A stretch of DNA of 64,000 nt from Geranomyces variabilis (lineage: Eukaryota > Chytridiomycota > Chytridiomycetes > Spizellomycetales > Powellomycetaceae), in assembly GCA_027603065.1 (NCBI GenBank), contig JADGJP010000060.1:16373-80372 (forward strand), written 5' to 3'. The notes under the pieces are model-generated. The model did not search any database and had not been told where the DNA came from. It saw only the letters and a program-made list of their open reading frames with translations. The position numbers and the translations under genes are program-made. This document shows, piece by piece, positions 1-64,000 of this stretch. How positions within the stretch are numbered: position 1 is the first letter of the stretch; each line of letters opens with the position of its first letter.

Positions 1-177
1 GACTACTACCAGCGTTCCAGTGTTGAGCGATGTAGTCTATCATGCTAAATGTTCTATTGTTCGCAAACGAAGAGTTTTTCCAATTTCTGTGTCTATAATG
101 TTGACTCAAAGGCACGACCACCTAACGTGATGCATAATATATGATGGTAATAAATGGACCAACATTTAGCTCTCCCT

Positions 178-2910
178 TCAGCCACGACCGGCAGGCTTGC
201 CGCCAGATTTGCCGCTTGGAGAAGCGCCCCGAGTGGTTCCAATGGAAGAGCGAAGACGGCCTGAGGCGCCGCGTCGGGCGGAGCTGGCAAACCTGCGCAC
301 CTTGTTCAACAACGATCTGGCGCCATTGACAATTTTACCATAGCCACGAAAGTTCTTGGCCTGACGGGTATTGCCAGGGCCTACTCCAACACGCGGGCGG
401 TCAACGAACGACGGGAATGTGTCGCTGCTTTCCGCTCCGCCATTGCTGCCTTCCTCGGTTTCCCCGGCAATTGTCATGCCCTCGACGTCGGCCATGTCAA
501 CGCCCAGTTCGTCGAGCGAGATCAGAGTGCGGACGTCCTTTTCGTAAGAGTCGATATCCTGATAACCGACCTCGACTCCTTCTGCGACAGCGGAGGCGAG
601 GTTGTCCTGTTTGACTTGGGCCCGCTTGGCAATGTTGCCCATGATGCGTTTGAGCTTCAGCTTGTCCTTGCGCTTCAGATTTCCCGGCCCCTGCATCTTG
701 TCCAGCACCCACAATCGCGCGTCGGCAATCATACTCTCGAACGCCTCCTCTTCCGAGTTTGCGCCTCCATATAGCGAGTAGGCTAATACTTCGCCATTCG
801 AGCCGAATAACGGTTCACCGTTTGGCAGGATGTTTTCATTACCAGTTAGGTCCCTGGCCGTGGCAAACGCGTCCACTCCGAGCACTGACGATATTTGTGC
901 GTCGGATCGGAGGTCAAAACCCCCGTCTTTGATCGCGCTGCCACTGTCGCCGACAAAAGCATTATGAAAGCTGAGCAAGGCCTCGTAGTTGCTCGACACC
1001 CTTCCCGCTAGCCCTGCCCCACGCTGATGCAGAGCATCCATGGCTTCGTTTTTGGTCACCATGCCTATTAGTCTAGCCGTTCTCGACATGTCTTTGGCTT
1101 TCTTTCGGAGAATGGCGCCACGTCTCGCCAATTCAGCCCCAGTAAGCAGAGGCACCGAGCTGTTACCCGTCGTCGGATTGTCACGCGCCTCCAAGTTTGG
1201 AGAGATGCCCGGTGGGTAGGTAGCGTACGACCACTCCAAGATTGCTGTGCCGATACCGTCGATAACGTCCTCTACGGTCTGAGCGCCCTCGTATAGATCT
1301 CCCGGTTGGGGGTTATTGAGGATTCCAGAAGCAAAGCGCTCGTCCTCAAAGTCCTCGCGCGCGGCGCGCACGAGCTCGATCAAACGTGATGGGTCCTGAT
1401 CATCATTGTCATTGTCGCGCTTTTCTCTGCGACGATCAGATCGTCGAAATGTAGAGCCGCCGTCATTGCTGACGGGGTTGCGCGGTGTCAGCGGCGAGAC
1501 ACGTTCCACAGCAGGCCGCCACGCAGACCAGCGCGTCCACCCCCTCTCGTACATGGCCGCATGAATCGAGTTGTAACCTTGAACGGCGTTTAAATGGGCC
1601 ATGATGGTCGAGGGGTTGATAGGCTCTGATTCAATAGCATCATGCCACCTGTTCATGTAGATATGCAGGTTTTCCATGTTTGCAAAGTCGGGGCTGGCAA
1701 TTGACTCGAGAAGCAGTTTTGCGACTTCATTAAAGATGGCGTCAAATGCGGGGCCGCCCTCTCCGGCGCCCTGCACAATGTCGGAGGCAATCCATCCGTC
1801 GAAAGGGGGGAAGGTTGGATAGGCGCCCTCCGTAAACATACGCCCGGTAAGATCGAGGGCGCGAGCAGATTCCAGCAACGCAAGCTGCGATTGGGTGAGT
1901 TGCGACGTGACCTCGCGAGTGCATGGCGGGACGGTTGTCGAAGAGCAACCGGCAACGGCCGCAGTGTGCACAATTTGCGCGATGCCCTCGGCTGCCTCTA
2001 GCTCAGAGCCACGAGACGCAATGCTAGCCAATGGAGCGGTAATGTTTTTGAGAATAGACACGGCGGCTTGCAGCGACGCGGTGGCGTGGACGAGGTCCGT
2101 GTCGTTCAGCGGGTGGGTGCCGTCTGGCGCCGTAAAGTGCGCGGCGCGCATTCGGGCAGCAATAGCTTCGTTAAGATTATCTGTGTACAGCTGCAGGCCG
2201 TGCAGCTGCAGATAGGTCATTCCCAGACCTTGCTTGTCGACCAACTTCAGATGGTCTACAACCTGCCGGGCAACAAAGGTGTGAATGTCGTAGCCCGTAA
2301 CATTTAAGCTCTCCCAGTAGCCAAACCCGTCAGCGCTGACGCCGGCTCTGGCAACCATCATCATGTTGTTGCGGACGGGATTGGCAAACGGAACCCACTG
2401 GGAGAGAATTGACTGTGAGACGGAAGGGTGAAAGAGGTACGGACTGCCCAAGGGATGGTCGAGGGTGTGCTGCTGCACCGTACTGTCGTCCTCCGTATTA
2501 GGCGTAAAGATGGTAGTGTGTTCGACGGGATCGGCGGTAACGGAATCCTGCTCATGGACGATGCGTAAGAGTTTCCCACTAAGGTCTCTGACGGCGCCAG
2601 GTAGCAGCGAGAGGGAAGGGCGGTCGAGGCCCACGCGGACAACGTAGCGGCCAGTAAGGCTATCCAACTTGGGCGGGTAAAAAAAGAAGCATTCCTCGAG
2701 AGCGACGTAGGCCTCGCGATCAACAGTGGTGCGGTAGCTGTAATCATAGGCGGCAGCAGCGACGGCAAAATCGCGCGAGCTCACCGGACGGGCGTCGACC
2801 AGCGGCAGCGCTGCAGCTGCGGCCACAGCGACCAGCAGCGCGAGCAATGCAGTCAGCGCAGACATTGGTGTTCTGGTGATGGCTCTGGTGGAGGAGGGGC
2901 GGGCTTTCAT
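178..2910 (-). CDS. Large secreted protein of unknown function
   Basis: Uninterrupted 910-codon frame. I do not recognise the family. The best start is the second Met (codon begins at 2865), because the residues after it (MSALTALLALLVAVAAAAALPL region) form a clean signal peptide; the first Met would put 15 polar residues in front of it. The mature part has several NxT/NxS sites, a strongly charged low-complexity stretch near residues 490-520 (RRSDRRREKRDNDNDD), and a basic Arg/Gly/Ser-rich tail of about 60 residues that lacks a GPI signal. No transmembrane helix follows the signal peptide, so secretion or wall association is inferred. It stands alone. The upstream intergenic region is shared with the small secreted-protein remnant at 3725 on the other strand, which also has an Ala-rich N-terminus followed by AYD; this similarity is too short to prove relation. 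Confidence 0.75.
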   Translation of the reverse strand: MKARPSSTRAITRTPMSALTALLALLVAVAAAAALPLVDARPVSSRDFAVAAAAYDYSYRTTVDREAYVALEECFFFYPPKLDSLTGRYVVRVGLDRPSLSLLPGAVRDLSGKLLRIVHEQDSVTADPVEHTTIFTPNTEDDSTVQQHTLDHPLGSPYLFHPSVSQSILSQWVPFANPVRNNMMMVARAGVSADGFGYWESLNVTGYDIHTFVARQVVDHLKLVDKQGLGMTYLQLHGLQLYTDNLNEAIAARMRAAHFTAPDGTHPLNDTDLVHATASLQAAVSILKNITAPLASIASRGSELEAAEGIAQIVHTAAVAGCSSTTVPPCTREVTSQLTQSQLALLESARALDLTGRMFTEGAYPTFPPFDGWIASDIVQGAGEGGPAFDAIFNEVAKLLLESIASPDFANMENLHIYMNRWHDAIESEPINPSTIMAHLNAVQGYNSIHAAMYERGWTRWSAWRPAVERVSPLTPRNPVSNDGGSTFRRSDRRREKRDNDNDDQDPSRLIELVRAAREDFEDERFASGILNNPQPGDLYEGAQTVEDVIDGIGTAILEWSYATYPPGISPNLEARDNPTTGNSSVPLLTGAELARRGAILRKKAKDMSRTARLIGMVTKNEAMDALHQRGAGLAGRVSSNYEALLSFHNAFVGDSGSAIKDGGFDLRSDAQISSVLGVDAFATARDLTGNENILPNGEPLFGSNGEVLAYSLYGGANSEEEAFESMIADARLWVLDKMQGPGNLKRKDKLKLKRIMGNIAKRAQVKQDNLASAVAEGVEVGYQDIDSYEKDVRTLISLDELGVDMADVEGMTIAGETEEGSNGGAESSDTFPSFVDRPRVGVGPGNTRQAKNFRGYGKIVNGARSLLNKVRRFASSARRGASGRLRSSIGTTRGASPSGKSGGKPAGRG

Positions 2911-3724
2911 CCTTCCGCAAGAAGCGGTGGGCTGGCGGGTGTGCGAGCGGGACGAGGAGGGAGAACTGGTTCAAGTTGCCGTCCAGTGTGATGCCCAGTG
3001 CCGTTCTCGCTTCCACTCACTCGCCGGCGAAATCAGCGGGCGAATGACTGCCATCCTCCCCGAACTAGGAAGCGCACCTGTACGACTGGCTTCCGCTCCG
3101 GCTTTTTCTTTGTGCCCACCGGGCCGCTGGCCCGCTGGCCGGTGTTGCTGTATAAACCTGTTGCAGACTTGCAGTTCGCCTCTGCCTTGTGACTTTCTCT
3201 TCTTTTTGCTTGCGGCCACGCCGGTGCGCTCAAAAAGTTTCTCATTAGGAGTTGTAACGCGACGCCTTGCCGCTGCCCGCTGCGCAGCCCCGCCAACGCA
3301 AAGGAGGCGAGAGCAAGTCGTTGGTCTAAACCTTTGGCTGCAATTCAACGACCCCTACTACTACCTGCCTGTACTTGTGCTGCCTCGTCTTTTCGCCGCT
3401 GTTTCCTTTTTTGCGTCGTTTGCAGTCCCGCTGGGCGGCCTGGGTGTCAACAAAACGGCTCAATTTTCTCTACTGGCGCTTTAATTGTACTCGCCCGCAT
3501 TTTTATCGTCCGTATTTGGTTTTTCATGACTAAACCCTACTACTCAGCGACTCGCGGCCTGCCCAACCCCCTGCCTATGTCCCTGCACAGCGGCAGAGGG
3601 CGGTCAGCCGAGATGAGGATGAGAGCAAGATAAAAAGGCACCCTAGCCGAAGCCGACAGGCACTTTCTCGCACCCTTTGCCTGCCTTCCCTTCATCGCCC
3701 AGCCAGCCCTGTTTCGTTGCAACA
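2911..3724. promoter_or_regulatory. Divergent intergenic region with TATA-like box for the + strand remnant
   Basis: About 0.8 kb between the secreted protein on the minus strand and the remnant starting at 3725. A TATA-like gataaaaagg lies at 3629-3638, followed by a pyrimidine-rich leader (3660-3700) and the ATG at 3725, a typical fungal promoter layout. Open frames in this stretch have no coding character that I can support. Confidence 0.4.
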
Positions 3725-3869
3725 ATGAGGGCCACGACACTGCTGTTGACCTTGCTCAGCTCCGGCTGCCTATGACGTTCCCATTACCAGCGGCCCAAGC
3801 GGAACAGAAACTGTCGAAAACTCCACGGGTTCGGCGTACTACAACCAGACGTTCCCCAGATTAAGTTAG
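3725..3869 (+). pseudogene. Frameshifted small secreted-protein remnant
   Basis: ATG at 3725 opens MRATTLLLTLLSS, a good signal-peptide hydrophobic core, and the frame stops at 3773. One base out of phase, the sequence continues as PAAYDVPITSGPSG and then a Ser/Thr-rich stretch with two N-glycosylation sites (NST, NQT) up to TAG at 3867. The two parts read naturally as one signal peptide plus mature secreted domain separated by a single-base frameshift near 3762. No intron can explain it because the gap is too short. The promoter in front looks complete. Inference: a recently inactivated gene or a base-call error. Confidence 0.4.
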
Positions 3870-4417
3870 CCAACTAACCGAGTTTTGGATGGGGTCGCTG
3901 AAGGATTTCCTTAGTATCCCATAAATGGGCGCGACTAGTAGGTACCTCATTGACCGGATACATTGCTTTTAACAGCTCAAGACGTTTCCAAGTTCCATTT
4001 CATTGGGCTCGTCTTTATACTTAGCGTGACTTTCTTGTTCCCCTTTCTTTGTTAGCAGAGGAGAGGTAAGCCTGTAACTAGGAATAGGACGAAAACTAAA
4101 AAGTAAAGGTATTGGGATTCTTATTGAGCGACTTCGGAAATGACAGCGGGGGCCATAGCTATAAATTCCGTGGCAGGTATTAGGCACCAGCATAGGCACA
4201 TGGGCTTTACAGCCACACGCGGTGGTTGCTAATGCACCTGCAAATGCACCAAGGTGGTGACAACCCCCTAAAAGGTTTGCGAGCGAGGACCCCCTGTAAA
4301 CAAGGCTGTAAAGTCTACTTTTCTATATCCGCCCTCTCGGATAATAGGGGGATGCTGGAAGTACAGGTTCCACGCACGACGGCCAAGTTCGCTGCACTCT
4401 GGTCCGAGGGACGCACA
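3870..4417. other. Intergenic, no gene seen
   Basis: About 0.55 kb between the remnant and the 3' end of the next minus-strand gene. I see no coding frame, RNA gene or repeat that I can support. Confidence 0.5.
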
Positions 4418-5515
4418 TCAGTTTAGGGTCATAACGAGCAAGACGACCGAGGAGGCAACCAGCGCCATCCATCCCACCCTTTCGACATTCCCGTCGTTCT
4501 TGGTAGTGGCTCCGGCCGCCGTGGTTGCCGCATTACCAGGACTCGGGGATGAAGACGGAGGCTCGACCCCGCGCGCAAGCGCCACCATATTCGAGTCCCA
4601 CTGACCCGCCACAGGAGTCATGCAGAAGCCCTGCACCCACTCGTCGGTATAATCGAACGCCCCGGCGTTTCCCATGTTTTGACATGTAGGTGCCACGGGG
4701 GCGTCAATGTCACATTCTTTGCAGGCCTTGTCGTTGCAGTAATCCTTCAGCCGCGCACTCCCGTCGGCGGCACACGTTGCTGCGCGGTACAAGGTCGTTC
4801 CGTTGTATGCAAACGGCTGGCACTGTCCGCCAAGGGATCGGACAAGGGTGGGTGGGTGAGAGTAGAATTCTGGCTTTCCCCATCCCGTGCTCCACCCGGT
4901 CGTGCATGTGGACTCGTTGAAGCGAGAATAGACGAGGTACTGCTCGCGCAAGACGGTTGGGGAGGTGAGCACGGAGATTGGGAACGAGTTGAGGTGGGGT
5001 TCTGTGGGGTAGTTCCAGCGGAGGATGGAACCCGAGTCGACAGAGTTGGAGACGCACTCGCCGATGGGACGATAAAAGTGGTTGCATTTCTTGCACAGAG
5101 GGTCTGAAGGGCGGTACATGGGGCTCGACGGGTTCTGGGAGAAGAAGACGGCTGCGGAGAAAAGTCCGGGGTTAGGGATCGAGCGAAAAAAAAAAACGAA
5201 GACGGAAGAAACGAGATCAAATAGACACTCACGGCACCGATCTGCAGTTGTGTTCGTCGCAGCATGCGCAGCATGCTCCTGCTTGGCAAAGACGACGCAG
5301 TCAGCGGTGGCACGGTCATAGAACCACTCCAGATTCACGTCCTCGAGGTCGAGGTTGTTCGTGGCGCCCCACATCATGTCGATTTTGTCTGGCAGGCCGG
5401 TACATGAGGGGTCGGCGTATCTGTCGACATAGACGGGCACGATGCCCGCTGGGCCGTACGCGCTGACACTGGTAGCCACGAGGGCGGTGGCAACAACAAT
5501 CCCTGCGGTAAACAT
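4418..5515 (-). CDS. Secreted GPI-anchored Cys-rich protein, unknown function
   Basis: Two exons (5515-5233 and 5151-4418). The 81-base intron, 5232-5152, has a gtgagt donor and ccgcag acceptor. It is a multiple of three without a stop, so a naive frame reads through it; splicing gives DRC/PVFFSQ and a 338-residue protein. A signal peptide (MFTAGIVVATALVATSVSA) is followed by a domain with many cysteines, several in C-x2-C pairs (KKC near LCKKC, CKEC), then a Ser/Pro/Thr-rich stalk and a C-terminal hydrophobic tail (MALVASSVVLLVMTLN), the usual fungal GPI-anchor layout. The family is not recognised. It is divergently arranged with the chitin deacetylase, so both may be cell-surface genes. The function is unknown; location at the cell surface is a strong inference. 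Confidence 0.8.
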   Translation of the reverse strand: MFTAGIVVATALVATSVSAYGPAGIVPVYVDRYADPSCTGLPDKIDMMWGATNNLDLEDVNLEWFYDRATADCVVFAKQEHAAHAATNTTADRCRECLFDLVSSVFVFFFRSIPNPGLFSAAVFFSQNPSSPMYRPSDPLCKKCNHFYRPIGECVSNSVDSGSILRWNYPTEPHLNSFPISVLTSPTVLREQYLVYSRFNESTCTTGWSTGWGKPEFYSHPPTLVRSLGGQCQPFAYNGTTLYRAATCAADGSARLKDYCNDKACKECDIDAPVAPTCQNMGNAGAFDYTDEWVQGFCMTPVAGQWDSNMVALARGVEPPSSSPSPGNAATTAAGATTKNDGNVERVGWMALVASSVVLLVMTLN

Positions 5516-6112
5516 CTGAGGAGGAGGGACGCGGGCGGCGGGTGCATGACCGAAGAAGAGCCAACGTTATAAAGCAGCAAAGCAAGGTCGGGTGAGTTGC
5601 GGCGCTACGTCCACAATTGCCGCCTGCCGTTGCTGTCAAAAACACTTAAACACGCACAAGTTGCGGCCCAACCAACACAGTAAAAGGATAAAAGCCGTGA
5701 AAGCCTGGAAACCAACCCAAACACAGTGAGGAATTGCAGCGGCTTGAGCGGGGGTTTTTCTTCTTGGTGTGGACACTGCTGACCGGGATGAGACGATGAA
5801 AAATATCTTGTGTGTGTTCAGTGTACACTTACTGTACTTCTCTTCGTTTGCTCTTTTGCTTTTTTGCTTTTGGGTTTTTAGCGGCCCCCGCCCGCTGCCC
5901 GCCCGCCCCGACCACAACGCAAAAGCCCCCAAACAAGCCAACTCTCTCTTTCTTTCACTGAACCGACCATCCATGCGCAGGCCGCGGCCGCTGTTTGCCG
6001 CCGCAAGAAAGATGGACTCCAGGCAGTTAAAAGAGGCGGCCGCGGCCCCCGCTGCCTATCAGCCCTCGTCTCCTCCTCCTCCCCTCCTCCTCTCCAAGCA
6101 GCGTAGTCGACG

Positions 6113-7557
6113 ATGAAGTGCTCAGCTATTCTGTCTTTTGCGCTCTTTGCCGCGAGCGTTGCCGCCCACCCTAAGAAGTGCCACCACGCTCCCGTCTTCA
6201 CCGCGACCGTGGCACCTCTGCCTGTCCCCACCACCGGATCGCCCAGCGACGGCGCGCTGTCCACTGACGTCGTTACCAAGCCGGCTGCGGAGACGCCCGT
6301 GATTCCCGCCGTTACCGAGACGCTTGTCTCCACCGCGACCTCGGTGGTCGTTATCCCGGGAACCGTTTCCACCGTCTCGAACAAGGGACACAGCTCGACC
6401 GTTATCTCGCTTCCGCCCGTCACCACCACCGTCTCGACCACCCACTCGACAACCGTCGTTGTCATCAACTCGAGCTCGTCCGCACCCCTCGCTCCCAAGC
6501 CCACCGCGGCCACTGTCCCGGTCGGAACCCCTGGCCCCAACGGCGAGTGCGGTAAAAAGGGCTGGGTCTGCGGCAAGGGTGACTGCTGCTCCAAGTGGGG
6601 CTACTGCGGAACTGGCGCCGACTACTGCGGAGCTGGCTGCAACCCCGCCGGCGGTCTCTGCCTCCCTCCCACCACCACCACCACCTCGACCCCGTCCGTT
6701 CCCGTTCCCACGGCCACCAACCTCCCTGGTCGTGACGGCGGCATCGCCAAGATCATCGAGAACTGCGTGGTCAAGGGCGACGCTGCTCTCACATTCGACG
6801 ATGGACCGGGAGCGTTCACCATGGAGCTCCTCCCCATGCTCAAGAACGCCAACATCAAGGCGACCTTCTTCCAAAACGGCCACAACTACCGGTGTGCTTT
6901 CGACGAGGCTGACACCAACACCATTCGCGCTGTCCTCGCTGACGGTCACCAGCTTGCTAGGTGAGACTCATCCCTGGAGTATCCTGGGAAGACTTTGCGC
7001 CCCCGCACGCAAATTGACTAATGTTTTTTTTTCTTTTCCTTCCTATTTTTTTCAGCCACACCTGGTCCCACCCCGACTTCGGACAGTTGTCTGAAGGCAA
7101 GACCAACTACCAGATCCGCAAGAACGAAGACATGTTCATGCGCGTGGTTGGAAAGGCGCCCAGGTACTTCCGCCCGCCCAAGGGTGAAATCAGCCAGGCT
7201 CAGATCAAGCAAATCAGCGCCCTCGGTTACAAAATCATCAACTGGTCCGTTGACACCGAGGACTCTCTCGGCGCCACAGTGAAGCGCTCCGAGCAGATTC
7301 TCAAGAAAGAACTCGACACGGTCAACCAGCAACACCCGGTGATCTTGAACCACGAGGTTCTCGGCCCCACGGTCAAGAAGGTTATCCCTTGGTTCATCGA
7401 AAACTACGCCAAGAAGTTCAACTGGGTCACCGTGGCTGAGTGCCTTGGTGACAAGTCGAGCCCGTACATGACCGTGCCCACCCTCGCTGCTGCTAACGGC
7501 GGCGGACCCGTCTGCACCGAGAAAAACAAATTCGGCTCGTTCCCCAACGGCGTTTAA
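6113..7557 (+). CDS. Chitin deacetylase with CBM18 chitin-binding domain
   Basis: Secreted polysaccharide deacetylase (carbohydrate esterase family 4) predicted to remove acetyl groups from chitin in the cell wall. Exons are 6113-6960 and 7056-7557, with intron 6961-7055 (gtgaga ... ttttcag); 449 residues. Order: signal peptide (1-18), Ser/Thr/Pro-rich region, a hevein-like CBM18 with the eight-Cys pattern (about 146-183), a second Thr-rich linker, then the NodB domain. NodB motifs are all present: TFDDGP (227-232, catalytic base and metal Asp), SHTWSH (283-288, metal-binding HxxxH, formed exactly across the splice), RPPKG, DTED and LNHEV. The start is fixed by the signal peptide and a CT-rich leader just upstream. 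All catalytic residues are intact. No GPI signal is seen, so it is probably secreted into the wall. Confidence 0.93.
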
Positions 7558-8769
7558 ATACTGTCCATCGCGGTCTTCTTCTCCCTCATGGCGTACGCGG
7601 GGATTTTCTTTGGTCCTGCTTCCCCGCACAATTTACAACCTTGCTGCATAGACTAGGGCTTTTAGAATTACCCCAGCCCCCGCTAGGTCATAGAATATCG
7701 CCCCTCGTGGAAACTTTTAGAGTCCACTCCTGGGTCGCGTGTCACTTTCTTTATTTCTTTTTGATAATAGTCGGTGAATTCCCCTTATATATATACCCTG
7801 GCTGGACCAGGCAATCTAAAGAAAATTTGTTCAGGCTCCAACCCCTGGCCGCATCCCTGGCCCCGCCGGCCGTGCAACTGAGTGCGAGGGTGGGGGCCAG
7901 ACCCACATAGCCTCGGCTTGAATCAGCGGCCGCTTGTCGTAAACATAGCGGCGCGGAGCGGTCGGCGGCCCTTTCAAGTTGTTGAATCGACGAACAATGT
8001 TCAACAAAAAGTTCTGCCCTTCATTTCCGGCCCTCGGCGTCGTTTCTTGCGTACTATTTCTTGAAACAAGTGCCAATGCACGTGCTTTGACAGCGGCGTG
8101 CTCTTTTCGCTCGCCGATGTCGAGACATAGAAAAAAGTGAAAACACCAATTCTTGTGCGCTCAGTGACAAGCCGAGGCAGGGACTGCGCGTCCGCAGCGC
8201 TCAACCGCGGCCTGGAGGGCGAAAAAGTAAAACTGGATCGCAAGCTATAACGGTCAGATCGGAATCATCATTTTTTGGTGGTTTGGTCTACGTGTTTCTC
8301 CTTGCGGGGTTCATGGACGTCCGCTTCTGATGCCTCGTTGGCAAAAGGAAACTAATCAACCAACTGGTGATCCGGTAGCTGTCGGAAGCTGCCGGTTGCG
8401 ACAGAGGGAACGGGGACAGGGAGCAGCAGCAGCGACGCCGCGAGCCGATGACCCAGACGACTACTATTCAGGCATTGCTTGCCTGGCATGTGGGCGAAAT
8501 GGTTTCAGGGACTTCAGACCATACGCTAGTTTATTGGTGGGCAGACGCTAACCTCGTCCTTTGACGAGACGCAGCTGTCGAGATGCGAAGCAGACGTACA
8601 TACACAGCTGCGTTGCAAAAGTTGGAGAGCCCCGCTTTGCTGCATATTGTACCGCCAAACGCATGGGGCGGCTTAGGGCTCTCCAATTTCTGCGACGCAA
8701 CTGTCAAAAAACCGCTTTTCGCGCTGCAGCTGAGCTGGGCGTTGACGTTGGCCGGAAGAACCGAAATCT
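7558..8769. other. Intergenic, includes a short inverted repeat
   Basis: About 1.2 kb with no convincing gene. Two short arms, gttgcaaaagttggagagcc (8614-8633) and the near-complementary ggctctccaatttctgcg (8678-8695), face each other across about 44 bases and could form a hairpin. This could be a degraded miniature element. Confidence 0.35.
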
Positions 8770-9108
8770 TTGGAACTTCCTCCTTGCAATCTGAAGACCG
8801 TTGGGAAAGAGTTCGAGAGCCTCCAGTGTATCGACGGCGCAAAATACTCTCTGCTCTCTGCCCAGCTCGATGGCATGAGAGCGACCTTGGAGACGACGAA
8901 AGAGCTCCACGCTGTACAGATGACCCGTGCACCAAAGACATCGAGGATGACATACTTAGTCAAGAACTGAACCAACAGCGCGAGCGCCAAAAGCTGGACA
9001 ATTCGAAACGTCCGCCGGGAGCAGGAGAACAATTATCTTAAGAAAGCGGCCGAAATGCAGGAGGCAATGATGGAGATGAGAATCGCCGCGCTGGCGACAA
9101 AGCATTAG
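8770..9108 (+). pseudogene. Remnant of a coiled-coil protein gene
   Basis: Three adjoining short pieces in different frames each have the charge and heptad character of a coiled coil: one with LLSAQLDGMRATLETTKEL, one with SQELNQQRERQKLDN, and a last one with NNYLKKAAEMQEAMMEMRI ending at the TAG at 9106. No splice sites join them. I infer a decayed 3' end of a gene; the family is not recognised. Confidence 0.3.
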
Positions 9109-9727
9109 ATTGCGGACATCGCGAGAGGATTGAACGGAGGATGTATTGTTTTGAAGCATGCGCGCCATATCATGAGCGGGCCTTCACGCAATAAGGAAAA
9201 GGGAGTATACACATTAAGGAGCAAGCATAGCCAAATTCACCTCGCCATGTAAAAACTTGAGGCGCATATTATTACATGTCATCATCGCGACTAACAATGG
9301 GATATCCGGGACAAAGTGCAGGGATACGGGAGGGTGAGTCTTTTCCTGGTTCAAAACGTAAAGAGAGTTTCTTCAGCAGCTTTTACAAGCAAGCGGCACA
9401 CTTATACGAGTAGAAGCTTTCTTACCCTCAGGTCCAAATTACAACTAAGGTACGGCACGACGGCGGACGCAATGAAGGTAGATTGCGTTCAAGGACAGAA
9501 TCGCCGACCACTTGTAGCGCTGATCGGTTTCAAGGAATTTGAGGTGGTGGCGACACCCATATTGACAAGTTGATGTAGCAATGTGTTGTGCGTAGAAGGT
9601 TGGGGCCGACAAGGCGTTCTTTCTGTACGTGAGGAAAAGTTAGCACTGAGGTTGAACAAGTAATGCAATGTGGGTTCGTTGTTAAGTCGCAAGCTTGATC
9701 TTCTATGGTCAGTGACAAGAGGTCTCC

Positions 9728-11200
9728 AGCAACGTGATCCTGAAAAGAACGATCTCAGGAAGCATGATTAGTACGAGAATGCGGTGCACCCAAAAGAAAA
9801 CTCTGTTGGCATTGTAATGAATGGGGTTTGGGACCAGGACGTGTATCAAAGACGGACGGATTCGGTGAGGTGCCTACTAACAAGCACCTCAGTTTCCGCC
9901 TGGAGAATGGGTCGTCAAACGGGCATTGATTTAATCGATGTCCCGAATGATGAGTCAGTTCCCCATATCGAGCAAGTCACAGGGATGGTATACATGCGCA
10001 TACGATCCACGAGTGTGCTCTGGTACAATGAGGGCACTGCCATTGCTTGGCAAGTGCAGCTCAAAAGGCATACCATATACGGCGGGACGACGCCACGTGC
10101 AATGCGAGTTCGCTTTAATCCAAAGGTGCAGGCAGCTAGCCACCAAGCAAGGGTTGCAGAGACTGACCAATGGATTGGGCACTTTTTCAGTGACCCCGAA
10201 GGCATTGCAACCACCCACACCACGACGTACGGCGTTTCGGCCATGACATTCGGGCGTTTGGTCCGGATGCTGCTAGCGTTGTGGGCCACGAGGCCGACAT
10301 CTCAATGGCGTCGAACGCTCTTTTGACGGACGCATCTCACTCATAAGCAGCAGGGCCGTACCTTGGAAAATCGCGGGACGTGCGTATTGCGCCGAGGAGA
10401 GGGAGATGTGTGGCCAGATGGGCGTGACGATCGAGGGGGCGGGCGGCGGATGAGCGAATGAACTGCGTGCTCGCTTGTTGTGGCCCGCGGCGGACAGCTC
10501 CAGTAACGTGATCCTGAAAAGAACGATCTCAGGAAGCATGATTAGTAAGAGAATGCGGTGCACCCAAAAGAACACTCTGTTGGCGTCGTAATGAATGGGT
10601 GGGGTTTGGGACCCAGGGCGTGTTTCAAGTACGGACGGATTGAACGTGATGCCTACTGATAGGCACCAGGGCCTCCGCCTGGAAGCTCACAATCAAGAAG
10701 GAATTGTTTTTCCCTCAACGATGGGTTCACTCCCAATGACGAGCAAGACACAGGGATGGTACATGTGCACCATCCACGAGTGTGCTCCGGATACAGCGAG
10801 CGCACTGCCTGGCAAGTGCAGCTCGGCGGCGGCCGGGCAACGGCCGCAGCAACCAGGGGATTTGGCGCTTTTAAGTGCCCGGTGCATCGCAACCACCCAC
10901 ACCACCATGACGGCCGTTTTCGGCGGACAATATGGGCGTTTGTTTTGGGTGTTAATACCGAAGTGGGCTTCGTGGAGAAGCCCAAATCTCGGCAGCGCCG
11001 AACGGTCTTGAAAGAGGCATCTCTCCTTGAGGCAGCAACGTCTTACCTGTAGGGCTTCGCGGCAGGCTATCTGGAGATAAGATAAGATGCGAGAAGTGTG
11101 TGTTGCGGGGGCGAGGTGCGTGGCGAGACGTGCGATGACGGCGAGATGGGGGGGCGAGAGGACGTGTGCTTCGCACTGCCTTTCCGCCCTCCTCGTCCAT
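9728..11200. repeat. Diverged tandem duplication, about 770 + 700 bases
   Basis: Copy A is about 9728-10500 and copy B about 10501-11200. Both begin with near-identical sequence (aacgtgatcctgaaaagaac at 9731 and 10504, then aacgatctcaggaagcatga) and share later blocks such as accacccacaccac (10211 and 10890). Copy B is shorter by about 90 bases, mainly through internal deletions. No frame is conserved in both copies with coding character, so I read this as duplicated non-coding or long-dead sequence. Part of 9109-9727 upstream holds nothing that I can identify. Confidence 0.55.
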
Positions 11201-11244
11201 CTTCCCATTTTTCCACTCACCGACTACTACGTAGACACGAAACC

Positions 11245-12690
11245 ATGACCGACGAGCGCCTGCTCCAGCTCATGCGCACGCCCGCCGACTTCTTTCAACG
11301 TTACCCAGCACACCGTACCCTTGCCGATTACTTTACATACCTAGATGAGGAGAATGCCGCGTGCGAGGAGCTGGAAACAGCGCGAACACCGCCACGACGG
11401 CTCCCCTTTGACTCGTACGGAGCGGACGGCATTGGACGAGTGGAAGACGCAGATACGCAGGCACCGCTTGGTGAGTCTGCCCATCCATTCCCTGCATTGA
11501 ACACCCCAGTAAATTTGTTCAAAGAACTTGCGTTGTGGGATGATTCGCGCAGAATCACGACCATGCTGTCGTCGCGTTGGACAAGGTAAATCATATAATC
11601 ATTTCACGCGCGTCCTCTTTTGTATCTCACTGACATTACCCATTTTCTTGCATATTCCTGCAGCAACTAGAGAAGGAGAGGGTCGCGGCAAGAAGGCGGT
11701 TTCGAGAGCGAAACAGGGTTCACAGAAACTTCGGTCTTTTCAAGAAATCGCTGGACTACAACATACAGCCAGTGAACAACGAAATGGACTCTCCCTCGCG
11801 GTGAAAGCCTTGCGTGACATAGTTCGCGCGCTCGAGAACTCTGGAAGCCACGCGAGCGTGAGAGTCCATTACCTTTGTTAACTGGCTGAACGAATGCTAC
11901 CCGAGGGAGGTTTCGCAAACCTCCAGGATACCGCCAAGTGGCAGAACTTACCGGCAGAAAGCGCAAGCTTACCGCCGAAGCGATTCAGCCCGCGAACGCA
12001 AAGCGCCAAGCGGCGTCTAACTCCCAATCGCAAGCACGCTCGACGACCCACCAAGGCGGTTGAGCCCGCGAAGGCAAATCGCAGGCCCGCAAGTAACATC
12101 CAGTCGCAAGCACCCCTGACGACCGACGATACTACCGAGGCGGTACCGCCCGCGAAGTCAAAACGCCAGGTGACTTTCAACGTCGAGTCGCAAGCACCAT
12201 CCGCAACCGGCGATGCCGCCCAAGCGGCAAAAAGTGAGACAGCGATCGCCCAAGCCAACGCGGCCGTCGACTGGGAATCGGCAGTAGAAGTAGCCGCGCG
12301 ACAGTAGAAGGACAACTATAACGCCGGGGTGGACGTACGTATACTCCTTTTTTTGGTCGCCACCATTTTTACACGCATCTCTGACACATGACATCAGTCT
12401 TTTACAGACGCTGCAACGCGGGAATGGCGAGGTTACCGAAACAAAGTTAAACAACTCGCCGAGTCACACAATGAAGTCCTCGCGCAACGCGGAAGGCACT
12501 TGGATGTCCTTGCTGATTGGTATACCGCAGATACCGCCCTGGCCGACATTCCAATCACTCTGCAAGGCGTCTCGGTGCAAGACCTTGCAAAGCGCTACGA
12601 AGAGGGACGCGTCCACATTCGCCACTCGGTGCTCACGGTTCTTGCGAAGGCGCCTGTGCACGCGGACATCACCGCCATGGCAGCTTTTAA
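11245..12690 (+). CDS. Hypothetical charged, low-complexity protein; exon joins uncertain
   Basis: The ATG at 11245 opens a frame of convincing composition (MTDERLLQLMRTPADFFQ, then DYFTYLDEENAACEELE). Further downstream are several coding-like blocks: a basic helix with LEKERVAARRRFRERNR after a good intron acceptor at 11663; a Pro/Lys-rich block (12014-12300) with two diverged copies of a PAK-x-(K/N)RQ...SQAP motif; and, after an intron with gtacgt donor (12336) and ttttacag acceptor (12410), a block reading EWRGYRNKVKQLAESHNEVL that runs into the duplicated region beyond 12690. The first intron (11471-11552) does not close in phase with the next block, so at least one frame is broken or one splice is misjudged. 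No family recognised. It may be a dying lineage-specific gene. Confidence 0.35.
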
Positions 12691-13175
12691 CTCCGTCGAC
12701 ATGCATGGCCTCCTTCATACTCTCTGGCCAACCTGCACCGCCGCCACCCCACCCGATCTGCTTGTATGCGGTATCGCCGCCAGCTTGTTCACCGATACTG
12801 CCTCGGTGGCTGTTGATCAGAAGATGGAGGTAGACACCAAGCTCGTCTCGGTCCGCGTCCTCGCGGACGCAGTAGCGTTTTTTGGAAAGGGATTTCGGTT
12901 TACAATGGAAACGGCGCACGATCTTGGAAATTCGTGCAACTCCGTCGACATGCCCGGCCTCCTTCATACTCTCTGGCCCCACCCGATCTGCTCGTATGCG
13001 GTCTCGCCGCCAGCTTGTTTACCGATACTGCCTCGGTGGCTGTTGATCAGGAGATGGAGGCAGACACCAAGCTCGTCTCGGTCCGCGTCCTTGCAGACGC
13101 ACACGCAATCTGCTCGTATGCGGTATCGCCGCCAGCTTGTTCACCGATACCGCCTCAACGGCTAACGGCACATGA
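12690..13175 (+). repeat. Tandemly duplicated 3' gene segment, about 250-base period
   Basis: The block at 12690-12870 (containing tccgtcgacatgcatggcct and accgatactgcctcggtggc) recurs at 12941-13105 with high similarity, and a third partial copy (ctgctcgtatgcggtatcgc) follows at 13108-13160. The flanking cacgatcttggaaattcgtg (12919) recurs at 13171. In the first copy the frame is open (DLLVCGIAASLFTDTASVAV); in the second and third it is shifted, so the duplications have extended the gene with out-of-frame material. Confidence 0.6.
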
Positions 13176-13381
13176 TCTAGGAAATTCGTGCAACGCTTCG
13201 GTGAAAAAGGGTGTGGCGCGATCGGATTTCGCGGTGTTTTTCGCTCTCCCAGGGTACTGTAGGGAGGGTCGGTGCAGCGGCACTGGTTGCGGAGTTTGCC
13301 GCGCTTGTGCGCACCGACACCCAAACCTCCAGGACCATCCGGACCGATGGCTCGTGCATGTATGGGCAATTTCTGATGACA

Positions 13382-13462
13382 CAGCCAGTAGTCAAAAGTC
13401 AGAGACCCCCTTAAAATTTCATAGGAAGTGTAAGGGGGTCTCCGACTTTTGTCAACGGGCTG
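13382..13462. mobile_element. MITE-like palindromic element, copy 1
   Basis: An 81-base element with long inverted repeats: CAGCCAGTAGTCAAAAGTC at the left and the complement of GACTTTTGTCAACGGGCTG at the right. The central arms agagaccccc / gggggtct pair as well. It shares ends and internal sequence with the copy at 14052-14145. The flanks are CA on the left and TA on the right, so the TA target duplication seen at copy 2 is not exact here. Confidence 0.6.
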
Positions 13463-14051
13463 TAGTCCTCGTTGACGTCGACCTTGACCGCTCCATCCAA
13501 AAGATGTGCCGAGGCAGTACTCAGAGCTGAGTGTATACCACCACGGTGGCCTGAAAGAAGGAAAGATAAGTTGTCAGTAAAATGCTGAGGCGCCAAAAGG
13601 GACAAAGGGCGGAGAGTAACACTTACCCCCGCCATCCTCGCCCAGCTGTTCAGCACGGTTCGCAGCGCCGGTGGGTTGAAAAAAGGACAGTTTAGGATGA
13701 CTGCCTGGTTGACCTCGACCTCGATCGCGCCCTCGAACAGGTGTGTCGCCGTGGCGGTAGGAAGCTGGTTGATATCGCGAGTCTGCCGCAAGGCCGCGAG
13801 GACCGACGCCGGGACCGCCGTGGCGATACGTGACCAGAGTACGTTGTAACTGCCTCTCGGGTCCGGCGGCACGACCGGGCGGCGCAGCTGTGCGGTGATA
13901 CATATTAATGGCCATTCGATTCGTGAAGTAAAGGCGGGGCCCAAACCATGTGTCTTACCTCCATGTGAGCGCCGCAGAGCAAAAACTTGTCGCTCAAAAA
14001 TCCCGCCGGGCGCCGTAGGTAGAATCGAGGTAGTACTAGCGTGGGGAAATA

Positions 14052-14145
14052 CAGCCAGAGGACAAAAGTCAGAGACCCACCAACACAGGAAGAGAGTGCA
14101 CTCCGCGGCGGCTGTGTGGGGTCTCCGACTATTGTCCTCTGGCTG
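14052..14145. mobile_element. MITE-like palindromic element, copy 2
   Basis: A 94-base element bounded by CAGCCAGAGGACAAAAGTC and the complement GACTATTGTCCTCTGGCTG, with TA on both sides (14050-14051 and 14146-14147), the target duplication typical of Tc1/mariner-type elements. It encodes nothing. It is inserted in the coding-like sequence of the neighbouring minus-strand gene. Confidence 0.65.
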
Positions 14146-14200
14146 TATCTTCAGCTTATCTTCTGACAGCAACGCGAATTGCATGTCTGCCGCCGCGGGG

Positions 14201-14525
14201 GTAGAGGTCGGGTTCGCGCGGGAACGGTTTATGGTGAGTCTCCACCCCACCCCACCATCGACCAAGAGCAGAGGCGCTGCGCCGCATGGCGGCGCCACCG
14301 CGCCGTGCTGGGCGTAGATGGTCAGCTGTGACCAGCTGGTGAGCTGGTAGGTTGCGCGGTTGCCGTGGAATTCTTGCGGTAGAGGCGGGGTTGGCGCGCG
14401 ATCGGTTTATGGTCAAACGCCAGCCTACGCCACCATCGACCAGCAGCGGCGGCCTGATGGGCGTATATCGTCAGCTGGGACCAGCTGGCAAGCTGGTATG
14501 TAGCGCGGTTGCCGTGAAAATCCAT
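14201..14525. repeat. 178-base tandem duplication of a 5' exon
   Basis: Unit 1 (14201-14378) and unit 2 (14379-14525) share gtagagg, cggtttatggt, ccaccatcgacca, cgtca/ggtcagctg-ccagctgg and gcgcggttgccgtg in the same order. On the minus strand both encode the same N-terminal peptide. Confidence 0.6.
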
Positions 14526-14607
14526 GATGAGAAGAAGGGGGCGGAGGTGGTGGTGAAGATGAAGAAGAAATGGAAAGCTTGCGTTTGCGGTCTTGCCGAC
14601 GAGGAGG

Positions 14608-14620
14608 GTCTTTATATATG
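14608..14620 (-). promoter_or_regulatory. TATA box for the minus-strand hypothetical gene
   Basis: Reading the minus strand, catatataaag lies about 90 bases before the ATG at 14525. Confidence 0.45.
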
Positions 14621-14821
14621 CGGGAAGGCAGTGGAGGCAGTGGAGGCAAGACCAACGTGAAGAGGTGACGTGACGGTGTGGAGGAGTGAGACGTCATGAC
14701 TCACCGCGCCCGCGCCACGCTCTCCAAACTTCTTTTTTGGTCAGCCCACATTAGCTCTGCAGCCTCTGCTAGCGACCGCAGACAATGTGGGGCAAAGCAT
14801 TCCGCATCTATGATGCCAGTC

Positions 14822-16081
14822 TCAATATATGCTGGCGCTGTCAGTCATAACTTTGCTCTGGATGTTTTCGTGCGACATCAAGGCCGAAAAGCTGTCGAAT
14901 TGGATTGGGAGAAGGAGTCGCAACTCGACCCAACTTAAATCGAGGATGGATGCCTTGATCAGTAGACGAGAAATATTCCTCGGTGACCTAAAGGATGACC
15001 GCGAACAGACTGTTGTAATCTTGCCGTGCGGGCTGAGAACGACGCTGATGCAAAAGAGCGGATGATTTCTGTATCGCGAAAGCTGAGGCTCCTCAATGGA
15101 AGCCTCGAATAGCGTTTGAAGAACCTCATCGTTCATGCGGGAGACCTGGACGACAAGGTATGGGCATGTGGTGGGGATGTCAATGCCAAATGTACCACCG
15201 CCCCAATTCCAGCGTCTCGGGCTAAGCACAGCTGCCTGGGATGTACTATCGCAGACTGCTCACAGCATTTAGCATATCGGACGCAAAGTCAATCATGCCG
15301 AACCGTACGCCCGACTAAAAAAAGCCACCGTGTCTAGCTTAGAGTAGGTCCTTCGCCTCGCCACTCCCACCCGGGTGTCGTTGAAATACGTCCATTTCGC
15401 ATCGACAATGTTCAGCGATGGCGCCGTGGAGCCACGGAACTCAGTGGAACACTTCATGACCGACTTTAGGGCATATACAGAGTACGGCGGACACAGGTAA
15501 GAAAGGACGCCTCTCAGACCCATGATCGAATCTGCAATTATCATTGCTTTTTCCCTTCTCGGTAGTTGCACCAAGGGTAAATGGGTAGCAGGGCTCATTC
15601 TGAAAGGGCCAGCGCCATTGGTGTCCCCGTTACCGTCCACCGACCCGGGCAGAAGACCGGTACCCAGCCGGCGTAGGAAATACCCTGCGCGCTCCATGGA
15701 GAGCCCAGCGCGGCAGTGGGATTGTGGGATTAGGTGGGCAAGAGCGTGGTCTTCCACCGAACCCGACGACCTTTGTGCATCTGGGACGAAAGCACAGCAG
15801 GACTGCACGGCAGCGGGGACACGTGAAAACCATGCGCGCGATCCCATGGCCTTCTTTGAGTTGGCCGAAGAACTAGCCCCTACGAACAGCTTCGCTGCCT
15901 TTTTGCAGCCCTTCTTTGTCATGGTCGACGACAAGGAAGGACCCGACATGCGGACGACGAAGGTCTGTGTCGGGATTATGTAACGCGTGCACGACGCGTT
16001 GAGCCTGTCGAATTTAGCTGCGCAATCTCGCTCCACGTGGGCGGCAAACAGAGATTGCGCAACTTCGCCCACCCGGGCCAA
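14822..16081 (-). other. Two minus-strand open stretches of doubtful coding status
   Basis: A 135-codon frame (15229-14822) reads plausibly in its middle (TCPYLVVQVSRMNDEVLQTL) and a 262-codon frame (16081-15293) also does in parts (YALKSVMKCSTEFRGS, DAKWTYFNDTRVG). No domain is recognised, the intervening 60 bases give no clear splice, and the opposite strand is open over part of the same stretch. I list them as possible remnants of one gene. Confidence 0.25.
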
Positions 16082-16097
16082 ACTGCGCCTCTTCTTG

Positions 16098-16261
16098 CGG
16101 GTATAAAAGCCCGACCTCCCCCGCCGCTCCCCCCGCTCTCTCTTTCTTCCTTATCCAAACAACCACTTCTGTGCGAGTTGCCTGCGGTAACTTGCTAGCT
16201 CTGCCTTCGCCAATACACCCCGGTTGTGCAGACGCCAATAGCCAGCATGAGCCCAGTGTGA
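16098..16261 (+). promoter_or_regulatory. Orphan TATA promoter with a four-codon frame
   Basis: A textbook gggtataaaagccc (16100-16113) is followed by a strongly CT-rich leader (16118-16155) and an ATG at 16247 whose frame ends after MSPV. No coding sequence follows up to the aldehyde dehydrogenase remnant. Inference: the promoter of a lost gene. 16262-16613 holds nothing else that I can support. Confidence 0.35.
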
Positions 16262-16613
16262 TCGGTGGTCGGGGTCCACGGCTGTCTTGTCAGGCAGTGG
16301 TTTGTTCTAGGTGATATTGGCCAACTTTAATTTTTGAAAGGGCCTTTGGCTCAAATTTATCAAACAGAGGAAGAAATCTTATGAAAACAAAGCATTTGAG
16401 AACAGAATGGAATTTTGCGCAAATTAGAAGAATAGATAGACTTGTGGGCGTTTTGAGCGCTTGCAGCTGAGGATCGGGCAGCCACTGCAAAGTTAAGACA
16501 CGCCTGTCCCCGCCTTCTGGAGGCGCTGTTGAAAGCATCCGGAAGCGCATAGCATTCTGCTTTCGTGAAACGTGACAGCCGATGAATGATAATATGGAAA
16601 TAACAAAAAAAAT

Positions 16614-18198
16614 CTACTCTGGAACGCCAATGTATCGAGACTGCAGGAACATGTCCGGCGTCCCGTCGCCACAACCGCTCAGGCCCGCAAAGCCGACCGC
16701 TTTTACACCCGGATTGCTCATTCTGAACACGTTCCAGTCCAACCACGCACATAAGATGCGCTCCTGGATGGCGTGCACTGCGGCAGCGTCCTTGCCGTAA
16801 ATTTAGCCCTTGAGCCTGCTTCTAGCGGTGTGCGTCATCGACACGACCTCATCCACCGTCGTAAACATGTGCAGTGTTGCCACGGGGCCGAAGAGCTCGT
16901 CACATGTTACAGGAGCGTCGAGTATAAGGGTCGGGGTACAAAATGGCCCGCGGGAAGACCATCAGGGATAGGCGTCGTAGTGAACGACTTGGCGCCGGGA
17001 TTTTGAAGCAGGGCATGGACCTGGGCAAGAAGCGGCTTGGCGAGAGCAATGCACAGTGGCCCCATCTGGGTTGCCTTGTCCGTCGGCAGTCCAATTTTGA
17101 CCAACGCCATCTTCCTGCCCACAGCGTCCAGAAAGGCATCCTTGACGTCCGCATGCACGAGAACCCGGCCCGCCCCGCAACAGTACTGTCCGTTATTAAC
17201 CGTGAGCGACGCGATAAGGGACTCGGCTGCCAAGTCAAGGTCCGCATCGGCCATGACGATGAAAGGGTTCGAGCCACCGAGCTCCAGCGCAACCGGATTG
17301 AGCTGCCTGGCGCAGGCTACAGCGACCTCGAGTCCCGCAGAAACACCGCCCGTGAAGCAGACCGACCGGGTAAGCGGACTTTCGACCAGCATCCGCCCGA
17401 CACGTTCTCCGCCGTGGACGACCTGAATGATGGCCGTCAGGGATGTTGGCGGCGACAAGGGCGTCCACAACAACATTATAAGAGTGAGGCGAGTAGGGCG
17501 ATGGTTTGTTAATTGCCGGGTTGCCTGCTTGTACCGCCATGCCCAGCTGCACAAGGGTTGAGATGACCGGCCCGTTGGTCGGCGCAATGATGACCGCCGG
17601 GCCGCGGGGGATGCTCTGAAGGGTCGCCACCTTTTTGTTGTCTTTGCTATCGCCATCAACTGCGACGCATAGGTCACGAGGCGTCAGCGAGTGATCCGCA
17701 AACAGCCTGTTCAGGTCTCTGGTGAAGACGGCCTTGCCGATGCGCCGGCCATGTCGCGTAGCTCTTGCGTGACACCGACGTCCACGGTTTCGGCGGCGCC
17801 GACGAGGCCGGCGCGGCGTTCGAGCTCCTCGGCGATGCGATCAAACACGAGCTGGCGGTCGGCCAGAGAGGTGCGGGCCCAGTCGCCGCGAGCGTGGAAG
17901 GCGTCCGCAACGCGCAGGGTGCGCTCCACATCAGCATCGCTGGTCGCGAGGATGCGGCTCAGAGGGCGGAGGGTAGAGGCGTCCCGAGTGACACCGTCGC
18001 AGTCTGTGGCGGCTTCATCGCACGGGGCAGCTGCAGTGCTCTGAAGAGAGAGAACGAGAGACAGAGAGAGGAAGAGAGCGAATAAGAGCGAGAATATAGA
18101 GACGCGATTTGGGCCAGGCTATCGAGTTCCCCCACCGTCGATCCGTCAATGAAATCGACCAGGCCGTGCAGAAACGGAACGAGGGCGGGAGCGTCCAT
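16614..18198 (-). pseudogene. Aldehyde dehydrogenase pseudogene
   Basis: NAD(P)-dependent aldehyde dehydrogenase of the vanillin/salicylaldehyde-like type, read in pieces on the minus strand. It starts at 18198 (MDAPALVPFLHGLVDFIDGS), with an apparent intron ending in cttcag near 18044, then RTLRVADAFHARGDWARTSL; GPAVIIAPTNGPVISTL; the nucleotide motif FTGG; the Glu signature LELGGSNPF; the catalytic Cys region NNGQYCCGAGRV; and the late motif CDELFGPVATLHMF, ending YIGVPE at a TAG (16614-16616). The frame is lost by single-base changes near 17746, 17433 and 16938 and by an in-frame TAA near 16804 (after SRLKG). Each break is repaired by restoring one base, so the gene is a young pseudogene or carries assembly errors. 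The active-site Cys and Glu are still present. Confidence 0.8.
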
Positions 18199-18852
18199 GG
18201 GGGTGGGTGGGATGGCGATGAAAAGAAGCGGCGGGGCCCTGGGACCATTTATGTGTCGAATACTGCATCATTGTTTAAGGACAGGCGGCAGCGGCGGCGG
18301 CATACTATTCTTAGCGGCATGGTATGATGGGCATATCGGCAATCCTCTTCCCCATGAACTTCCGCCTTTTCGGCGAAGTTTTCGCTCTCCAGCGGTGGTT
18401 GTTGCGAAGAATTCACTGGAAAATTGCCCTCGACCCGTAAAAAAAGCTGCATCTTCAGCCTCCGCAATTTTCTGACAGCGTCCCCCCGCGCCGGAAATTG
18501 CATCAGGAAACTCGTGATGAGAGGCCGTTGGCCTTGTGAGATTGTATACCGTGCGGGCCGCAACAGCGGCCGTGCATTAAAAAAGCGCCGCTCGATGACG
18601 CTGGCTGCTGCGGCAGCGGTGGGGCCACGCTTCCTTGGAAAACGGTCAAGAGACTGGGTTTTGGTCAGTAAAGAGGGGAGTGCGGTCGCAATCCCTCGCC
18701 CCTCCAGCCCCGCCCGCGCACGCTGCCGGTCTTCCTCCTTTGCGTCTCATACCGCACTTTAACATGCATCTCAGCTTGGTGCACGTCCTCTGCTGGTTCG
18801 ACCCATCTGTGCACGACCACCTAATAGCTTTCGGCTCCAAGGCTCGCCGGCC
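18199..18852. other. Intergenic, no gene seen
   Basis: About 0.65 kb upstream of the aldehyde dehydrogenase remnant. Open frames exist on both strands but none has coding character that I can defend. Confidence 0.4.
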
Positions 18853-19104
18853 ATGTCCAGCAGTGGCCAGGCCGATAGTGTTTACTTCACGGCCGACGGA
18901 TCCATCGTGGTCTTCGACTACAGCCCTTCGTTGTTGAAGCAAGAGGGAGCCATCAACTATTTGCACCCGGAAACGCACTGCATCACCTTCAGATGCGAGG
19001 ACGAGCCGCCGTCTTCAGGGCTGGAAAAGGATGTCTCCTCAGAACTGGCTTGCAAACGATTCCATAGTCCGTATCTTCCCAAGGTAGAGCTCATACTCCC
19101 CTGA
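18853..19104 (+). CDS. Short open frame, unknown
   Basis: 83 codons (MSSSGQADSVYFTADGSIVV...). The composition is protein-like and acidic, with no signal peptide and no recognised motif. It lacks a visible TATA box or neighbours that suggest a role. It may be a fragment. Confidence 0.25.
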   Translation: MSSSGQADSVYFTADGSIVVFDYSPSLLKQEGAINYLHPETHCITFRCEDEPPSSGLEKDVSSELACKRFHSPYLPKVELILP

Positions 19105-19470
19105 TCATTCCGGACGCGGCTAAGATTTCGAACTCTTTTCTGATGTTCCATTTTCGGATTTTCTATGCATCAATCGGCTACCGCTACATTGCCGAAACAT
19201 CCAAGCGCAGCTGTCGAAGTGCGCCAGCACTCCAATCCAATGCGTAGACCACCTGGTCATTTTGTTTTATCAAGGCAATTCTTGTCACTCCCCACTTTCC
19301 CGCGCTTACCATAACATGTAAGCAGCGGGACCTTTTTTGCAATTTATAACATCACGCGGTATGAGTAACCGGTGGCTCGGAGCGCCGGCGTAAGGCTGTA
19401 CTGTCATCAGCACAACATTCTCCATCCGGCGGGCCATTCGACGTAGAGTTGGCATCCTCATTCACACTGC
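19105..19470. other. Upstream region of the NACHT gene
   Basis: About 0.37 kb without a coding frame. A weak caatttataac (19339-19349) could serve as an AT-rich promoter element. Confidence 0.3.
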
Positions 19471-21759
19471 ATGACAAACTCGGAGAGACCACCCTGCAGT
19501 AGCACCAGCAGCAGCAACAGCCCCTTGGAGCCGTGGCTACCTAACGGCCCAGCAGGCTTAGCCCCGGCCGACCTCGCTTCCGACCGAGCCTCTCTCCTGC
19601 GAGGCGCCATCCTCGACTCGCTCGCTCCCCCAAGGTCCACCGACGACCGCGAGGCTCAGATTCCAGACTCGTATGCTCAGACCTTCTCCTGGGTCTTTGA
19701 TCACCACTTTGGCTCCTGGCTGGGAGAGGACGAGGGCCGACTCGGGAGGAATTACTTGAAGGTGGACGATGAGGAGTTCACTGCTGCTGCAAGCCGTTTA
19801 CACGGAGGCCGCGTATTCTGGATAAACGGTCTGCCTGGTTCCGGCAAGTCGACGCTCATGCGGTACATCCATCGGAGCACACGGCTTGGCCAAGCCTTGC
19901 AACCGTGGACGACGGACACGCCCGAGATTGCCAGTTTCTTCTTCTGGGAAAGCGGGACCATCCTTCAGAGATCCCAAGAGGGCGTCCTTCGATCTCTCCT
20001 CGCTCAGCTACTTGGTGCATGCCCTGCCCTCATCCCCAAAGTCTTCTGCGCTCTGTGGACGCTCGTCTGGAAGTGCGACACGGCGGAACGCGTCAGGACC
20101 CTCGCAGAGTGGCCCCTCGACCGGCTGATGGCCGGGCTCGCCACATACTTTACTCTTGACCATCCTCGACCTTCGGTCCTTCTTCTAATAGACGGCCTGG
20201 ACGAGCTTGAAGGAGACCCTCAGCCTGTCCTCGACCTTTTCCAAAGGATATCCTCCTGCGAACGTGTCAAGATTTGCATCGCTAGTCGACCCTACTCTGT
20301 CTTTGCCGCGGTCTTTGCCCATGATCCGTCCATCCGCCTGCAGGACCTTACCGGACGTGACATCGTTGGCTTCGTTCGGGGCAGCTTGTCGGCACTTCCG
20401 CGGTTCCGGGCCCTGAGCGAAAGTGAGCAGGACCTCGTGATCCGGACGGTGCAAGACAAGGCCGAGGGCGTCTTCCTGTGGGCAGCTGTCGCGATGGACG
20501 TGCTGGCCGAGACCGACGACATTCTCTGTCAACTCGAACTCCTCCCTGCGTCTCTCGATGGCCTGTACCGCTACCGACTCCTCGACATGTGCTCGCTTCC
20601 GGTCCACCTCTCCCACATGCTCCAGCTTATGCGCGCAAGGCAACAGGTCGCGTCGCTTACTCGCGTCAACGACATGTCCGTCATGACGGTGCGCGAGGCC
20701 ACGATCGCCTTGGAGGGTCGCACGATGGAGCAGATCCAGGTGATAGGGATCGAGAGAGCAGACCCCTTGACGACGGCGGAGCAGTGTCGACGGCTCGCCT
20801 CCGACGTCGTGCGAGCGAGTCATGGATTGCTTCTCGTACAGCAAGGAAAGATGCCGTTGCACGATCGCCAGATTATCTATAAACATCGAACCGTCAGGGA
20901 TTGGATGGTCGATGCTCAAGTCTGGATGGACATTCTCGAACTCGGGCCGTCCATCGATGCCCACATGATCCATGTCATCACGATCCTCACTCTGTTCAAG
21001 TCGCCGCTAACGCGACCGCGCCGCGCTCGCAACATCAACGCCTGGTGGCCCCATATCGTCCTCTGCTTCACACACGCTCGGCTGTCTTCGTCGCCAGCCA
21101 TCTACGACCTCCTCCTCGAACTTGACTCGATCCTGTCGTGGTATTGGCCAAACCTCGACAAGGACCCGCGGATTGACTCGTGGGCCCGCAGCTGCTTCGG
21201 CTCCCTCGAGTCGCGCGGCCGAAATGTCTTCGAAGACCCGTTCCTGGCCCTGACGATCCGCTTCGGCGTGCTTTCCTTCGTCCGTCGATACCTGCACGAG
21301 CGGCGGTACGTGTCGGGACAAGGCCGGTCCCTCCTTGAGCACGCGACCGCCTTCCTGGTGCACCGACAGTCCACTATCTACCCCCTCTCCGACCCGCGCA
21401 TCGTTTTCTTGCTCTTCGACGACACGATCAACCTCGATGTGAACCACTGCGCCAAGCCGCCACCACCCGTACCGGGAAACCCGACACGGCCGAAACCCGC
21501 CAAGTCGCCCTGGCAGACGGTGCTCGAGGCGATACAGCAGGCGGACCGGCGAGGCTGGATCGACGTTCGGTCGCTAGAGGGTAGGGCCAATGTTGACCGG
21601 TGGGTGGACATCGTCAGAATGTATATGGCCCGTCGACCCGATATGGACGTGTCCGTGGCGTACGGCTGGAAGGACAAGAAGGAGAACCCGGGCGAGCTGT
21701 TGAAGCGTATCGCCGAGGCGTACACGTATAGCCCACTTGAGCAGCTTCGCTTGAAGTGA
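19471..21759 (+). CDS. NACHT-type STAND NTPase (fungal NLR-like)
   Basis: A single-exon 762-residue protein. After about 60 disordered residues comes a segment typical of fungal NACHT proteins (YAQTFSWVFDHHFGSWL), then the P-loop GLPGSGKST (residues 120-128), Walker B with the NACHT acidic box LLLIDGLDE (237-245), the sensor-like RVKICIASRPYSVF, and the family motif DGLYRYRLLDM. The later KHRTVRDWM (near 470) matches the conserved H-x-TVRD(F/W) block seen in many Pezizomycotina members. Such proteins act in non-self recognition and programmed cell death. Here there is no HeLo, HET, Goodbye or patatin-like N-terminal effector domain and no WD40, ankyrin or TPR repeats at the C-terminus, so it is a short form or a truncated gene. 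The single exon, unlike intron-rich neighbours, is notable. Function in incompatibility is inference. Confidence 0.85.
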   Translation: MTNSERPPCSSTSSSNSPLEPWLPNGPAGLAPADLASDRASLLRGAILDSLAPPRSTDDREAQIPDSYAQTFSWVFDHHFGSWLGEDEGRLGRNYLKVDDEEFTAAASRLHGGRVFWINGLPGSGKSTLMRYIHRSTRLGQALQPWTTDTPEIASFFFWESGTILQRSQEGVLRSLLAQLLGACPALIPKVFCALWTLVWKCDTAERVRTLAEWPLDRLMAGLATYFTLDHPRPSVLLLIDGLDELEGDPQPVLDLFQRISSCERVKICIASRPYSVFAAVFAHDPSIRLQDLTGRDIVGFVRGSLSALPRFRALSESEQDLVIRTVQDKAEGVFLWAAVAMDVLAETDDILCQLELLPASLDGLYRYRLLDMCSLPVHLSHMLQLMRARQQVASLTRVNDMSVMTVREATIALEGRTMEQIQVIGIERADPLTTAEQCRRLASDVVRASHGLLLVQQGKMPLHDRQIIYKHRTVRDWMVDAQVWMDILELGPSIDAHMIHVITILTLFKSPLTRPRRARNINAWWPHIVLCFTHARLSSSPAIYDLLLELDSILSWYWPNLDKDPRIDSWARSCFGSLESRGRNVFEDPFLALTIRFGVLSFVRRYLHERRYVSGQGRSLLEHATAFLVHRQSTIYPLSDPRIVFLLFDDTINLDVNHCAKPPPPVPGNPTRPKPAKSPWQTVLEAIQQADRRGWIDVRSLEGRANVDRWVDIVRMYMARRPDMDVSVAYGWKDKKENPGELLKRIAEAYTYSPLEQLRLK

Positions 21760-22639
21760 GACTGCTTGCAGCCGAAGGACATTCTTGGAATGGTGCAAGA
21801 GATGCTAACAATTAGGCGTGTTTCACAACATGCACATTGGACAGAACTCTGATACACCGGGATTCAGCGACCGCGAAGAGGACGTGGCCTTCAAAGTCGA
21901 CAGCTAGGGTCTGATAAGCGCGACTCACTGCCGTGCATTACATTACAGCATTATGGATTGATAATGACGTAGAAAAGAAGAAATACGACAGCCAGCCTCC
22001 CAGGGGGCGAATAGAGATGCGCCCAGCTCTCCGAATACATGACGAAGTTTCCGTCGGTCTGCATTTGACTTGGGATTTTTGCATATCGGCGCTGAATATG
22101 GGTTGGCCGGACGGCTGTCCGTTTTCAGCTGCTACAAATTGCCGCTGAGGAGAGGAGCTCTTGCTCAGCGTATAATTGTGTCAGCTGGGGTCCCGCTAAC
22201 CAGTTGCGGAATGGGACCCGCAAAACGATTTGTTTGCAAGTAACGATGGAAGTGTGGGCAACCGGTCGCGTCGCGTAATTCAAGTTCAGGCGCTCTCCAT
22301 CACGATCCGCAAACCAGCGCTCGCCTAGGCTCCCCCGCACTACAGGTAGGTGACCCTAGGGCAGGGCCACCCTGTTATATTATCGCTGGCGGCAACGCAT
22401 GCCGCGGCGCAAGATAATATCCGGTACGGAACCTCCGCCGAAAGCGTTCTTTGGGTCTCCCCTCTTTTCAAAAACAGAATCAGCGATAATACTTTTGGCA
22501 CAAAACGTTTATAGCCCGCTCTAACTCTAATATAAACCTGAGATTTACTGCCGGTAAATGGTCCCTTGATGACCGTATTTCTACCCTTCTCTATCTCGTG
22601 TCTCTAGCCCCGGGGATGTTTGACCCAAACGCTGTTTAA
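21760..22639. other. Intergenic with a small imperfect hairpin
   Basis: About 0.9 kb. An imperfect palindrome (atattatcgctggcggc ... gccgcggcgcaagataat, about 22377-22420) is visible. No gene is supported. Confidence 0.35.
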
Positions 22640-25600
22640 CTAAAGCCCTTGGACCTTCTTAAGGACTGCCAGACCACCATGTAAGACATCCCAGTCCTCA
22701 CCGCCCCACCAGCCATACCATCCCAGCCAGCCCCCAATTAGGACGCCGTCAACGAGAGAACGCGCTCGCGAGATGCCCGTCTCGTCAATCCGGCAGAGCA
22801 GCTGCAAGGTCGGTGGCAGGATTCCCGCGCGGTATGTTACCGAGAAGTCGGCAGAGACCGTCCGGTTGGCAACGTCGGTCGCGGCGCGTGAATAGAGCGT
22901 TAAAGCTTGCACGACGGGGCACGACCACGCTGCGTCAGCGAGAGGGTGCTGCATGTCGTGCGGCGATCCATCCTTGTTTATCCAGCCGCTCCCGTCAACG
23001 GCGCGAGGGCGGAGACTGAGCTCGATCTGGGCATCGGCATCACATACGTCCTCGGCCCCAATTGCAGAAAAGGTGCACGCCCTTGAGCCAGGCAGTCCCG
23101 TGAAATTCCCGCGGACAACAATGCGCGAGCCGGACTTGGTAGCAGCGTGGACGTCGAACGCAATTTGCATGACGTTGCTCCAGTCCAGCACCTGAGAGGA
23201 GTTTTTTGCGGCGTGAATCACAGGGGTTGGCGCGTCACGGTAAACACAGAGATCGGGAACCGAGGAGCAGTCGAGGCCACGCACGCCCCGACTGCGAGCG
23301 AGCTCGCCGAGTTTTGCTGCCGAAAACACGGAATCTGTTCGTAGCGTAAAAGATGAGGAGTTTGCGCTTTGTGCCGATGTCACGTCCCATACTTCGTTGT
23401 ACATGACGTGGACAGGCGAGTGCGACGAGAACGGGAAGCGGTATGAGGCCAAGATGTACACAGCTACAGCAGCTGTGCCGAGGAGAGCGATGGAAAGCTT
23501 GAGGGCGCGACGGGGCACACATCGAAGGGTGGAGAGGGTTGGCGTGAGAGCAAGGGTAGCCTGAGCAGCCAGCATCACGTCCACGACCCCTTCTGCGAGG
23601 CCCTCGCCGATGGTCGCGGGAAGGAAGCCCGTCACAGCTAAGTAAATCATGTCGGTTTGACGGAAAAGTGGAACAGTGGCGCCCAGGCACAAGCTCAGGA
23701 ACCAGCTCCAGCGCTCCGAGAAGCAGACTAGCACGGCGGGATAAGTAGAGTCCGCGGGTGCGAAACGCGGGGCAAGCGCAAAGGCAGCGTTGACGGCGAT
23801 GGCGAGGACCGACCAAAACGCAAGCTCGAGAATGATGAATCCGCTCTGCTTACCAGCATGGGAGAGCAATAACGCCAGGCACAGGCCGCAAGTGTACAAG
23901 GCGAGAACCGCATAGGAAGTCCAGGTGCTGCCAAAGATTTGTCGCTCATGCGTGTCCTCGATCCTGCGCGAGGGTTCCGAGCTAATCTCCTCGCCGTTCA
24001 TATCAACTACTTCCGCTGCCTCGTCGTCAGTATCAAGCGCGTTCATGCCGTCACGCTCATGGCTCTCGATGTCGACGATGGGTGTGTACAAGGTTTCTGT
24101 TTCGGCAGCAACGCCGAGCTGTATCCGCGGGGCAACGAGGTGAAGCACAAGCAGCACCACAAGAATCACGGTAGGCGCAATCCAAGCGAAGTTGAGAACT
24201 GGGTATCCGTACGTGCTGCCGTAATTGGCCCAGGTTTTGAGCCAGGATAGGAGGAAGACGACGACGGGCGGTAGCATCAGGCTGAGGGACACAACGATAC
24301 AAGCATTGACAAACGGCAACATGCTTGCAATCTTAAAGGTGTTGGCTGCGGTGCGAAAAGACCAGACGACGGTGGCGCAAGCGGTGGACAGGATAAAGAT
24401 AAGGAGAACGAGTATGGCAAACCGGTAAGTTTGCGCGGACACGGCAAACATGCCAAGACCGCGGACTTCAGCCTAGATAAAGTCTGTCTCTCCGAAGCCT
24501 GTGGTCGATTGTTGCACACGCAGCTCTGCCACGTCCTGGGCGCAGAAATAGCGCACGTTCTGCAGCAAATTGTCGCCCATCTGCTGCACGCTGCGGGGAG
24601 AGACGTGGGCTACGTCGTCAAATTGGGAGTGGTAAAGCCCGCGCGTATTGTAAAACGCCAAGTCAATCCCGGGCAGTCCTCCCCAGGTTCCGTAGACAGT
24701 AGCATCGGTCTCGGACGGAATCAGAGCAGCGAGATCTTGCACAGCGACAGTGCCGTGCGGGTATGGCGCGCTTTCGGCGTACCCGCGCATCATGTCCAGT
24801 GAATTTGAACGCCAGACGGCCGAGCGGGCACCCTCGCCGGCGGCGCCGCCGCTGTCAATGTTGATAAAGGCCTTCGTCTGCACACCACGGATGCCTGAGA
24901 AAGGTTCTCGCGCCGTACAGGCTGATCTCTTCACCGTTATTAAAGAGAAAGATGACGCTGCTTTGAAGGCGGGAAGAGGCGGGCAGGGACAGCAGATTGC
25001 GGATGACTTCGAGCATGGCAGCAACTGCGATGCCGTTGTCGGTGGCGCCAGGGGCGAGCGGTGCGCTGTCGTAGTGAGCCGAGACCAGCAGTGCAGGCGG
25101 CGGCGAGGCGACAGAGTTGTTGTTGGCTTTTATGCGCAGGGCAACGTTGTTTGACTGCCAGTACACGGGCCTGACAAACATATTCACGGGGTCGTCCAGA
25201 AGGAGGTCGACCGAGTGTCCGCGGTCCTCGCCGTAAATCTTGAGGGAGCCAAGCTCCTCTGCGATGAAGCGGCGGACAAAGTCGTTGCGGTCGGAGTTTG
25301 CCGTGTGCGGCTCTGCGGCAATGACGGAGAGCAAATCTTCGACGCGCGGACAGCTGAGAAGGAAGCATTCGAGACGCGGCCGACAGCAGGGGACGAACGG
25401 GAAGAGGGAGCAGGCGGGAGGGCGTAGTGGTGCAGTGCAAAGGCATAGAAGGCAGCCAGCAGGGCAAAGTAGATGACTGCCGCTGCGGCTGAGAAGGCAC
25501 CAACGGACGACGACCGCACAGAGGAAGAGGAGGAGGCGGCGGTGGCCGCGGCGGGCCGTGCAGGGCGGCGGCGACGTAATAACGGGGCGGAGGGGCCGCG

Positions 25601-25729
25601 CACGCAGCTGTAGATGGCGGCGAGCAGGGAGGCCATTACGAGAAAGACCGCGACAACACGAGAGCAGCGCGCACGCACAAACTTAACCCTAACCCTCTCT
25701 TCCTGCCTGCACTCCGTCGCAAAGGCCAT
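22640..25729 (-). pseudogene. PFF1: Vacuolar membrane protease (M28 family, PFF1-like), broken
   Basis: Homologue of the fungal vacuolar membrane metalloprotease: a short N-terminal membrane segment, a lumenal M28 peptidase domain, then multiple membrane helices and a C-terminal lumenal domain. M28 zinc-site residues are visible: SAHYDSAP (His, Asp), PGATDNG (bridging Asp; the usual DDG is DNG here) and NNGEEISLYGA (Glu-Glu). The frame is broken three times: near 25366 (between NASFS and PRVEDLLSVIA), near 24888 (between FLRHPW and VQTKAFINID), and by an in-frame TAG about 24471-24473 (after FGETDFI), beyond which the same frame runs on as 603 codons from a Met at 24451 (MFAVSAQTYRFAILVLLIF) with about eight or nine hydrophobic helices to the stop at 22640. 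A gene with introns cannot explain the breaks. I call it a pseudogene, or an assembly with indel errors. Confidence 0.75.
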
Positions 25730-25974
25730 GGACGACGCCTCCCTTCGAAAAGACTTTGCGCAACGTTCTCAGGAAGGCTCCCCGGAGCGTTCTTCGCACC
25801 TTTCGTCAGGACGATACTCTGGAAGAGCTTCTGCACGAAGTCATGACTTGTCTTTGCACAAGTCAAGTAAGCAACGCCGCTAAGACATCCATTCGCCAAA
25901 CACGGTAAAGATTTTTCAAACATCCTACATCCCACGCCTAAAGACTTTACTCGGAAAGACGATTTCTGACCAAG
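25730..25974. other. Intergenic
   Basis: No gene supported. The (CCCTAA)-like acttaaccctaaccct at 25681-25696 lies just inside the 5' end of the protease frame; only two units are present. Confidence 0.3.
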
Positions 25975-26694
25975 TCATGAGCGCCAGATCCCTTCAAAAA
26001 TCGCCGTTTGGTAGGCGCATATTGGACGGGTGATGTTCGCTACCCTGTTGCACTTTTCGCTCCTTTTCCCTGAGATGCAGCGTCCGGTTTTGACTTCACG
26101 AGGGTCCAATCCTCGGCCCGAAGCCATGAAAAGCGACGCCTTCGGGCAGAAAGAGCTGCAGAGCAAGCGCAATCTTCTTCTCCCTTCCGCCGTGTCTGCG
26201 ACGTCGGAACAAAGCGTGCAGAGCGAAGACGTGAGCCCACCGGCACCTGTGGCTGCCCCGTCATCCAAATCCGTCAACGCTTGGACGTGTTGTTCAATGT
26301 CCTCGTTCAGCTCTCCAGCTGCATCCGCGGCCACCGGCGAGTGGGCGATACTCCGTGATGGTGTCACCACGCTCTCTATACTCTCTATATCGTCTCCTTC
26401 GACGAAAGGTACGGTGTCCTTGCGTGCGGCAATGAGAAGGGAGCGAAGGCTGTGGAGGCCTGGATTGTGTTCTCTACAACTGCAACGGTAGCAGCGACAC
26501 CACATGCCTAGCCGAGGCGAAGTAATGCAATGGCGGTCTCGGAGGTCAGAGTTAGATATTGGAGACAAACATGTTGGCCAGGGTACTTGCAAAACGATGA
26601 TGAGAGGCAAGTCAGCACATTCCCCAACGAAAGGAAGATGACAGGTGTGTTGGTGATGCATACTGCAAGGGCTGAGGGATCTCACTAGAAGCAA
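25975..26694 (-). CDS. Hypothetical protein, weak
   Basis: 239-codon frame; the C-terminal two thirds (IAARKDTVPFVEGDDIESIE through AAGELNEDIEQHVQALTDLD) has protein-like acidic composition, the N-terminal third less so. No domain recognised. Possibly one exon of a larger gene. Confidence 0.3.
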   Translation of the reverse strand: MLLVRSLSPCSMHHQHTCHLPFVGECADLPLIIVLQVPWPTCLSPISNSDLRDRHCITSPRLGMWCRCYRCSCREHNPGLHSLRSLLIAARKDTVPFVEGDDIESIESVVTPSRSIAHSPVAADAAGELNEDIEQHVQALTDLDDGAATGAGGLTSSLCTLCSDVADTAEGRRRLRLLCSSFCPKASLFMASGRGLDPREVKTGRCISGKRSEKCNRVANITRPICAYQTAIFEGIWRS

Positions 26695-27239
26695 ACACAG
26701 AGGAGACCGCAGACACCTTAGGGAAGACTCGATAACTTCCTGGTAAAGCCGTCTTCTTGAGACAGCAAAGATGACTGAGTCTTCACCACCTCAGATGCTT
26801 CAGGTTCTGAAAACTGCTCCATGTAGAAGAAGAAACGGATGTGGCATGCCCGTCGCCTGGTACGGCTCGTTATGCGTCGCCAACTTCGCTTCCAATGGCT
26901 TCGGTGTAGAGGTTGCGAGCAGACGTTATTGGCTTTCAAGGTGCGAGCTAGGTAGTTACACTCGATTGCACTGTTCCTGCCTGTGCCGCGGCATGGGCGC
27001 GTTGATCGGTATCGGATGGCGCCGTCATCCTGCTGTTGCTCAGAGATCTAATGCTTTTTCGCCATAGTTCGGCAGCGACGACGTCCCATTACTCTTATGT
27101 GCGATGTTTATGGGGATTGTCCAATGGTTCTGTGGTTCTATGGATTGCTAGCACTAATGAACTGTATTGCGGAGATATCATCGCAAACGCGAACAAATGC
27201 AACCCCACATCCTCAGACAACTACAAGAGAATGGTCTGA
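26695..27239. other. Intergenic, no gene seen
   Basis: About 0.55 kb without a supported feature. Confidence 0.35.
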
Positions 27240-28569
27240 AGTGAAAGCAAAGATTTAGCCATTAGTGACATAATGAGGATGTCAAACGTTTCAAGGGTTA
27301 CCTCGGTCCAACATGATTGCAAAAAAACTAAATGCTCGCTCTTCCAGAAGGCATACTGTGTTGCGATTCTCCCTCCGGGTAACTTGTATGGGAGCATATC
27401 CTCGGAAACGTTTCTGCCAATCTTGGGGAAAGTCAGTAATGAGTATCCAAGGAGCAAGAAAGAGTAAAAATGAAGAAAGTGCGACTTACCTGAGGTCTGA
27501 ATAGACAAATTGGCCCGTGCACAACTTCTACGGTTCGGTTGATGGCGTGGACGAGCTGCCGAGTGCTCGCAGTGAAATTGAAGAAACAGAACTGCCAGAG
27601 ACCAGGTTAGCTAAACATCTCGGCATGATCCACATTCGATCTGACTATGGCAATACCTTCTGCCAATCTTTATCGGGATTCTGGAACACGTGCATGCGCA
27701 ATCCTGCCATATATTCCTTTGGTACCACGTATACCAGAATTGCGGACTCTGTGAAGGCCTGGGCACAACGAGGTGCTCCAGTACCTCGTTGTGCCCCGGC
27801 CTTCACAAAGCCAAATTGTGGGGTGGTGTAGAACGCGCCTCGAAGATGAAAGTCCAAATTGGCTGTACAGTAAAAGAGGTTTATTCCAATCTCCTCGAAG
27901 AGCCGCAGGTTGTCTCTCGGCGTTCCATGGAACAGCACCACACTGTTGGCCGCCGTGGCCGTCGCTTGCAACTCTAAAAGGAACGCATCCTTATTGAATG
28001 CGTTAAGGTGGGTTGTCCTTCGGACAGGTGCTGCCAGTTGGTCGGCAGGGAGGGGGACGGAAGCAGAGGTCGTGGTTGCTTCGACTGCTTGTGCCGCAAC
28101 ATCGGCATAAGACCTGTTGAAAGAAATGGATCAGGACGGGGGCGGCGCAGGACATGGGTACCAGTCCCTAAAACCAGCGCCCCATACCCTCTTGCGAGGG
28201 CCACGTTCCACCACTGAGAAACGGTACGCCGCGGGACAAACTCGTCGGATAACCAGCTGCCAAACGTGGACGCAAAATCGTCCTTGAATCCTGCTTGTGT
28301 GAGCCTGCTTACAAGGGTCGAGACTGTACAAGCAGCAGCAAGGTAAGTACAAGCCCCTTCCAGTGAACCTGTATGAATAAAAAGTCCTCACCGTTTTCCA
28401 CCACTTCGGTCGTAAACCCCCGCTGATTGTGGTCAGACGCAACAGCCTCTCTAAAAGACGCTACGGGCCCTTTCAGTTCCGCCCTGCCCACGGGCACGGA
28501 AGAAAGCACGGCAAAAGCCTCGGGCTTCAACACCGGATATCGGCGTTGCAAAAAGGGCACGGATTGCAT
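27240..28569 (-). CDS. Hypothetical protein with HGT...FYTT core; frame uncertain
   Basis: Exon 1 (28569 to about 28390) begins MQSVPFLQRRYPVLKPEAF; an intron with gtgagg donor and gtacag acceptor follows, then QAGFKDDFASTFGSWLSDEF and a WW-containing stretch. The next convincing block reads SYADVAAQAVEATTTSAS, then NSVVLFHGTPRDNLRLFEEI and HLRGAFYTTPQFGF, then ESAILVYVVPKEYMAGLRMH. HGT, a following G-x-FYTT and an IxVYVVP strand resemble the core of fungal ADP-ribosyl-fold enzymes of the DUF3990 kind; this is an inference from motif spacing only. A 24-base inverted duplication sits between FGF and ESA, adding in-frame codons. The join near 28130 does not close in phase, so the gene may be inactive. 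Confidence 0.4.
27751..27806. repeat. 24-base near-perfect inverted repeat with 8-base loop
   Basis: Left arm 27751-27774 and right arm 27783-27806 pair at 23 of 24 positions around the loop gctccagt. It lies inside coding sequence on the minus strand and keeps the frame open. Confidence 0.85.
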
Positions 28570-28846
28570 GGCGTTGGTAAAGTGGCGGTGGTAGAGTGCT
28601 GAGGTAGAAGTGGGTAGGCGGCGGCGGTCTTTCTTCTTCGTCGTTGACCAACTGTTGCGAGTCTAAAATGGAGTCTATTTTTGCTGTCTGTTAGTGGGTT
28701 TCAAACATACCGTATGCTTTTTGTACAGGACAAGAATCACCGCGGGAGCCGAGTTAGTTCGCTTTCGACTTGTCCACCCCGTTCGAAATTGCCGGGTTGC
28801 GGCCCGAGCAACTCCATCAGGAATTTTGGTCTTAAGTAAGGTCGGA

Positions 28847-29768
28847 TTCCTGTCGGAGCCTCCGGGTATCCACCTGGCACCCGACCTTTTTTTCCGAACG
28901 GATCCCGATACTGTTAAAAATTGGATACCTATTTAGGCATCCAGAAGGAATCCGACTAGTGGGATCCCTTATGGATGCCCGGCTCTCTCCTTGTGGGTGC
29001 CAGGCACTCTCCTGCAGGATTCCTTTGAATACTATAGATATTATTCACAAAAGACTTCAACTATTCTACAAACAGTGTCCCGACGCTGTGTCGTTCCCGG
29101 TAATGATCTCTTGTGTCTCCTTCAAAAGACATCGTACAGCCAAAACGCTGGCCATTTCGGAACCGCAAGAACCAGCTCTACATGGGGGTAGCATGCGTTC
29201 AGAGGTGCAATCAGCGGGGGGACGCTATTGCGAGCATGTGTGCGCGCTTCTTACCTTGAAACACAAAAATCCTCATAACTCAGTCAAAAAACATCATACA
29301 GCTTGAACGCTGGCTATTTTAGAACCGCCTTAATGAGCTCTACGAGGCCGCAGCAGGCGCTTGGGGAGGCGATGTCAGCGGGGGGATGCCATTGCGAGCA
29401 TGTGTGCGCGCTCCTTACCTTGAAACACAAAAATCCTCATAACTCAGTCAGAAAACATCGTACAGGTTCAACGGTGGCTGTTTCAGAACCGCAAAGGTGA
29501 GGTCTACGAGGCCGCGGCGGGCGTTTAGGAATGCAATGTCAGTGGGGGGAGTCCTGCATGATGTGTGTGTGTGTCGTGCGAAAAAGAGATAGAGAGAGAG
29601 CAAGCGGCAGGGGGCAGCAGGATTTTTCTTTTAGTTCGCTCGATGGGAAAGCTATTGTACAGCTCTATAATGACGGTGCCCGGTCGGATTCCGACTTTTC
29701 ATGGGTATTTTGTAGGAGCAAGGGGGTCGGGTGCCAGGTGGAATCCTGTTTGTGATTCCGGCAGGAAT
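28847..29768. mobile_element. Putative inverted-repeat element enclosing a tandem array
   Basis: Imperfect arms of about 45-50 bases face each other: the left (28847-28892) contains cacctggcacccgacc and the right (29720-29768) contains ggtcgggtgccaggtg; both also share a gattcctg-cgga segment at the outer side. Between them lie a 164-base tandem array and short ga and tg runs. There is no transposase. I infer a non-autonomous DNA element; clear target duplications are not seen. Confidence 0.4.
29047..29538. repeat. 164-base tandem repeat, three units
   Basis: Units start near 29047 (diverged), 29211 and 29375. The last two share tattgcgagcatgtgtgcgc-type and aaacacaaaaatcctcataa blocks, then a gaacg(c/g)tgg(c)t block, at a constant 164-base spacing. 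Confidence 0.75.
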
Positions 29769-29839
29769 CACATCATTTTGGAATCCTGCAGGACGCGCCC
29801 CGTTTTTCTGATGTCTCCCCATTCCGCCCCCCCGTCCAC

Positions 29840-30023
29840 ATGCTCGCTGCGCTCCTCCCTCCGGACGTGCTGGGTGTCATCGCACGAAGCTCCGCCGACT
29901 ATCGCACGGCCGTTAACCTCGCGTGCACCGCGCTCGAGTATCTCCAGAGCAACAAGTCGCAGACGTCCTGACGAAGCCTCTTGCCAAGCCCAAGTTTGAA
30001 GGATTTGTTGCTGCGCCCAGTCT
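29840..30023 (+). pseudogene. F-box-like fragment
   Basis: ATG at 29840 opens MLAALLPPDVLGVIARSSAD followed by a Cys/Leu pattern (NLACTALEYLQ), similar to an F-box (LPxDxLxxI ... C). It stops at 29969, and an adjacent frame continues as DVLTKPLAKPKFEGFVAAPS to a TAG near 30021, suggesting a one-base frameshift. Too short for a functional gene. Confidence 0.35.
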
Positions 30024-30443
30024 GCGGCGTTCACTGGAGTAGTTAGTTACATCTGAGGTATTGCGCGCTGCGTGTTGGATCTGCGGCACATGGGGACTAT
30101 TGCAGTACGGGCACCGTGTCTGCTACTAACGTTATATCCGTACTATGAACTCTTGAAGTCATGCTGCCATCGTCAACGCGGACTCTCTTCCGGGCTCTTA
30201 GTTCGCAAATGAATCTTAAGACGTACGTGGCAACCTGGCGGTGCAGGGCAATGCAAGAGCATGCGACGTTGCTTGATGAAAGATTAGCCTGGCAGGGGCG
30301 CGTTTACATTTAATCTGGTACCTGCCCGCCAGTGCTGCAGTTTTTGGGCAATGGATTGGTTTGCCGTACTCGACGGGGCGAACACAGTCGGAAAGAGCTC
30401 CTGCGGCCACAAACGAAGCCAACAAGAACTCTATTTCTATTGA
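30024..30443. other. Left border of the gene cluster, no gene seen
   Basis: About 0.4 kb between the decayed region and the 3' end of the synthetase. No feature supported. Confidence 0.4.
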
Positions 30444-33377
30444 CTACGATACACCAGCAGCGCGAAGCTGTTCCCTCAAAGCTGCGTGAAAGCCTCTGGC
30501 GTGTGCCGAGCTCATTAAAGTGTAGTGGTGGCCGGCGACCGCCACAAAATCCACGCCTGCACCTGCAAACCGGTCCCAAGCGCTCAACTGGTTGTCTCGC
30601 CACTCCGCTTTGGTTCCTTTCAGTGGATTCGCGTAAAAGCACGTGAGCCGGCAGCCGTGCACGGCACCCGAAGGCTCGTATTGTCGTCCCGCCTGGAGCA
30701 ACGACCATGCGATGTCAACCCAGTGCTCGAGCCGCGTTGCATCCAGCACCAGTTCGGCTACTCTTTCCGGTGGAGCGTGTGAAATAACGTAGCGGATCTG
30801 TTGGCGCCGCGAAAGCTTGTTCAGAGGAGATGCTAGTTTCTCCGCCTCCTCTTTCGAAGTCAAATCAAGAAAGTAGCCAAGATTGAGGAGCCCTTCCGTC
30901 CAGGTTATCTCCTCCATACGCGAGCGAATATGCGGCGGAATGTTAACCTTGCAAAATCAATTATCAAATCGTCAGTTTTCCCGCCGCGTAGGGTTTGATT
31001 GCCTTTCATCCGTGAACGTACCAAGCCCAGGAACTTGACGTGGCGTCCATCCTCCTCAAGTCGCTTAGCCATCTCAAACGCGACAACCCCTCCATACGAG
31101 TAACCTGCGAGAACATAGGGACCAGCCGGCTGGGTTTCGATGATTCCTGCGACGTACGTTTCCACCATTTCATCCATCGACTCGAAAAAGGTCTCGTTTT
31201 GATCGAAGCCCCGCGCACGTAGAGCGAAAAATGGTCTCTCGTGCGCAAAGTGTTTCGCAAGGTTAACAAAAATCAGCACCTCACCAACTCCAGGGTGAAC
31301 AAAAAAGATTGGCGTCCCTTCGCCCGTTACTTGGAGGGGAACTACGGGGTTGTAGGCTGCATTGGTTTCAACAATGGCAGAGTGGTTTGCGCCGTCCAAT
31401 AGAGCGGCGAGGGAACGTATCGTTGGATGGCGCATGATGTTTATGACCTGCCAGTGATCATTAAGGCCGAATCGCTGTAACAGGAACGATCGGAATCTGT
31501 TAAAATGAACGCCATTCAGTTTCCCAAATCATGCACGTTTTGAATCTTCCGAAAACATGAGATTACCTCATCAGTTCGAGCGACGAACCGCCCATGTGAA
31601 GAATGTTGTCTTCCACGCTGATCTCACTCCTGGGCAAACCAAAAACTGTGCTCCACCCAGCTAAGATTGCAGACTCCGTGTCGGTAGCAGGGGACACTAC
31701 GACTTTCTGGCAAATGCTGTCTACCAGTGCTTGGCGCTCTTTGAGCCCTCCCGACTCCAATAGCTTACGAAGCTTGCCCGTGGACAGCTTTCCGAGCGAG
31801 CCCTTTGTCATGGCTCCCTTCGAAAGGGGCAAGACAATGCAGGGCGCCTTTGCGCAGTAAATGACGCACTTGTCGCGGATCCGAGCTTGCGTTTCTCGCA
31901 ACTCCTCGATGTCATTCGGTACACGAAACGTCGGAAGGTAAAGGATGGCGATGTCTTCATGCTGAGAGTTAGGCCGACGAACTGGTATTGCGGCCACGAA
32001 GGACGGCGACACGCCTGGTACTCCTTCAATCATTGCCTGCAACTCTGTGCAGTGGAAGTTCACTCCATTGATGATGAAAGTATCCTTGGCCCGTCCTGTC
32101 AAGGTCAGCCTTCCTGCATGCAGTACGCCGCGATCGCCGGTTTTGAACCACCCGCCCTCCGCAAAGGCTTCGTGCGTTGCAGCGTCGTTATTGTGGTAAC
32201 CAGAAAATACAGTGGGTCCCCGCACTTGCAGGTTGCCGCAGGTGCCGTCCGCTAAAAGTCTATTCTTATTATCGACGACCCGCATTTCAACGCCAGGGAA
32301 AGCGTAACCGAGACAAGCAAACTCGCGGCCCTCGTCGACTTGCGGGAACGCTTTGCTGTATACGAAGCCGGCGCACGTCTCCGTCATCCCGAACCCAGGT
32401 ACGATAATGGCGCGAAAGCCAATATTTAGCGCTTTAAGCTTTTCAAGCAGCTGACGCCCAGTGTTGACGACGATGGCCTCGCCGCCAGAATTTATTCGCC
32501 GCAAGGAAGACAGATCACGTAAGTCTGGCCGTCGATTGTGATCCAGATAATCATTCAAGCGGGCGAGGAGAAAATTGGGAGCCAGCGTCAAGCTCGCGCG
32601 AAACCGTTCGAGGATCTTGAGGAGCGCGCCTGGATTAGTCATGACAACGTTCGCTGACACCTGCACTTGGTTGGCCCCGACGAGCATTGGTGTAATATGA
32701 TTCTCGACAACACATGCGACATGATCGAAGCCCACCCAATTGACGATAGTGTCGGTGGATTCCAGCTCGTAGTCGTCGATTTTGCCCTTCCCCGCCGCAA
32801 TGACTGTGTCATGGTGAAGTGGGACAGCTTTCGCGTTTCCTGTCGAGCCGGAAGTGAGGAGCAGGAGGGCGATATTCTCGGCCGGCCGATTCAGATGAGC
32901 AGATGTGGGCAGTTTGATGGGCCGCGTGAGATCTTCGACGGTGACCACATTCAAGTCGCGAGAGTTCGGACACGAGTCAAAATCCGCCTGCATAAGATTT
33001 CGCGAAGTTAAGAACACAGGCCTTTCAAGGATCGTATCTAGGTGCGCCAGGGGATGCGAGTTTTTATCGCTCGTACGCGTGTTGATTGGACCTTGCACGC
33101 ATGGCACAAGACCGGCTAGCACGACACCCCAAAAGTATTCAATGTTGTCGCGATGATTGTCGAAGTAAAGCACAGCGATTTGATTTTTCTGAAGGCCCGC
33201 GGCTTTCAATGCGCTTGCGATGTTTGTAGCGCGTCTGTGCAGGTCTTCGTAGCTCTGAAATGTCGGATCCGAGAGCTGCTGCTCTGCTTGGATGTAGGAT
33301 ATTCCATTAGCGGGAAATCTCGATGCCGCATCTTGTAACAAATGGCGAGTATTTTGAGGGAGAGAGGATGATGGCAT
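30444..33377 (-). CDS. NRPS-like synthetase, A-T-TE
   Basis: Core enzyme of the cluster; 929 residues in three exons (33377-31567, 31496-31022, 30947-30444), phases 2 and 0, introns of 70 and 74 bases. The adenylation domain carries LLLTSGSTG (172-180), the NWVGFDHV motif, NSGGEA, TGDRGVL, the TGRAKDTFIINGVNF loop and a late STGKLRK with the catalytic Lys. The carrier domain has DNILHMGGSSLELM (phosphopantetheine Ser near 599), completed across the first splice as RFRSFLLQRFGL. The thioesterase has VHPGVGE, nucleophile GYSYGG (Ser near 737) and a late GHHYT that fits the catalytic His. A-T-TE of about 900-950 residues is the form of fungal quinone/furanone synthetases that dimerise aryl-pyruvates (atromentin, terrequinone, microperfuranone types); the FDHV motif is common in that group. 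The substrate is not predictable by eye. It shares a promoter region with the P450. Confidence 0.92.
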
Positions 33378-33864
33378 GTTTGCAGTTAAGGATGGCCGCT
33401 TTTGCGATCGGAAGTGTGAAGACGTCGACTGAGGTTGAGGCGTTCAGATTCTTGCGGGGCGGTTGGCGCTTGTAATGCATCCGCGCGGACGCTAAATCTC
33501 GACGAGATGTGCATGCCGCCGTCGGAGCCCGCGCGTAATATGCATGCAGCTTGACTTGTTCCCCGCCGGCAACGCGGCCACAGATATCCGCGCCGTCCGC
33601 GGCGCGGACGAGATTTTTGACAGTAACGCGCTGCGCCACATTTAGCTGTCGAACACATTCAGTCCGCTGAATTTCGGACTCGCACACATCGAGTCCGCTC
33701 CGCTCGTCATCCGCGAGGCTTGCCAGCTGCGCGGACGGAGAGTCACGTCATGATGGTCTGTCTCTGAATGACCAGGACGGAATCGGGACGCATGTCGATG
33801 TCGTGAAGTAGAAAAGCTGCAGGAAGGTTAGGGATAGACTTACACGTTAGCTCTCTAAACAACC
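33378..33864. promoter_or_regulatory. Divergent promoter, synthetase / P450, GCGGA-rich
   Basis: About 0.49 kb. Repeated TCCGC/GCGGA elements: gtccgcggcgcggac at 33595-33609 (an inverted pair), agtccgctgaatttcggact at 33659-33678, gagtccgctccgctcg at 33690, catccgcgag near 33708 and gcgcggacgg near 33730. The same element recurs in the other cluster promoters. Confidence 0.6.
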
Positions 33865-35832
33865 ATGGACAGTCACTTCCTTCTCGCCAAACTGGTCAAC
33901 ACCGTGCGCGAGACGTCTTTCCCAGTCTCCGCTGCGGTCGCGGCCGCTGTAGCCCTTCTCTGTTATCACACAAACCTGCTCAAAAGTCTTATTGGAAGGT
34001 TAAACGATATTCGAAAACTGGTTGCGGTACGGTAACACCTGCTATTCGTCATCGCGCCGTGCTTTTCAATAACCAAGCGTCGTTGGCTTGCTTTTATAGT
34101 ATGCTAGAAGCACGAAAATCGTTGATAAAAAAGGTCAAGAGATCCCCGGACCAGGCCCCCTAGTGGAAACCAGGTTCTCTCGATTTGACTATCAGACCAG
34201 CATTACCAGAGACTACAAGGACAAGTATGGCGACGTTTACGTCGTCTACAATGGCACGATCCCGGAGCTTGTCCTCACCGACCCAACCGCCATCAAGCGG
34301 TACTATGCGAATGACGGCCGCGTTCATCGTAAGGCGCATGCCATCGGGTTTGGCTACTACTTTGGACGATTGCTCGGCAAAGCAGTGGGCACGATGCACA
34401 ATGAGGACTGGTTCCGCGTGCGCCGCGTGGTTGACCCGCATTTCCAGATGAAAGTGGTCAAGAACATGCTTCCGATGATGGAAAAGGACTTTTGCGAGTG
34501 GTTTGAACAGCTCGAAAACCACGCGGAAGCCAAACACCACGGAAATGCGTTTGAAATGGATGCGCTCTCAGTGTCTGAACGCACGCCGGTGAAGGTCGTT
34601 GCGCGGGCGCTTTTTGATCCCGTTTTGGCGGAGGATGACTTTGAGGCCTTGATCAAGATGAACGAGGTTCACGAGAAGCTGGTGGAGACAGCATTTCTGG
34701 GTCACTTGCCGTCCTATTCGTGGTACCGATGGCTTCCGACCAAGGCAAATCGCATGATGGACGAATATCAGGAAAAGTGGGAAGCGCTTGTACTGGACAT
34801 GGTGGCACGGTCGCGAAACGTGAGACCGGGTTTGCTTTCTCTTAGCCTCACACGTCTTTCATACACTCTCATACACTGAAACCGCTCGAATCATCAGGAA
34901 AACAAGTCATCCCCGATTAGCGAAATGTACAAGTCGGTTGAAGATGGCACTATGGAGCTTATTGAGGTAGCTTTGCACTTGAACCCAAATGCTTCTCGCA
35001 AGCTGGACACTCAACCTCCATCTTTCTCTAGCTTCTGCAAACTGCCGACGAGATTCTGTATACCAACATCGACGTGACATCGACAGCACTCGCTTGGGGT
35101 CTTATCCACCTTGCACAACACCCCAAAGCTCAAGCAAAAGCGCGCCGGGAGGTTTTTGCTGCAATGGAGAATCCGGAATATGGCGCTACCGAAAACGAGC
35201 GAATCGCTCACTACGTGGCCTTGTCTGGAACTTATCTGCACAACTGCATGCTGGAAGCCATGCGACTTGTGCCTTTGCTTTGTAAGTCACTTCATCGTCG
35301 AGGTGGAAGCAGTTAGAACGTGAATTGTCTAACCGCGGATGCCCGTCCTTACAGACTACTCCCTCCCGGAAGTAACGGCTGAGGCAAAGGAGATAGGCGG
35401 CTATGCGGTTCCTGCGAATGCAAGTATTTGGTGAAACCAAAGATGGAACCTTAGCTAGCATTGATAGCTGACATTGTCCGCCTTTTGCCACTCGCACAGA
35501 CCTCGGTACTCATTGACGCACACACGCTTAATCGCACCGCGCCGTGCTGGGCGCCAGATGGAGATTGTTACCGGCCTGAGCGTTTCGAGTCGCTTCAGGG
35601 TCTTGATTACCGCTACTCTCTATGGAGGTTTGGAATCGGCCCGCGCAAATGCGTGGGGCAGTTCTTTGGAGACAAGATCGCCAAGATGTTCCTTTCGAGC
35701 GCATTGCGGACCTTTGAGTACGAGATTGTGGGACCCATCACCAAAAAGCAAAATCTCTTTGTCCAAACACCCGAAGCGACTTTCCGAATGACGCCCATCG
35801 CGGGACTTGCACCGGCGGTGAGGCCTAAATAA
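33865..35832 (+). CDS. Cytochrome P450 monooxygenase
   Basis: Six exons (33865-34026, 34100-34819, 34898-34966, 35032-35281, 35355-35419, 35500-35832), 532 residues, all phases consistent. An N-terminal membrane anchor (FPVSAAVAAAVALLCY) is followed by a proline-rich hinge (IPGPGPLVETR), an I-helix region (LYTNIDVTSTALAWGL), ExxR (EAMR), the PERF motif and the haem loop FGIGPRKCVG with the axial Cys near 473. The fifth intron (35420-35499) needs a GC-AG splice (gcaagt donor): only that gives PANTSVLIDAHTLNRTAPCW in frame, the conserved segment between ExxR and PERF. It is ER-anchored and needs a reductase encoded elsewhere. Divergent pairing with the synthetase suggests oxidation of the synthetase product. 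The subfamily is not assigned. Confidence 0.93.
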
Positions 35833-35942
35833 GTTTTTCCATTACCTTTTAGCGTAGAGATATTCAGAGTAAAGTACTTTGTTATTAGCGTATATATGCC
35901 ACTGGGTTTACATGTAGAACCAGAATCAGGCAGCCTTGAGAT

Positions 35943-37765
35943 TTATTGGAGGAGCGCACTATTTAAGCATCTAGACTCAAATTTTAGGTGAGGGGAGGCT
36001 CGGGGAAAGAAAGCGATTACGCAGTCCTCGGCTGTCAAGCCGCACTGTCCGATCAGCTGGTCATCTTCCAGATATCGCGGTCGTGCGCCTTCCCAGTGCC
36101 ATAGCTGTAGATTTCCAGTCGAGCCAGACTCGATGTTTTCGGCCGAAGACGCGACGTTTGAGCGGGAGGCGGATAGTGAAAGGTAATGCCTCACGAATTT
36201 TTTGACCGCCGATACAGGCATGTGGCTCAGGACCGGCACCGGCACTGTAAGACCTTGGTTCTTCTCAAACCCAGCCAACGGGTAAGTATGCGCGTTTTTT
36301 GGTTTCGGACACCGGGGAACCGTAACATGGAGAACCGACACTTCAAAGCTGCCGTCAGGGGAAGGCACATGAGAAACTGTGTCATGAGTGGGCAGAATAG
36401 GCGACTGGACGTCAGCTGGTGGCTGGCATTCGCTGGCGGGAAGACAAATGGATGGCGGGATCATGACAGGGGAGGGGTCAAAGTAGAAGGGCGGAAGCAA
36501 TTGACTAAGAGGTGCAGGTTCCTTAAGACTGTTCTCGCAGGTCCCAATGCGTAAGTCGGTGTCGGATACGCGAGAGTGGGCATTGCGGCAGCAACAGCAG
36601 GGGTCAGTGGGCCTGTCATCGACACCGATAAGCCTACCGCAGCGGCAGAAGGTGTGGATGGTAAGTCCGCCAGGCGCGAAGCAGAAGCTAGCAGTCTCCC
36701 GTTGTTGTTGATGGGTTTCGGTGACAGCCATGACGACGTACGCTCAAAATGTTCGACAAAGGTCGAAGACAGTGTTGGAATGACCAAGGCCGACACCGAG
36801 CCCGTTAAAGAGGACGGCGGACCCTCGAAAAAAGCAGGTGTTGCGGTTTGCGCTGAGGACTCGTCGCTAAAGGATTCTGACAGCAGAGTCGATGTATAGC
36901 TGTCGAACCAGTCGTTGTCAAAGATGGAGGAGTCCACACTTTTGGCTTCGCAGGCGGACAAAATTTCGGAATCTTTGGCATCCGTTGAGGGTGACATCCG
37001 TCGACTCTTCTCCAGCGCTGTACTGTTTTCGGCATTGGCGCAATCAATGTTGGGACGTTTTGTCCCCGCGACGGTGCAGGGATGTAGCTCGTCCGCCTTG
37101 CCCTTGCCTTTGCCCTTACTTTCCGGGACCAGCATCTCGAAGATTGACATTCCGATTTCTTTATTGTCCCTCGCAGCATCGCAGTGAGGAATGTGGTCCT
37201 TTGCTTGCAGAAAGCGCGCCAGGTTTCTGCATGGAAGAAAATTAGCGCACGGAGAGCCGGAAAGGCAGACACATATGATTTTGCAGTTTTGTACCTTCCG
37301 CATCGGCAATGCCAATGACTAGACCTTTTTTGTTCTCTGTACACGCATGGGAGGCACTTGCAAGCAAGGCAAATGGAATCACCGGCCTCGATGACCTCTT
37401 TGCCGCGCTGGGCGTGGGCTTCGTGCAAGTGAGGTACCAAATATTGAGCTATGATGAGGTCCTCGCACAATATGCATTTGACATGCCGTTGATCTTCTAA
37501 AAAAGGGAAGGGAATAAGTATTAACAAATCGAAGGTGCAAGTCCGACGGCAGAGCGAGCGCACATTACAGCGAGACTACAAGTGACTCACCCCCGAGAAA
37601 AGCCAGGATCCGCTCGGCAGACAAAAAATCGGTTTTTGGTATCCATGATGCTCGCCTTCTGAGAAGCACGAGGGGGTCGTGCACGCTCAACGGTTGAGGC
37701 GGCGGTTGCGGCTGGCGAGAGCTCCCTGCCGCTTGATGCGTGGCAGTACCGGTTCGCTGGCGCAT
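35943..37765 (-). CDS. Zinc-finger protein, putative pathway regulator
   Basis: Four exons (37765-37591, 37496-37295, 37226-36570, 36504-35943), 531 residues, phases 1, 2 and 2 closing exactly. The start is supported by a TATA box (tatatagc) about 75-80 bases upstream. A Cys/His-rich region lies at about residues 66-150: VKCILCEDLIIAQYLVPHLH EAH is a C-x2-C...H-x-H-x2-H finger, followed by CLACKCLPC, HWHCRCGR and HIPHC, so several zinc sites are likely. The middle is Ser/Thr-rich with a basic KGKGKGK patch. The C-terminal 120 residues (TVPVPVLSHMPVSAVKKFV ... LQLWHW ... LEDDQLIGQCGLTAEDCVIAFF) have the strand-helix-strand pattern of a ubiquitin-like fold; this is inference. It is the only likely regulator in the cluster and is divergent from the phosphate carrier. 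Could instead be an E3-like or chromatin protein. Confidence 0.7.
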
Positions 37766-37835
37766 TCTAAGGTTTTTAATGCTGTCTGAGACGCCGGAAT
37801 CCCTGTTCGGGAGGGGCAAGCGTCTTTCGCAGGCC

Positions 37836-37850
37836 GAGCTATATACGCAC
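37836..37850 (-). promoter_or_regulatory. TATA box of the zinc-finger gene
   Basis: On the minus strand gcgtatatagctcgg precedes the ATG at 37765 by about 75-80 bases and supports that start. Confidence 0.55.
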
Positions 37851-38039
37851 TGCCGTACAAGTGAGAGTGGCCACACCCACGACTCCCCCGCTCACTCCAA
37901 AAAACGTGCGGGCCGCGGCTGGCAAGGCAAAGCCAGAAAAAAAGAAGAGGAAAGGCGCATGCCATCTGTGCCAAGCAGCGCAGAAGGGGTTAAAAAAACG
38001 TTAGGAGTGACGTAAGTCAGCCGCTAGCCAATATGGTAG

Positions 38040-38080
38040 TAGGAGTACAGTTCGCCAAATCCGCCAAATCCGCCACTTGT
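38040..38080. promoter_or_regulatory. TCCGCC repeats between regulator and carrier
   Basis: gccaaatccgccaaatccgc (38053-38072) is followed by cacttg: two or three direct copies of (A)ATCCGCC in the shared promoter of the zinc-finger gene and the phosphate carrier, matching elements elsewhere in the cluster. Confidence 0.5.
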
Positions 38081-38233
38081 AACCGTATCCTCGGCTCCCC
38101 ACGATGTATGGCTGTTGCGTTTCAGCGGCGAGGTGTCCTTAAGTTGGCCGTCCCGCAGTAGAGCTGCCGGCCCTTCGCACCTCGTCGCTTCTCACACACA
38201 AAATCCCTGCATTACACCTCCGTCACATAATCG

Positions 38234-39427
38234 ATGACTTCTGCTGCTACCATAATCAAGGCCCCGTGGGATGCTCGCCTCGCAGGGCCCGTGCCGCACG
38301 ACGGGACATACTATGCGAAGTGCTTCGGCTCCGGGATCGTCGCTTGTGGCGCCACGCACACTTTAATCACCCCGCTCGATGTCACCAAATGCTCTATGCA
38401 AGTCAACCCTACCAAATACAAGGGACTCGGGCAAGGGCTTCGCACAATTATTTCGGAGGAAGGCGCACGCGCAATCTGGAAGGGCTGGGGTCCCACAGGT
38501 AGGAAGTGACCCGTCGCGTTTGTGCTCTTTCGAATAACCCGGATGCTCAAGCTTGCCCTTTGCTCAAGCGGTGGGATACTCGGCTCAGGGTGCCTTCAAA
38601 TTTGGGCTCTATGAGTTCTTCAAGGATACCTACTCCAACCTCGTCGGGGAAGAGAATGCTGCAAAATACAAGCCTCTTATCTGTAAGTGATTTTTTCACG
38701 CGTCAAGAGGGCACCATCTAATACGTGTCGTTTCCTCATGACTTTTGCTACTACAGGGTGCGCCGGCTCCGCGTCCGCCGAGTTCTTTGCCGACCTGGCG
38801 CTCTGTCCATTCGAAATGACCAAGGTCAAAGTGCAGACATCTGCAGTCGGCACATTCCCAACCGCGTTTGGGCCTGCACTGTCGCAAATGATGACCCGCC
38901 GCGCCGACACTAAATTCCCTTACGGATCCATTGGACCCTTGTGGGCCCGGCAGTATGTATCTGCGCTTGGGTTGATGATGGCGCACAATTCCAAAAGCAT
39001 CTGCTGATCTTGGTTCCAATCCTCTCCTTCAAGAATCCCGTACAACGTTTCCAAGTTCTTCTTCTTTGAACAGATCGTTTCTGGCATGTACACATACGTC
39101 TTCACAAAACCGAAGGACACGTACTCCAAGACCACCCAACTGGGTGTGACATTTGCTTCGGGTTACCTTGCCGGTGTTGTGTGCGCGATTGTGTCCCACC
39201 CAGCCGATTCAATTGTATCACTCATGTCCAAGCCGGATAACAAGGGCAAGAGCGTTGGTCAGATTGCGCGAGAGACGGGCGCCAAGCGCTTGTTTACCGG
39301 AGGTCTTGGCACTCGTGTGCTGATGATCGGAACCCTCACCGGCTTGCAATGGTGGATATACGACTCGCTCAAGACGGCAATGGGAATGGGCACCACGGGT
39401 GGCGCTGCGCCTGCGGCTGCCAAGTAA
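38234..39427 (+). CDS. MIR1: Mitochondrial phosphate carrier (Mir1 type)
   Basis: Member of the mitochondrial carrier family that imports phosphate into the matrix. Four exons (38234-38498, 38569-38682, 38757-38952, 39034-39427), phases 1, 1 and 2, 322 residues. The three repeats have carrier signatures: TPLDVTKCSMQV, CPFEMTKVKVQT and SHPADSIVSLMSK. Phosphate-carrier hallmarks are GYSAQGAFKFGLYEFFK, LWARQIPYNVSKF and GGLGTRVLMIGTLTGLQWWI. It is a housekeeping-type gene, yet it sits inside the biosynthetic cluster, divergent from the regulator and sharing its GCGGA-type promoter. A truncated inverted copy of exon 4 lies at the far border (59539-60054). It could be an accidental resident or a spare, inhibitor-tolerant target; that is inference. 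Confidence 0.92.
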
Positions 39428-40329
39428 GGGCTGGGTGTGCTTCCGAGATAAGATTAGACAGAAGCTTTTGAATGAGATTATCATGCACTCCCTGCCCGAG
39501 CGCCCACTCCGGTTTTTTCTATTGTCGAAATCGCTGGGTACAACAACAATCGAATCAACAATTGGGAAAGTGAGCGACCAAGCCTTTTCAAGGGAAACGT
39601 ATCCCTCTAAATCATGTTCGCGACAGGAAACAGGTGATCGGGATAAGTTCCTAATTCGAGTAAATTGCCGCCGAGTGTCCATTTATCCGCATGCGTAGCT
39701 CCCGCAACGTCCGTGCATTTGGGTGGTGCTTAGTTCGAAAGCAGTTCCCTGTGAGAACGGTACGGAAGGAAGGAAGGACGGTGACGGGAGCAAACGGCTG
39801 CTGACCCATCATCTCGCTGTCCGAAAAGGGTATCCTCATTTCAGCGACGGCGCCAACGGGATCTACAGCAGACGGTCTATAATAGTATCATAACATTCCA
39901 CCCTCCATCACAGCTGCTGGCCGGTTCTCCTTTTCAGCTGGCTGAGGGGCTTGTTGTAGGTTATGTAGATCGAGAGGTAGGACACAGTGCCAGAGCGGGC
40001 AAACGTAGTAGAGGTAGGCGGTAAGGAAGACGGGAAAGAGTATGCAGAGTGATGGCGACGAGAAGACCCACACGCTTCATATTCTGAGCTGAACAAGGAC
40101 GTGCTTCGATAAGCCTTTCGTGCATGCAAAGGTATTGATTGATCCGGCCATGTCTCTGCTGGCACGGGCTGTATCATTGCGCAAACATGCAAGTGTCTGT
40201 CAATGGGCCCGTGAAGACAAGTCTCAGGCGAGCGCAGAGTTCGGCTCTCCCAAATCGCAGCTCTTTCGGGCGTCTTCTCGAACGGCGCTGCATTCCACAC
40301 ACAAGTTGATTTATTCTACTGGCTCCTGC
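39428..40329. other. Intergenic, no gene seen
   Basis: About 0.9 kb between convergent genes. Open frames here lack coding character. Nothing else identified. Confidence 0.4.
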
Positions 40330-42142
40330 TCAAAGAACATTTTCGTCTACAAAGCCAGGCAAGATAACTCTCTGGCCCGCTTCCGTCCGCTCCTTAAGCC
40401 TCGCCATTACGTCTCGCGGCCGTTCCAAAAACATATGCTGGGGAACAAAGAGATGCATCGCCTCGTACGCTGTGCCCAGCTCTCGCGCCCGCGCTCGCAA
40501 TGATTTATGTTCGTCTACCATGAACTCCAAACCGTGCCTCTCAAAGGACTCGGCCAGCGGATCAATTTGTTGTCTACCTTCCCCATCCTTTTCGGTCTGT
40601 ACAACAAAAGGGAAGTCCGAGTGCTGTGCAAAAAACGTCAGCAACACTTCATTGAACCTGCACCCGAGGACTTTGTCAATTTGCTGCAAGTTGTCGCCGC
40701 AGGCGTGCGTCGAGTGCTCTCTGCCGCGGTGATTGTCACCCATAACCAGCTCAACAAGCTCATCGTTGTTGCCGTTGATTGAATTGGCAATGAGGCAGAG
40801 ATGGGGCTCAATCAACACGGCGTCGCACGAGAATGGCGACACTTGCTTGATGCGGAAGTTCACATCAGGACCAATGATTTGGTTCCGAGTCGACGTCACA
40901 GCAGCGTCTGGAAGGCTCCCGACGTCAGGGTCGATTCTGAAAAAGTTGGAATGGAAGCCTGCGGAGTATCAGTTCAGGCAATGGGCTGCTAGTAGTAGAG
41001 GGAACCGATCAGATATCTGCGTGGACGAACAAACCTTCAGTGCAGAAGCGATGCACAGTCAAAAATATGGGAGCGTTGCTCATAACGATAGTGTGTCGAA
41101 TGGAGGGAATCGTCGCAAACGTAGGTACTGCTGCAATGCCCCGCGCGGAGACCCGTGTGGCGTCGCGGATGACATTTGCCATGGCGTCTGGCATACCCGA
41201 CTGCTTGCAGTTAGCTTCCATGAAGCTACTGGATAGCTGCGAAATCCAAATCTGCATCGCCGACATCTCATCTGTAATCAAGCGAGGTCCGTCTTTCCGA
41301 TTGCGGTATGTGCAGCGCTCGGAACCGTGCACGCAACGACAAACAAGTTCAGGGCCGTCTCGGGCGATGTGAGCGTCAAAGTATCGCTGAGGAGACACTC
41401 GGTAAATGAAATTTCCGCCGGGTCGCCGCACACACGTTTTGAATCGCGACAAGATGTTGGAAAAGACCAGGAAGCGACAGACGAGGCGGAAATCGGCGAC
41501 GTCCCAAACTGGGGCACCTTCGCGAGATACCGCTTTCTTTTTACCGGTGCTCTTCTGTCCACGGTGCGGTAGCAAGTCTGGCGTCGATGGCGGTGTTACC
41601 GGGGCCCATGAGATCTCAGCGGAGTCTTCGTCACCCCACTCGCTCCACCAAAACATCAACCCGGTTTTTTCGTAAAAAGAATTAAGCGTCTCCTCTCGCT
41701 TGCTGAGGTTGTTAAGCCGGTGAACAGGCGTGTTCTTATCGCAGAGCTCACGATGAAAAGCGGCAGCTTGACCGACCATCTGCTGTAGCTTCTCACGGAC
41801 ACCAGCGAAGCGCTTGCGAGTTACCCCCGCGTTCTTGCGAAACTCGTTTAGGATGTTGAGCAGCATTACTGGACGAATTTGGCAGGCGCAGTCTCCAACA
41901 TGGCTGTCAAAATCCATAAACGTGCCCCAAGAGTATGTCTCATAGCTCGTGTCGGCAGGAGTGGTGGGGACGAGCGTGGTCGATGGACTTTCAGGTTCGG
42001 GGATTACGAGCTTTTCGAAGGCGGTGAGCGCATGTGCTGCATCTCGTGCTCCACGGATAATGCGTCGCAGGTGGAAAGGATACAGACGCTGCAAGAGTGG
42101 CTTTTCGCGGGCGGAGAAATCGTCGAACAGAAGCACAGACAT
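40330..42142 (-). CDS. 578-residue protein of unknown function in the cluster
   Basis: Two exons (42142-41035 and 40958-40330), intron of 76 bases, phase 1, joined as CTEG/FHSNFFRIDPDVG. The start is preceded by caaaa and no earlier in-frame Met. No signal peptide or membrane helix. Recognisable only by features: a helical N-terminal half (HVGDCACQIRPVMLLNILNE), a basic Lys/Gly linker (GQKSTGKKKAVSREG), a Cys-containing CRCVHGSERCTYRNRK segment, and a C-terminal helical part (ESFERHGLEFMVDEHKSLRA ... TAYEAMHLFVPQHMF). I do not recognise the family. It is divergent from the laccase with GCGGA elements between them, which argues for cluster membership. Confidence 0.65.
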
Positions 42143-42564
42143 TTTTGTACAACTGAAGAGCGGTTACCGATTTCTGCGAAGGTTTAAATGTTTTCGATTT
42201 TGGGCCCCAAGAGGATACCGCTTTCAATGTAATCGGTTTTCTAACGTTTTTTTTTTCTTTTTTTTTTTTTCCTTTTGTTTTTTTCCACAGGACGTGGTGT
42301 AATGTACCTGATGCTGTGCTTTGACGATTCCTATCCCCTTTGGGTATCAAAGTTGACGAGGCCGGCTATGCTGACGCTTGTGCTGGAGTCGGAATTGGCG
42401 AATCCGCTCGGTCCGCCGCTTCGTCCGCTCCGTCCACAGCGAGTTCCGAGTGACAATGACGTTCGCGACGAGCAGTGGACACATGTTCCAGGAAGCGTAG
42501 ATAGGTGGATATAGTTAACATGAAGCGTATCATACCGTAGTTCTCACTGCTCACCTCTGAAGAC
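42143..42564. promoter_or_regulatory. Divergent promoter, unknown protein / laccase
   Basis: Contains a long T-rich tract (42246-42290) and clustered TCCGC elements (aatccgctcggtccgccgct and cgtccgctccgtcc, 42403-42436). Confidence 0.55.
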
Positions 42565-44805
42565 ATGAAGATTCTTTCTATATTGATCCAGTTGCTTTTC
42601 ACTTTGGTTGCGACTGCACCGCTGGGCAAGCTGCGCACCTATAATTGGCACATCAGCCGCTTCATTGAACTACCGGACGGCGTGGAGGTATCCCGGCTAG
42701 GAATTAACGGTCGAGCAGGCGCAGAGACCATCATTGGTGAGAAAATGGGAAGACGTGGCCACGATATCAAGCCTTTACCGACAAAATGTGCCTGCGGAAT
42801 CCAGATGTTAACGTCGGGGACGTCGTAAAAGTGTTCGTCACGAATGGTTTGGACGTCCCGACCACTTTACACTGGCACGGAATTACGCAAAAGAGTGAGA
42901 GTTCGAAATGTTATAAAGAGACATTGTCGTTTGGATCCTAATTAGACATCTCTTCCACTTTCCTAGACACCGTGGCTATGGATGGGCCAGCTATGGTCAC
43001 CCAATGCCCCATCCCGCCGGGATTGTCCTTCGAATATACATGGAATGCAACCGACGCCGGCACCTTCTGGTGGCATGGACATTACCGTGGGCAAGGTGCG
43101 CGCAGCGTTCTGGGCTCGTCAATGTGTCCCTTGTTTGCCCAACGGCCCAAAAAATAACGTCAAGCTTATTTTCCAACAGTTTCAGACGGCCTGCGTGGTC
43201 CGATCGTGATTCGGGCTGCAAATGAACCGTTCGGTATAAATTTTCGACAGCTACTTTGGATGTACTTGTCCTTTCGTTGAGTCTCTCGTTTTCTCGCTAG
43301 TTTACGATGAGGAACGAATAATTTTTTTGGAAGATCACTTCTATACAAGCTCGGAAGAGGAAATTGCCGGTTATCTCGTGCGTATTACGTGTTGTCCTAA
43401 CCGAAATGCTTCCTAATCCTGATGAGTTTTCAACAGCGACCGGGAGCCATGGTACCCCTCCCATCATCTGGCTTGCTCAATCATCGAGGCGTTCCGCATC
43501 GGTCAGCAAGCGAGAACACAGAAAATAGCACTGGACACCACACTTTGGTTGCCAATATTGATTTTCAGCCTGGAAGACGATATCTGCTGCGTGTTATAAA
43601 CGCAGCGGCGGTGGTGCCTTTCAACTTCGCAATCGACGCTCACCGGTTGACCATCGTGCAAGCTGACGCTACGGATGTCGTCGACAACGTCACGGTTGAT
43701 GGCGTATTCGTCGATATTGGGCAGCGGTATTCGGTCATCGTAAGCGCCGACCAACCAATCGATCGCTACTGGATGAGGGCTGTATGTATCGGTGCTATCA
43801 TACAAGCGCAGTGCTTATGTGTTTCACTAACCTAGATTACGCTGCCGTTGCTTCCACTCCAGATAATGCGTAAGTTTGTCTAAACCCGCAAGACTGACGG
43901 TTTGTATACCTGCTCACGTGTTGGGCGTCTTTCGGACACTAGCTATTACAAAGTGGCGTCGCCCGCTTGAAGTGCTAGGAACAGTGACATATGCAGGCGC
44001 TGATGCATCGCTCCCTCCGACAAGCCATGTAACCACCGAGCCCGAGTTTCTGGCCGAGAATGGCTTGCAGCTGCAAAACCGAATACCAACTCCTGCGCCG
44101 GACCGTGTTCACCGAAGCTACGTGCTTGCATGGGATTTTCATGCAGATGAAAGCGGCCGAGACAACAGCGGGGTAACTCGCGGTTGGATCAGCATGAACG
44201 TCACTCGCCCACTCACCACTTCAGATGGTGTGACGTATACCGCACCGACGGTCCCAACCCTCTTTCAAATTGCGGACGGCAAGGATCCAGACGCCTTGCC
44301 GGAAACCAGCATTCCATTCTCGGCTGAGACCGATGAAACCATCGATCTCATATTTATGAACCGAGAGTTCCCACCGCATCCGATGCACCTTCATGGTCAC
44401 ACCGTCTGGGTCCTAGGATCAGGTCAGGCTGCAGCTTTCGAGGACATCCCATTTGGCCTATTTAAACTCCGCAACCCGCTGCGCCGTGACACATTTACCG
44501 TTCCGTCGGGATCAAGGGACGGGACTGTTTTTGGCTGGACAGCCGTGCGCACCATTGCGGATAACCCCGGCGTATGGTTCTTGCACTGTCACCTAGAGTT
44601 TCACATCATCGCGGGCCTGGCTATGACATTCGTTTCCGGTGCGCAAACTGTTCGCGACCGAGGCGTGCCAGAGCCGAACAGACAGTTGTGCCACGCGTTC
44701 GCTAAGTGGCAATCCCGTGCCGCAGATCTCGCTATGTCCTCCACCGCGGCCGCGGCTGCGGGACCGGGCGTTGATGAGGATGACACCTTAGTTGTGCAGA
44801 CATAG
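42565..44805 (+). CDS. Multicopper oxidase, laccase type
   Basis: Secreted copper oxidase that couples one-electron oxidation of phenols to reduction of oxygen. Eight exons (42565-42736, 42805-42894, 42967-43095, 43180-43233, 43301-43377, 43437-43781, 43836-43869, 43943-44805); seven introns of 54-84 bases; 587 residues with consistent phases. A short signal peptide ([16 protein letters not shown]) precedes the three cupredoxin domains. All four copper motifs are present: [18 protein letters not shown] and HCHLEFH, with Leu as the likely axial residue, which favours higher potential. VTQCPIPPG and the DG...RGPIVI segment are family-typical. The C-terminus is Ala-rich and acidic. In this setting it could couple or oxidise the phenolic product outside the cell. 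Confidence 0.93.
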
Positions 44806-45066
44806 AGCTTAGTGACAATAGACATCATCCGTGTGTAATTCTTGCAATGGCACGGTCTTCGCGGTGGGGCTCCTAGATCAACTGCGACTTCGGGTGTATC
44901 GCGCTTCAATACTTGTAAATTGAAATCACACAAGCTGAAACCACCTACGAGCTTGCGCTTTTAGATGAGCAAGGACCGAGTCGAGGCCATTGTGGACGCC
45001 AGACTACGGGACCAACAGTTCTTATGATATCGAGAAATTTTGTGAAAAGTTCTGATGGGATAGCGC

Positions 45067-46784
45067 TTATTGGCCTATAATGGTTGCATATCTCAACAGC
45101 TCTTTGTCCACCTTCAGCTTTCGCATGGGTCCGGCGGTCAGGCCAATCATCGCCTCGATACCGGCAGAGCCAGTCTCGCTAGGCGTGGCTGGGAGAATAA
45201 CCACGACACCGTCGCCAACCATAGGTCCAGGGGATACTTTAAACGGGGCGGAACCTGATCCGAAACCTACGGTAGCTGCGTCATACAGTGGGTATTTGCT
45301 CCACTGCGTAACCGCAACGTCATCGCCAAAGACTTCTGTATGCGCCGTGCGCAATAATGGAAGTTCGGTAGCGGCATCCAGAGAAAGCAGAAAGTCTACA
45401 CTCGAACGAATGCGATGAGCTGTATGCGACGTGAGCGCCTGTCGTAGGTGGCCCGCAGATCTCCCAAGAGGCTCGTCGACGAGCTCCTGAGCGGTTCGCG
45501 AGATGCAGACACCGCTGTAGACCAAAGAAAAGGAATCAGAAAATGTTTTCCATACGACCGAAGGCTTACTGATGACTCACGTGATACAGTTCCCAGCATA
45601 CCAGGAGCTGTCAGGATTGAATTGCTTGATCTTTTCGCGGCCATTGACGGCCAAGCCCAGTTTCGTTTGCACGTCGTCGCGTTGCTCGAGGCCTCGGGCA
45701 CGCGTGATGACTCTCCAAAACAGTGCTGCCACAGCGTCATTGGTGGAGGCCCATGAGCCTTGCTTGCAATCGCCGCTTGCGTCATGTTTCAAAGAAGCAA
45801 GAGCATCTTTGGAAAGCGCGAAAAGACTTGCATGAATTGGTTCCGGCTGCCTAGTCATTCCCGAGTCATGTGCACCGGCCGCGATCCTGTATTCCCAGTT
45901 TTCGTACTGACTAGCCGGTGGAACCGAGCTTACGAGCTGCGCAAGGTCGCGACTGGTTCGATGGAAGTGAAGCGATGCGGGCAAGGAATTTTTCGCCCAG
46001 TCTTTCACCCTTCCATGGCATATATCATGGTGGATATTGCTCCATCGAGATACAAAGTCCATGAAGCCGGGAAAGTCGGTGACTTGATGATGACGGCGAA
46101 AAGCCAGAGCCACTTTATCGTTACTGAACTACATGTCGAGGAACAGCATGAGGAAAGGCAAGACGCGCAGGATAATTATTTACTGATGCTCACCCTAGTC
46201 AACTGCACTGCCAAAACTGTCTCTCCAGACGCGGGAAAAGGACCTCGCGGTAGCAGCTCTGCGGGAAGGCTATGCGGCGCATACTGTGACTTCTGAATCT
46301 CCTGGAGCAAACCCGGCATGGCGGCTGCAAAAACGAGCAATGCGCCGCGATTGCTAAACACGAGAGATGGCAAATTTTGATTGCTTTCCACAAGGTGGCC
46401 AGCGAGTGTTGGGAATTCCGCGAGAGTATGAGCGAACGAGGTCTCCAACCTGTCTTCAACTGCGAATACCCCGTCGGGGTCGTTGAAAAAAAGCACAAGC
46501 GCAGCGTTTACTTTTGGAACAACGAGGTCCAGCGGGGTCAAGGGTACGCTGTGCGCGAAGCAGCTTTCGTCTTGTTGATGGGTTCGATCTGGCGCTTGAT
46601 TTTCGAGCGTAGCTGGCACGACGATTTTCGTTCTCGAAACGGCAACTTGGATGCCCGATGTTTCAGGGTCCGCAAACATGTCTGGATGCTGCGTTTTCGT
46701 TGTGGCAAACAATCTGAGGTCGCGGTATATTCGTGTAGCACTTATAGGCACGATGCTAGCCAGGCACCAAGCCTGTGTCCACAT
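45067..46784 (-). CDS. BAHD / trichothecene-acetyltransferase-like acyltransferase
   Basis: CoA-dependent O- or N-acyltransferase of the transferase family (PF02458 type). Three exons (46784-46194, 46128-45581, 45514-45067), phases 0 and 2; 528 residues from the first Met, or 493 from the Met at 46679, which I prefer because it places the conserved VSRTKIVVPA segment near the N-terminus as in relatives. The catalytic HHxxxD motif is HHQVTD, formed just after the first splice (FSNDKVALAFRRHHQVTDFP). The later conserved YPLYDAATVGFGSG corresponds to the DFGWG region in a weakened form. It is divergent from MFS exporter 1 with GCGGA elements between them. Likely acylates a hydroxyl or amine of the product; acyl group unknown. 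Confidence 0.85.
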
Positions 46785-46849
46785 CGTAGTGCGGCAATGC
46801 GCCGAGTCGACGGCGGCTCCGCGGCGCCCACGTAGTCCGCTTACTCACG

Positions 46850-46920
46850 TTGACTCACTACAATAGCTGCACTTGCGCGGACGGGGCGGATCCTGCGGAT
46901 GGACTTGGTCAAGGACTGAG
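46850..46920. promoter_or_regulatory. GCGGA elements between acyltransferase and exporter 1
   Basis: cttgcgcggacggggcggat and cctgcggatggact (46872-46905) give three close GCGGA copies in the shared promoter. Confidence 0.5.
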
Positions 46921-47001
46921 CTAACCTTTTTATAGACAGGCATGAAGCACGGTCGTCGGTCTTTTTGCTAGAAAGTTACTTTCAACCCTTTGCCACGCAG
47001 G

Positions 47002-48752
47002 ATGTTTTCACCTTACCGATTTCAGAGCGACAAGGTGACCGCGGTTGTTACCCTCTCGCTGCGTGAGTGCACAGTTCCTGTGATGTGAATGAATATGAAG
47101 CGATTCACCTGCAAATGTGGTGTTAACTACGCTTTGCGCTTTTCAGTTGCTGTAACGCAGTTTCTGGACTTCCTCAATCTGTCCGCGTTAACCATAGCGA
47201 TCCCAACGATCGCAAAGGACCTCGATATCCCTCATGGCCGCGAGGGTTGGATCCTCATCTCTTACTCTTTGGCTCTTTCGGCTTTCATGCTTCCTTTCGG
47301 TCGGCTCGGTGACATTTGCGGCCACCGCAACATTTTCATCATTGGCTTGGGCGTCATGACTGTATCGAATGTTTCCAGCGCCCTGGCAGGAAGTTGGGAG
47401 ACCTTGGCGCTCTACAGAGGCCTACAGGGGCTAGGCGCTGCTGCAACCGTATGTATTCCTAGATTAAACAAGTGCTTCTGATGATTACACCGGATATTCA
47501 CCCATCGTACACAGATTCCGAACGCCTCGGCCATCATCGCCCGTACATACCCTCCCGGACCAGACCGCAATAAGGCATTTGCGCGGCTTGGAGCTGCCAG
47601 TGCCATCGGAAGTGCCGCCGGTCTGGTGGTTGGAGGTCTATTCAGCACACTGGTGGGATGGCGATTTGTCTTCGCTGGAATGATCCCCATCTGTGCTATC
47701 GTGAGCTTGCTGTCGATAATTCTGCTTCCTATCGGGGAAACGAGCGACAGTCGCGACAGCGTCAAATTTGAGGATTTTGATGTTGCAGCTACATTGGCAT
47801 GGCTGGGGGGAATCTCTCTCATCATATATGGTAAGCACTGGACGCAAATGTGCTACAGTTTTGTACCTTACTGATGTTTGACTTAGTGCTATCGGCGACG
47901 AGAGGTGAAGAATGGCACTCGCTTCTGACAATTGCCTTGCTTTCTGCCGGTGCAATCAGCTTTGCTCTCTTTTTCTTGATTGAGCAGCGTTCCGTGCGAC
48001 CTCTCGTCCCGCCGCTCCTTTGGGGCAAAGCCGTAATTACCGTCAACTTCATCCTCATAGCGATGGTTCGCGCGGGAGGTGCGATGTTTGTCTATCTAAT
48101 GTCGCTCAAGCTGCAACGAATTCTTCATCTATCGCCGTGGGAGACAGCTATCCAAAGTCTGCCCATGGCAATTTGTGGGTTTCTGTATTCATTCTTCGTG
48201 GGCTCCCTCGTCAAGCGGTTCGGTTTCCGCACAACAGTGATACTGGGATTCTGCTTGGCGACGATCGGCTCAGTATGGTTCCTATTCTCGGTGCACGGCG
48301 CAAATGACCACGGTCACAATAAGTCGTCTTTTTGGACTTCGACGCTCCCCTCGTCAGTGATCTTCGTTCTTGGCACTCCTACTGTTTTCATTTCAGCTCA
48401 GCTTGCTATGCTTCACTCGGCACAGCCAAAGGAATACGCTTTGATTGGCGCGCTATTCAGCACTGCTGCACAAATTGGCGGCCCTGTAGGACTGGCTGTG
48501 CTCACCGCTGCAATGAATTCGGCGATGGAAGTTGATCTGACCGACGAGCAAAAGTTGGTCAAGAGCTATGACGTGGGAAACTGGGTAATTGTGATGTGGG
48601 AGCTGGCGGGCGTGGCCATAGCGGGGACCTATGCACTCGTGGCCATTTCCCAGCGTCGCAAAGATTACGAAGCAGTTTTGGCGCATGAGCAAGAGTCGGG
48701 TATTCAAGGCGAGCAGAGACCGCTGCTGAGGGACCGGGAGAACGCTAATTAG
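47002..48752 (+). CDS. MFS exporter 1 (DHA2-type, 14 helices)
   Basis: Proton-driven exporter of the drug:H+ antiporter family. Four exons (47002-47062, 47147-47448, 47515-47830, 47887-48752), phases 1, 0 and 1; 514 residues. The start at 47002 (MFSPYRFQSDKVTAVVTLSL) is chosen over the in-frame Met at 47089 because splicing of an 84-base intron (gtgagt ... ttttcag) restores the conserved first helix TLSLLAVTQFLDFLNLSALTI; the later Met would be intronic. The loop 2-3 motif GRLGDICGHRN and the antiporter segment ALYRGLQGLGAA are present. There are about 14 hydrophobic helices and a short cytosolic tail. Likely exports the cluster product at the plasma membrane. Confidence 0.9.
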
Positions 48753-49144
48753 CTGGACAGTCGTACATCATTCCGTTTTTCTGTGACCAATCATATCCAT
48801 TATATTTCTGCGAAAAATACGACTTCACAGCCTTTACCGGCGCGCTCATCGCTCAGTTCAGAACAAGAAGGACCTGACTTAAGAATGTGCAAGTGCTATC
48901 AAACGCATACGTGTGTTAGTCAAAATCGTCGCGGCAGGATAGTCCTGAAGGTTTTTTGTCTCGGGTGAAGGAGCGACCATAAATTGCGTAGGAGTCAATC
49001 TGAGTTATGATCTTTCTCAGTTGGCCTTGGTCTTCGCCGCGAAGGGCATTCACGTGGACGTCATTAACGCGATTGATTGGGGTTAAGTCTCATGTTTCAA
49101 GCAACCTAAGCCTTATGTCTTTAGGTCTTTAGTATCTATCTCAT
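48753..49144. other. Intergenic between convergent genes
   Basis: About 0.39 kb, no gene or repeat seen. Confidence 0.4.
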
Positions 49145-51682
49145 TTAGCGATCAACCTCAAAAGGACGTGTGGTTTCATAAGGCTTCACGTCAAAGCGTT
49201 CGGCAAGAACAATAAACGAGAGGACAATCATCAGATTGCGGGCGCTGGACATGTCTCCCGTGCCGTCGAATTTGTTCTTCAACTTTTCGACTGCCTCCCA
49301 GCTGGCCCACCCAAGCCTTTCAACGGCCTCTCGCCTCAGGCGTGTCGTAAAAAGCTGACCCAAAGGTCCCTTGGTTTCCTTCACGGGAGGGGCAAGATAC
49401 GGATGCTTCCGGCGTGCGTAAAGTTCTTCGGAAATGTAAGGCTTTACAGCCTCTCGCAGAATCCATTTCTCAACAATATCACCGTGAGCATCCGGGCGGA
49501 TTTTAAGGTGACTGTATGTATGGCGTAAGTAAATGAGGGAGGAAAAACGTCAATCAACAACGTGAACTTACGGAGGGAGGCCGTTGACGTATTCGCACAA
49601 ATGATGGTCCAGAAACGGAGTACGCCCTTCGACCGAGTGTGCCATTTCACTCCGATCGCCAAGCACATTGCACAGAACATTGCTAAGGAACGTCCGACTT
49701 TCGGAATACTGAAAATATTGGTAAGTCACTTTCCCGAAGCTCGGGAACACGAGCGGGTATTGGATGTTATGACTGTACCAAAGCTGTGTGTAGCGGATGC
49801 CACTAGCAAATTCAAGTTGTTAGTAGTGCGCGCGTACAGCACCACTGACTTTCCACTCACTTTGTTTGCAGCTTTTGCCCTAGCGATGCCGTTGAGTCCA
49901 CCTGCTAAGGCAAATGCTGCGTCCGGCATTCCCGTTGATTCCAGTACGTCCTTCTTGAAAAACGTTGCCGACATTTGTGCCGAAGCGGCCAGTGCGCAGT
50001 GAGAACTGATTCCATTCAGCATTTTCATCGCTGCTTGCGAATCAGAACTGGAGATTTTCGCAATCGATACTTCGTCTTGCGCTGGAGACGCCCTGCCGCC
50101 CTCAAGAGCTTCCAATCTGGCCACACGCTTGTCGCAGGATAATAACTCTGCCCTGTCACTCTCAGAGAGCGTTGAGTCCATTTCGCGAAGAGCGTCAACC
50201 AGAAAAAAAGAATACCCGGCAAAATGTTCATCGGAGCCTTCTCCGGTAAGAACCACCTAGAGAGAAAGGGCCATGAGTGTGGCGCGAAAGAGGTCCTCCA
50301 AACGCAGTAGTCCAACCTTGAAGCCGCTGTCTCGAGTCGTTTTCGACAGCAAAAACTTTCCAACGGCATTTAGATCCGGCATTGGATGCTCAAAGTGATA
50401 GATTGCATCCTCAAAACTATTGGCAAGCGCATGTTCAGTCAACGGAACGGGATGAAAGTGAGCCCCGACGTGCGAGGCCATTCTCTGCGCGATAGCGCTT
50501 TCATCAAAAGCACCGCCGCCTAGAAGTATACGAATCAGAAATCTTCGAATGCATTCGATCAGAAGCATTCACGCCACATGGCGCATCAGCTTACCTGGAA
50601 ATTCAATCGTAAACGCGTGAATTTTTGCAGTTGGGTCAGTTTCTCGCAGAATGGAGGTGCTTATTCCTGCGATAGCTGCACTGTCAATCCCGCCGCTGAG
50701 ATAAATAGCCAACGGAACATCCGCATGCATGCGAAGGCGTATAGATTCGACGAGACGGTCGTGAACACCCAGGATCATCTCCTCCTTCGTTCGCGCCTCG
50801 GAAGCCAGTTTGTCAGGATAGTCGGCATCCCAGTACGGCTGTATGGTAATGTTTCCATCAAGTGTGCAAGTGAGGTAGCTTGCAGCGGATAGCTGAGAGA
50901 GTTGCCACCTGAGAATGCGATATTGCGGCATATTCTTTGGTTACGACACATGTACATACCTTGTTGACCGCTTTAAACAGTGTACGTGAATCAAAAGAAG
51001 AACCGGAGTGAACGATGCTGTTGACATCCCATTCAGCAACCCAATTGAAGGCCTTGAAGGCTTTGATCTCGCTGGCAAATAGCAGGCGGCCCTCGGAATA
51101 TGTGTAGTAGAGCGGCTTTATCCCGAATCGATCGCGTGCCGCGACGAATAGCTGTCGACGCTCATCCCACAAACATAATGCAAATTCTCCGCGCAAGTGG
51201 TCCAAAAACGAAAGCCCGTACATCTCGTAGCTGAAATGGACGATAAATGCTTTGGCCAAACTGACAATCCTGTTGTCGGTGCCCATTTGAAAGCACTTAC
51301 AGGTGCACGACAATCTCACTGTCGCAAAGCGAGGAAAACACATGACCTGCGCTCTCCAGATCCCGTCTGATGGCCTGGTAGTCGTAGAGCTCGCCATTTA
51401 CTACGGCGTGAACCTCGTTGGTCTCGTTAGCAATGGGTTGTTGTCCCGATTTGAGGTCAATGATTGCCAGGCGAGCGTGTCCCAGACCTGGACAATATTT
51501 CAGCAAGAGCAGCTTCAGTACTTATATTAACAGTCGAAACAAATACCGAGCCTTCCACATGGCGAGATATATGACCCTCGCGAGTCCGGTCCGCGATGAT
51601 TGATCAAGTCAAGGGATGCGCTTAGCTGTTCGCCAGAAACAGCGGGTGCTTCTCGGGCCAAGCAAGCAATAATTCCACACAT
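49145..51682 (-). CDS. Glutamine-dependent asparagine-synthetase-like amidotransferase
   Basis: Transfers ammonia from glutamine to an adenylated carboxylate. Eight exons (51682-51547, 51487-51301, 51230-50960, 50892-50595, 50519-50317, 50256-49861, 49783-49572, 49511-49145), 689 residues. The start gives MCGIIACLA with Cys2 as the glutaminase nucleophile, then NHRGPDSRG, LAIIDL and VVNGELYDY. The synthetase domain has the PP-loop YLSGGIDSAA and LTGEGSDEHFAGY, then EGRTPFLDHH and the late KWILREAVKPYI. The length is that of bacterial AsnB-like or secondary-metabolite members rather than the roughly 570 residues of the housekeeping yeast enzyme. The fifth intron uses a weak gttgga donor. It is divergent from the AttH/CrtC-like gene. 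In a cluster, such enzymes may form an amide or lactam on the product; asparagine synthesis is the alternative. Confidence 0.9.
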
Positions 51683-51819
51683 TGGAAGTGCAATAGAGGG
51701 GCTGACGTATGCTTATGACAATGCGGGGTTGGGGCGCACTGCCTTCCTGATTTAAGACGGCGCGAACGGTCCCTCGCCTGTGTAAAATCCGCATGCAAGA
51801 ATGAGTCACGCGCTGTCAC

Positions 51820-51860
51820 GGTCCGCACCGCGGACGGCGCGGATGTTTCGAACCGTTCCA
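51820..51860. promoter_or_regulatory. GCGGA elements between amidotransferase and AttH/CrtC-like gene
   Basis: ggtccgcaccgcggacggcg followed by cggatg (about 51822-51846) gives an inverted TCCGC/GCGGA pair and a third copy. Confidence 0.5.
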
Positions 51861-51998
51861 GATTTTCGTACATTCCCCTGCTGATTTCCGCCATAAAGAC
51901 AAAGCACAAAAATTATCAGCGGCATAGTGAAACTTAATATCTACCTTCTTCCGCCTCAAGACAGCTCTGAACCGAACTTTGGCCCCTTACACCCACCA

Positions 51999-53403
51999 AT
52001 GAGATTCACGACAACACTGCTTGCAGCATTTTGCCTGCACGGCATGCTCGCCCTCGCAGCACCTTACCTGTCGCTCAACCTGAATGAGCTTATCTTGCAA
52101 ACCACTGCGACACGTTTAATTGCATCGCCGCTCGATCAAACCAAGTCCGGGAAGCGCCAGTATCGTAGTTGTGACGCGAGCAACCGTCCCATTCGAGACG
52201 GTAGCTTCGACTCTCCACGCATCAAAGCTTTCGCAACCGGCGCCTTCGAATCGTGGCACTTTGATATTGCTCTTATCCAAAATAGCACCAAGTTCTTTTT
52301 CACCTGGCACGCGAGTGACCCTCTGCACGGCGGCTATGATCCTCAACTCATCGTCGAATTTACGCTTCCAAACGGTACTCATCATACGAGCGTCACCAAG
52401 GGAGATATGGTGTATCGACACGATGCGACCCATGGGTACTCGCTCAGCATTGGCAAAAGCAGCTTCACCTGGACTGACGACGCAAAGTGGTACAAGCTGA
52501 AAGTGGATACCGAAAATTTCCAAGCAAGTTTGACGTATGAAAAGTAAGGCACGTATTGCTCTATTTGACGTAACCTGCTTGAGCTAACTTCTGTCTTTTT
52601 AATACCAGCATGTTACCTTTAGCGTTTGTCCCTCGGCAGTTTGATGAGTCCTATGCCATCCTGCCGTACTTGAACGTCATTGTGCCGATTCCCCGCGCGC
52701 ACGTGGATGGATGGGTCCAATTTGCCGGCGGTGAACGTTGGGCCATTCAAAACGTCGGCTTTCATGTAAGGGTGTTAAAGGCAAATTTTAAAGTAATGGA
52801 AAGTCACTTACGGCGGTTCATCGGTCAGGATCACCGTTGGGGTGAGCAACGCGAGGCGAACAAAGGATATTCGTGGTGCGAACCGTTTTGCGGGCTAAGA
52901 ATTCGGACACTATGATGCTGAGACGTTATTATTTCATACAGGTCTTTGTTGCGTGCTCACAGTTGGAACGTAACCGTCAATGCGCTGATGGTCACCAGCC
53001 CCGATGGCAAAGGTAAGGAAAGCTAGTAAGGTCCCAAAAATCTGTCAATCCTTCATTAAGACCTATTCATGTAGAGAAAACTACTGCCTCGTACCTCGCG
53101 CATTTTCATGAGCCGCTGTACAGCTTGTGGGACTCGACTTCAGCGTCGCTAGTTCCCTCGCCGCAGGTCGCGACGGACGTAATACCCCTAACCGGTTACG
53201 TTTTGGACTATGATGTTTGTAACGAGTCTGGGCACTATCACCTCGCCGCTTTACATGAGATCTCAACCGAATGCGCATCCGCAAGCGGGAAAAAGCGAAT
53301 CAGTTTAACCCTTACAGGAATGTCCATTCAAGAGGGTCGGGTAACAGAGAAGGTTGACTGGGGCGTAGGCTATATTGAGCACCACCACAAATGTACTATG
53401 TAA
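51999..53403 (+). CDS. Secreted AttH/CrtC-like (lipocalin-type) protein, possible pericyclase or isomerase
   Basis: Five exons (51999-52543, 52609-52765, 52829-52875, 52942-53012, 53075-53403), phases 2, 0, 2 and 1; 382 residues. The ATG at 51999 is chosen because it begins a signal peptide (MRFTTTLLAAFCLHGMLALA). The pattern matches the tandem lipocalin-like AttH/hydroxyneurosporene-synthase fold: an early GAFESWHFDIAL block (compare ExWYFD), then the domain-boundary GFHDHRWGEQ, created across the second splice, which matches the conserved G-x-HDHxWG, followed by GYSWSLLRAHSWNV. Fungal decalin and pyrrocidine-type Diels-Alderases share this fold and length. The signal peptide is seen in some of them. 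Several N-glycosylation sites are present. Assignment to the fold is moderate; catalysis is inference. Confidence 0.62.
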
Positions 53404-53569
53404 AGTAAATAGAAGCGTTTTTCCTGACTTCGTTGCTTCCGTTGACTATTCAAGCATTCTAAGTCCTTTGCCACATATTGACTGCAATGTACCTTGGCTT
53501 TCCAGGTCAAAAGCCAGTGAGGAAAAACATCGAAACTAGTGATCTGTTGGAAACAGGTGGCACAGTCAC

Positions 53570-53640
53570 GCAGCGCGTGAGTCATCCGCCATCCGCATCA
53601 TCCGCCGCATCCGCACCTCCCTCTTCCGCCGTCCCCCTCT
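53570..53640. promoter_or_regulatory. TCCGC repeat cluster upstream of the O-methyltransferase
   Basis: Between 53583 and 53635 there are about six ATCCGC/TTCCGC copies spaced by 6-9 bases (for example catccgccatccgcatcatc). Confidence 0.55.
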
Positions 53641-53778
53641 CGCCCCCGTGCTCGGCAATCGGACATCCAGCGCGGAGCACCAGAACTTTTACAAATCTGT
53701 AACAATAAATATTAAGGAGCATCACGCTCCCCAGTTCAAGTGACAAAATCACCTCCCACCGCAAACATCAGCCTCAAA

Positions 53779-55189
53779 ATGCTTAGCGCAGAAGAGTTCG
53801 AGTTTGACACCCTTATCAACAAGCTGACAGCCGCCTTCACTACACTCCGCGCGTCTTACAACACTTGTAAGAGCGCCGGGCCCGCCGCTGTGAGCGCTAA
53901 AGGGCAGTTACTTTTGTCTTTGGAAGCGCTTCAGCATGGCATCGACGAGTTGACGACTCTGATAGCGCCGAAGGATTCCATCACTTTGATGACTGGCAGA
54001 TTCATCGAAACAAAAGCTTTGGTGGCCGCCGTGGACCTGGGCGTTGCAGAAGCGTTAGGAGGCACCAAGATGTCCATTGCTGAACTTGCCATCGCCGTTG
54101 AAGCCGATCAGGGCAAGCTGCGTAAGTGAAAGAATGTGTCTGCGCTGTGACCTCAGGATCTCTCAGTAACCTCAGAATTACATCAGGCCAGATTATGTCA
54201 CTTTTAGCCAATCGGTGCGTATTCAGCCAACATGGAGATGTATTTAGTAACAACGCAGTTTCAACGCTACTGCGACAAGATGATCCAATGAGTATGAAGA
54301 GTCTCGTCGGTCATTGGTATGCTAGATGCCCGATTTGCTGCATTTGTATGAGATTTTAACGAATACTTATTACGCACGAAAAGGGGAATCGACACTTATC
54401 GCGCCGCGTTATCACTACCGGAAGGACTTTTGACCAAGAATGCGTTGAAATCCCCTTGGGAGCTTCAAGTTGGGGAGTCGTTCTACAAATGGGTGCACGA
54501 GCCGGACAATGCTGCTTCGTCGACAAGAGTCAACAACGCGATGCAAAGCTTCAATGGGTCTATTCAAAGCGATCTTGTCAACGGCTTTGATTGGAGCTCC
54601 CTCGGAATCGCAGCCACGCTTGTGGATGTCGGTGGAGGCACGGGAGCCATCGACCTGGCGCTTCTGAAGCAATGGCCGAACCTGAGGGTAGAGCTCCAGG
54701 ATCTGCCAGACGTTATTGAGCAGGCCCAAATAGTAAGCCGCGGCGCTGCTTGCTTACTGAGACCCTATTAATGGAAGCTAACGCATGCGCAATCACCCTG
54801 TATAGGAATGGAAAAAATTCCACCCAGATCTCTGCTCGCGGGTCACTTTTACCGCACAGGACTTCTTCCAACCGCAAGTTCGCACGCACAAGCATTATCT
54901 CATCAAGCAATGCTTGCACAACTGGGGTGACGATGACTGTTTGCGGATTCTCGGCAATCTTCGCAAATCGATATCGCCTGATGGTCGCCTCTACGCCGCT
55001 GAATTTGTCATGACAACCGACGCGAACGCTATCAAGCACATTATAGATGTGAATATGTTAGCATTGGTGAATTCTTTGCAACGCACTGAGGACCAGTTTG
55101 TGGAATTGTTCGAAAAGGCTGGATTCCGTGTGGTCACAGTACATCAGAGCACCGGGGCCATCAGCTTGATCGAGGCGGTCCCCTTATAA
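53779..55189 (+). CDS. SAM-dependent O-methyltransferase
   Basis: Plant-COMT-like fungal methyltransferase. Four exons (53779-54121, 54187-54316, 54384-54732, 54806-55189), phases 1, 2 and 0; 401 residues. An N-terminal helical dimerisation region is followed by LRQIMSLLANRCVFSQHGDV and FSNNAVSTLL, the winged-helix part. The SAM site is LVDVGGGTGAIDLALL with VELQDLPDVI after it. The catalytic base is the His in KQCLHNWGDDDC, and the C-terminal segment (ALVNSLQRTEDQFVELFEKA) is typical. For intron 1 I take the acceptor at 54186, giving a 65-base intron; an earlier AG would make it 35 bases. It likely methylates a phenolic or enolic hydroxyl of the product. Confidence 0.92.
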
Positions 55190-55474
55190 GTACTCCTGTT
55201 CCGCCAAATCTCTATGCTGTCAAAAAACAGTTACTGCAGCCACGCAATGAAAGCGTTAAATAGCCCCAGAAAATCGCGCGGCATCATTCGCCTGCCCGAC
55301 GCGCAATGGTTAAAAATGTTATGAAGCGGCCTTGACATTTTAGGGAAATGAATCAAGCCAGTGCGGGCGTCCTTACCTATTTGTTCGGAAGTCCAAAAGG
55401 TAGGCAGCACTTTTCCAACCCATTAACTAAGGAAATTTCCACATTCTTTTCAAAGCACGAAGTAAAGAAAGTCA

Positions 55475-56758
55475 TTATTGGCTGTTGGTTTTCTCAACTC
55501 CCTCGCTCTCTACAACTATCACAGTCTTTCCCTTCACCGCCCTATCACAAACACTCCCAATAGCATTTTGCAGGGCTGGTGGGTCGTGGAAGTCTATCAA
55601 GTGCAACGCCTGATTGCACTTGAGCGACCCGTCTTGGAATCCGCGAGAAAGCCTTTCCAAAAGTTGTGCGCCGTCGTTTTGAGTGACTTGACCAGAGCTC
55701 AGGCCGTGCAGGGTCAGGCCCTTGGCGTAGAGTTTGCGGAGATTGATTTTTGCCATTCCGGCCTGCATTTCGAAGAAAGCTGTCAGTTATATATAGACTC
55801 TGACGTGAACAACGTATTTGAATGTCACCTTGTCATGGGCGGCCATGACTACGATTCGACCGCCCGGTTGCAGCACGTCAAGCGTGGCATTCAGCAAATG
55901 GGCATCATAGTCAGCTCCAAACGCGTCAATCACCACACTGACTTTGCCCATCGAGGCTTTTAGGAAGTCGGCGTATTGCTCGGTGGAGTGTCCAGATTGA
56001 CTCAGGTCGACCGGAGTATAGTCGGTAGGAACCTTGACAGGGGTCAAAGACATAGTCCCAAAAAGTGAACGCACGCCCTGTTGCCTACAAAGCTGAACAG
56101 CTGCAGATCCAATCGATCCCCGAGCACCGACAACGAGAACCGAATCATCGCTGGTGATGCGCGCCAGTCGATTAACTGCCAAGTCAGCACAGAGCCATGG
56201 CAGCCCCACGCTGGCTGCTTGCGGTGCGGAGAGAGCAGACGGTCTTTTGCAGAGCGCAGAGACTGGAACTGCAATATATCTAGTAAATGGCATAAGGGTA
56301 AACCTTTTATTTGCGCGAGGATGGACATGGCGCATATCACTTCTGCTTACTCCGCCCAAGCGCCATCTTGGCTGAACCCTACGTTTCCTCCAGTGCCCCA
56401 TACTTTAACGCCAACCCATTCTTGATGCCCTTGATCATTGACTTGCGTCACGATGCCAGCAAAATCTCGTCCTGGGATACGCGGGGTGGTGACAAACGGC
56501 AACCAACCGCAAATTCCCACAACGTCAGACTATAGCCGATGCGCAATCAGTAAAAGGGAGGCAGCATTGCCAATTTACAGCTAAATACTTTACCAGGTTT
56601 ATTCCCGTTGCTTGCACCTTTATAAGTGCCAGTCCCGGTCCCAAGATTGGCTGCGATACGGTGGTGTATTTCAAGTTCCCGACTTCGCCCGTTTTGTGAT
56701 ATCGATAAGCTCGCATAGGCCTGACGGCGTCGTCGAGTGGAGCAATAGCTACTGTCAT
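55475..56758 (-). CDS. MDR-family quinone oxidoreductase / enoyl reductase
   Basis: NAD(P)H-dependent medium-chain reductase without catalytic zinc. Four exons (56758-56594, 56529-56351, 56279-55829, 55762-55475), phases 0, 2 and 0; 360 residues. The start gives MTVAIAPLDDAVRPMRAYRY. Family blocks: IKVQATGINLSDVVG, IPGRDFAGIV, GAWAEYIAVPV (restored by splicing), the Rossmann motif VLVVGARGSIGSAAVQL (G-x-R-G-x-I-G) and the C-terminal LHGLSSG plus GKTVIVV. The third intron must use the acceptor at 55763 (gaaatgcag); the nearer cag would break the frame. It is divergent from MFS exporter 2. Likely reduces an enone or quinone in the pathway. Confidence 0.88.
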
Positions 56759-56979
56759 GTGGCGTGAGTACCGTGAATAATGCGACAGCGTTGTTGGAAG
56801 AGTCAGAAATCGCTTGTTTGTGTGCAGATGCGAGAGATGACGGTAGACCACAAGCATCTTGAATCTCTATATATCATAGACATTCCATGAGTTCTTATCG
56901 GGGCGTACACGATGATGTACAGAAAATCAATTCGAGAAGTGTGACGTAACTCGTCGGAATGAGTTTCATGGTAGCGGAT

Positions 56980-57035
56980 CATGCGGACGGTTTTGCGGAC
57001 TTTGCGGATTCGGAATTCCGCAGACTCTCCGTCAA
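56980..57035. promoter_or_regulatory. GCGGA repeat cluster between reductase and exporter 2
   Basis: From 56987: gcggacggttttgcggactt, then tgcggattcggaattccgca. Four GCGGA-type copies in about 45 bases, including a TTCGGAATTCCG palindrome. Confidence 0.6.
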
Positions 57036-57131
57036 AAAATATTCGCGGCCAGTGCAAATGACTTTTAAGGCTGAGAATGACCACTGTGCTCGCTCAGCCA
57101 AGGCGCATATTGATGCTTTTTCCTTTTCACT

Positions 57132-59173
57132 ATGGCTGAGATCAACGGTCTATCAACCAGTGAAGCCGACCACGAACACGTCACTGTGACTCATCACGTC
57201 GTTGACGACGTCGAATGGCGCGCCGCCGAAATTGACCCGTATGCGCCCCAAGCGGCGCCGGACCCCTTGTCGCAATCACGCCGTATACTTCTCCTAGCTG
57301 CGTACGTGCTGCGTCTAATCTATCTACGCCAATTGGCGCTGATTTAAACCATGCTGACCATTGCGCATTAAAAGCTTAGCCAGCGTCGTGTTTCTCGCCG
57401 CGCTCGACCAGACGATCGTGGCAACAGCTTTAAACCAAATAGGAGCTGATTTGCAAGGAGCCTCGGCGATCCCATGGATTGGAGCTGCATATTTGTTAAC
57501 ATCTGTACGTGACCTGCGTGTAGCAACATTGGCAAATGTTTTGATACGTGTCCCACAGACGGCGTTTTGCTCTTGCTACGGCAGTTTTGCCGACATTTTC
57601 GGGAGAAAGCCAATCATACTGAGTGCAATCACCATTTTTGCAATTGGCTCGCTGCTGTGTGGAAGCGCAAAGAGTATGGTTGTGCTTATATTCGGCCGGG
57701 CTATCGCCGGCATAGGTACCAGGAGCGTGTTTTGTTTGAGCTACGAGACGGTTATGTAACTAACGACCTGGGCGAGTATTGTAGGAGGCGGCGGGCTGAT
57801 AACATTAGTGCTTATCATTATTGCAGACATCATTGCACCGGCCGATCGCGCTCGGTATCAGGGCCTTATGGGCGGCGTGTTCGGACTAGGGGCAGTAGTC
57901 GGCCCTCTCGCTGGCGGCGCTCTGACAGAGCATGCCAGCTGGCGATGGTGCTTCTACCTCAATCTGCCAATATGCGGTCTTACGGTGGCTGTGCTTGCCA
58001 TAATGCTCAGCAGCAAAGCGGCGGACGGCAGCATGTCGTCAAAATTGCGACGGATTCATTATACGGGAACTGCGCTGCTCACTGCGGGGTGCGTGTGCCT
58101 GCTATTGCCGTTGCAGATGGGCGGCAATCAGTGGCCATGGACGAGCGCGCAGACCATTGCGTTGCTGATCATCGGCGCGGTGATAATGGCTGTATTTGCA
58201 TGGTCGACAACAACAGTATCGGAACCGATCATCTCGCCCAGGCTTTTCATCAACCGAAAAGCCGTCGCCCTTTTGTTAGCCTCGTTCTGCCTCGGCGTGA
58301 CTTTCTATGCTGAAGTCTTTTACGTCCCGTAAGTGCGCGATTGTGGCACAATAATTCCAACGCTATTTCCTCTGAGGTCGGCTAATGAACGGACGGGTAT
58401 TGCAGTACATTTTTCGAGGTGGTGAATGGCGTGTCGGCGACGTCTGCCGGCGCTGAGAGTTTGCCCTTAATTCTCTCAGTTGTGTTCGCGAGCATGGCAT
58501 CGGGTGAGCAGCACAACCCAAACCTTTTTTCAATCATCTTTTGAAAGCAGCGCTGATCGTTAAGTGTCACAACTGTCCTTTTCATGCAGGGCACATAATC
58601 TCAAAAACGAACGTGTACCTGATATTCCCTTTTATCGGTGCAATCCTTTCGACCATTGGCCTGGGCTTGATGTCGACGATGGATGCCGATTCTGCACGCT
58701 GGAGAGTTGTGCTGTATCTGATCGTTGCGGGTCTCGGCAGTGGTTGCGTCGTGCAGACCGCAATCGTGGGGATCCAAGCCAGCGTGGAAGCTGACATGTT
58801 GGCCGTGGCGACTAGCGCAATCGCTTTCATCCAAATGCTCGGCGGGTGAGCGCATTTTCAAAGGTGGTTTTATGCTCTTCGATGCCGTTCCTCATTATTC
58901 ATGCTTTATAGGGTTTTTGGAATTGCATTGTCGGGCACCGTGTATAGCACTGTTCTTCAGAGCTGTCTTGCCTCGGACGCACCGTCGGTCGATCCGAGCC
59001 ACGCACAGTCGTCCAATCTTCGCAAACTTCCTGAATCTCTGCAAGGGCCGCTAGGGAACTGCTTTACGCAGGCGATGCAAAAGACCTTCCTGCTCCTGGT
59101 TCCATTTGCCGGCCTGATGTTTATCGTAATGCTGCTTGCTCTGGAGCCGCGAGGCGGCCGCCCGACGCGATGA
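57132..59173 (+). CDS. MFS exporter 2 (14-helix drug:H+ antiporter)
   Basis: Aflatoxin-pump/Azr1-like exporter. Seven exons (57132-57301, 57375-57504, 57559-57715, 57785-58328, 58406-58503, 58590-58845, 58912-59173), all phases consistent; 538 residues. A hydrophilic N-terminus is followed by VFLAALDQTIVATALNQI (helix 1 with the LDxTIV motif), the loop GSFADIFGRKP, IFGRAIAGIGGGG and the antiporter motif GPLAGGALTEHASWRWCFYL (G-x-x-x-G-P-x-x-GG). About 14 helices. The second exporter of the cluster and its right-hand gene; it may handle a different intermediate or a vacuolar step. Confidence 0.92.
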
Positions 59174-59538
59174 ACTGATGTCTTCAAAAGAGGGCTGTTA
59201 ACTTTGCGCTATGTGACGCAATGCGAGCCGTCAATCCGAACCGTCCGCGTTTCGCGACGGCGGTGAGGGTGAGCCTGTTTAGCGGGTTACAATGAGGCGC
59301 CTTTGCCAGGTAAATGTTTAATTCAATGTGTAGTTGGTGGGTAGAAATGCTCGGCAGAAGCCCGAGCTTTTGTAGCACGAGTCCAAGCATGCCGTATCGG
59401 CGGCGCTGCCGCAGTATATTCGACCTCATTCCGCTCATTCCATTTGGTCCCTCGCTGAACCCCCACATCGCCCAGAGCCCCAACCTTTCCTTCTACGTCT
59501 ACTCTATGGCATTCTCATGACCTCAAAGACAAAAGCAC
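59174..59538. other. Right border of the cluster
   Basis: About 0.37 kb. One further aaccgtccgcgtttcgc element is at 59238. No gene seen. Confidence 0.4.
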
Positions 59539-60054
59539 TCATATACTCCTGGCCGCTGCCGCCGCCTCTGCAGCGCTTGCACCTTCATCTTTTCTGCGCC
59601 CTCTTGCTGCTCGGCCCGCTGGGCATCTTGTTATGATTGTCCTGTGGAGCCGCGAGGCGAATCCGAGCCTTTTCTTCTTTTCCTTACGGCATGAAGTGCC
59701 GAGCCCCAAAAACGCCTGGAGGCTATCGTAGATCCACCTTTGAAGACCAGTGAGCATTCCAATCATCAGCACTCGGGTTCCCAAACTTCCAGTAAACAAG
59801 TGTTTGGCGCCCCTGTCACGCGCAATTTGAGCAACGCTCTTGCCCTTGTAATCGGGTTTGGACATGAGCAACACGATCGAGTCCGCCGGGTGCGAAACAA
59901 CTGCGCAGACCACTCCAGCGAGGTAGCCGGAGGCAAACATCATGCCAAGCTGCATGGTCTTGAAATATGAGTCTTTCTGCTTCGTAAAGACGTATGTGTA
60001 AAAGCCCGAAACAATCTGCTCAAAGAAAAGAAACTTGAAAACATTGTATGGAAT
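59539..60054 (-). pseudogene. Truncated, inverted copy of the phosphate-carrier last exon
   Basis: From 60054 downward the frame reads IPYNVFKFLFFEQIVSGFYT, SGYLAGVVCAVVSHPADSIV and GTRVLMIGMLTGLQRWIYDS, closely matching exon 4 of the carrier at 39034-39427. The AG acceptor in front of the exon is kept (gag/aattcc), but the three upstream exons are absent and the C-terminus diverges into KEKKKR-rich sequence. It is on the opposite strand to the full gene. Not functional as a carrier. Confidence 0.85.
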
Positions 60055-60269
60055 TCTCAAAAATTACAGGAAGGTCATTAATTCTGCTGACTTCCCTGCA
60101 GAGTCACACTTTGGGGTGTCGCGAGCCCTCTCAGCTCATGCTAAGTGCTTGACTATTCCCCTAGGCAAGCCGAAGTCTGTCGCCACTTGGATGCCGATTT
60201 CCCCAAATTGGTGTTGGGGTTAGAGGAAATCACTGACATCGTAGATAATGCAACCTGGAGCTCCTGCGT

Positions 60270-60683
60270 TTGGTGTATCAGCGCCACCCCGACAAGGTCC
60301 GCGAGATAGTCAAACTTCAAGCGCCCATACTGAGTAAAGAGGATCCGCACGGCCCTCCCCGGCGGCTGGAATCTCTGTGCTACCTGGTTAGATTTGCATT
60401 CCGCGGCTGGCTGGACGACGTTAAGTGGCTGGTGGAGGAGCTCGGCTTCTCTCCCTGCGATCCGCGGTATTCAGAATCCGGCGACGTGGAACGAAACTGG
60501 GAAGAGATCTACATCGGCGACAGCAGTTGCGGGGATCCATTGTCGACATATCCCTTACTAGTCAGGTCGCCGATCGAGGCCGCGCTGTTGGCCTCAAGTT
60601 ACAACTGTGCGGTCTGGCTTTACGAGTGGTGCTTTGAAAATTGCACGGAATGGACTCCGGACGGCTACACTGTTGAGGATTGA
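60270..60683 (+). pseudogene. Ankyrin-like fragment
   Basis: Open frame of 137 codons with LVYQRHPDKVREIVKLQAPI, then FAFRGWLDDVKWLVEELGFS and SPIEAALLASSYNCAVWLYE: helix pairs resembling ankyrin repeats, as in fungal proteins of unknown function. It has no credible start and is cut off by the carrier copy on its left and the retroelement on its right. Confidence 0.4.
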
Positions 60684-60844
60684 GGGGAGCAGGAGCCACG
60701 CCCCGCGTGGCGACTGCAGGAAGGCTAGATTTAGGTACACTACTCAGCCACCGTCTCCGACCCTCCGTGGCGGCTCAAAGGCCGCCGCCCGAACCAACTC
60801 CTTCATAATACAACGCACATCTTTTACATACCAACTACGGGCTG

Positions 60845-62128
60845 GTGCGTCGCCCGATAACAAACACACCGTCACGACAGACCCCGGGGAACGCTCCTCT
60901 CCCAGCGATATCGTCCACAGACACTTTCTCGCATCAGGTTATGAGCCCTGCTTGCGGAGAACGGGCATCCGCCCGCAAGCTGTCAGAACAGTTTCACCGC
61001 GAAAGCGGCAAATCTGCGACTACATCCAAGAGCGGCAACAACAAAGCCGACTCAGAACAAGTAATCGCAACGGCGTACATGGCCTTGAGTCAGGCGCCGC
61101 GTCTCGCCGGAATCAGACCAGCGCATCCCATCGGGGAAAGCACTGCGGTGACTCCACACGAGCGGAAGACATCAAAACGGTTCGAGGCCGGCATCACAAC
61201 AACCGACCCAACACCAATCACCGCAACAGCGCTTACGGCTTCCAGCAAGTCAACAAGCTCGAGCGGCACAAAGCCAGCATCTTCCATGACGGAAAGCGCT
61301 GCAACAACTCCACTTAAGAAGAAATCATTGAAAGTGGAACTCACTCTGTCGTCGATCAAGTTCAAGGTCAGCACGATCAAGAAGAGCGCGATATCGCAAG
61401 CAAAATCGTTAGCATTAATGAAGAAGTCATGGGACCCCGCACGCCCGGGAACGAGCGGAGCGGAGGGCGGGATTATCGGACCCACTATCGAAGAGCAGAT
61501 CATATTGTGCATCGACGACTACAATGCGTCAATCGAAAAGGAGTTTTCAAACGCTCCTCAATACAATTCAACATTCGTCCCAAGCGGTTGGGAAGAGGAT
61601 TACACTGATCTCTGGCAGAGATACGAAGAAGTAACCCTCTCCATCCAGATAATCCGCAACAACCTCGACGATTACTTCCAAAGTGATCTCGAAGACCTTT
61701 ACTTTGAATGGCTGATTTTGGTGGAAATCATTTTCAACATCGAATCCATGCGGGACGACCGGCTACTTGAGCTACCTGATTCGGAAACCACCGTTCCCGA
61801 AGACAAGGAAGTCCTGTACCTTCCACACCCTGCGTCCACTCTAACTCGCTGCCAAATATGCGCGGGCCAATATACCAAAATTCCAAAGCTCTGCACTGAG
61901 CTTGATGAAGACGAACCGGTCCACATGTCAGGGTGGATATTCGACTTTGACCTACTTCTCGACGATATCTACAAGGGTCACCGTTCCGAAGTTGCACAAG
62001 CGTCAGACCATGCATTTGACCCTGACACTGCAACGTCAAGGCGTAACAAGTACACAGGCGGCGCAATGCTAACATGGTCAAGGCGCCGATACCTCATCAA
62101 ACAGTACTACCAGCAGACATTGCTCTGA
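60845..62128 (+). CDS. 427-codon frame preceding gag, probable retroelement ORF
   Basis: MRRPITNTPSRQTPGNAPLP starts a Ser/Thr-rich N-terminal half with two diverged copies of an approximately 40-residue unit (ATAYMALSQAPRLAGIRPA and ATALTASSKSTSSSGTKPA), then a basic stretch and an acidic, helical C-terminal half (DYNASIEKEFSNAPQYNSTF, DDYFQSDLEDLYFEWLILVE) with a CQICAGQ pair. No domain recognised. Its position directly before gag and its similar codon style suggest it is part of the same element. Confidence 0.45.
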   Translation: MRRPITNTPSRQTPGNAPLPAISSTDTFSHQVMSPACGERASARKLSEQFHRESGKSATTSKSGNNKADSEQVIATAYMALSQAPRLAGIRPAHPIGESTAVTPHERKTSKRFEAGITTTDPTPITATALTASSKSTSSSGTKPASSMTESAATTPLKKKSLKVELTLSSIKFKVSTIKKSAISQAKSLALMKKSWDPARPGTSGAEGGIIGPTIEEQIILCIDDYNASIEKEFSNAPQYNSTFVPSGWEEDYTDLWQRYEEVTLSIQIIRNNLDDYFQSDLEDLYFEWLILVEIIFNIESMRDDRLLELPDSETTVPEDKEVLYLPHPASTLTRCQICAGQYTKIPKLCTELDEDEPVHMSGWIFDFDLLLDDIYKGHRSEVAQASDHAFDPDTATSRRNKYTGGAMLTWSRRRYLIKQYYQQTLL

Positions 62129-62155
62129 GTAGAGTCAGATCAACAACGCTCAGCC

Positions 62156-63618
62156 TTGCTCCCCCGGTTTGCCCGCAAGGTAGAGCAAGAGATTGAACCA
62201 AACGTCCTACCGACTGAATTTTTCATGTCTTGGGAAGAGGAAAAAGAAAAAGGCAAGGGCGCCGTGACGACGCTCAAGGTCGAATTAGGCGCACCGATCT
62301 ACAGTGAAGACACGCTCAAAGAACGTTTCAAAGAGGCAAAACGACTCGAAGAGGCGGAACGCCTCGAAAAAGCTAAAGCCCAAGAGAAGAAAGAGACAAT
62401 GTCGCCAACACCACCCGAAAAGCCGAAGTCAGAAACAAAGCTGACATTCGAAGACATACTTGGCAAAGCTATGCCTTTGCCACCCGAAAAGGAAGCAGAG
62501 GTTAAAAAACCGCTCAAGCCAAAGCCCAAACCCAAAGCCAAAGGGGAGGGACCGAGCGCCTCTAAGCAGCCGCTGTTAACACCGCAAGAGGTCGCTACAC
62601 TATACCAGGTCGACCCGGATCTGCTTACGAAGGTCTTGTTTCATGCAGGAGAACTCAAGACTGTTCCCGTGCTTGAGATCACGAAGCCTTCCAAACCTCT
62701 GAAAAGCTCGCTCAAGCAAGAGGTTAAGGCGTCGAAGCCAGCAAGGAAAAAGGTTGTTATCAAGAAGACACGCACGAAACGCCGCAAGTCCAAGCGCGAC
62801 GAGTCACCTTCATCTTCCTCATTATCATTGGAAGAGGAAAGTGAGAACAATAGCCAAGGACTAACCTCGTTGTCGGATCGCGACACAAATAAGGCGTTTA
62901 GAGACCTATTCGAAAAGCAAACGAGTCCTAGGCGGTCAGCAAGGCCCACTGCCTCCGCTGCCACCACGAAGAAGTCAACAAAAGTCGTGGTAGAAACGGA
63001 GTCATCCGAATCGCCCTCCGATGAGGACGACAACGGTGAATCCAAGGAAACACCTACGACGACAGAATCAGAGACCGAAACTACGGAAACCACCGAGTCA
63101 GAGGAATTGACACGCACGCGGCGCAGAACAAGGAAGCCAAAAGTCTCGGCGTCCTTTCTGAAGGAGCTGCGACAAGCAATATCAAAGTACGACGGTACCC
63201 GTAGCTTGCAAAAGCTCTACAACTTTGTCGACAAGGTTAACGTATACATCCGGGCCAAGCCAGACGTCACAGACAAAGAGATCATCGACCTTGTCGAACT
63301 CAAGTTCGAAGGCGCAGCGGCCACGTGGTGGCGTAGTGCGCGCAACAAGGTTGCTCCCGGACACAAACAACGTCTGAAATATCGGACATGGCGAGATGTC
63401 CGACGTGGCTTACAGAAGACTTTCATGCCCCAAGAGGACGCGCTAGCGATGCGTAAGCAGCTTCAGGTCCTCAAACAAACTGGCAGCGTAGCCAAGTACA
63501 ATGACCAGTTTTGGCAAATCGCCGAACAAATCGTTGACCCGAATTGGAGGAGTTGAAATTCCATTACCTACAAGGGCTCGATTCAAAGCTTGCCGACCTC
63601 GTGCAAGCCTATCTGTAA
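62156..63618 (+). mobile_element. Ty3/gypsy-type Gag, frameshifted at its 3' end
   Basis: First in-frame ATG at 62225 (MSWEEEKEKGKG). A long Lys/Glu/Pro-rich N-terminal region and a Ser/Glu/Thr-rich hinge are followed by a retrotransposon Gag capsid domain: VELKFEGAAATWWRSARNKV, then TWRDVRRGLQKTFMPQEDAL and VAKYNDQFWQIAEQIVD, the usual FxGxAxxWW pattern. The frame stops at 63554; one base off, it continues as PELEELKFHYLQGLDSKLAD to a TAA at 63616, so a one-base loss near 63540 truncates Gag. No zinc knuckle, protease or reverse transcriptase follows in the window. Confidence 0.75.
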
Positions 63619-64000
63619 GGTGCACCGGTGTTGAACGTAAGGAATGGAGAAGGAAAGAAGAAAGACTCGAGGAATGGGGGAAGATGGTAGTGTCAAGTAT
63701 AACGGAGACGACTGGATCCTTTTGCGCGACCCGCCTGCCTATTTATACAGGAGAGGGCTAAGCTACTTTATCCGTTGAGCCTCTCTGGCGCCCGATAGGC
63801 CATGCGGTTAGGGTTAGGCTTTCAGATTCTATTAAAATATGTAGTGGTGATACATATGGGCGAGTAGGCAAGTGCTATCGGGGGATCGAGAATGGGTGCT
63901 ATAGAGACTAGGGAGGGGTGTGGTGTAAAGTGCCGCTCGATAGGGCCCTTTTTATAAAGTGAAAAGCAGAGGAGTTGAACCTCTCTCGTCCTCGGGGCCG
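63619..64000. other. Non-coding end of the retroelement region
   Basis: No coding frame. ggttagggttagg (63807-63819) resembles two telomere repeat units. I cannot identify long terminal repeats because no second copy lies in the window. Confidence 0.35.

Follow-up and report, generated by a model that had tools for sequence, protein, structure and literature searches.

Sequence evidence for a thirteen-gene biosynthetic cluster with a predicted quinone-type A-T-TE core in the chytrid Geranomyces variabilis

Analysis of a 64,000-nucleotide stretch of Geranomyces variabilis DNA (the window, whose positions are used throughout) supports the presence, at 30444-59173, of a coherent biosynthetic gene cluster with a predicted quinone-type A-T-TE synthetase at its core, contiguous with the tailoring and transport genes by which fungal clusters of this kind are recognised. 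It is likely, in our judgement, that the thirteen genes form one co-regulated pathway to an atromentin-derived pigment, which would be methylated, acylated and amidated, exported, and oxidised by a laccase. The genes are the following:

30444..33377, minus strand: predicted quinone-type A-T-TE synthetase, 929 aa, 3 exons (introns 31497-31566 and 30948-31021; Pfam AMP-binding, PP-binding and Thioesterase)
33865..35832, plus strand: cytochrome P450, 532 aa, 6 exons (Pfam p450, 1.7e-49)
35943..37765, minus strand: Cys/His-rich zinc-finger-like protein, 514 aa (Cys/His pattern read by eye; no Pfam family)
38234..39427, plus strand: mitochondrial Cu/Pi-type carrier, 322 aa (Pfam Mito_carr; ortholog tree)
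40330..42142, minus strand: 578-aa protein without reliable family (open reading frame and intron model)
42565..44805, plus strand: laccase, 587 aa, 8 exons (three Cu-oxidase domains, Pfam)
45067..46784, minus strand: BAHD-type acyltransferase, 528 aa (Pfam Transferase, 6.8e-46)
47089..48752, plus strand: MFS transporter 1, 513 aa (Pfam MFS_1, 1.8e-46)
49145..51682, minus strand: AsnB-type class II glutamine amidotransferase, 664 aa, 8 exons (Pfam; TIGR01536)
51999..53403, plus strand: AttH/lipocalin-like protein, 382 aa (HDU88_007844; putative fold)
53779..55189, plus strand: O-methyltransferase, 401 aa (Pfam Methyltransf_2, 3.4e-32)
55475..56758, minus strand: MDR/quinone-reductase-like oxidoreductase, 360 aa (Pfam ADH_N and ADH_zinc_N)
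57132..59173, plus strand: MFS transporter 2, 541 aa (Pfam MFS_1, 1.6e-35)

The gene models combine strict gene-finder runs with splice sites picked by hand (in the AsnB gene, two of the seven introns were picked by homology rather than by best splice score, and the last P450 intron, 35420-35499, is of the GC-AG type). All thirteen close in phase and are free of internal stops, which bears out the earlier note's count of intact genes. The modelled frame outscores both alternatives in every gene, and the longest open reading frame of the stretch (626 codons) exceeds those of all 30 shuffles (maximum 259). As evidence for the genes, composition alone is nevertheless weak: absolute coding scores run low, from -0.05 to 0.11 per codon, where the 21 training genes have a median of 0.18. 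Pfam families support ten of the thirteen (synthetase, P450, carrier, laccase, BAHD enzyme, both MFS proteins, AsnB, methyltransferase and MDR enzyme), and the AttH-like model, the only one that could be checked against this genome's deposited proteins, is identical to HDU88_007844 over all 382 residues. Together with linkage in other Geranomyces genomes and a promoter motif at all thirteen starts (both described below), these family matches uphold the earlier proposal of a biosynthetic cluster built around an A-T-TE synthetase.

The synthetase carries AMP-binding (residues 17-395), PP-binding (570-637) and Thioesterase (666-911) domains and neither a C nor an R domain, in the A-T-TE order by which non-reducing NRPS-like aryl keto-acid synthetases are recognised. 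Its substrate pocket reads V-A-V-N-G-G-A-G. Code position 1 is Val (V220 in FDHVA, in an alignment of 121 sequences), placed by motif with the GrsA numbering, and code position 5, also placed by motif, is Asn (N296 in NSGGE); the position of 323 reported for NPS3 could not be matched in P0054, where this Asn is residue 311. The named Boletales sequences have Asn at position 5, and the named bacterial ones have Ile, Val or Leu. Passages of PMC10316625 associate Val at position 1 with keto acids and Asn at position 5 with 4-hydroxyphenylpyruvate, while its section 11 describes position 5 as contributing to the substrate without strictly fixing it. On the strength of this Asn, 4-hydroxyphenylpyruvate is the predicted, and most likely, substrate. 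Both the pocket and the thioesterase motifs agree with named atromentin synthetases, and the earlier designation as a quinone/furanone-type synthetase can thus be narrowed, with the quinone-type (atromentin-like) half favoured by these features and the furanone half less so.

Within Geranomyces the synthetase is 87-90% identical to its counterparts (90% to G. michiganensis HDU86_008409), and its nearest relatives outside the genus, among the best 120 of 1384 matches, come from Spizellomyces and Basidiobolus, followed by Calcarisporiella, Boletales and bacteria. The thioesterase domain is 55-61% identical to the two Boletales, one Basidiobolus, the Spizellomyces and the Calcarisporiella sequences compared; taken alone it is closer to Boletales (55-57%) than to two bacterial sequences (50-53%), whereas the A domain is not nearer to Boletales (37-38%) than to the same two bacterial sequences (40-41%). 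In a tree of 38 of the 121 sequences, built without ascomycete and clade I members, the Boletales form a separate group (100/100), beside which stands a chytrid-Basidiobolus group (97/92). Membership in the Boletales (clade II) atromentin synthetase clade was consequently rejected, and the chytrid enzyme is filed as atromentin-like.

Several of the accessory proteins could be placed with more precision. The AsnB protein begins with Met-Cys, scores 419.5 bits against TIGR01536 (cut-off 267.1) and is an additional copy, another AsnB gene being located elsewhere in the genome (C8). The best PDB match of the laccase is the laccase 9gly (4e-65), and the MDR enzyme stays under the cut-off of TIGR02824 quinone_pig3 (101.5 bits against 296.8). 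For the earlier AttH/CrtC label, the gene itself is intact and agrees with the deposited protein, but the family assignment is less secure: the sole Pfam match at E up to 10 is DUF7065 (E 0.0089; 16.6 bits, under the cut-off of 27). The best PDB hit of this protein (E 0.76) is a chance match, no credible relative being found there, its relatives among 3787 candidates are three proteins (itself and two from Geranomyces), and an AlphaFold2 model from these three reached a pLDDT of 34.3. The 578-aa protein is single-copy (its own genome was searched), its best Pfam match (HTH_50, E 0.13) is not reliable, and its first 369 residues, modelled alone with AlphaFold2, gave a pLDDT of 33.3. The zinc-finger protein announced earlier holds as an intact 514-aa model that is Cys/His-rich by eye, although Pfam assigns it to no family; it is single-copy in the genome and is a candidate for the cluster regulator.

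A phased direct repeat, RTCCGC-N3-RTCCGC (9-bp phase), marks the promoters of the cluster. All ten exact copies found in the window lie within the cluster, in the seven promoter-type gaps and in none of the five gaps between gene ends, and every one of the thirteen predicted starts is preceded by a copy at a distance of 93-294 bp. The promoter regions (unstranded) are:

33378..33864: bidirectional, synthetase/P450 (array 33586-33600; 9 RTCCGC copies in all)
37766..38233: bidirectional, zinc-finger-like/carrier (array 38059-38073)
42143..42564: bidirectional, 578-aa/laccase (array 42402-42416)
46785..47088: bidirectional, BAHD/MFS 1 (arrays 46877-46900)
51683..51998: bidirectional, AsnB/AttH-like (array 51830-51844)
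53404..53778: promoter of the methyltransferase (arrays 53591-53614)
56759..57131: bidirectional, MDR/MFS 2 (arrays 56974-57009)

The 23.8-Mb genome holds 68 phased repeats (58 outside the cluster), against 34 matches for the reversed-pattern control, and 0.07 would be expected in the cluster against the ten observed (P about 7e-19). As the motif was discovered and scored on the same sequence, its genome-wide rarity is the sole independent check. The specificity lies in the phased pair, the lone hexamer being nonspecific, with 117 copies in the window where 84.6 would be expected. In the promoter k-mer scan, which was run on non-overlapping gaps, the unbiased 6-mer ranking placed AAAAAA first, concentrated in two gaps; some 10-mers seemingly common to four promoters were discarded, since they occur in two, the divergent regions having overlapped. 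The presence of the phased repeat before all thirteen starts and its rarity elsewhere suggest a single regulon, which bears on the possibility of unrelated regulation raised in the earlier note.

Gene content, reading frames, families, pocket letters and motif were computed, and from them we infer a substrate, an order of steps, an amidation target, secretion and a regulator. In the proposed pathway, the synthetase would activate an aromatic alpha-keto acid, of which 4-hydroxyphenylpyruvate drawn from primary metabolism is the likeliest candidate, and load it onto the T domain, the thioesterase then joining two units into a terphenylquinone core of the atromentin type. The MDR enzyme would reduce the quinone, the methyltransferase and the BAHD enzyme would cap the phenols, and the P450 would oxidise or cleave the core to leave a carboxyl or vinylogous acid, which AsnB would turn into an amide with nitrogen from glutamine. 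After export by the MFS proteins, oxidative coupling outside the cell by the laccase, possibly aided by the AttH-like protein, would complete the product; the N-termini of both, read by eye, are signal-like (hydrophobic in the laccase). One regulator, plausibly the zinc-finger-like protein, would recognise the phased RTCCGC pairs of all seven promoters.

Parts of this scheme have known parallels. The Boletales atromentin synthetases (AtrA of Tapinella and its Serpula and Suillus homologs) have the same A-T-TE layout, Asn at code position 5 and the AtrA thioesterase motifs, but only 41-42% overall identity to the chytrid enzyme. Atromentin clusters of Boletales comprise three genes (synthetase, aminotransferase and dehydrogenase), whereas no aminotransferase gene occurs among the thirteen of the chytrid. 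Bacterial A-T-TE synthetases have the same layout and about 43% identity (two sequences compared), but pocket letters of the phenylpyruvate type (Ile, Val or Leu); EchA is a bacterial counterpart named in PMC10316625. The ascomycete allantofuranone (alf) cluster likewise combines an A-T-TE core with a dehydrogenase and an O-methyltransferase, but differs in its phenylpyruvate substrate, ring-cleavage dioxygenase and C6 regulator, as described in parts of PMC12105029, where a related ucd cluster is mentioned and the main text lacks the word laccase. In the Asp-melanin pair MelA/TyrP of Aspergillus terreus, a cytosolic keto-acid synthetase is likewise combined with an oxidase acting outside the cytosol, although with two enzymes, a furanone core (aspulvinone E) and a tyrosinase instead of a laccase (sections of PMC5735947). 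The chrysogine enzyme ftChyD is also an AsnB-type class II amidotransferase with Cys2, tailoring in a fungal cluster, and amidates a carboxyl, although on a peptide in an NRPS pathway (an extract of PMC9622831). These last two are precedents which count in favour of the proposed split between synthetase and oxidase and of the proposed amidation, respectively.

Different core chemistry, with phenylpyruvate as the substrate of the synthetase and a furanone, a butyrolactone or a core of the polyporic-acid type as its product, seems to us rather improbable, though worth weighing. In its favour, the catalytic triad of the thioesterase is reported to govern its outcome (in a passage of PMC8403587), code position 5 is not strictly decisive and the comparison set contained no furanone-forming synthetase. 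Against it, the pocket letters and thioesterase motifs are those of named atromentin synthetases, and the best 120 of 1384 matches include no named synthetase from an ascomycete. A chance assembly of thirteen neighbouring genes, whose motif would be a general feature of bidirectional promoters in this fungus, we regard as extremely improbable. Six gaps out of seven are divergent and could have core elements in common, but the genome-wide count is far below the level of a generic promoter element, and among other spans of this length the maximum is three matches, all in one array.

Linkage in other genomes bears on the extent of the pathway. The synthetase and AttH-like genes lie six locus tags apart in two further Geranomyces genomes (HDU86 and HDU87, on contigs of 66,958 and 145,563 bp) against nine genes in G. 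variabilis, so gene content or annotation must differ. A smaller pathway of ten genes (synthetase, P450, laccase, BAHD, MFS, AsnB, AttH-like, methyltransferase, MDR and MFS), interrupted here by the zinc-finger, carrier and 578-aa genes, would agree with that distance, removal of the three leaving five intervening genes. The carrier also belongs to an old ortholog group that extends to Fimicolochytrium, Powellomyces and Spizellomyces, its conservation is 98.8% against 87-90% for the synthetase, and the longest contig listed for the deposited G. variabilis protein to which it is 99% identical (379,813 bp) matches neither synthetase contig, so that the carrier may not be linked to the synthetase everywhere. 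Nevertheless, the motif occurs in both the zinc-finger/carrier and 578-aa/laccase gaps, annotation may have missed or fused genes (the AttH-like and methyltransferase genes are one model in HDU86), and the carrier ortholog (g02365) and synthetase homolog (g02367) of Spizellomyces sp. 'palustris' are two tags apart, both being listed for a contig of 333,595 bp; we consider the interrupted pathway possible but doubtful. A carrier that is a self-protection copy of the product's mitochondrial target is very unlikely: it lies inside the cluster behind a motif-bearing promoter and has a paralog (on C1), but in a tree of 24 sequences the two carriers fall into separate groups, each with proteins from Fimicolochytrium and Spizellomyces punctatus, which makes the duplication an old one. 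This tree speaks against a recent self-resistance duplicate confined to producers, and shows the carrier to be an old conserved paralogue. Furthermore, Fimicolochytrium, Powellomyces and S. punctatus own orthologs yet are absent among the best 120 of 1384 synthetase matches, and a literature search on the idea gave no match.

Zoosporic phyla are described as poor in secondary metabolites (in part of PMC7466969), with exceptions among early-diverging fungi such as Basidiobolus (same source) and anaerobic gut fungi (part of PMC8106346). Among the papers listed by the literature searches, none describes a chytrid cluster of this kind, and an intact, motif-marked cluster with a predicted atromentin-type core would be a testable further exception. 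It bears on the origin of the mushroom quinone synthetases, given the Spizellomyces and Basidiobolus relatives listed above, and the phased repeat gives a way to search for the regulator and to activate the cluster. More tentatively, and with less confidence than in the pathway itself, a zoosporic fungus may run a terphenylquinone-amide pathway as one regulon, in which a single cluster-specific factor would read the 9-bp-phased RTCCGC in seven promoters, six of them bidirectional, the Cu/Pi carrier having been drawn in, perhaps for laccase copper supply or protection; if so, atromentin-type synthetases, described from mushrooms, would be older than these or extend beyond them.

Scans of the window against Rfam (gathering thresholds) and for tRNAs gave no matches. 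The DNA to the left of the cluster, which had been called decayed, is so only in part: an aldehyde dehydrogenase model there spans only part of its profile, but the same flank carries an 895-aa open reading frame and a complete-looking chitin-binding polysaccharide deacetylase.

The cluster (window 30444..59173) spans 28,730 bases, of which genes take up 24,035, and 12 of its 13 genes are arranged in six divergent pairs. The gene models drew on stop-free stretches, conserved motifs and splice-site scores, the last trained on 16 further 10-kb pieces of this genome, and all 13 genes claimed in the earlier note on this DNA were found, with models that close in frame. In every one of them the modelled frame has a higher coding score than both other frames (the absolute values being low), and the model of the AttH-like protein (382 residues), the sole one of the 13 to be checked independently, is identical to the deposited Geranomyces variabilis protein HDU88_007844. 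The host is a chytrid (Spizellomycetales, Powellomycetaceae) with a 23.8-Mb genome in 91 contigs; on its contig of 80,372 bases the window takes up positions 16373-80372 and so, on the right, runs to the end of the contig.

Based on their promoter sequences, the evidence points to the 13 genes forming one regulon. In the seven gaps with one or more gene starts (about 2.75 kb together), the hexamer RTCCGC is found 30 times; the five gaps between gene ends (about 1.95 kb) have a single copy, as does each of the two outer flanks examined (1,044 and 427 bp), and the 24.0 kb of genes have 30, its density elsewhere being 1.6 per kb. An unbiased 6-mer ranking (gaps vs genes) placed AAAAAA first, concentrated in two gaps, followed by ATCCGC and GCGGAC. 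Neighbouring same-strand copies no more than 40 bases apart are spaced by exactly 9 in 10 of 16 cases, and the phased direct repeat RTCCGC-N3-RTCCGC has 10 matches in the window, all inside the seven gaps with gene starts; 100 shuffles gave 0.09 on average and never more than 1. The whole genome has 68 matches, 58 of them outside the cluster (34 for a reversed-pattern control), and the densest other span of cluster size holds 3. The cluster count compares with 0.07 expected (P about 7e-19) or, when arrays are counted instead of overlapping matches, 7 compare with 0.065 (P about 9e-13); these P values are optimistic, since the motif was picked on the same gaps on which it was scored, but the conclusion would survive a correction for a million patterns. 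An array lies 93-294 bases upstream of each of the 13 predicted starts. No exact copy is present elsewhere in the window (a match with one mismatch lies at 59234, just beyond the cluster), so that the motif also marks the cluster borders that had been proposed from the sequence. Two further observations concern these elements: the densest array outside the cluster has three overlapping matches (G000:C2:283816-283848, on another contig of the host genome), and a 24-bp near-identical element (96%) occurs in inverted orientation in the synthetase/P450 promoter (33586-33609) and the AsnB/AttH promoter (51821-51844).

The core synthetase (30444..33377, minus strand) has A, T and TE domains. A protein search scored 7999 candidates and found 1384, the best 120 of which were used for comparison. 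Among these, the closest relatives are from Geranomyces michiganensis (90%) and G. variabilis HDU87 (87%), followed by Spizellomyces sp. 'palustris' (51%) and by Basidiobolus and Calcarisporiella (47-48%); at 40-43% stand atromentin synthetases of Boletales, unnamed metagenome proteins and bacterial (mostly actinobacterial) proteins, and none of the named relatives is from an ascomycete. In the pocket columns of the 121 aligned sequences (GrsA numbering, placed by motif), the query and five early-diverging relatives read VAVNGGAG; VALNGGAG is found in 76 and VAINGGAG in 8, the two sets together holding most Boletales rows and one Basidiobolus, and the named bacterial rows have Ile, Val or Leu where the query has Asn. 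Seibold and colleagues (PMC10316625) associate Val at position 1 with keto acids; for 4-hydroxyphenylpyruvate they point to Asn at position 5, a contributor to substrate choice and not its strict determinant. The published NPS3 residue 323 could not be mapped onto the relative P0054, where this Asn is residue 311. The TE motifs are identical to those of Tapinella AtrA, and the TE shares more with Boletales (55-57%) than with the two bacterial rows in the comparison (50-53%); the A domain is no closer to Boletales (37-38%) than to those two rows (40-41%). In an unrooted tree built from 38 of these aligned sequences (no ascomycete synthetase among them, and with a long-branch warning from the program), the seven chytrid and Basidiobolus proteins form one group (97/92) adjoining the Boletales group (100/100), and Calcarisporiella adjoins the bacteria. 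The 90% identity of this G. variabilis protein to the one of G. michiganensis exceeds the 87% that it shares with a second 'G. variabilis' (P0001 and P0002, the two relatives compared), a hint of mislabelled or cryptic species.

The gene labels proposed earlier were borne out by Pfam for ten proteins (synthetase, P450, carrier, laccase, BAHD enzyme, two MFS pumps, AsnB, methyltransferase and MDR oxidoreductase); the zinc-finger, 578-residue and AttH-like proteins lack a reliable Pfam match. The Pfam search gave zero matches for the zinc-finger protein, whose Cys/His pattern was read by eye, and nothing reliable for the 578-residue protein; the AttH-like protein matches DUF7065 only, below threshold (E 0.0089; 16.6 bits vs a cut-off of 27), and a PDB search gave it no credible relative. 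Its HDHxWG stretch may be reminiscent of AttH/CrtC proteins. The AsnB protein, an extra copy (another is on contig C8), begins with Met-Cys and scores 419.5 bits against the curated asparagine synthase model (cut-off 267.1). The nearest solved structures to the laccase are laccases (9gly, 4e-65), and both it and the AttH-like protein have signal-like N-termini as read by eye.

The pathway that we propose, core reaction included, is inferred from the sequence. In this scheme, 4-hydroxyphenylpyruvate from primary metabolism would be condensed by the synthetase to an atromentin-type quinone, which the MDR enzyme would reduce and whose hydroxyls the methyltransferase and the BAHD enzyme would cap; the P450 could open or oxidize a ring to give an acid, which AsnB would amidate, and the laccase might couple the product outside once the MFS pumps have exported it. 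Precedents are ftChyD for amidation (PMC9622831), MelA/TyrP for synthesis separated from oxidation (PMC5735947), AlfC/AlfD, which reduce and methylate a terphenylquinone (PMC12105029), and RicA, whose cluster likewise contains no aminotransferase gene (PMC8403587). Among the papers listed by the literature searches, whose coverage excludes most subscription papers and MIBiG, none describes a chytrid cluster with a quinone synthetase, as judged by titles and abstract starts. The core reaction is already known; what is new, as far as seen, is the phylum of the host, the set of genes and the way the regulon is laid out.

Linkage in other genomes was read from locus tags, presuming that these are ordered along the contig. 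The synthetase and AttH-like genes are six tags apart both in G. michiganensis (HDU86_008409 and HDU86_008415; contig of 66,958 bases) and in G. variabilis HDU87 (HDU87_006667 and HDU87_006661; 145,563 bases), vs nine steps here, so those two genomes may lack three of the genes or leave them unannotated; in HDU86 the AttH-like and methyltransferase genes are fused in one model. Two tags separate the carrier ortholog (g02365) of Spizellomyces 'palustris' from its synthetase homolog (g02367), both listed on a 333,595-base contig. The cluster carrier shares 98.8% identity with a G. variabilis protein in the databases, and several of its relatives are named Cu/Pi carrier. In a tree of 24 sequences, the carrier falls in one group with Fimicolochytrium, Powellomyces and the two Spizellomyces, which marks it as an old gene, and the paralog on contig C1 falls in another group; the idea of a recent resistance copy was therefore rejected.

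The surroundings of the cluster hold the following features:
19471-21756 (+), left of the cluster, NACHT/NPHP3-type NTPase, 762 residues in a single open frame
29122-29550, directly left of the cluster, tandem repeat with a 164-bp unit in 2.6 copies
59726-60057 (-), carrier fragment, last exon only, 77% identical DNA
61079-63553 (+), near the contig end, Ty3-like retrotransposon gag region (Retrotrans_gag 1.2e-9; Ty3_capsid 1.4e-8 in the second of two frames)

A second carrier fragment lies at C50:54319-54584, which suggests that the carrier gives rise to partial copies. Elsewhere in the genome, condensation domains are matched 25 times on contigs C24, C11 and C1; many of these matches stand in long open frames, of up to 1722 residues, and would represent multimodular NRPS genes of the chytrid, perhaps bacterial in origin.
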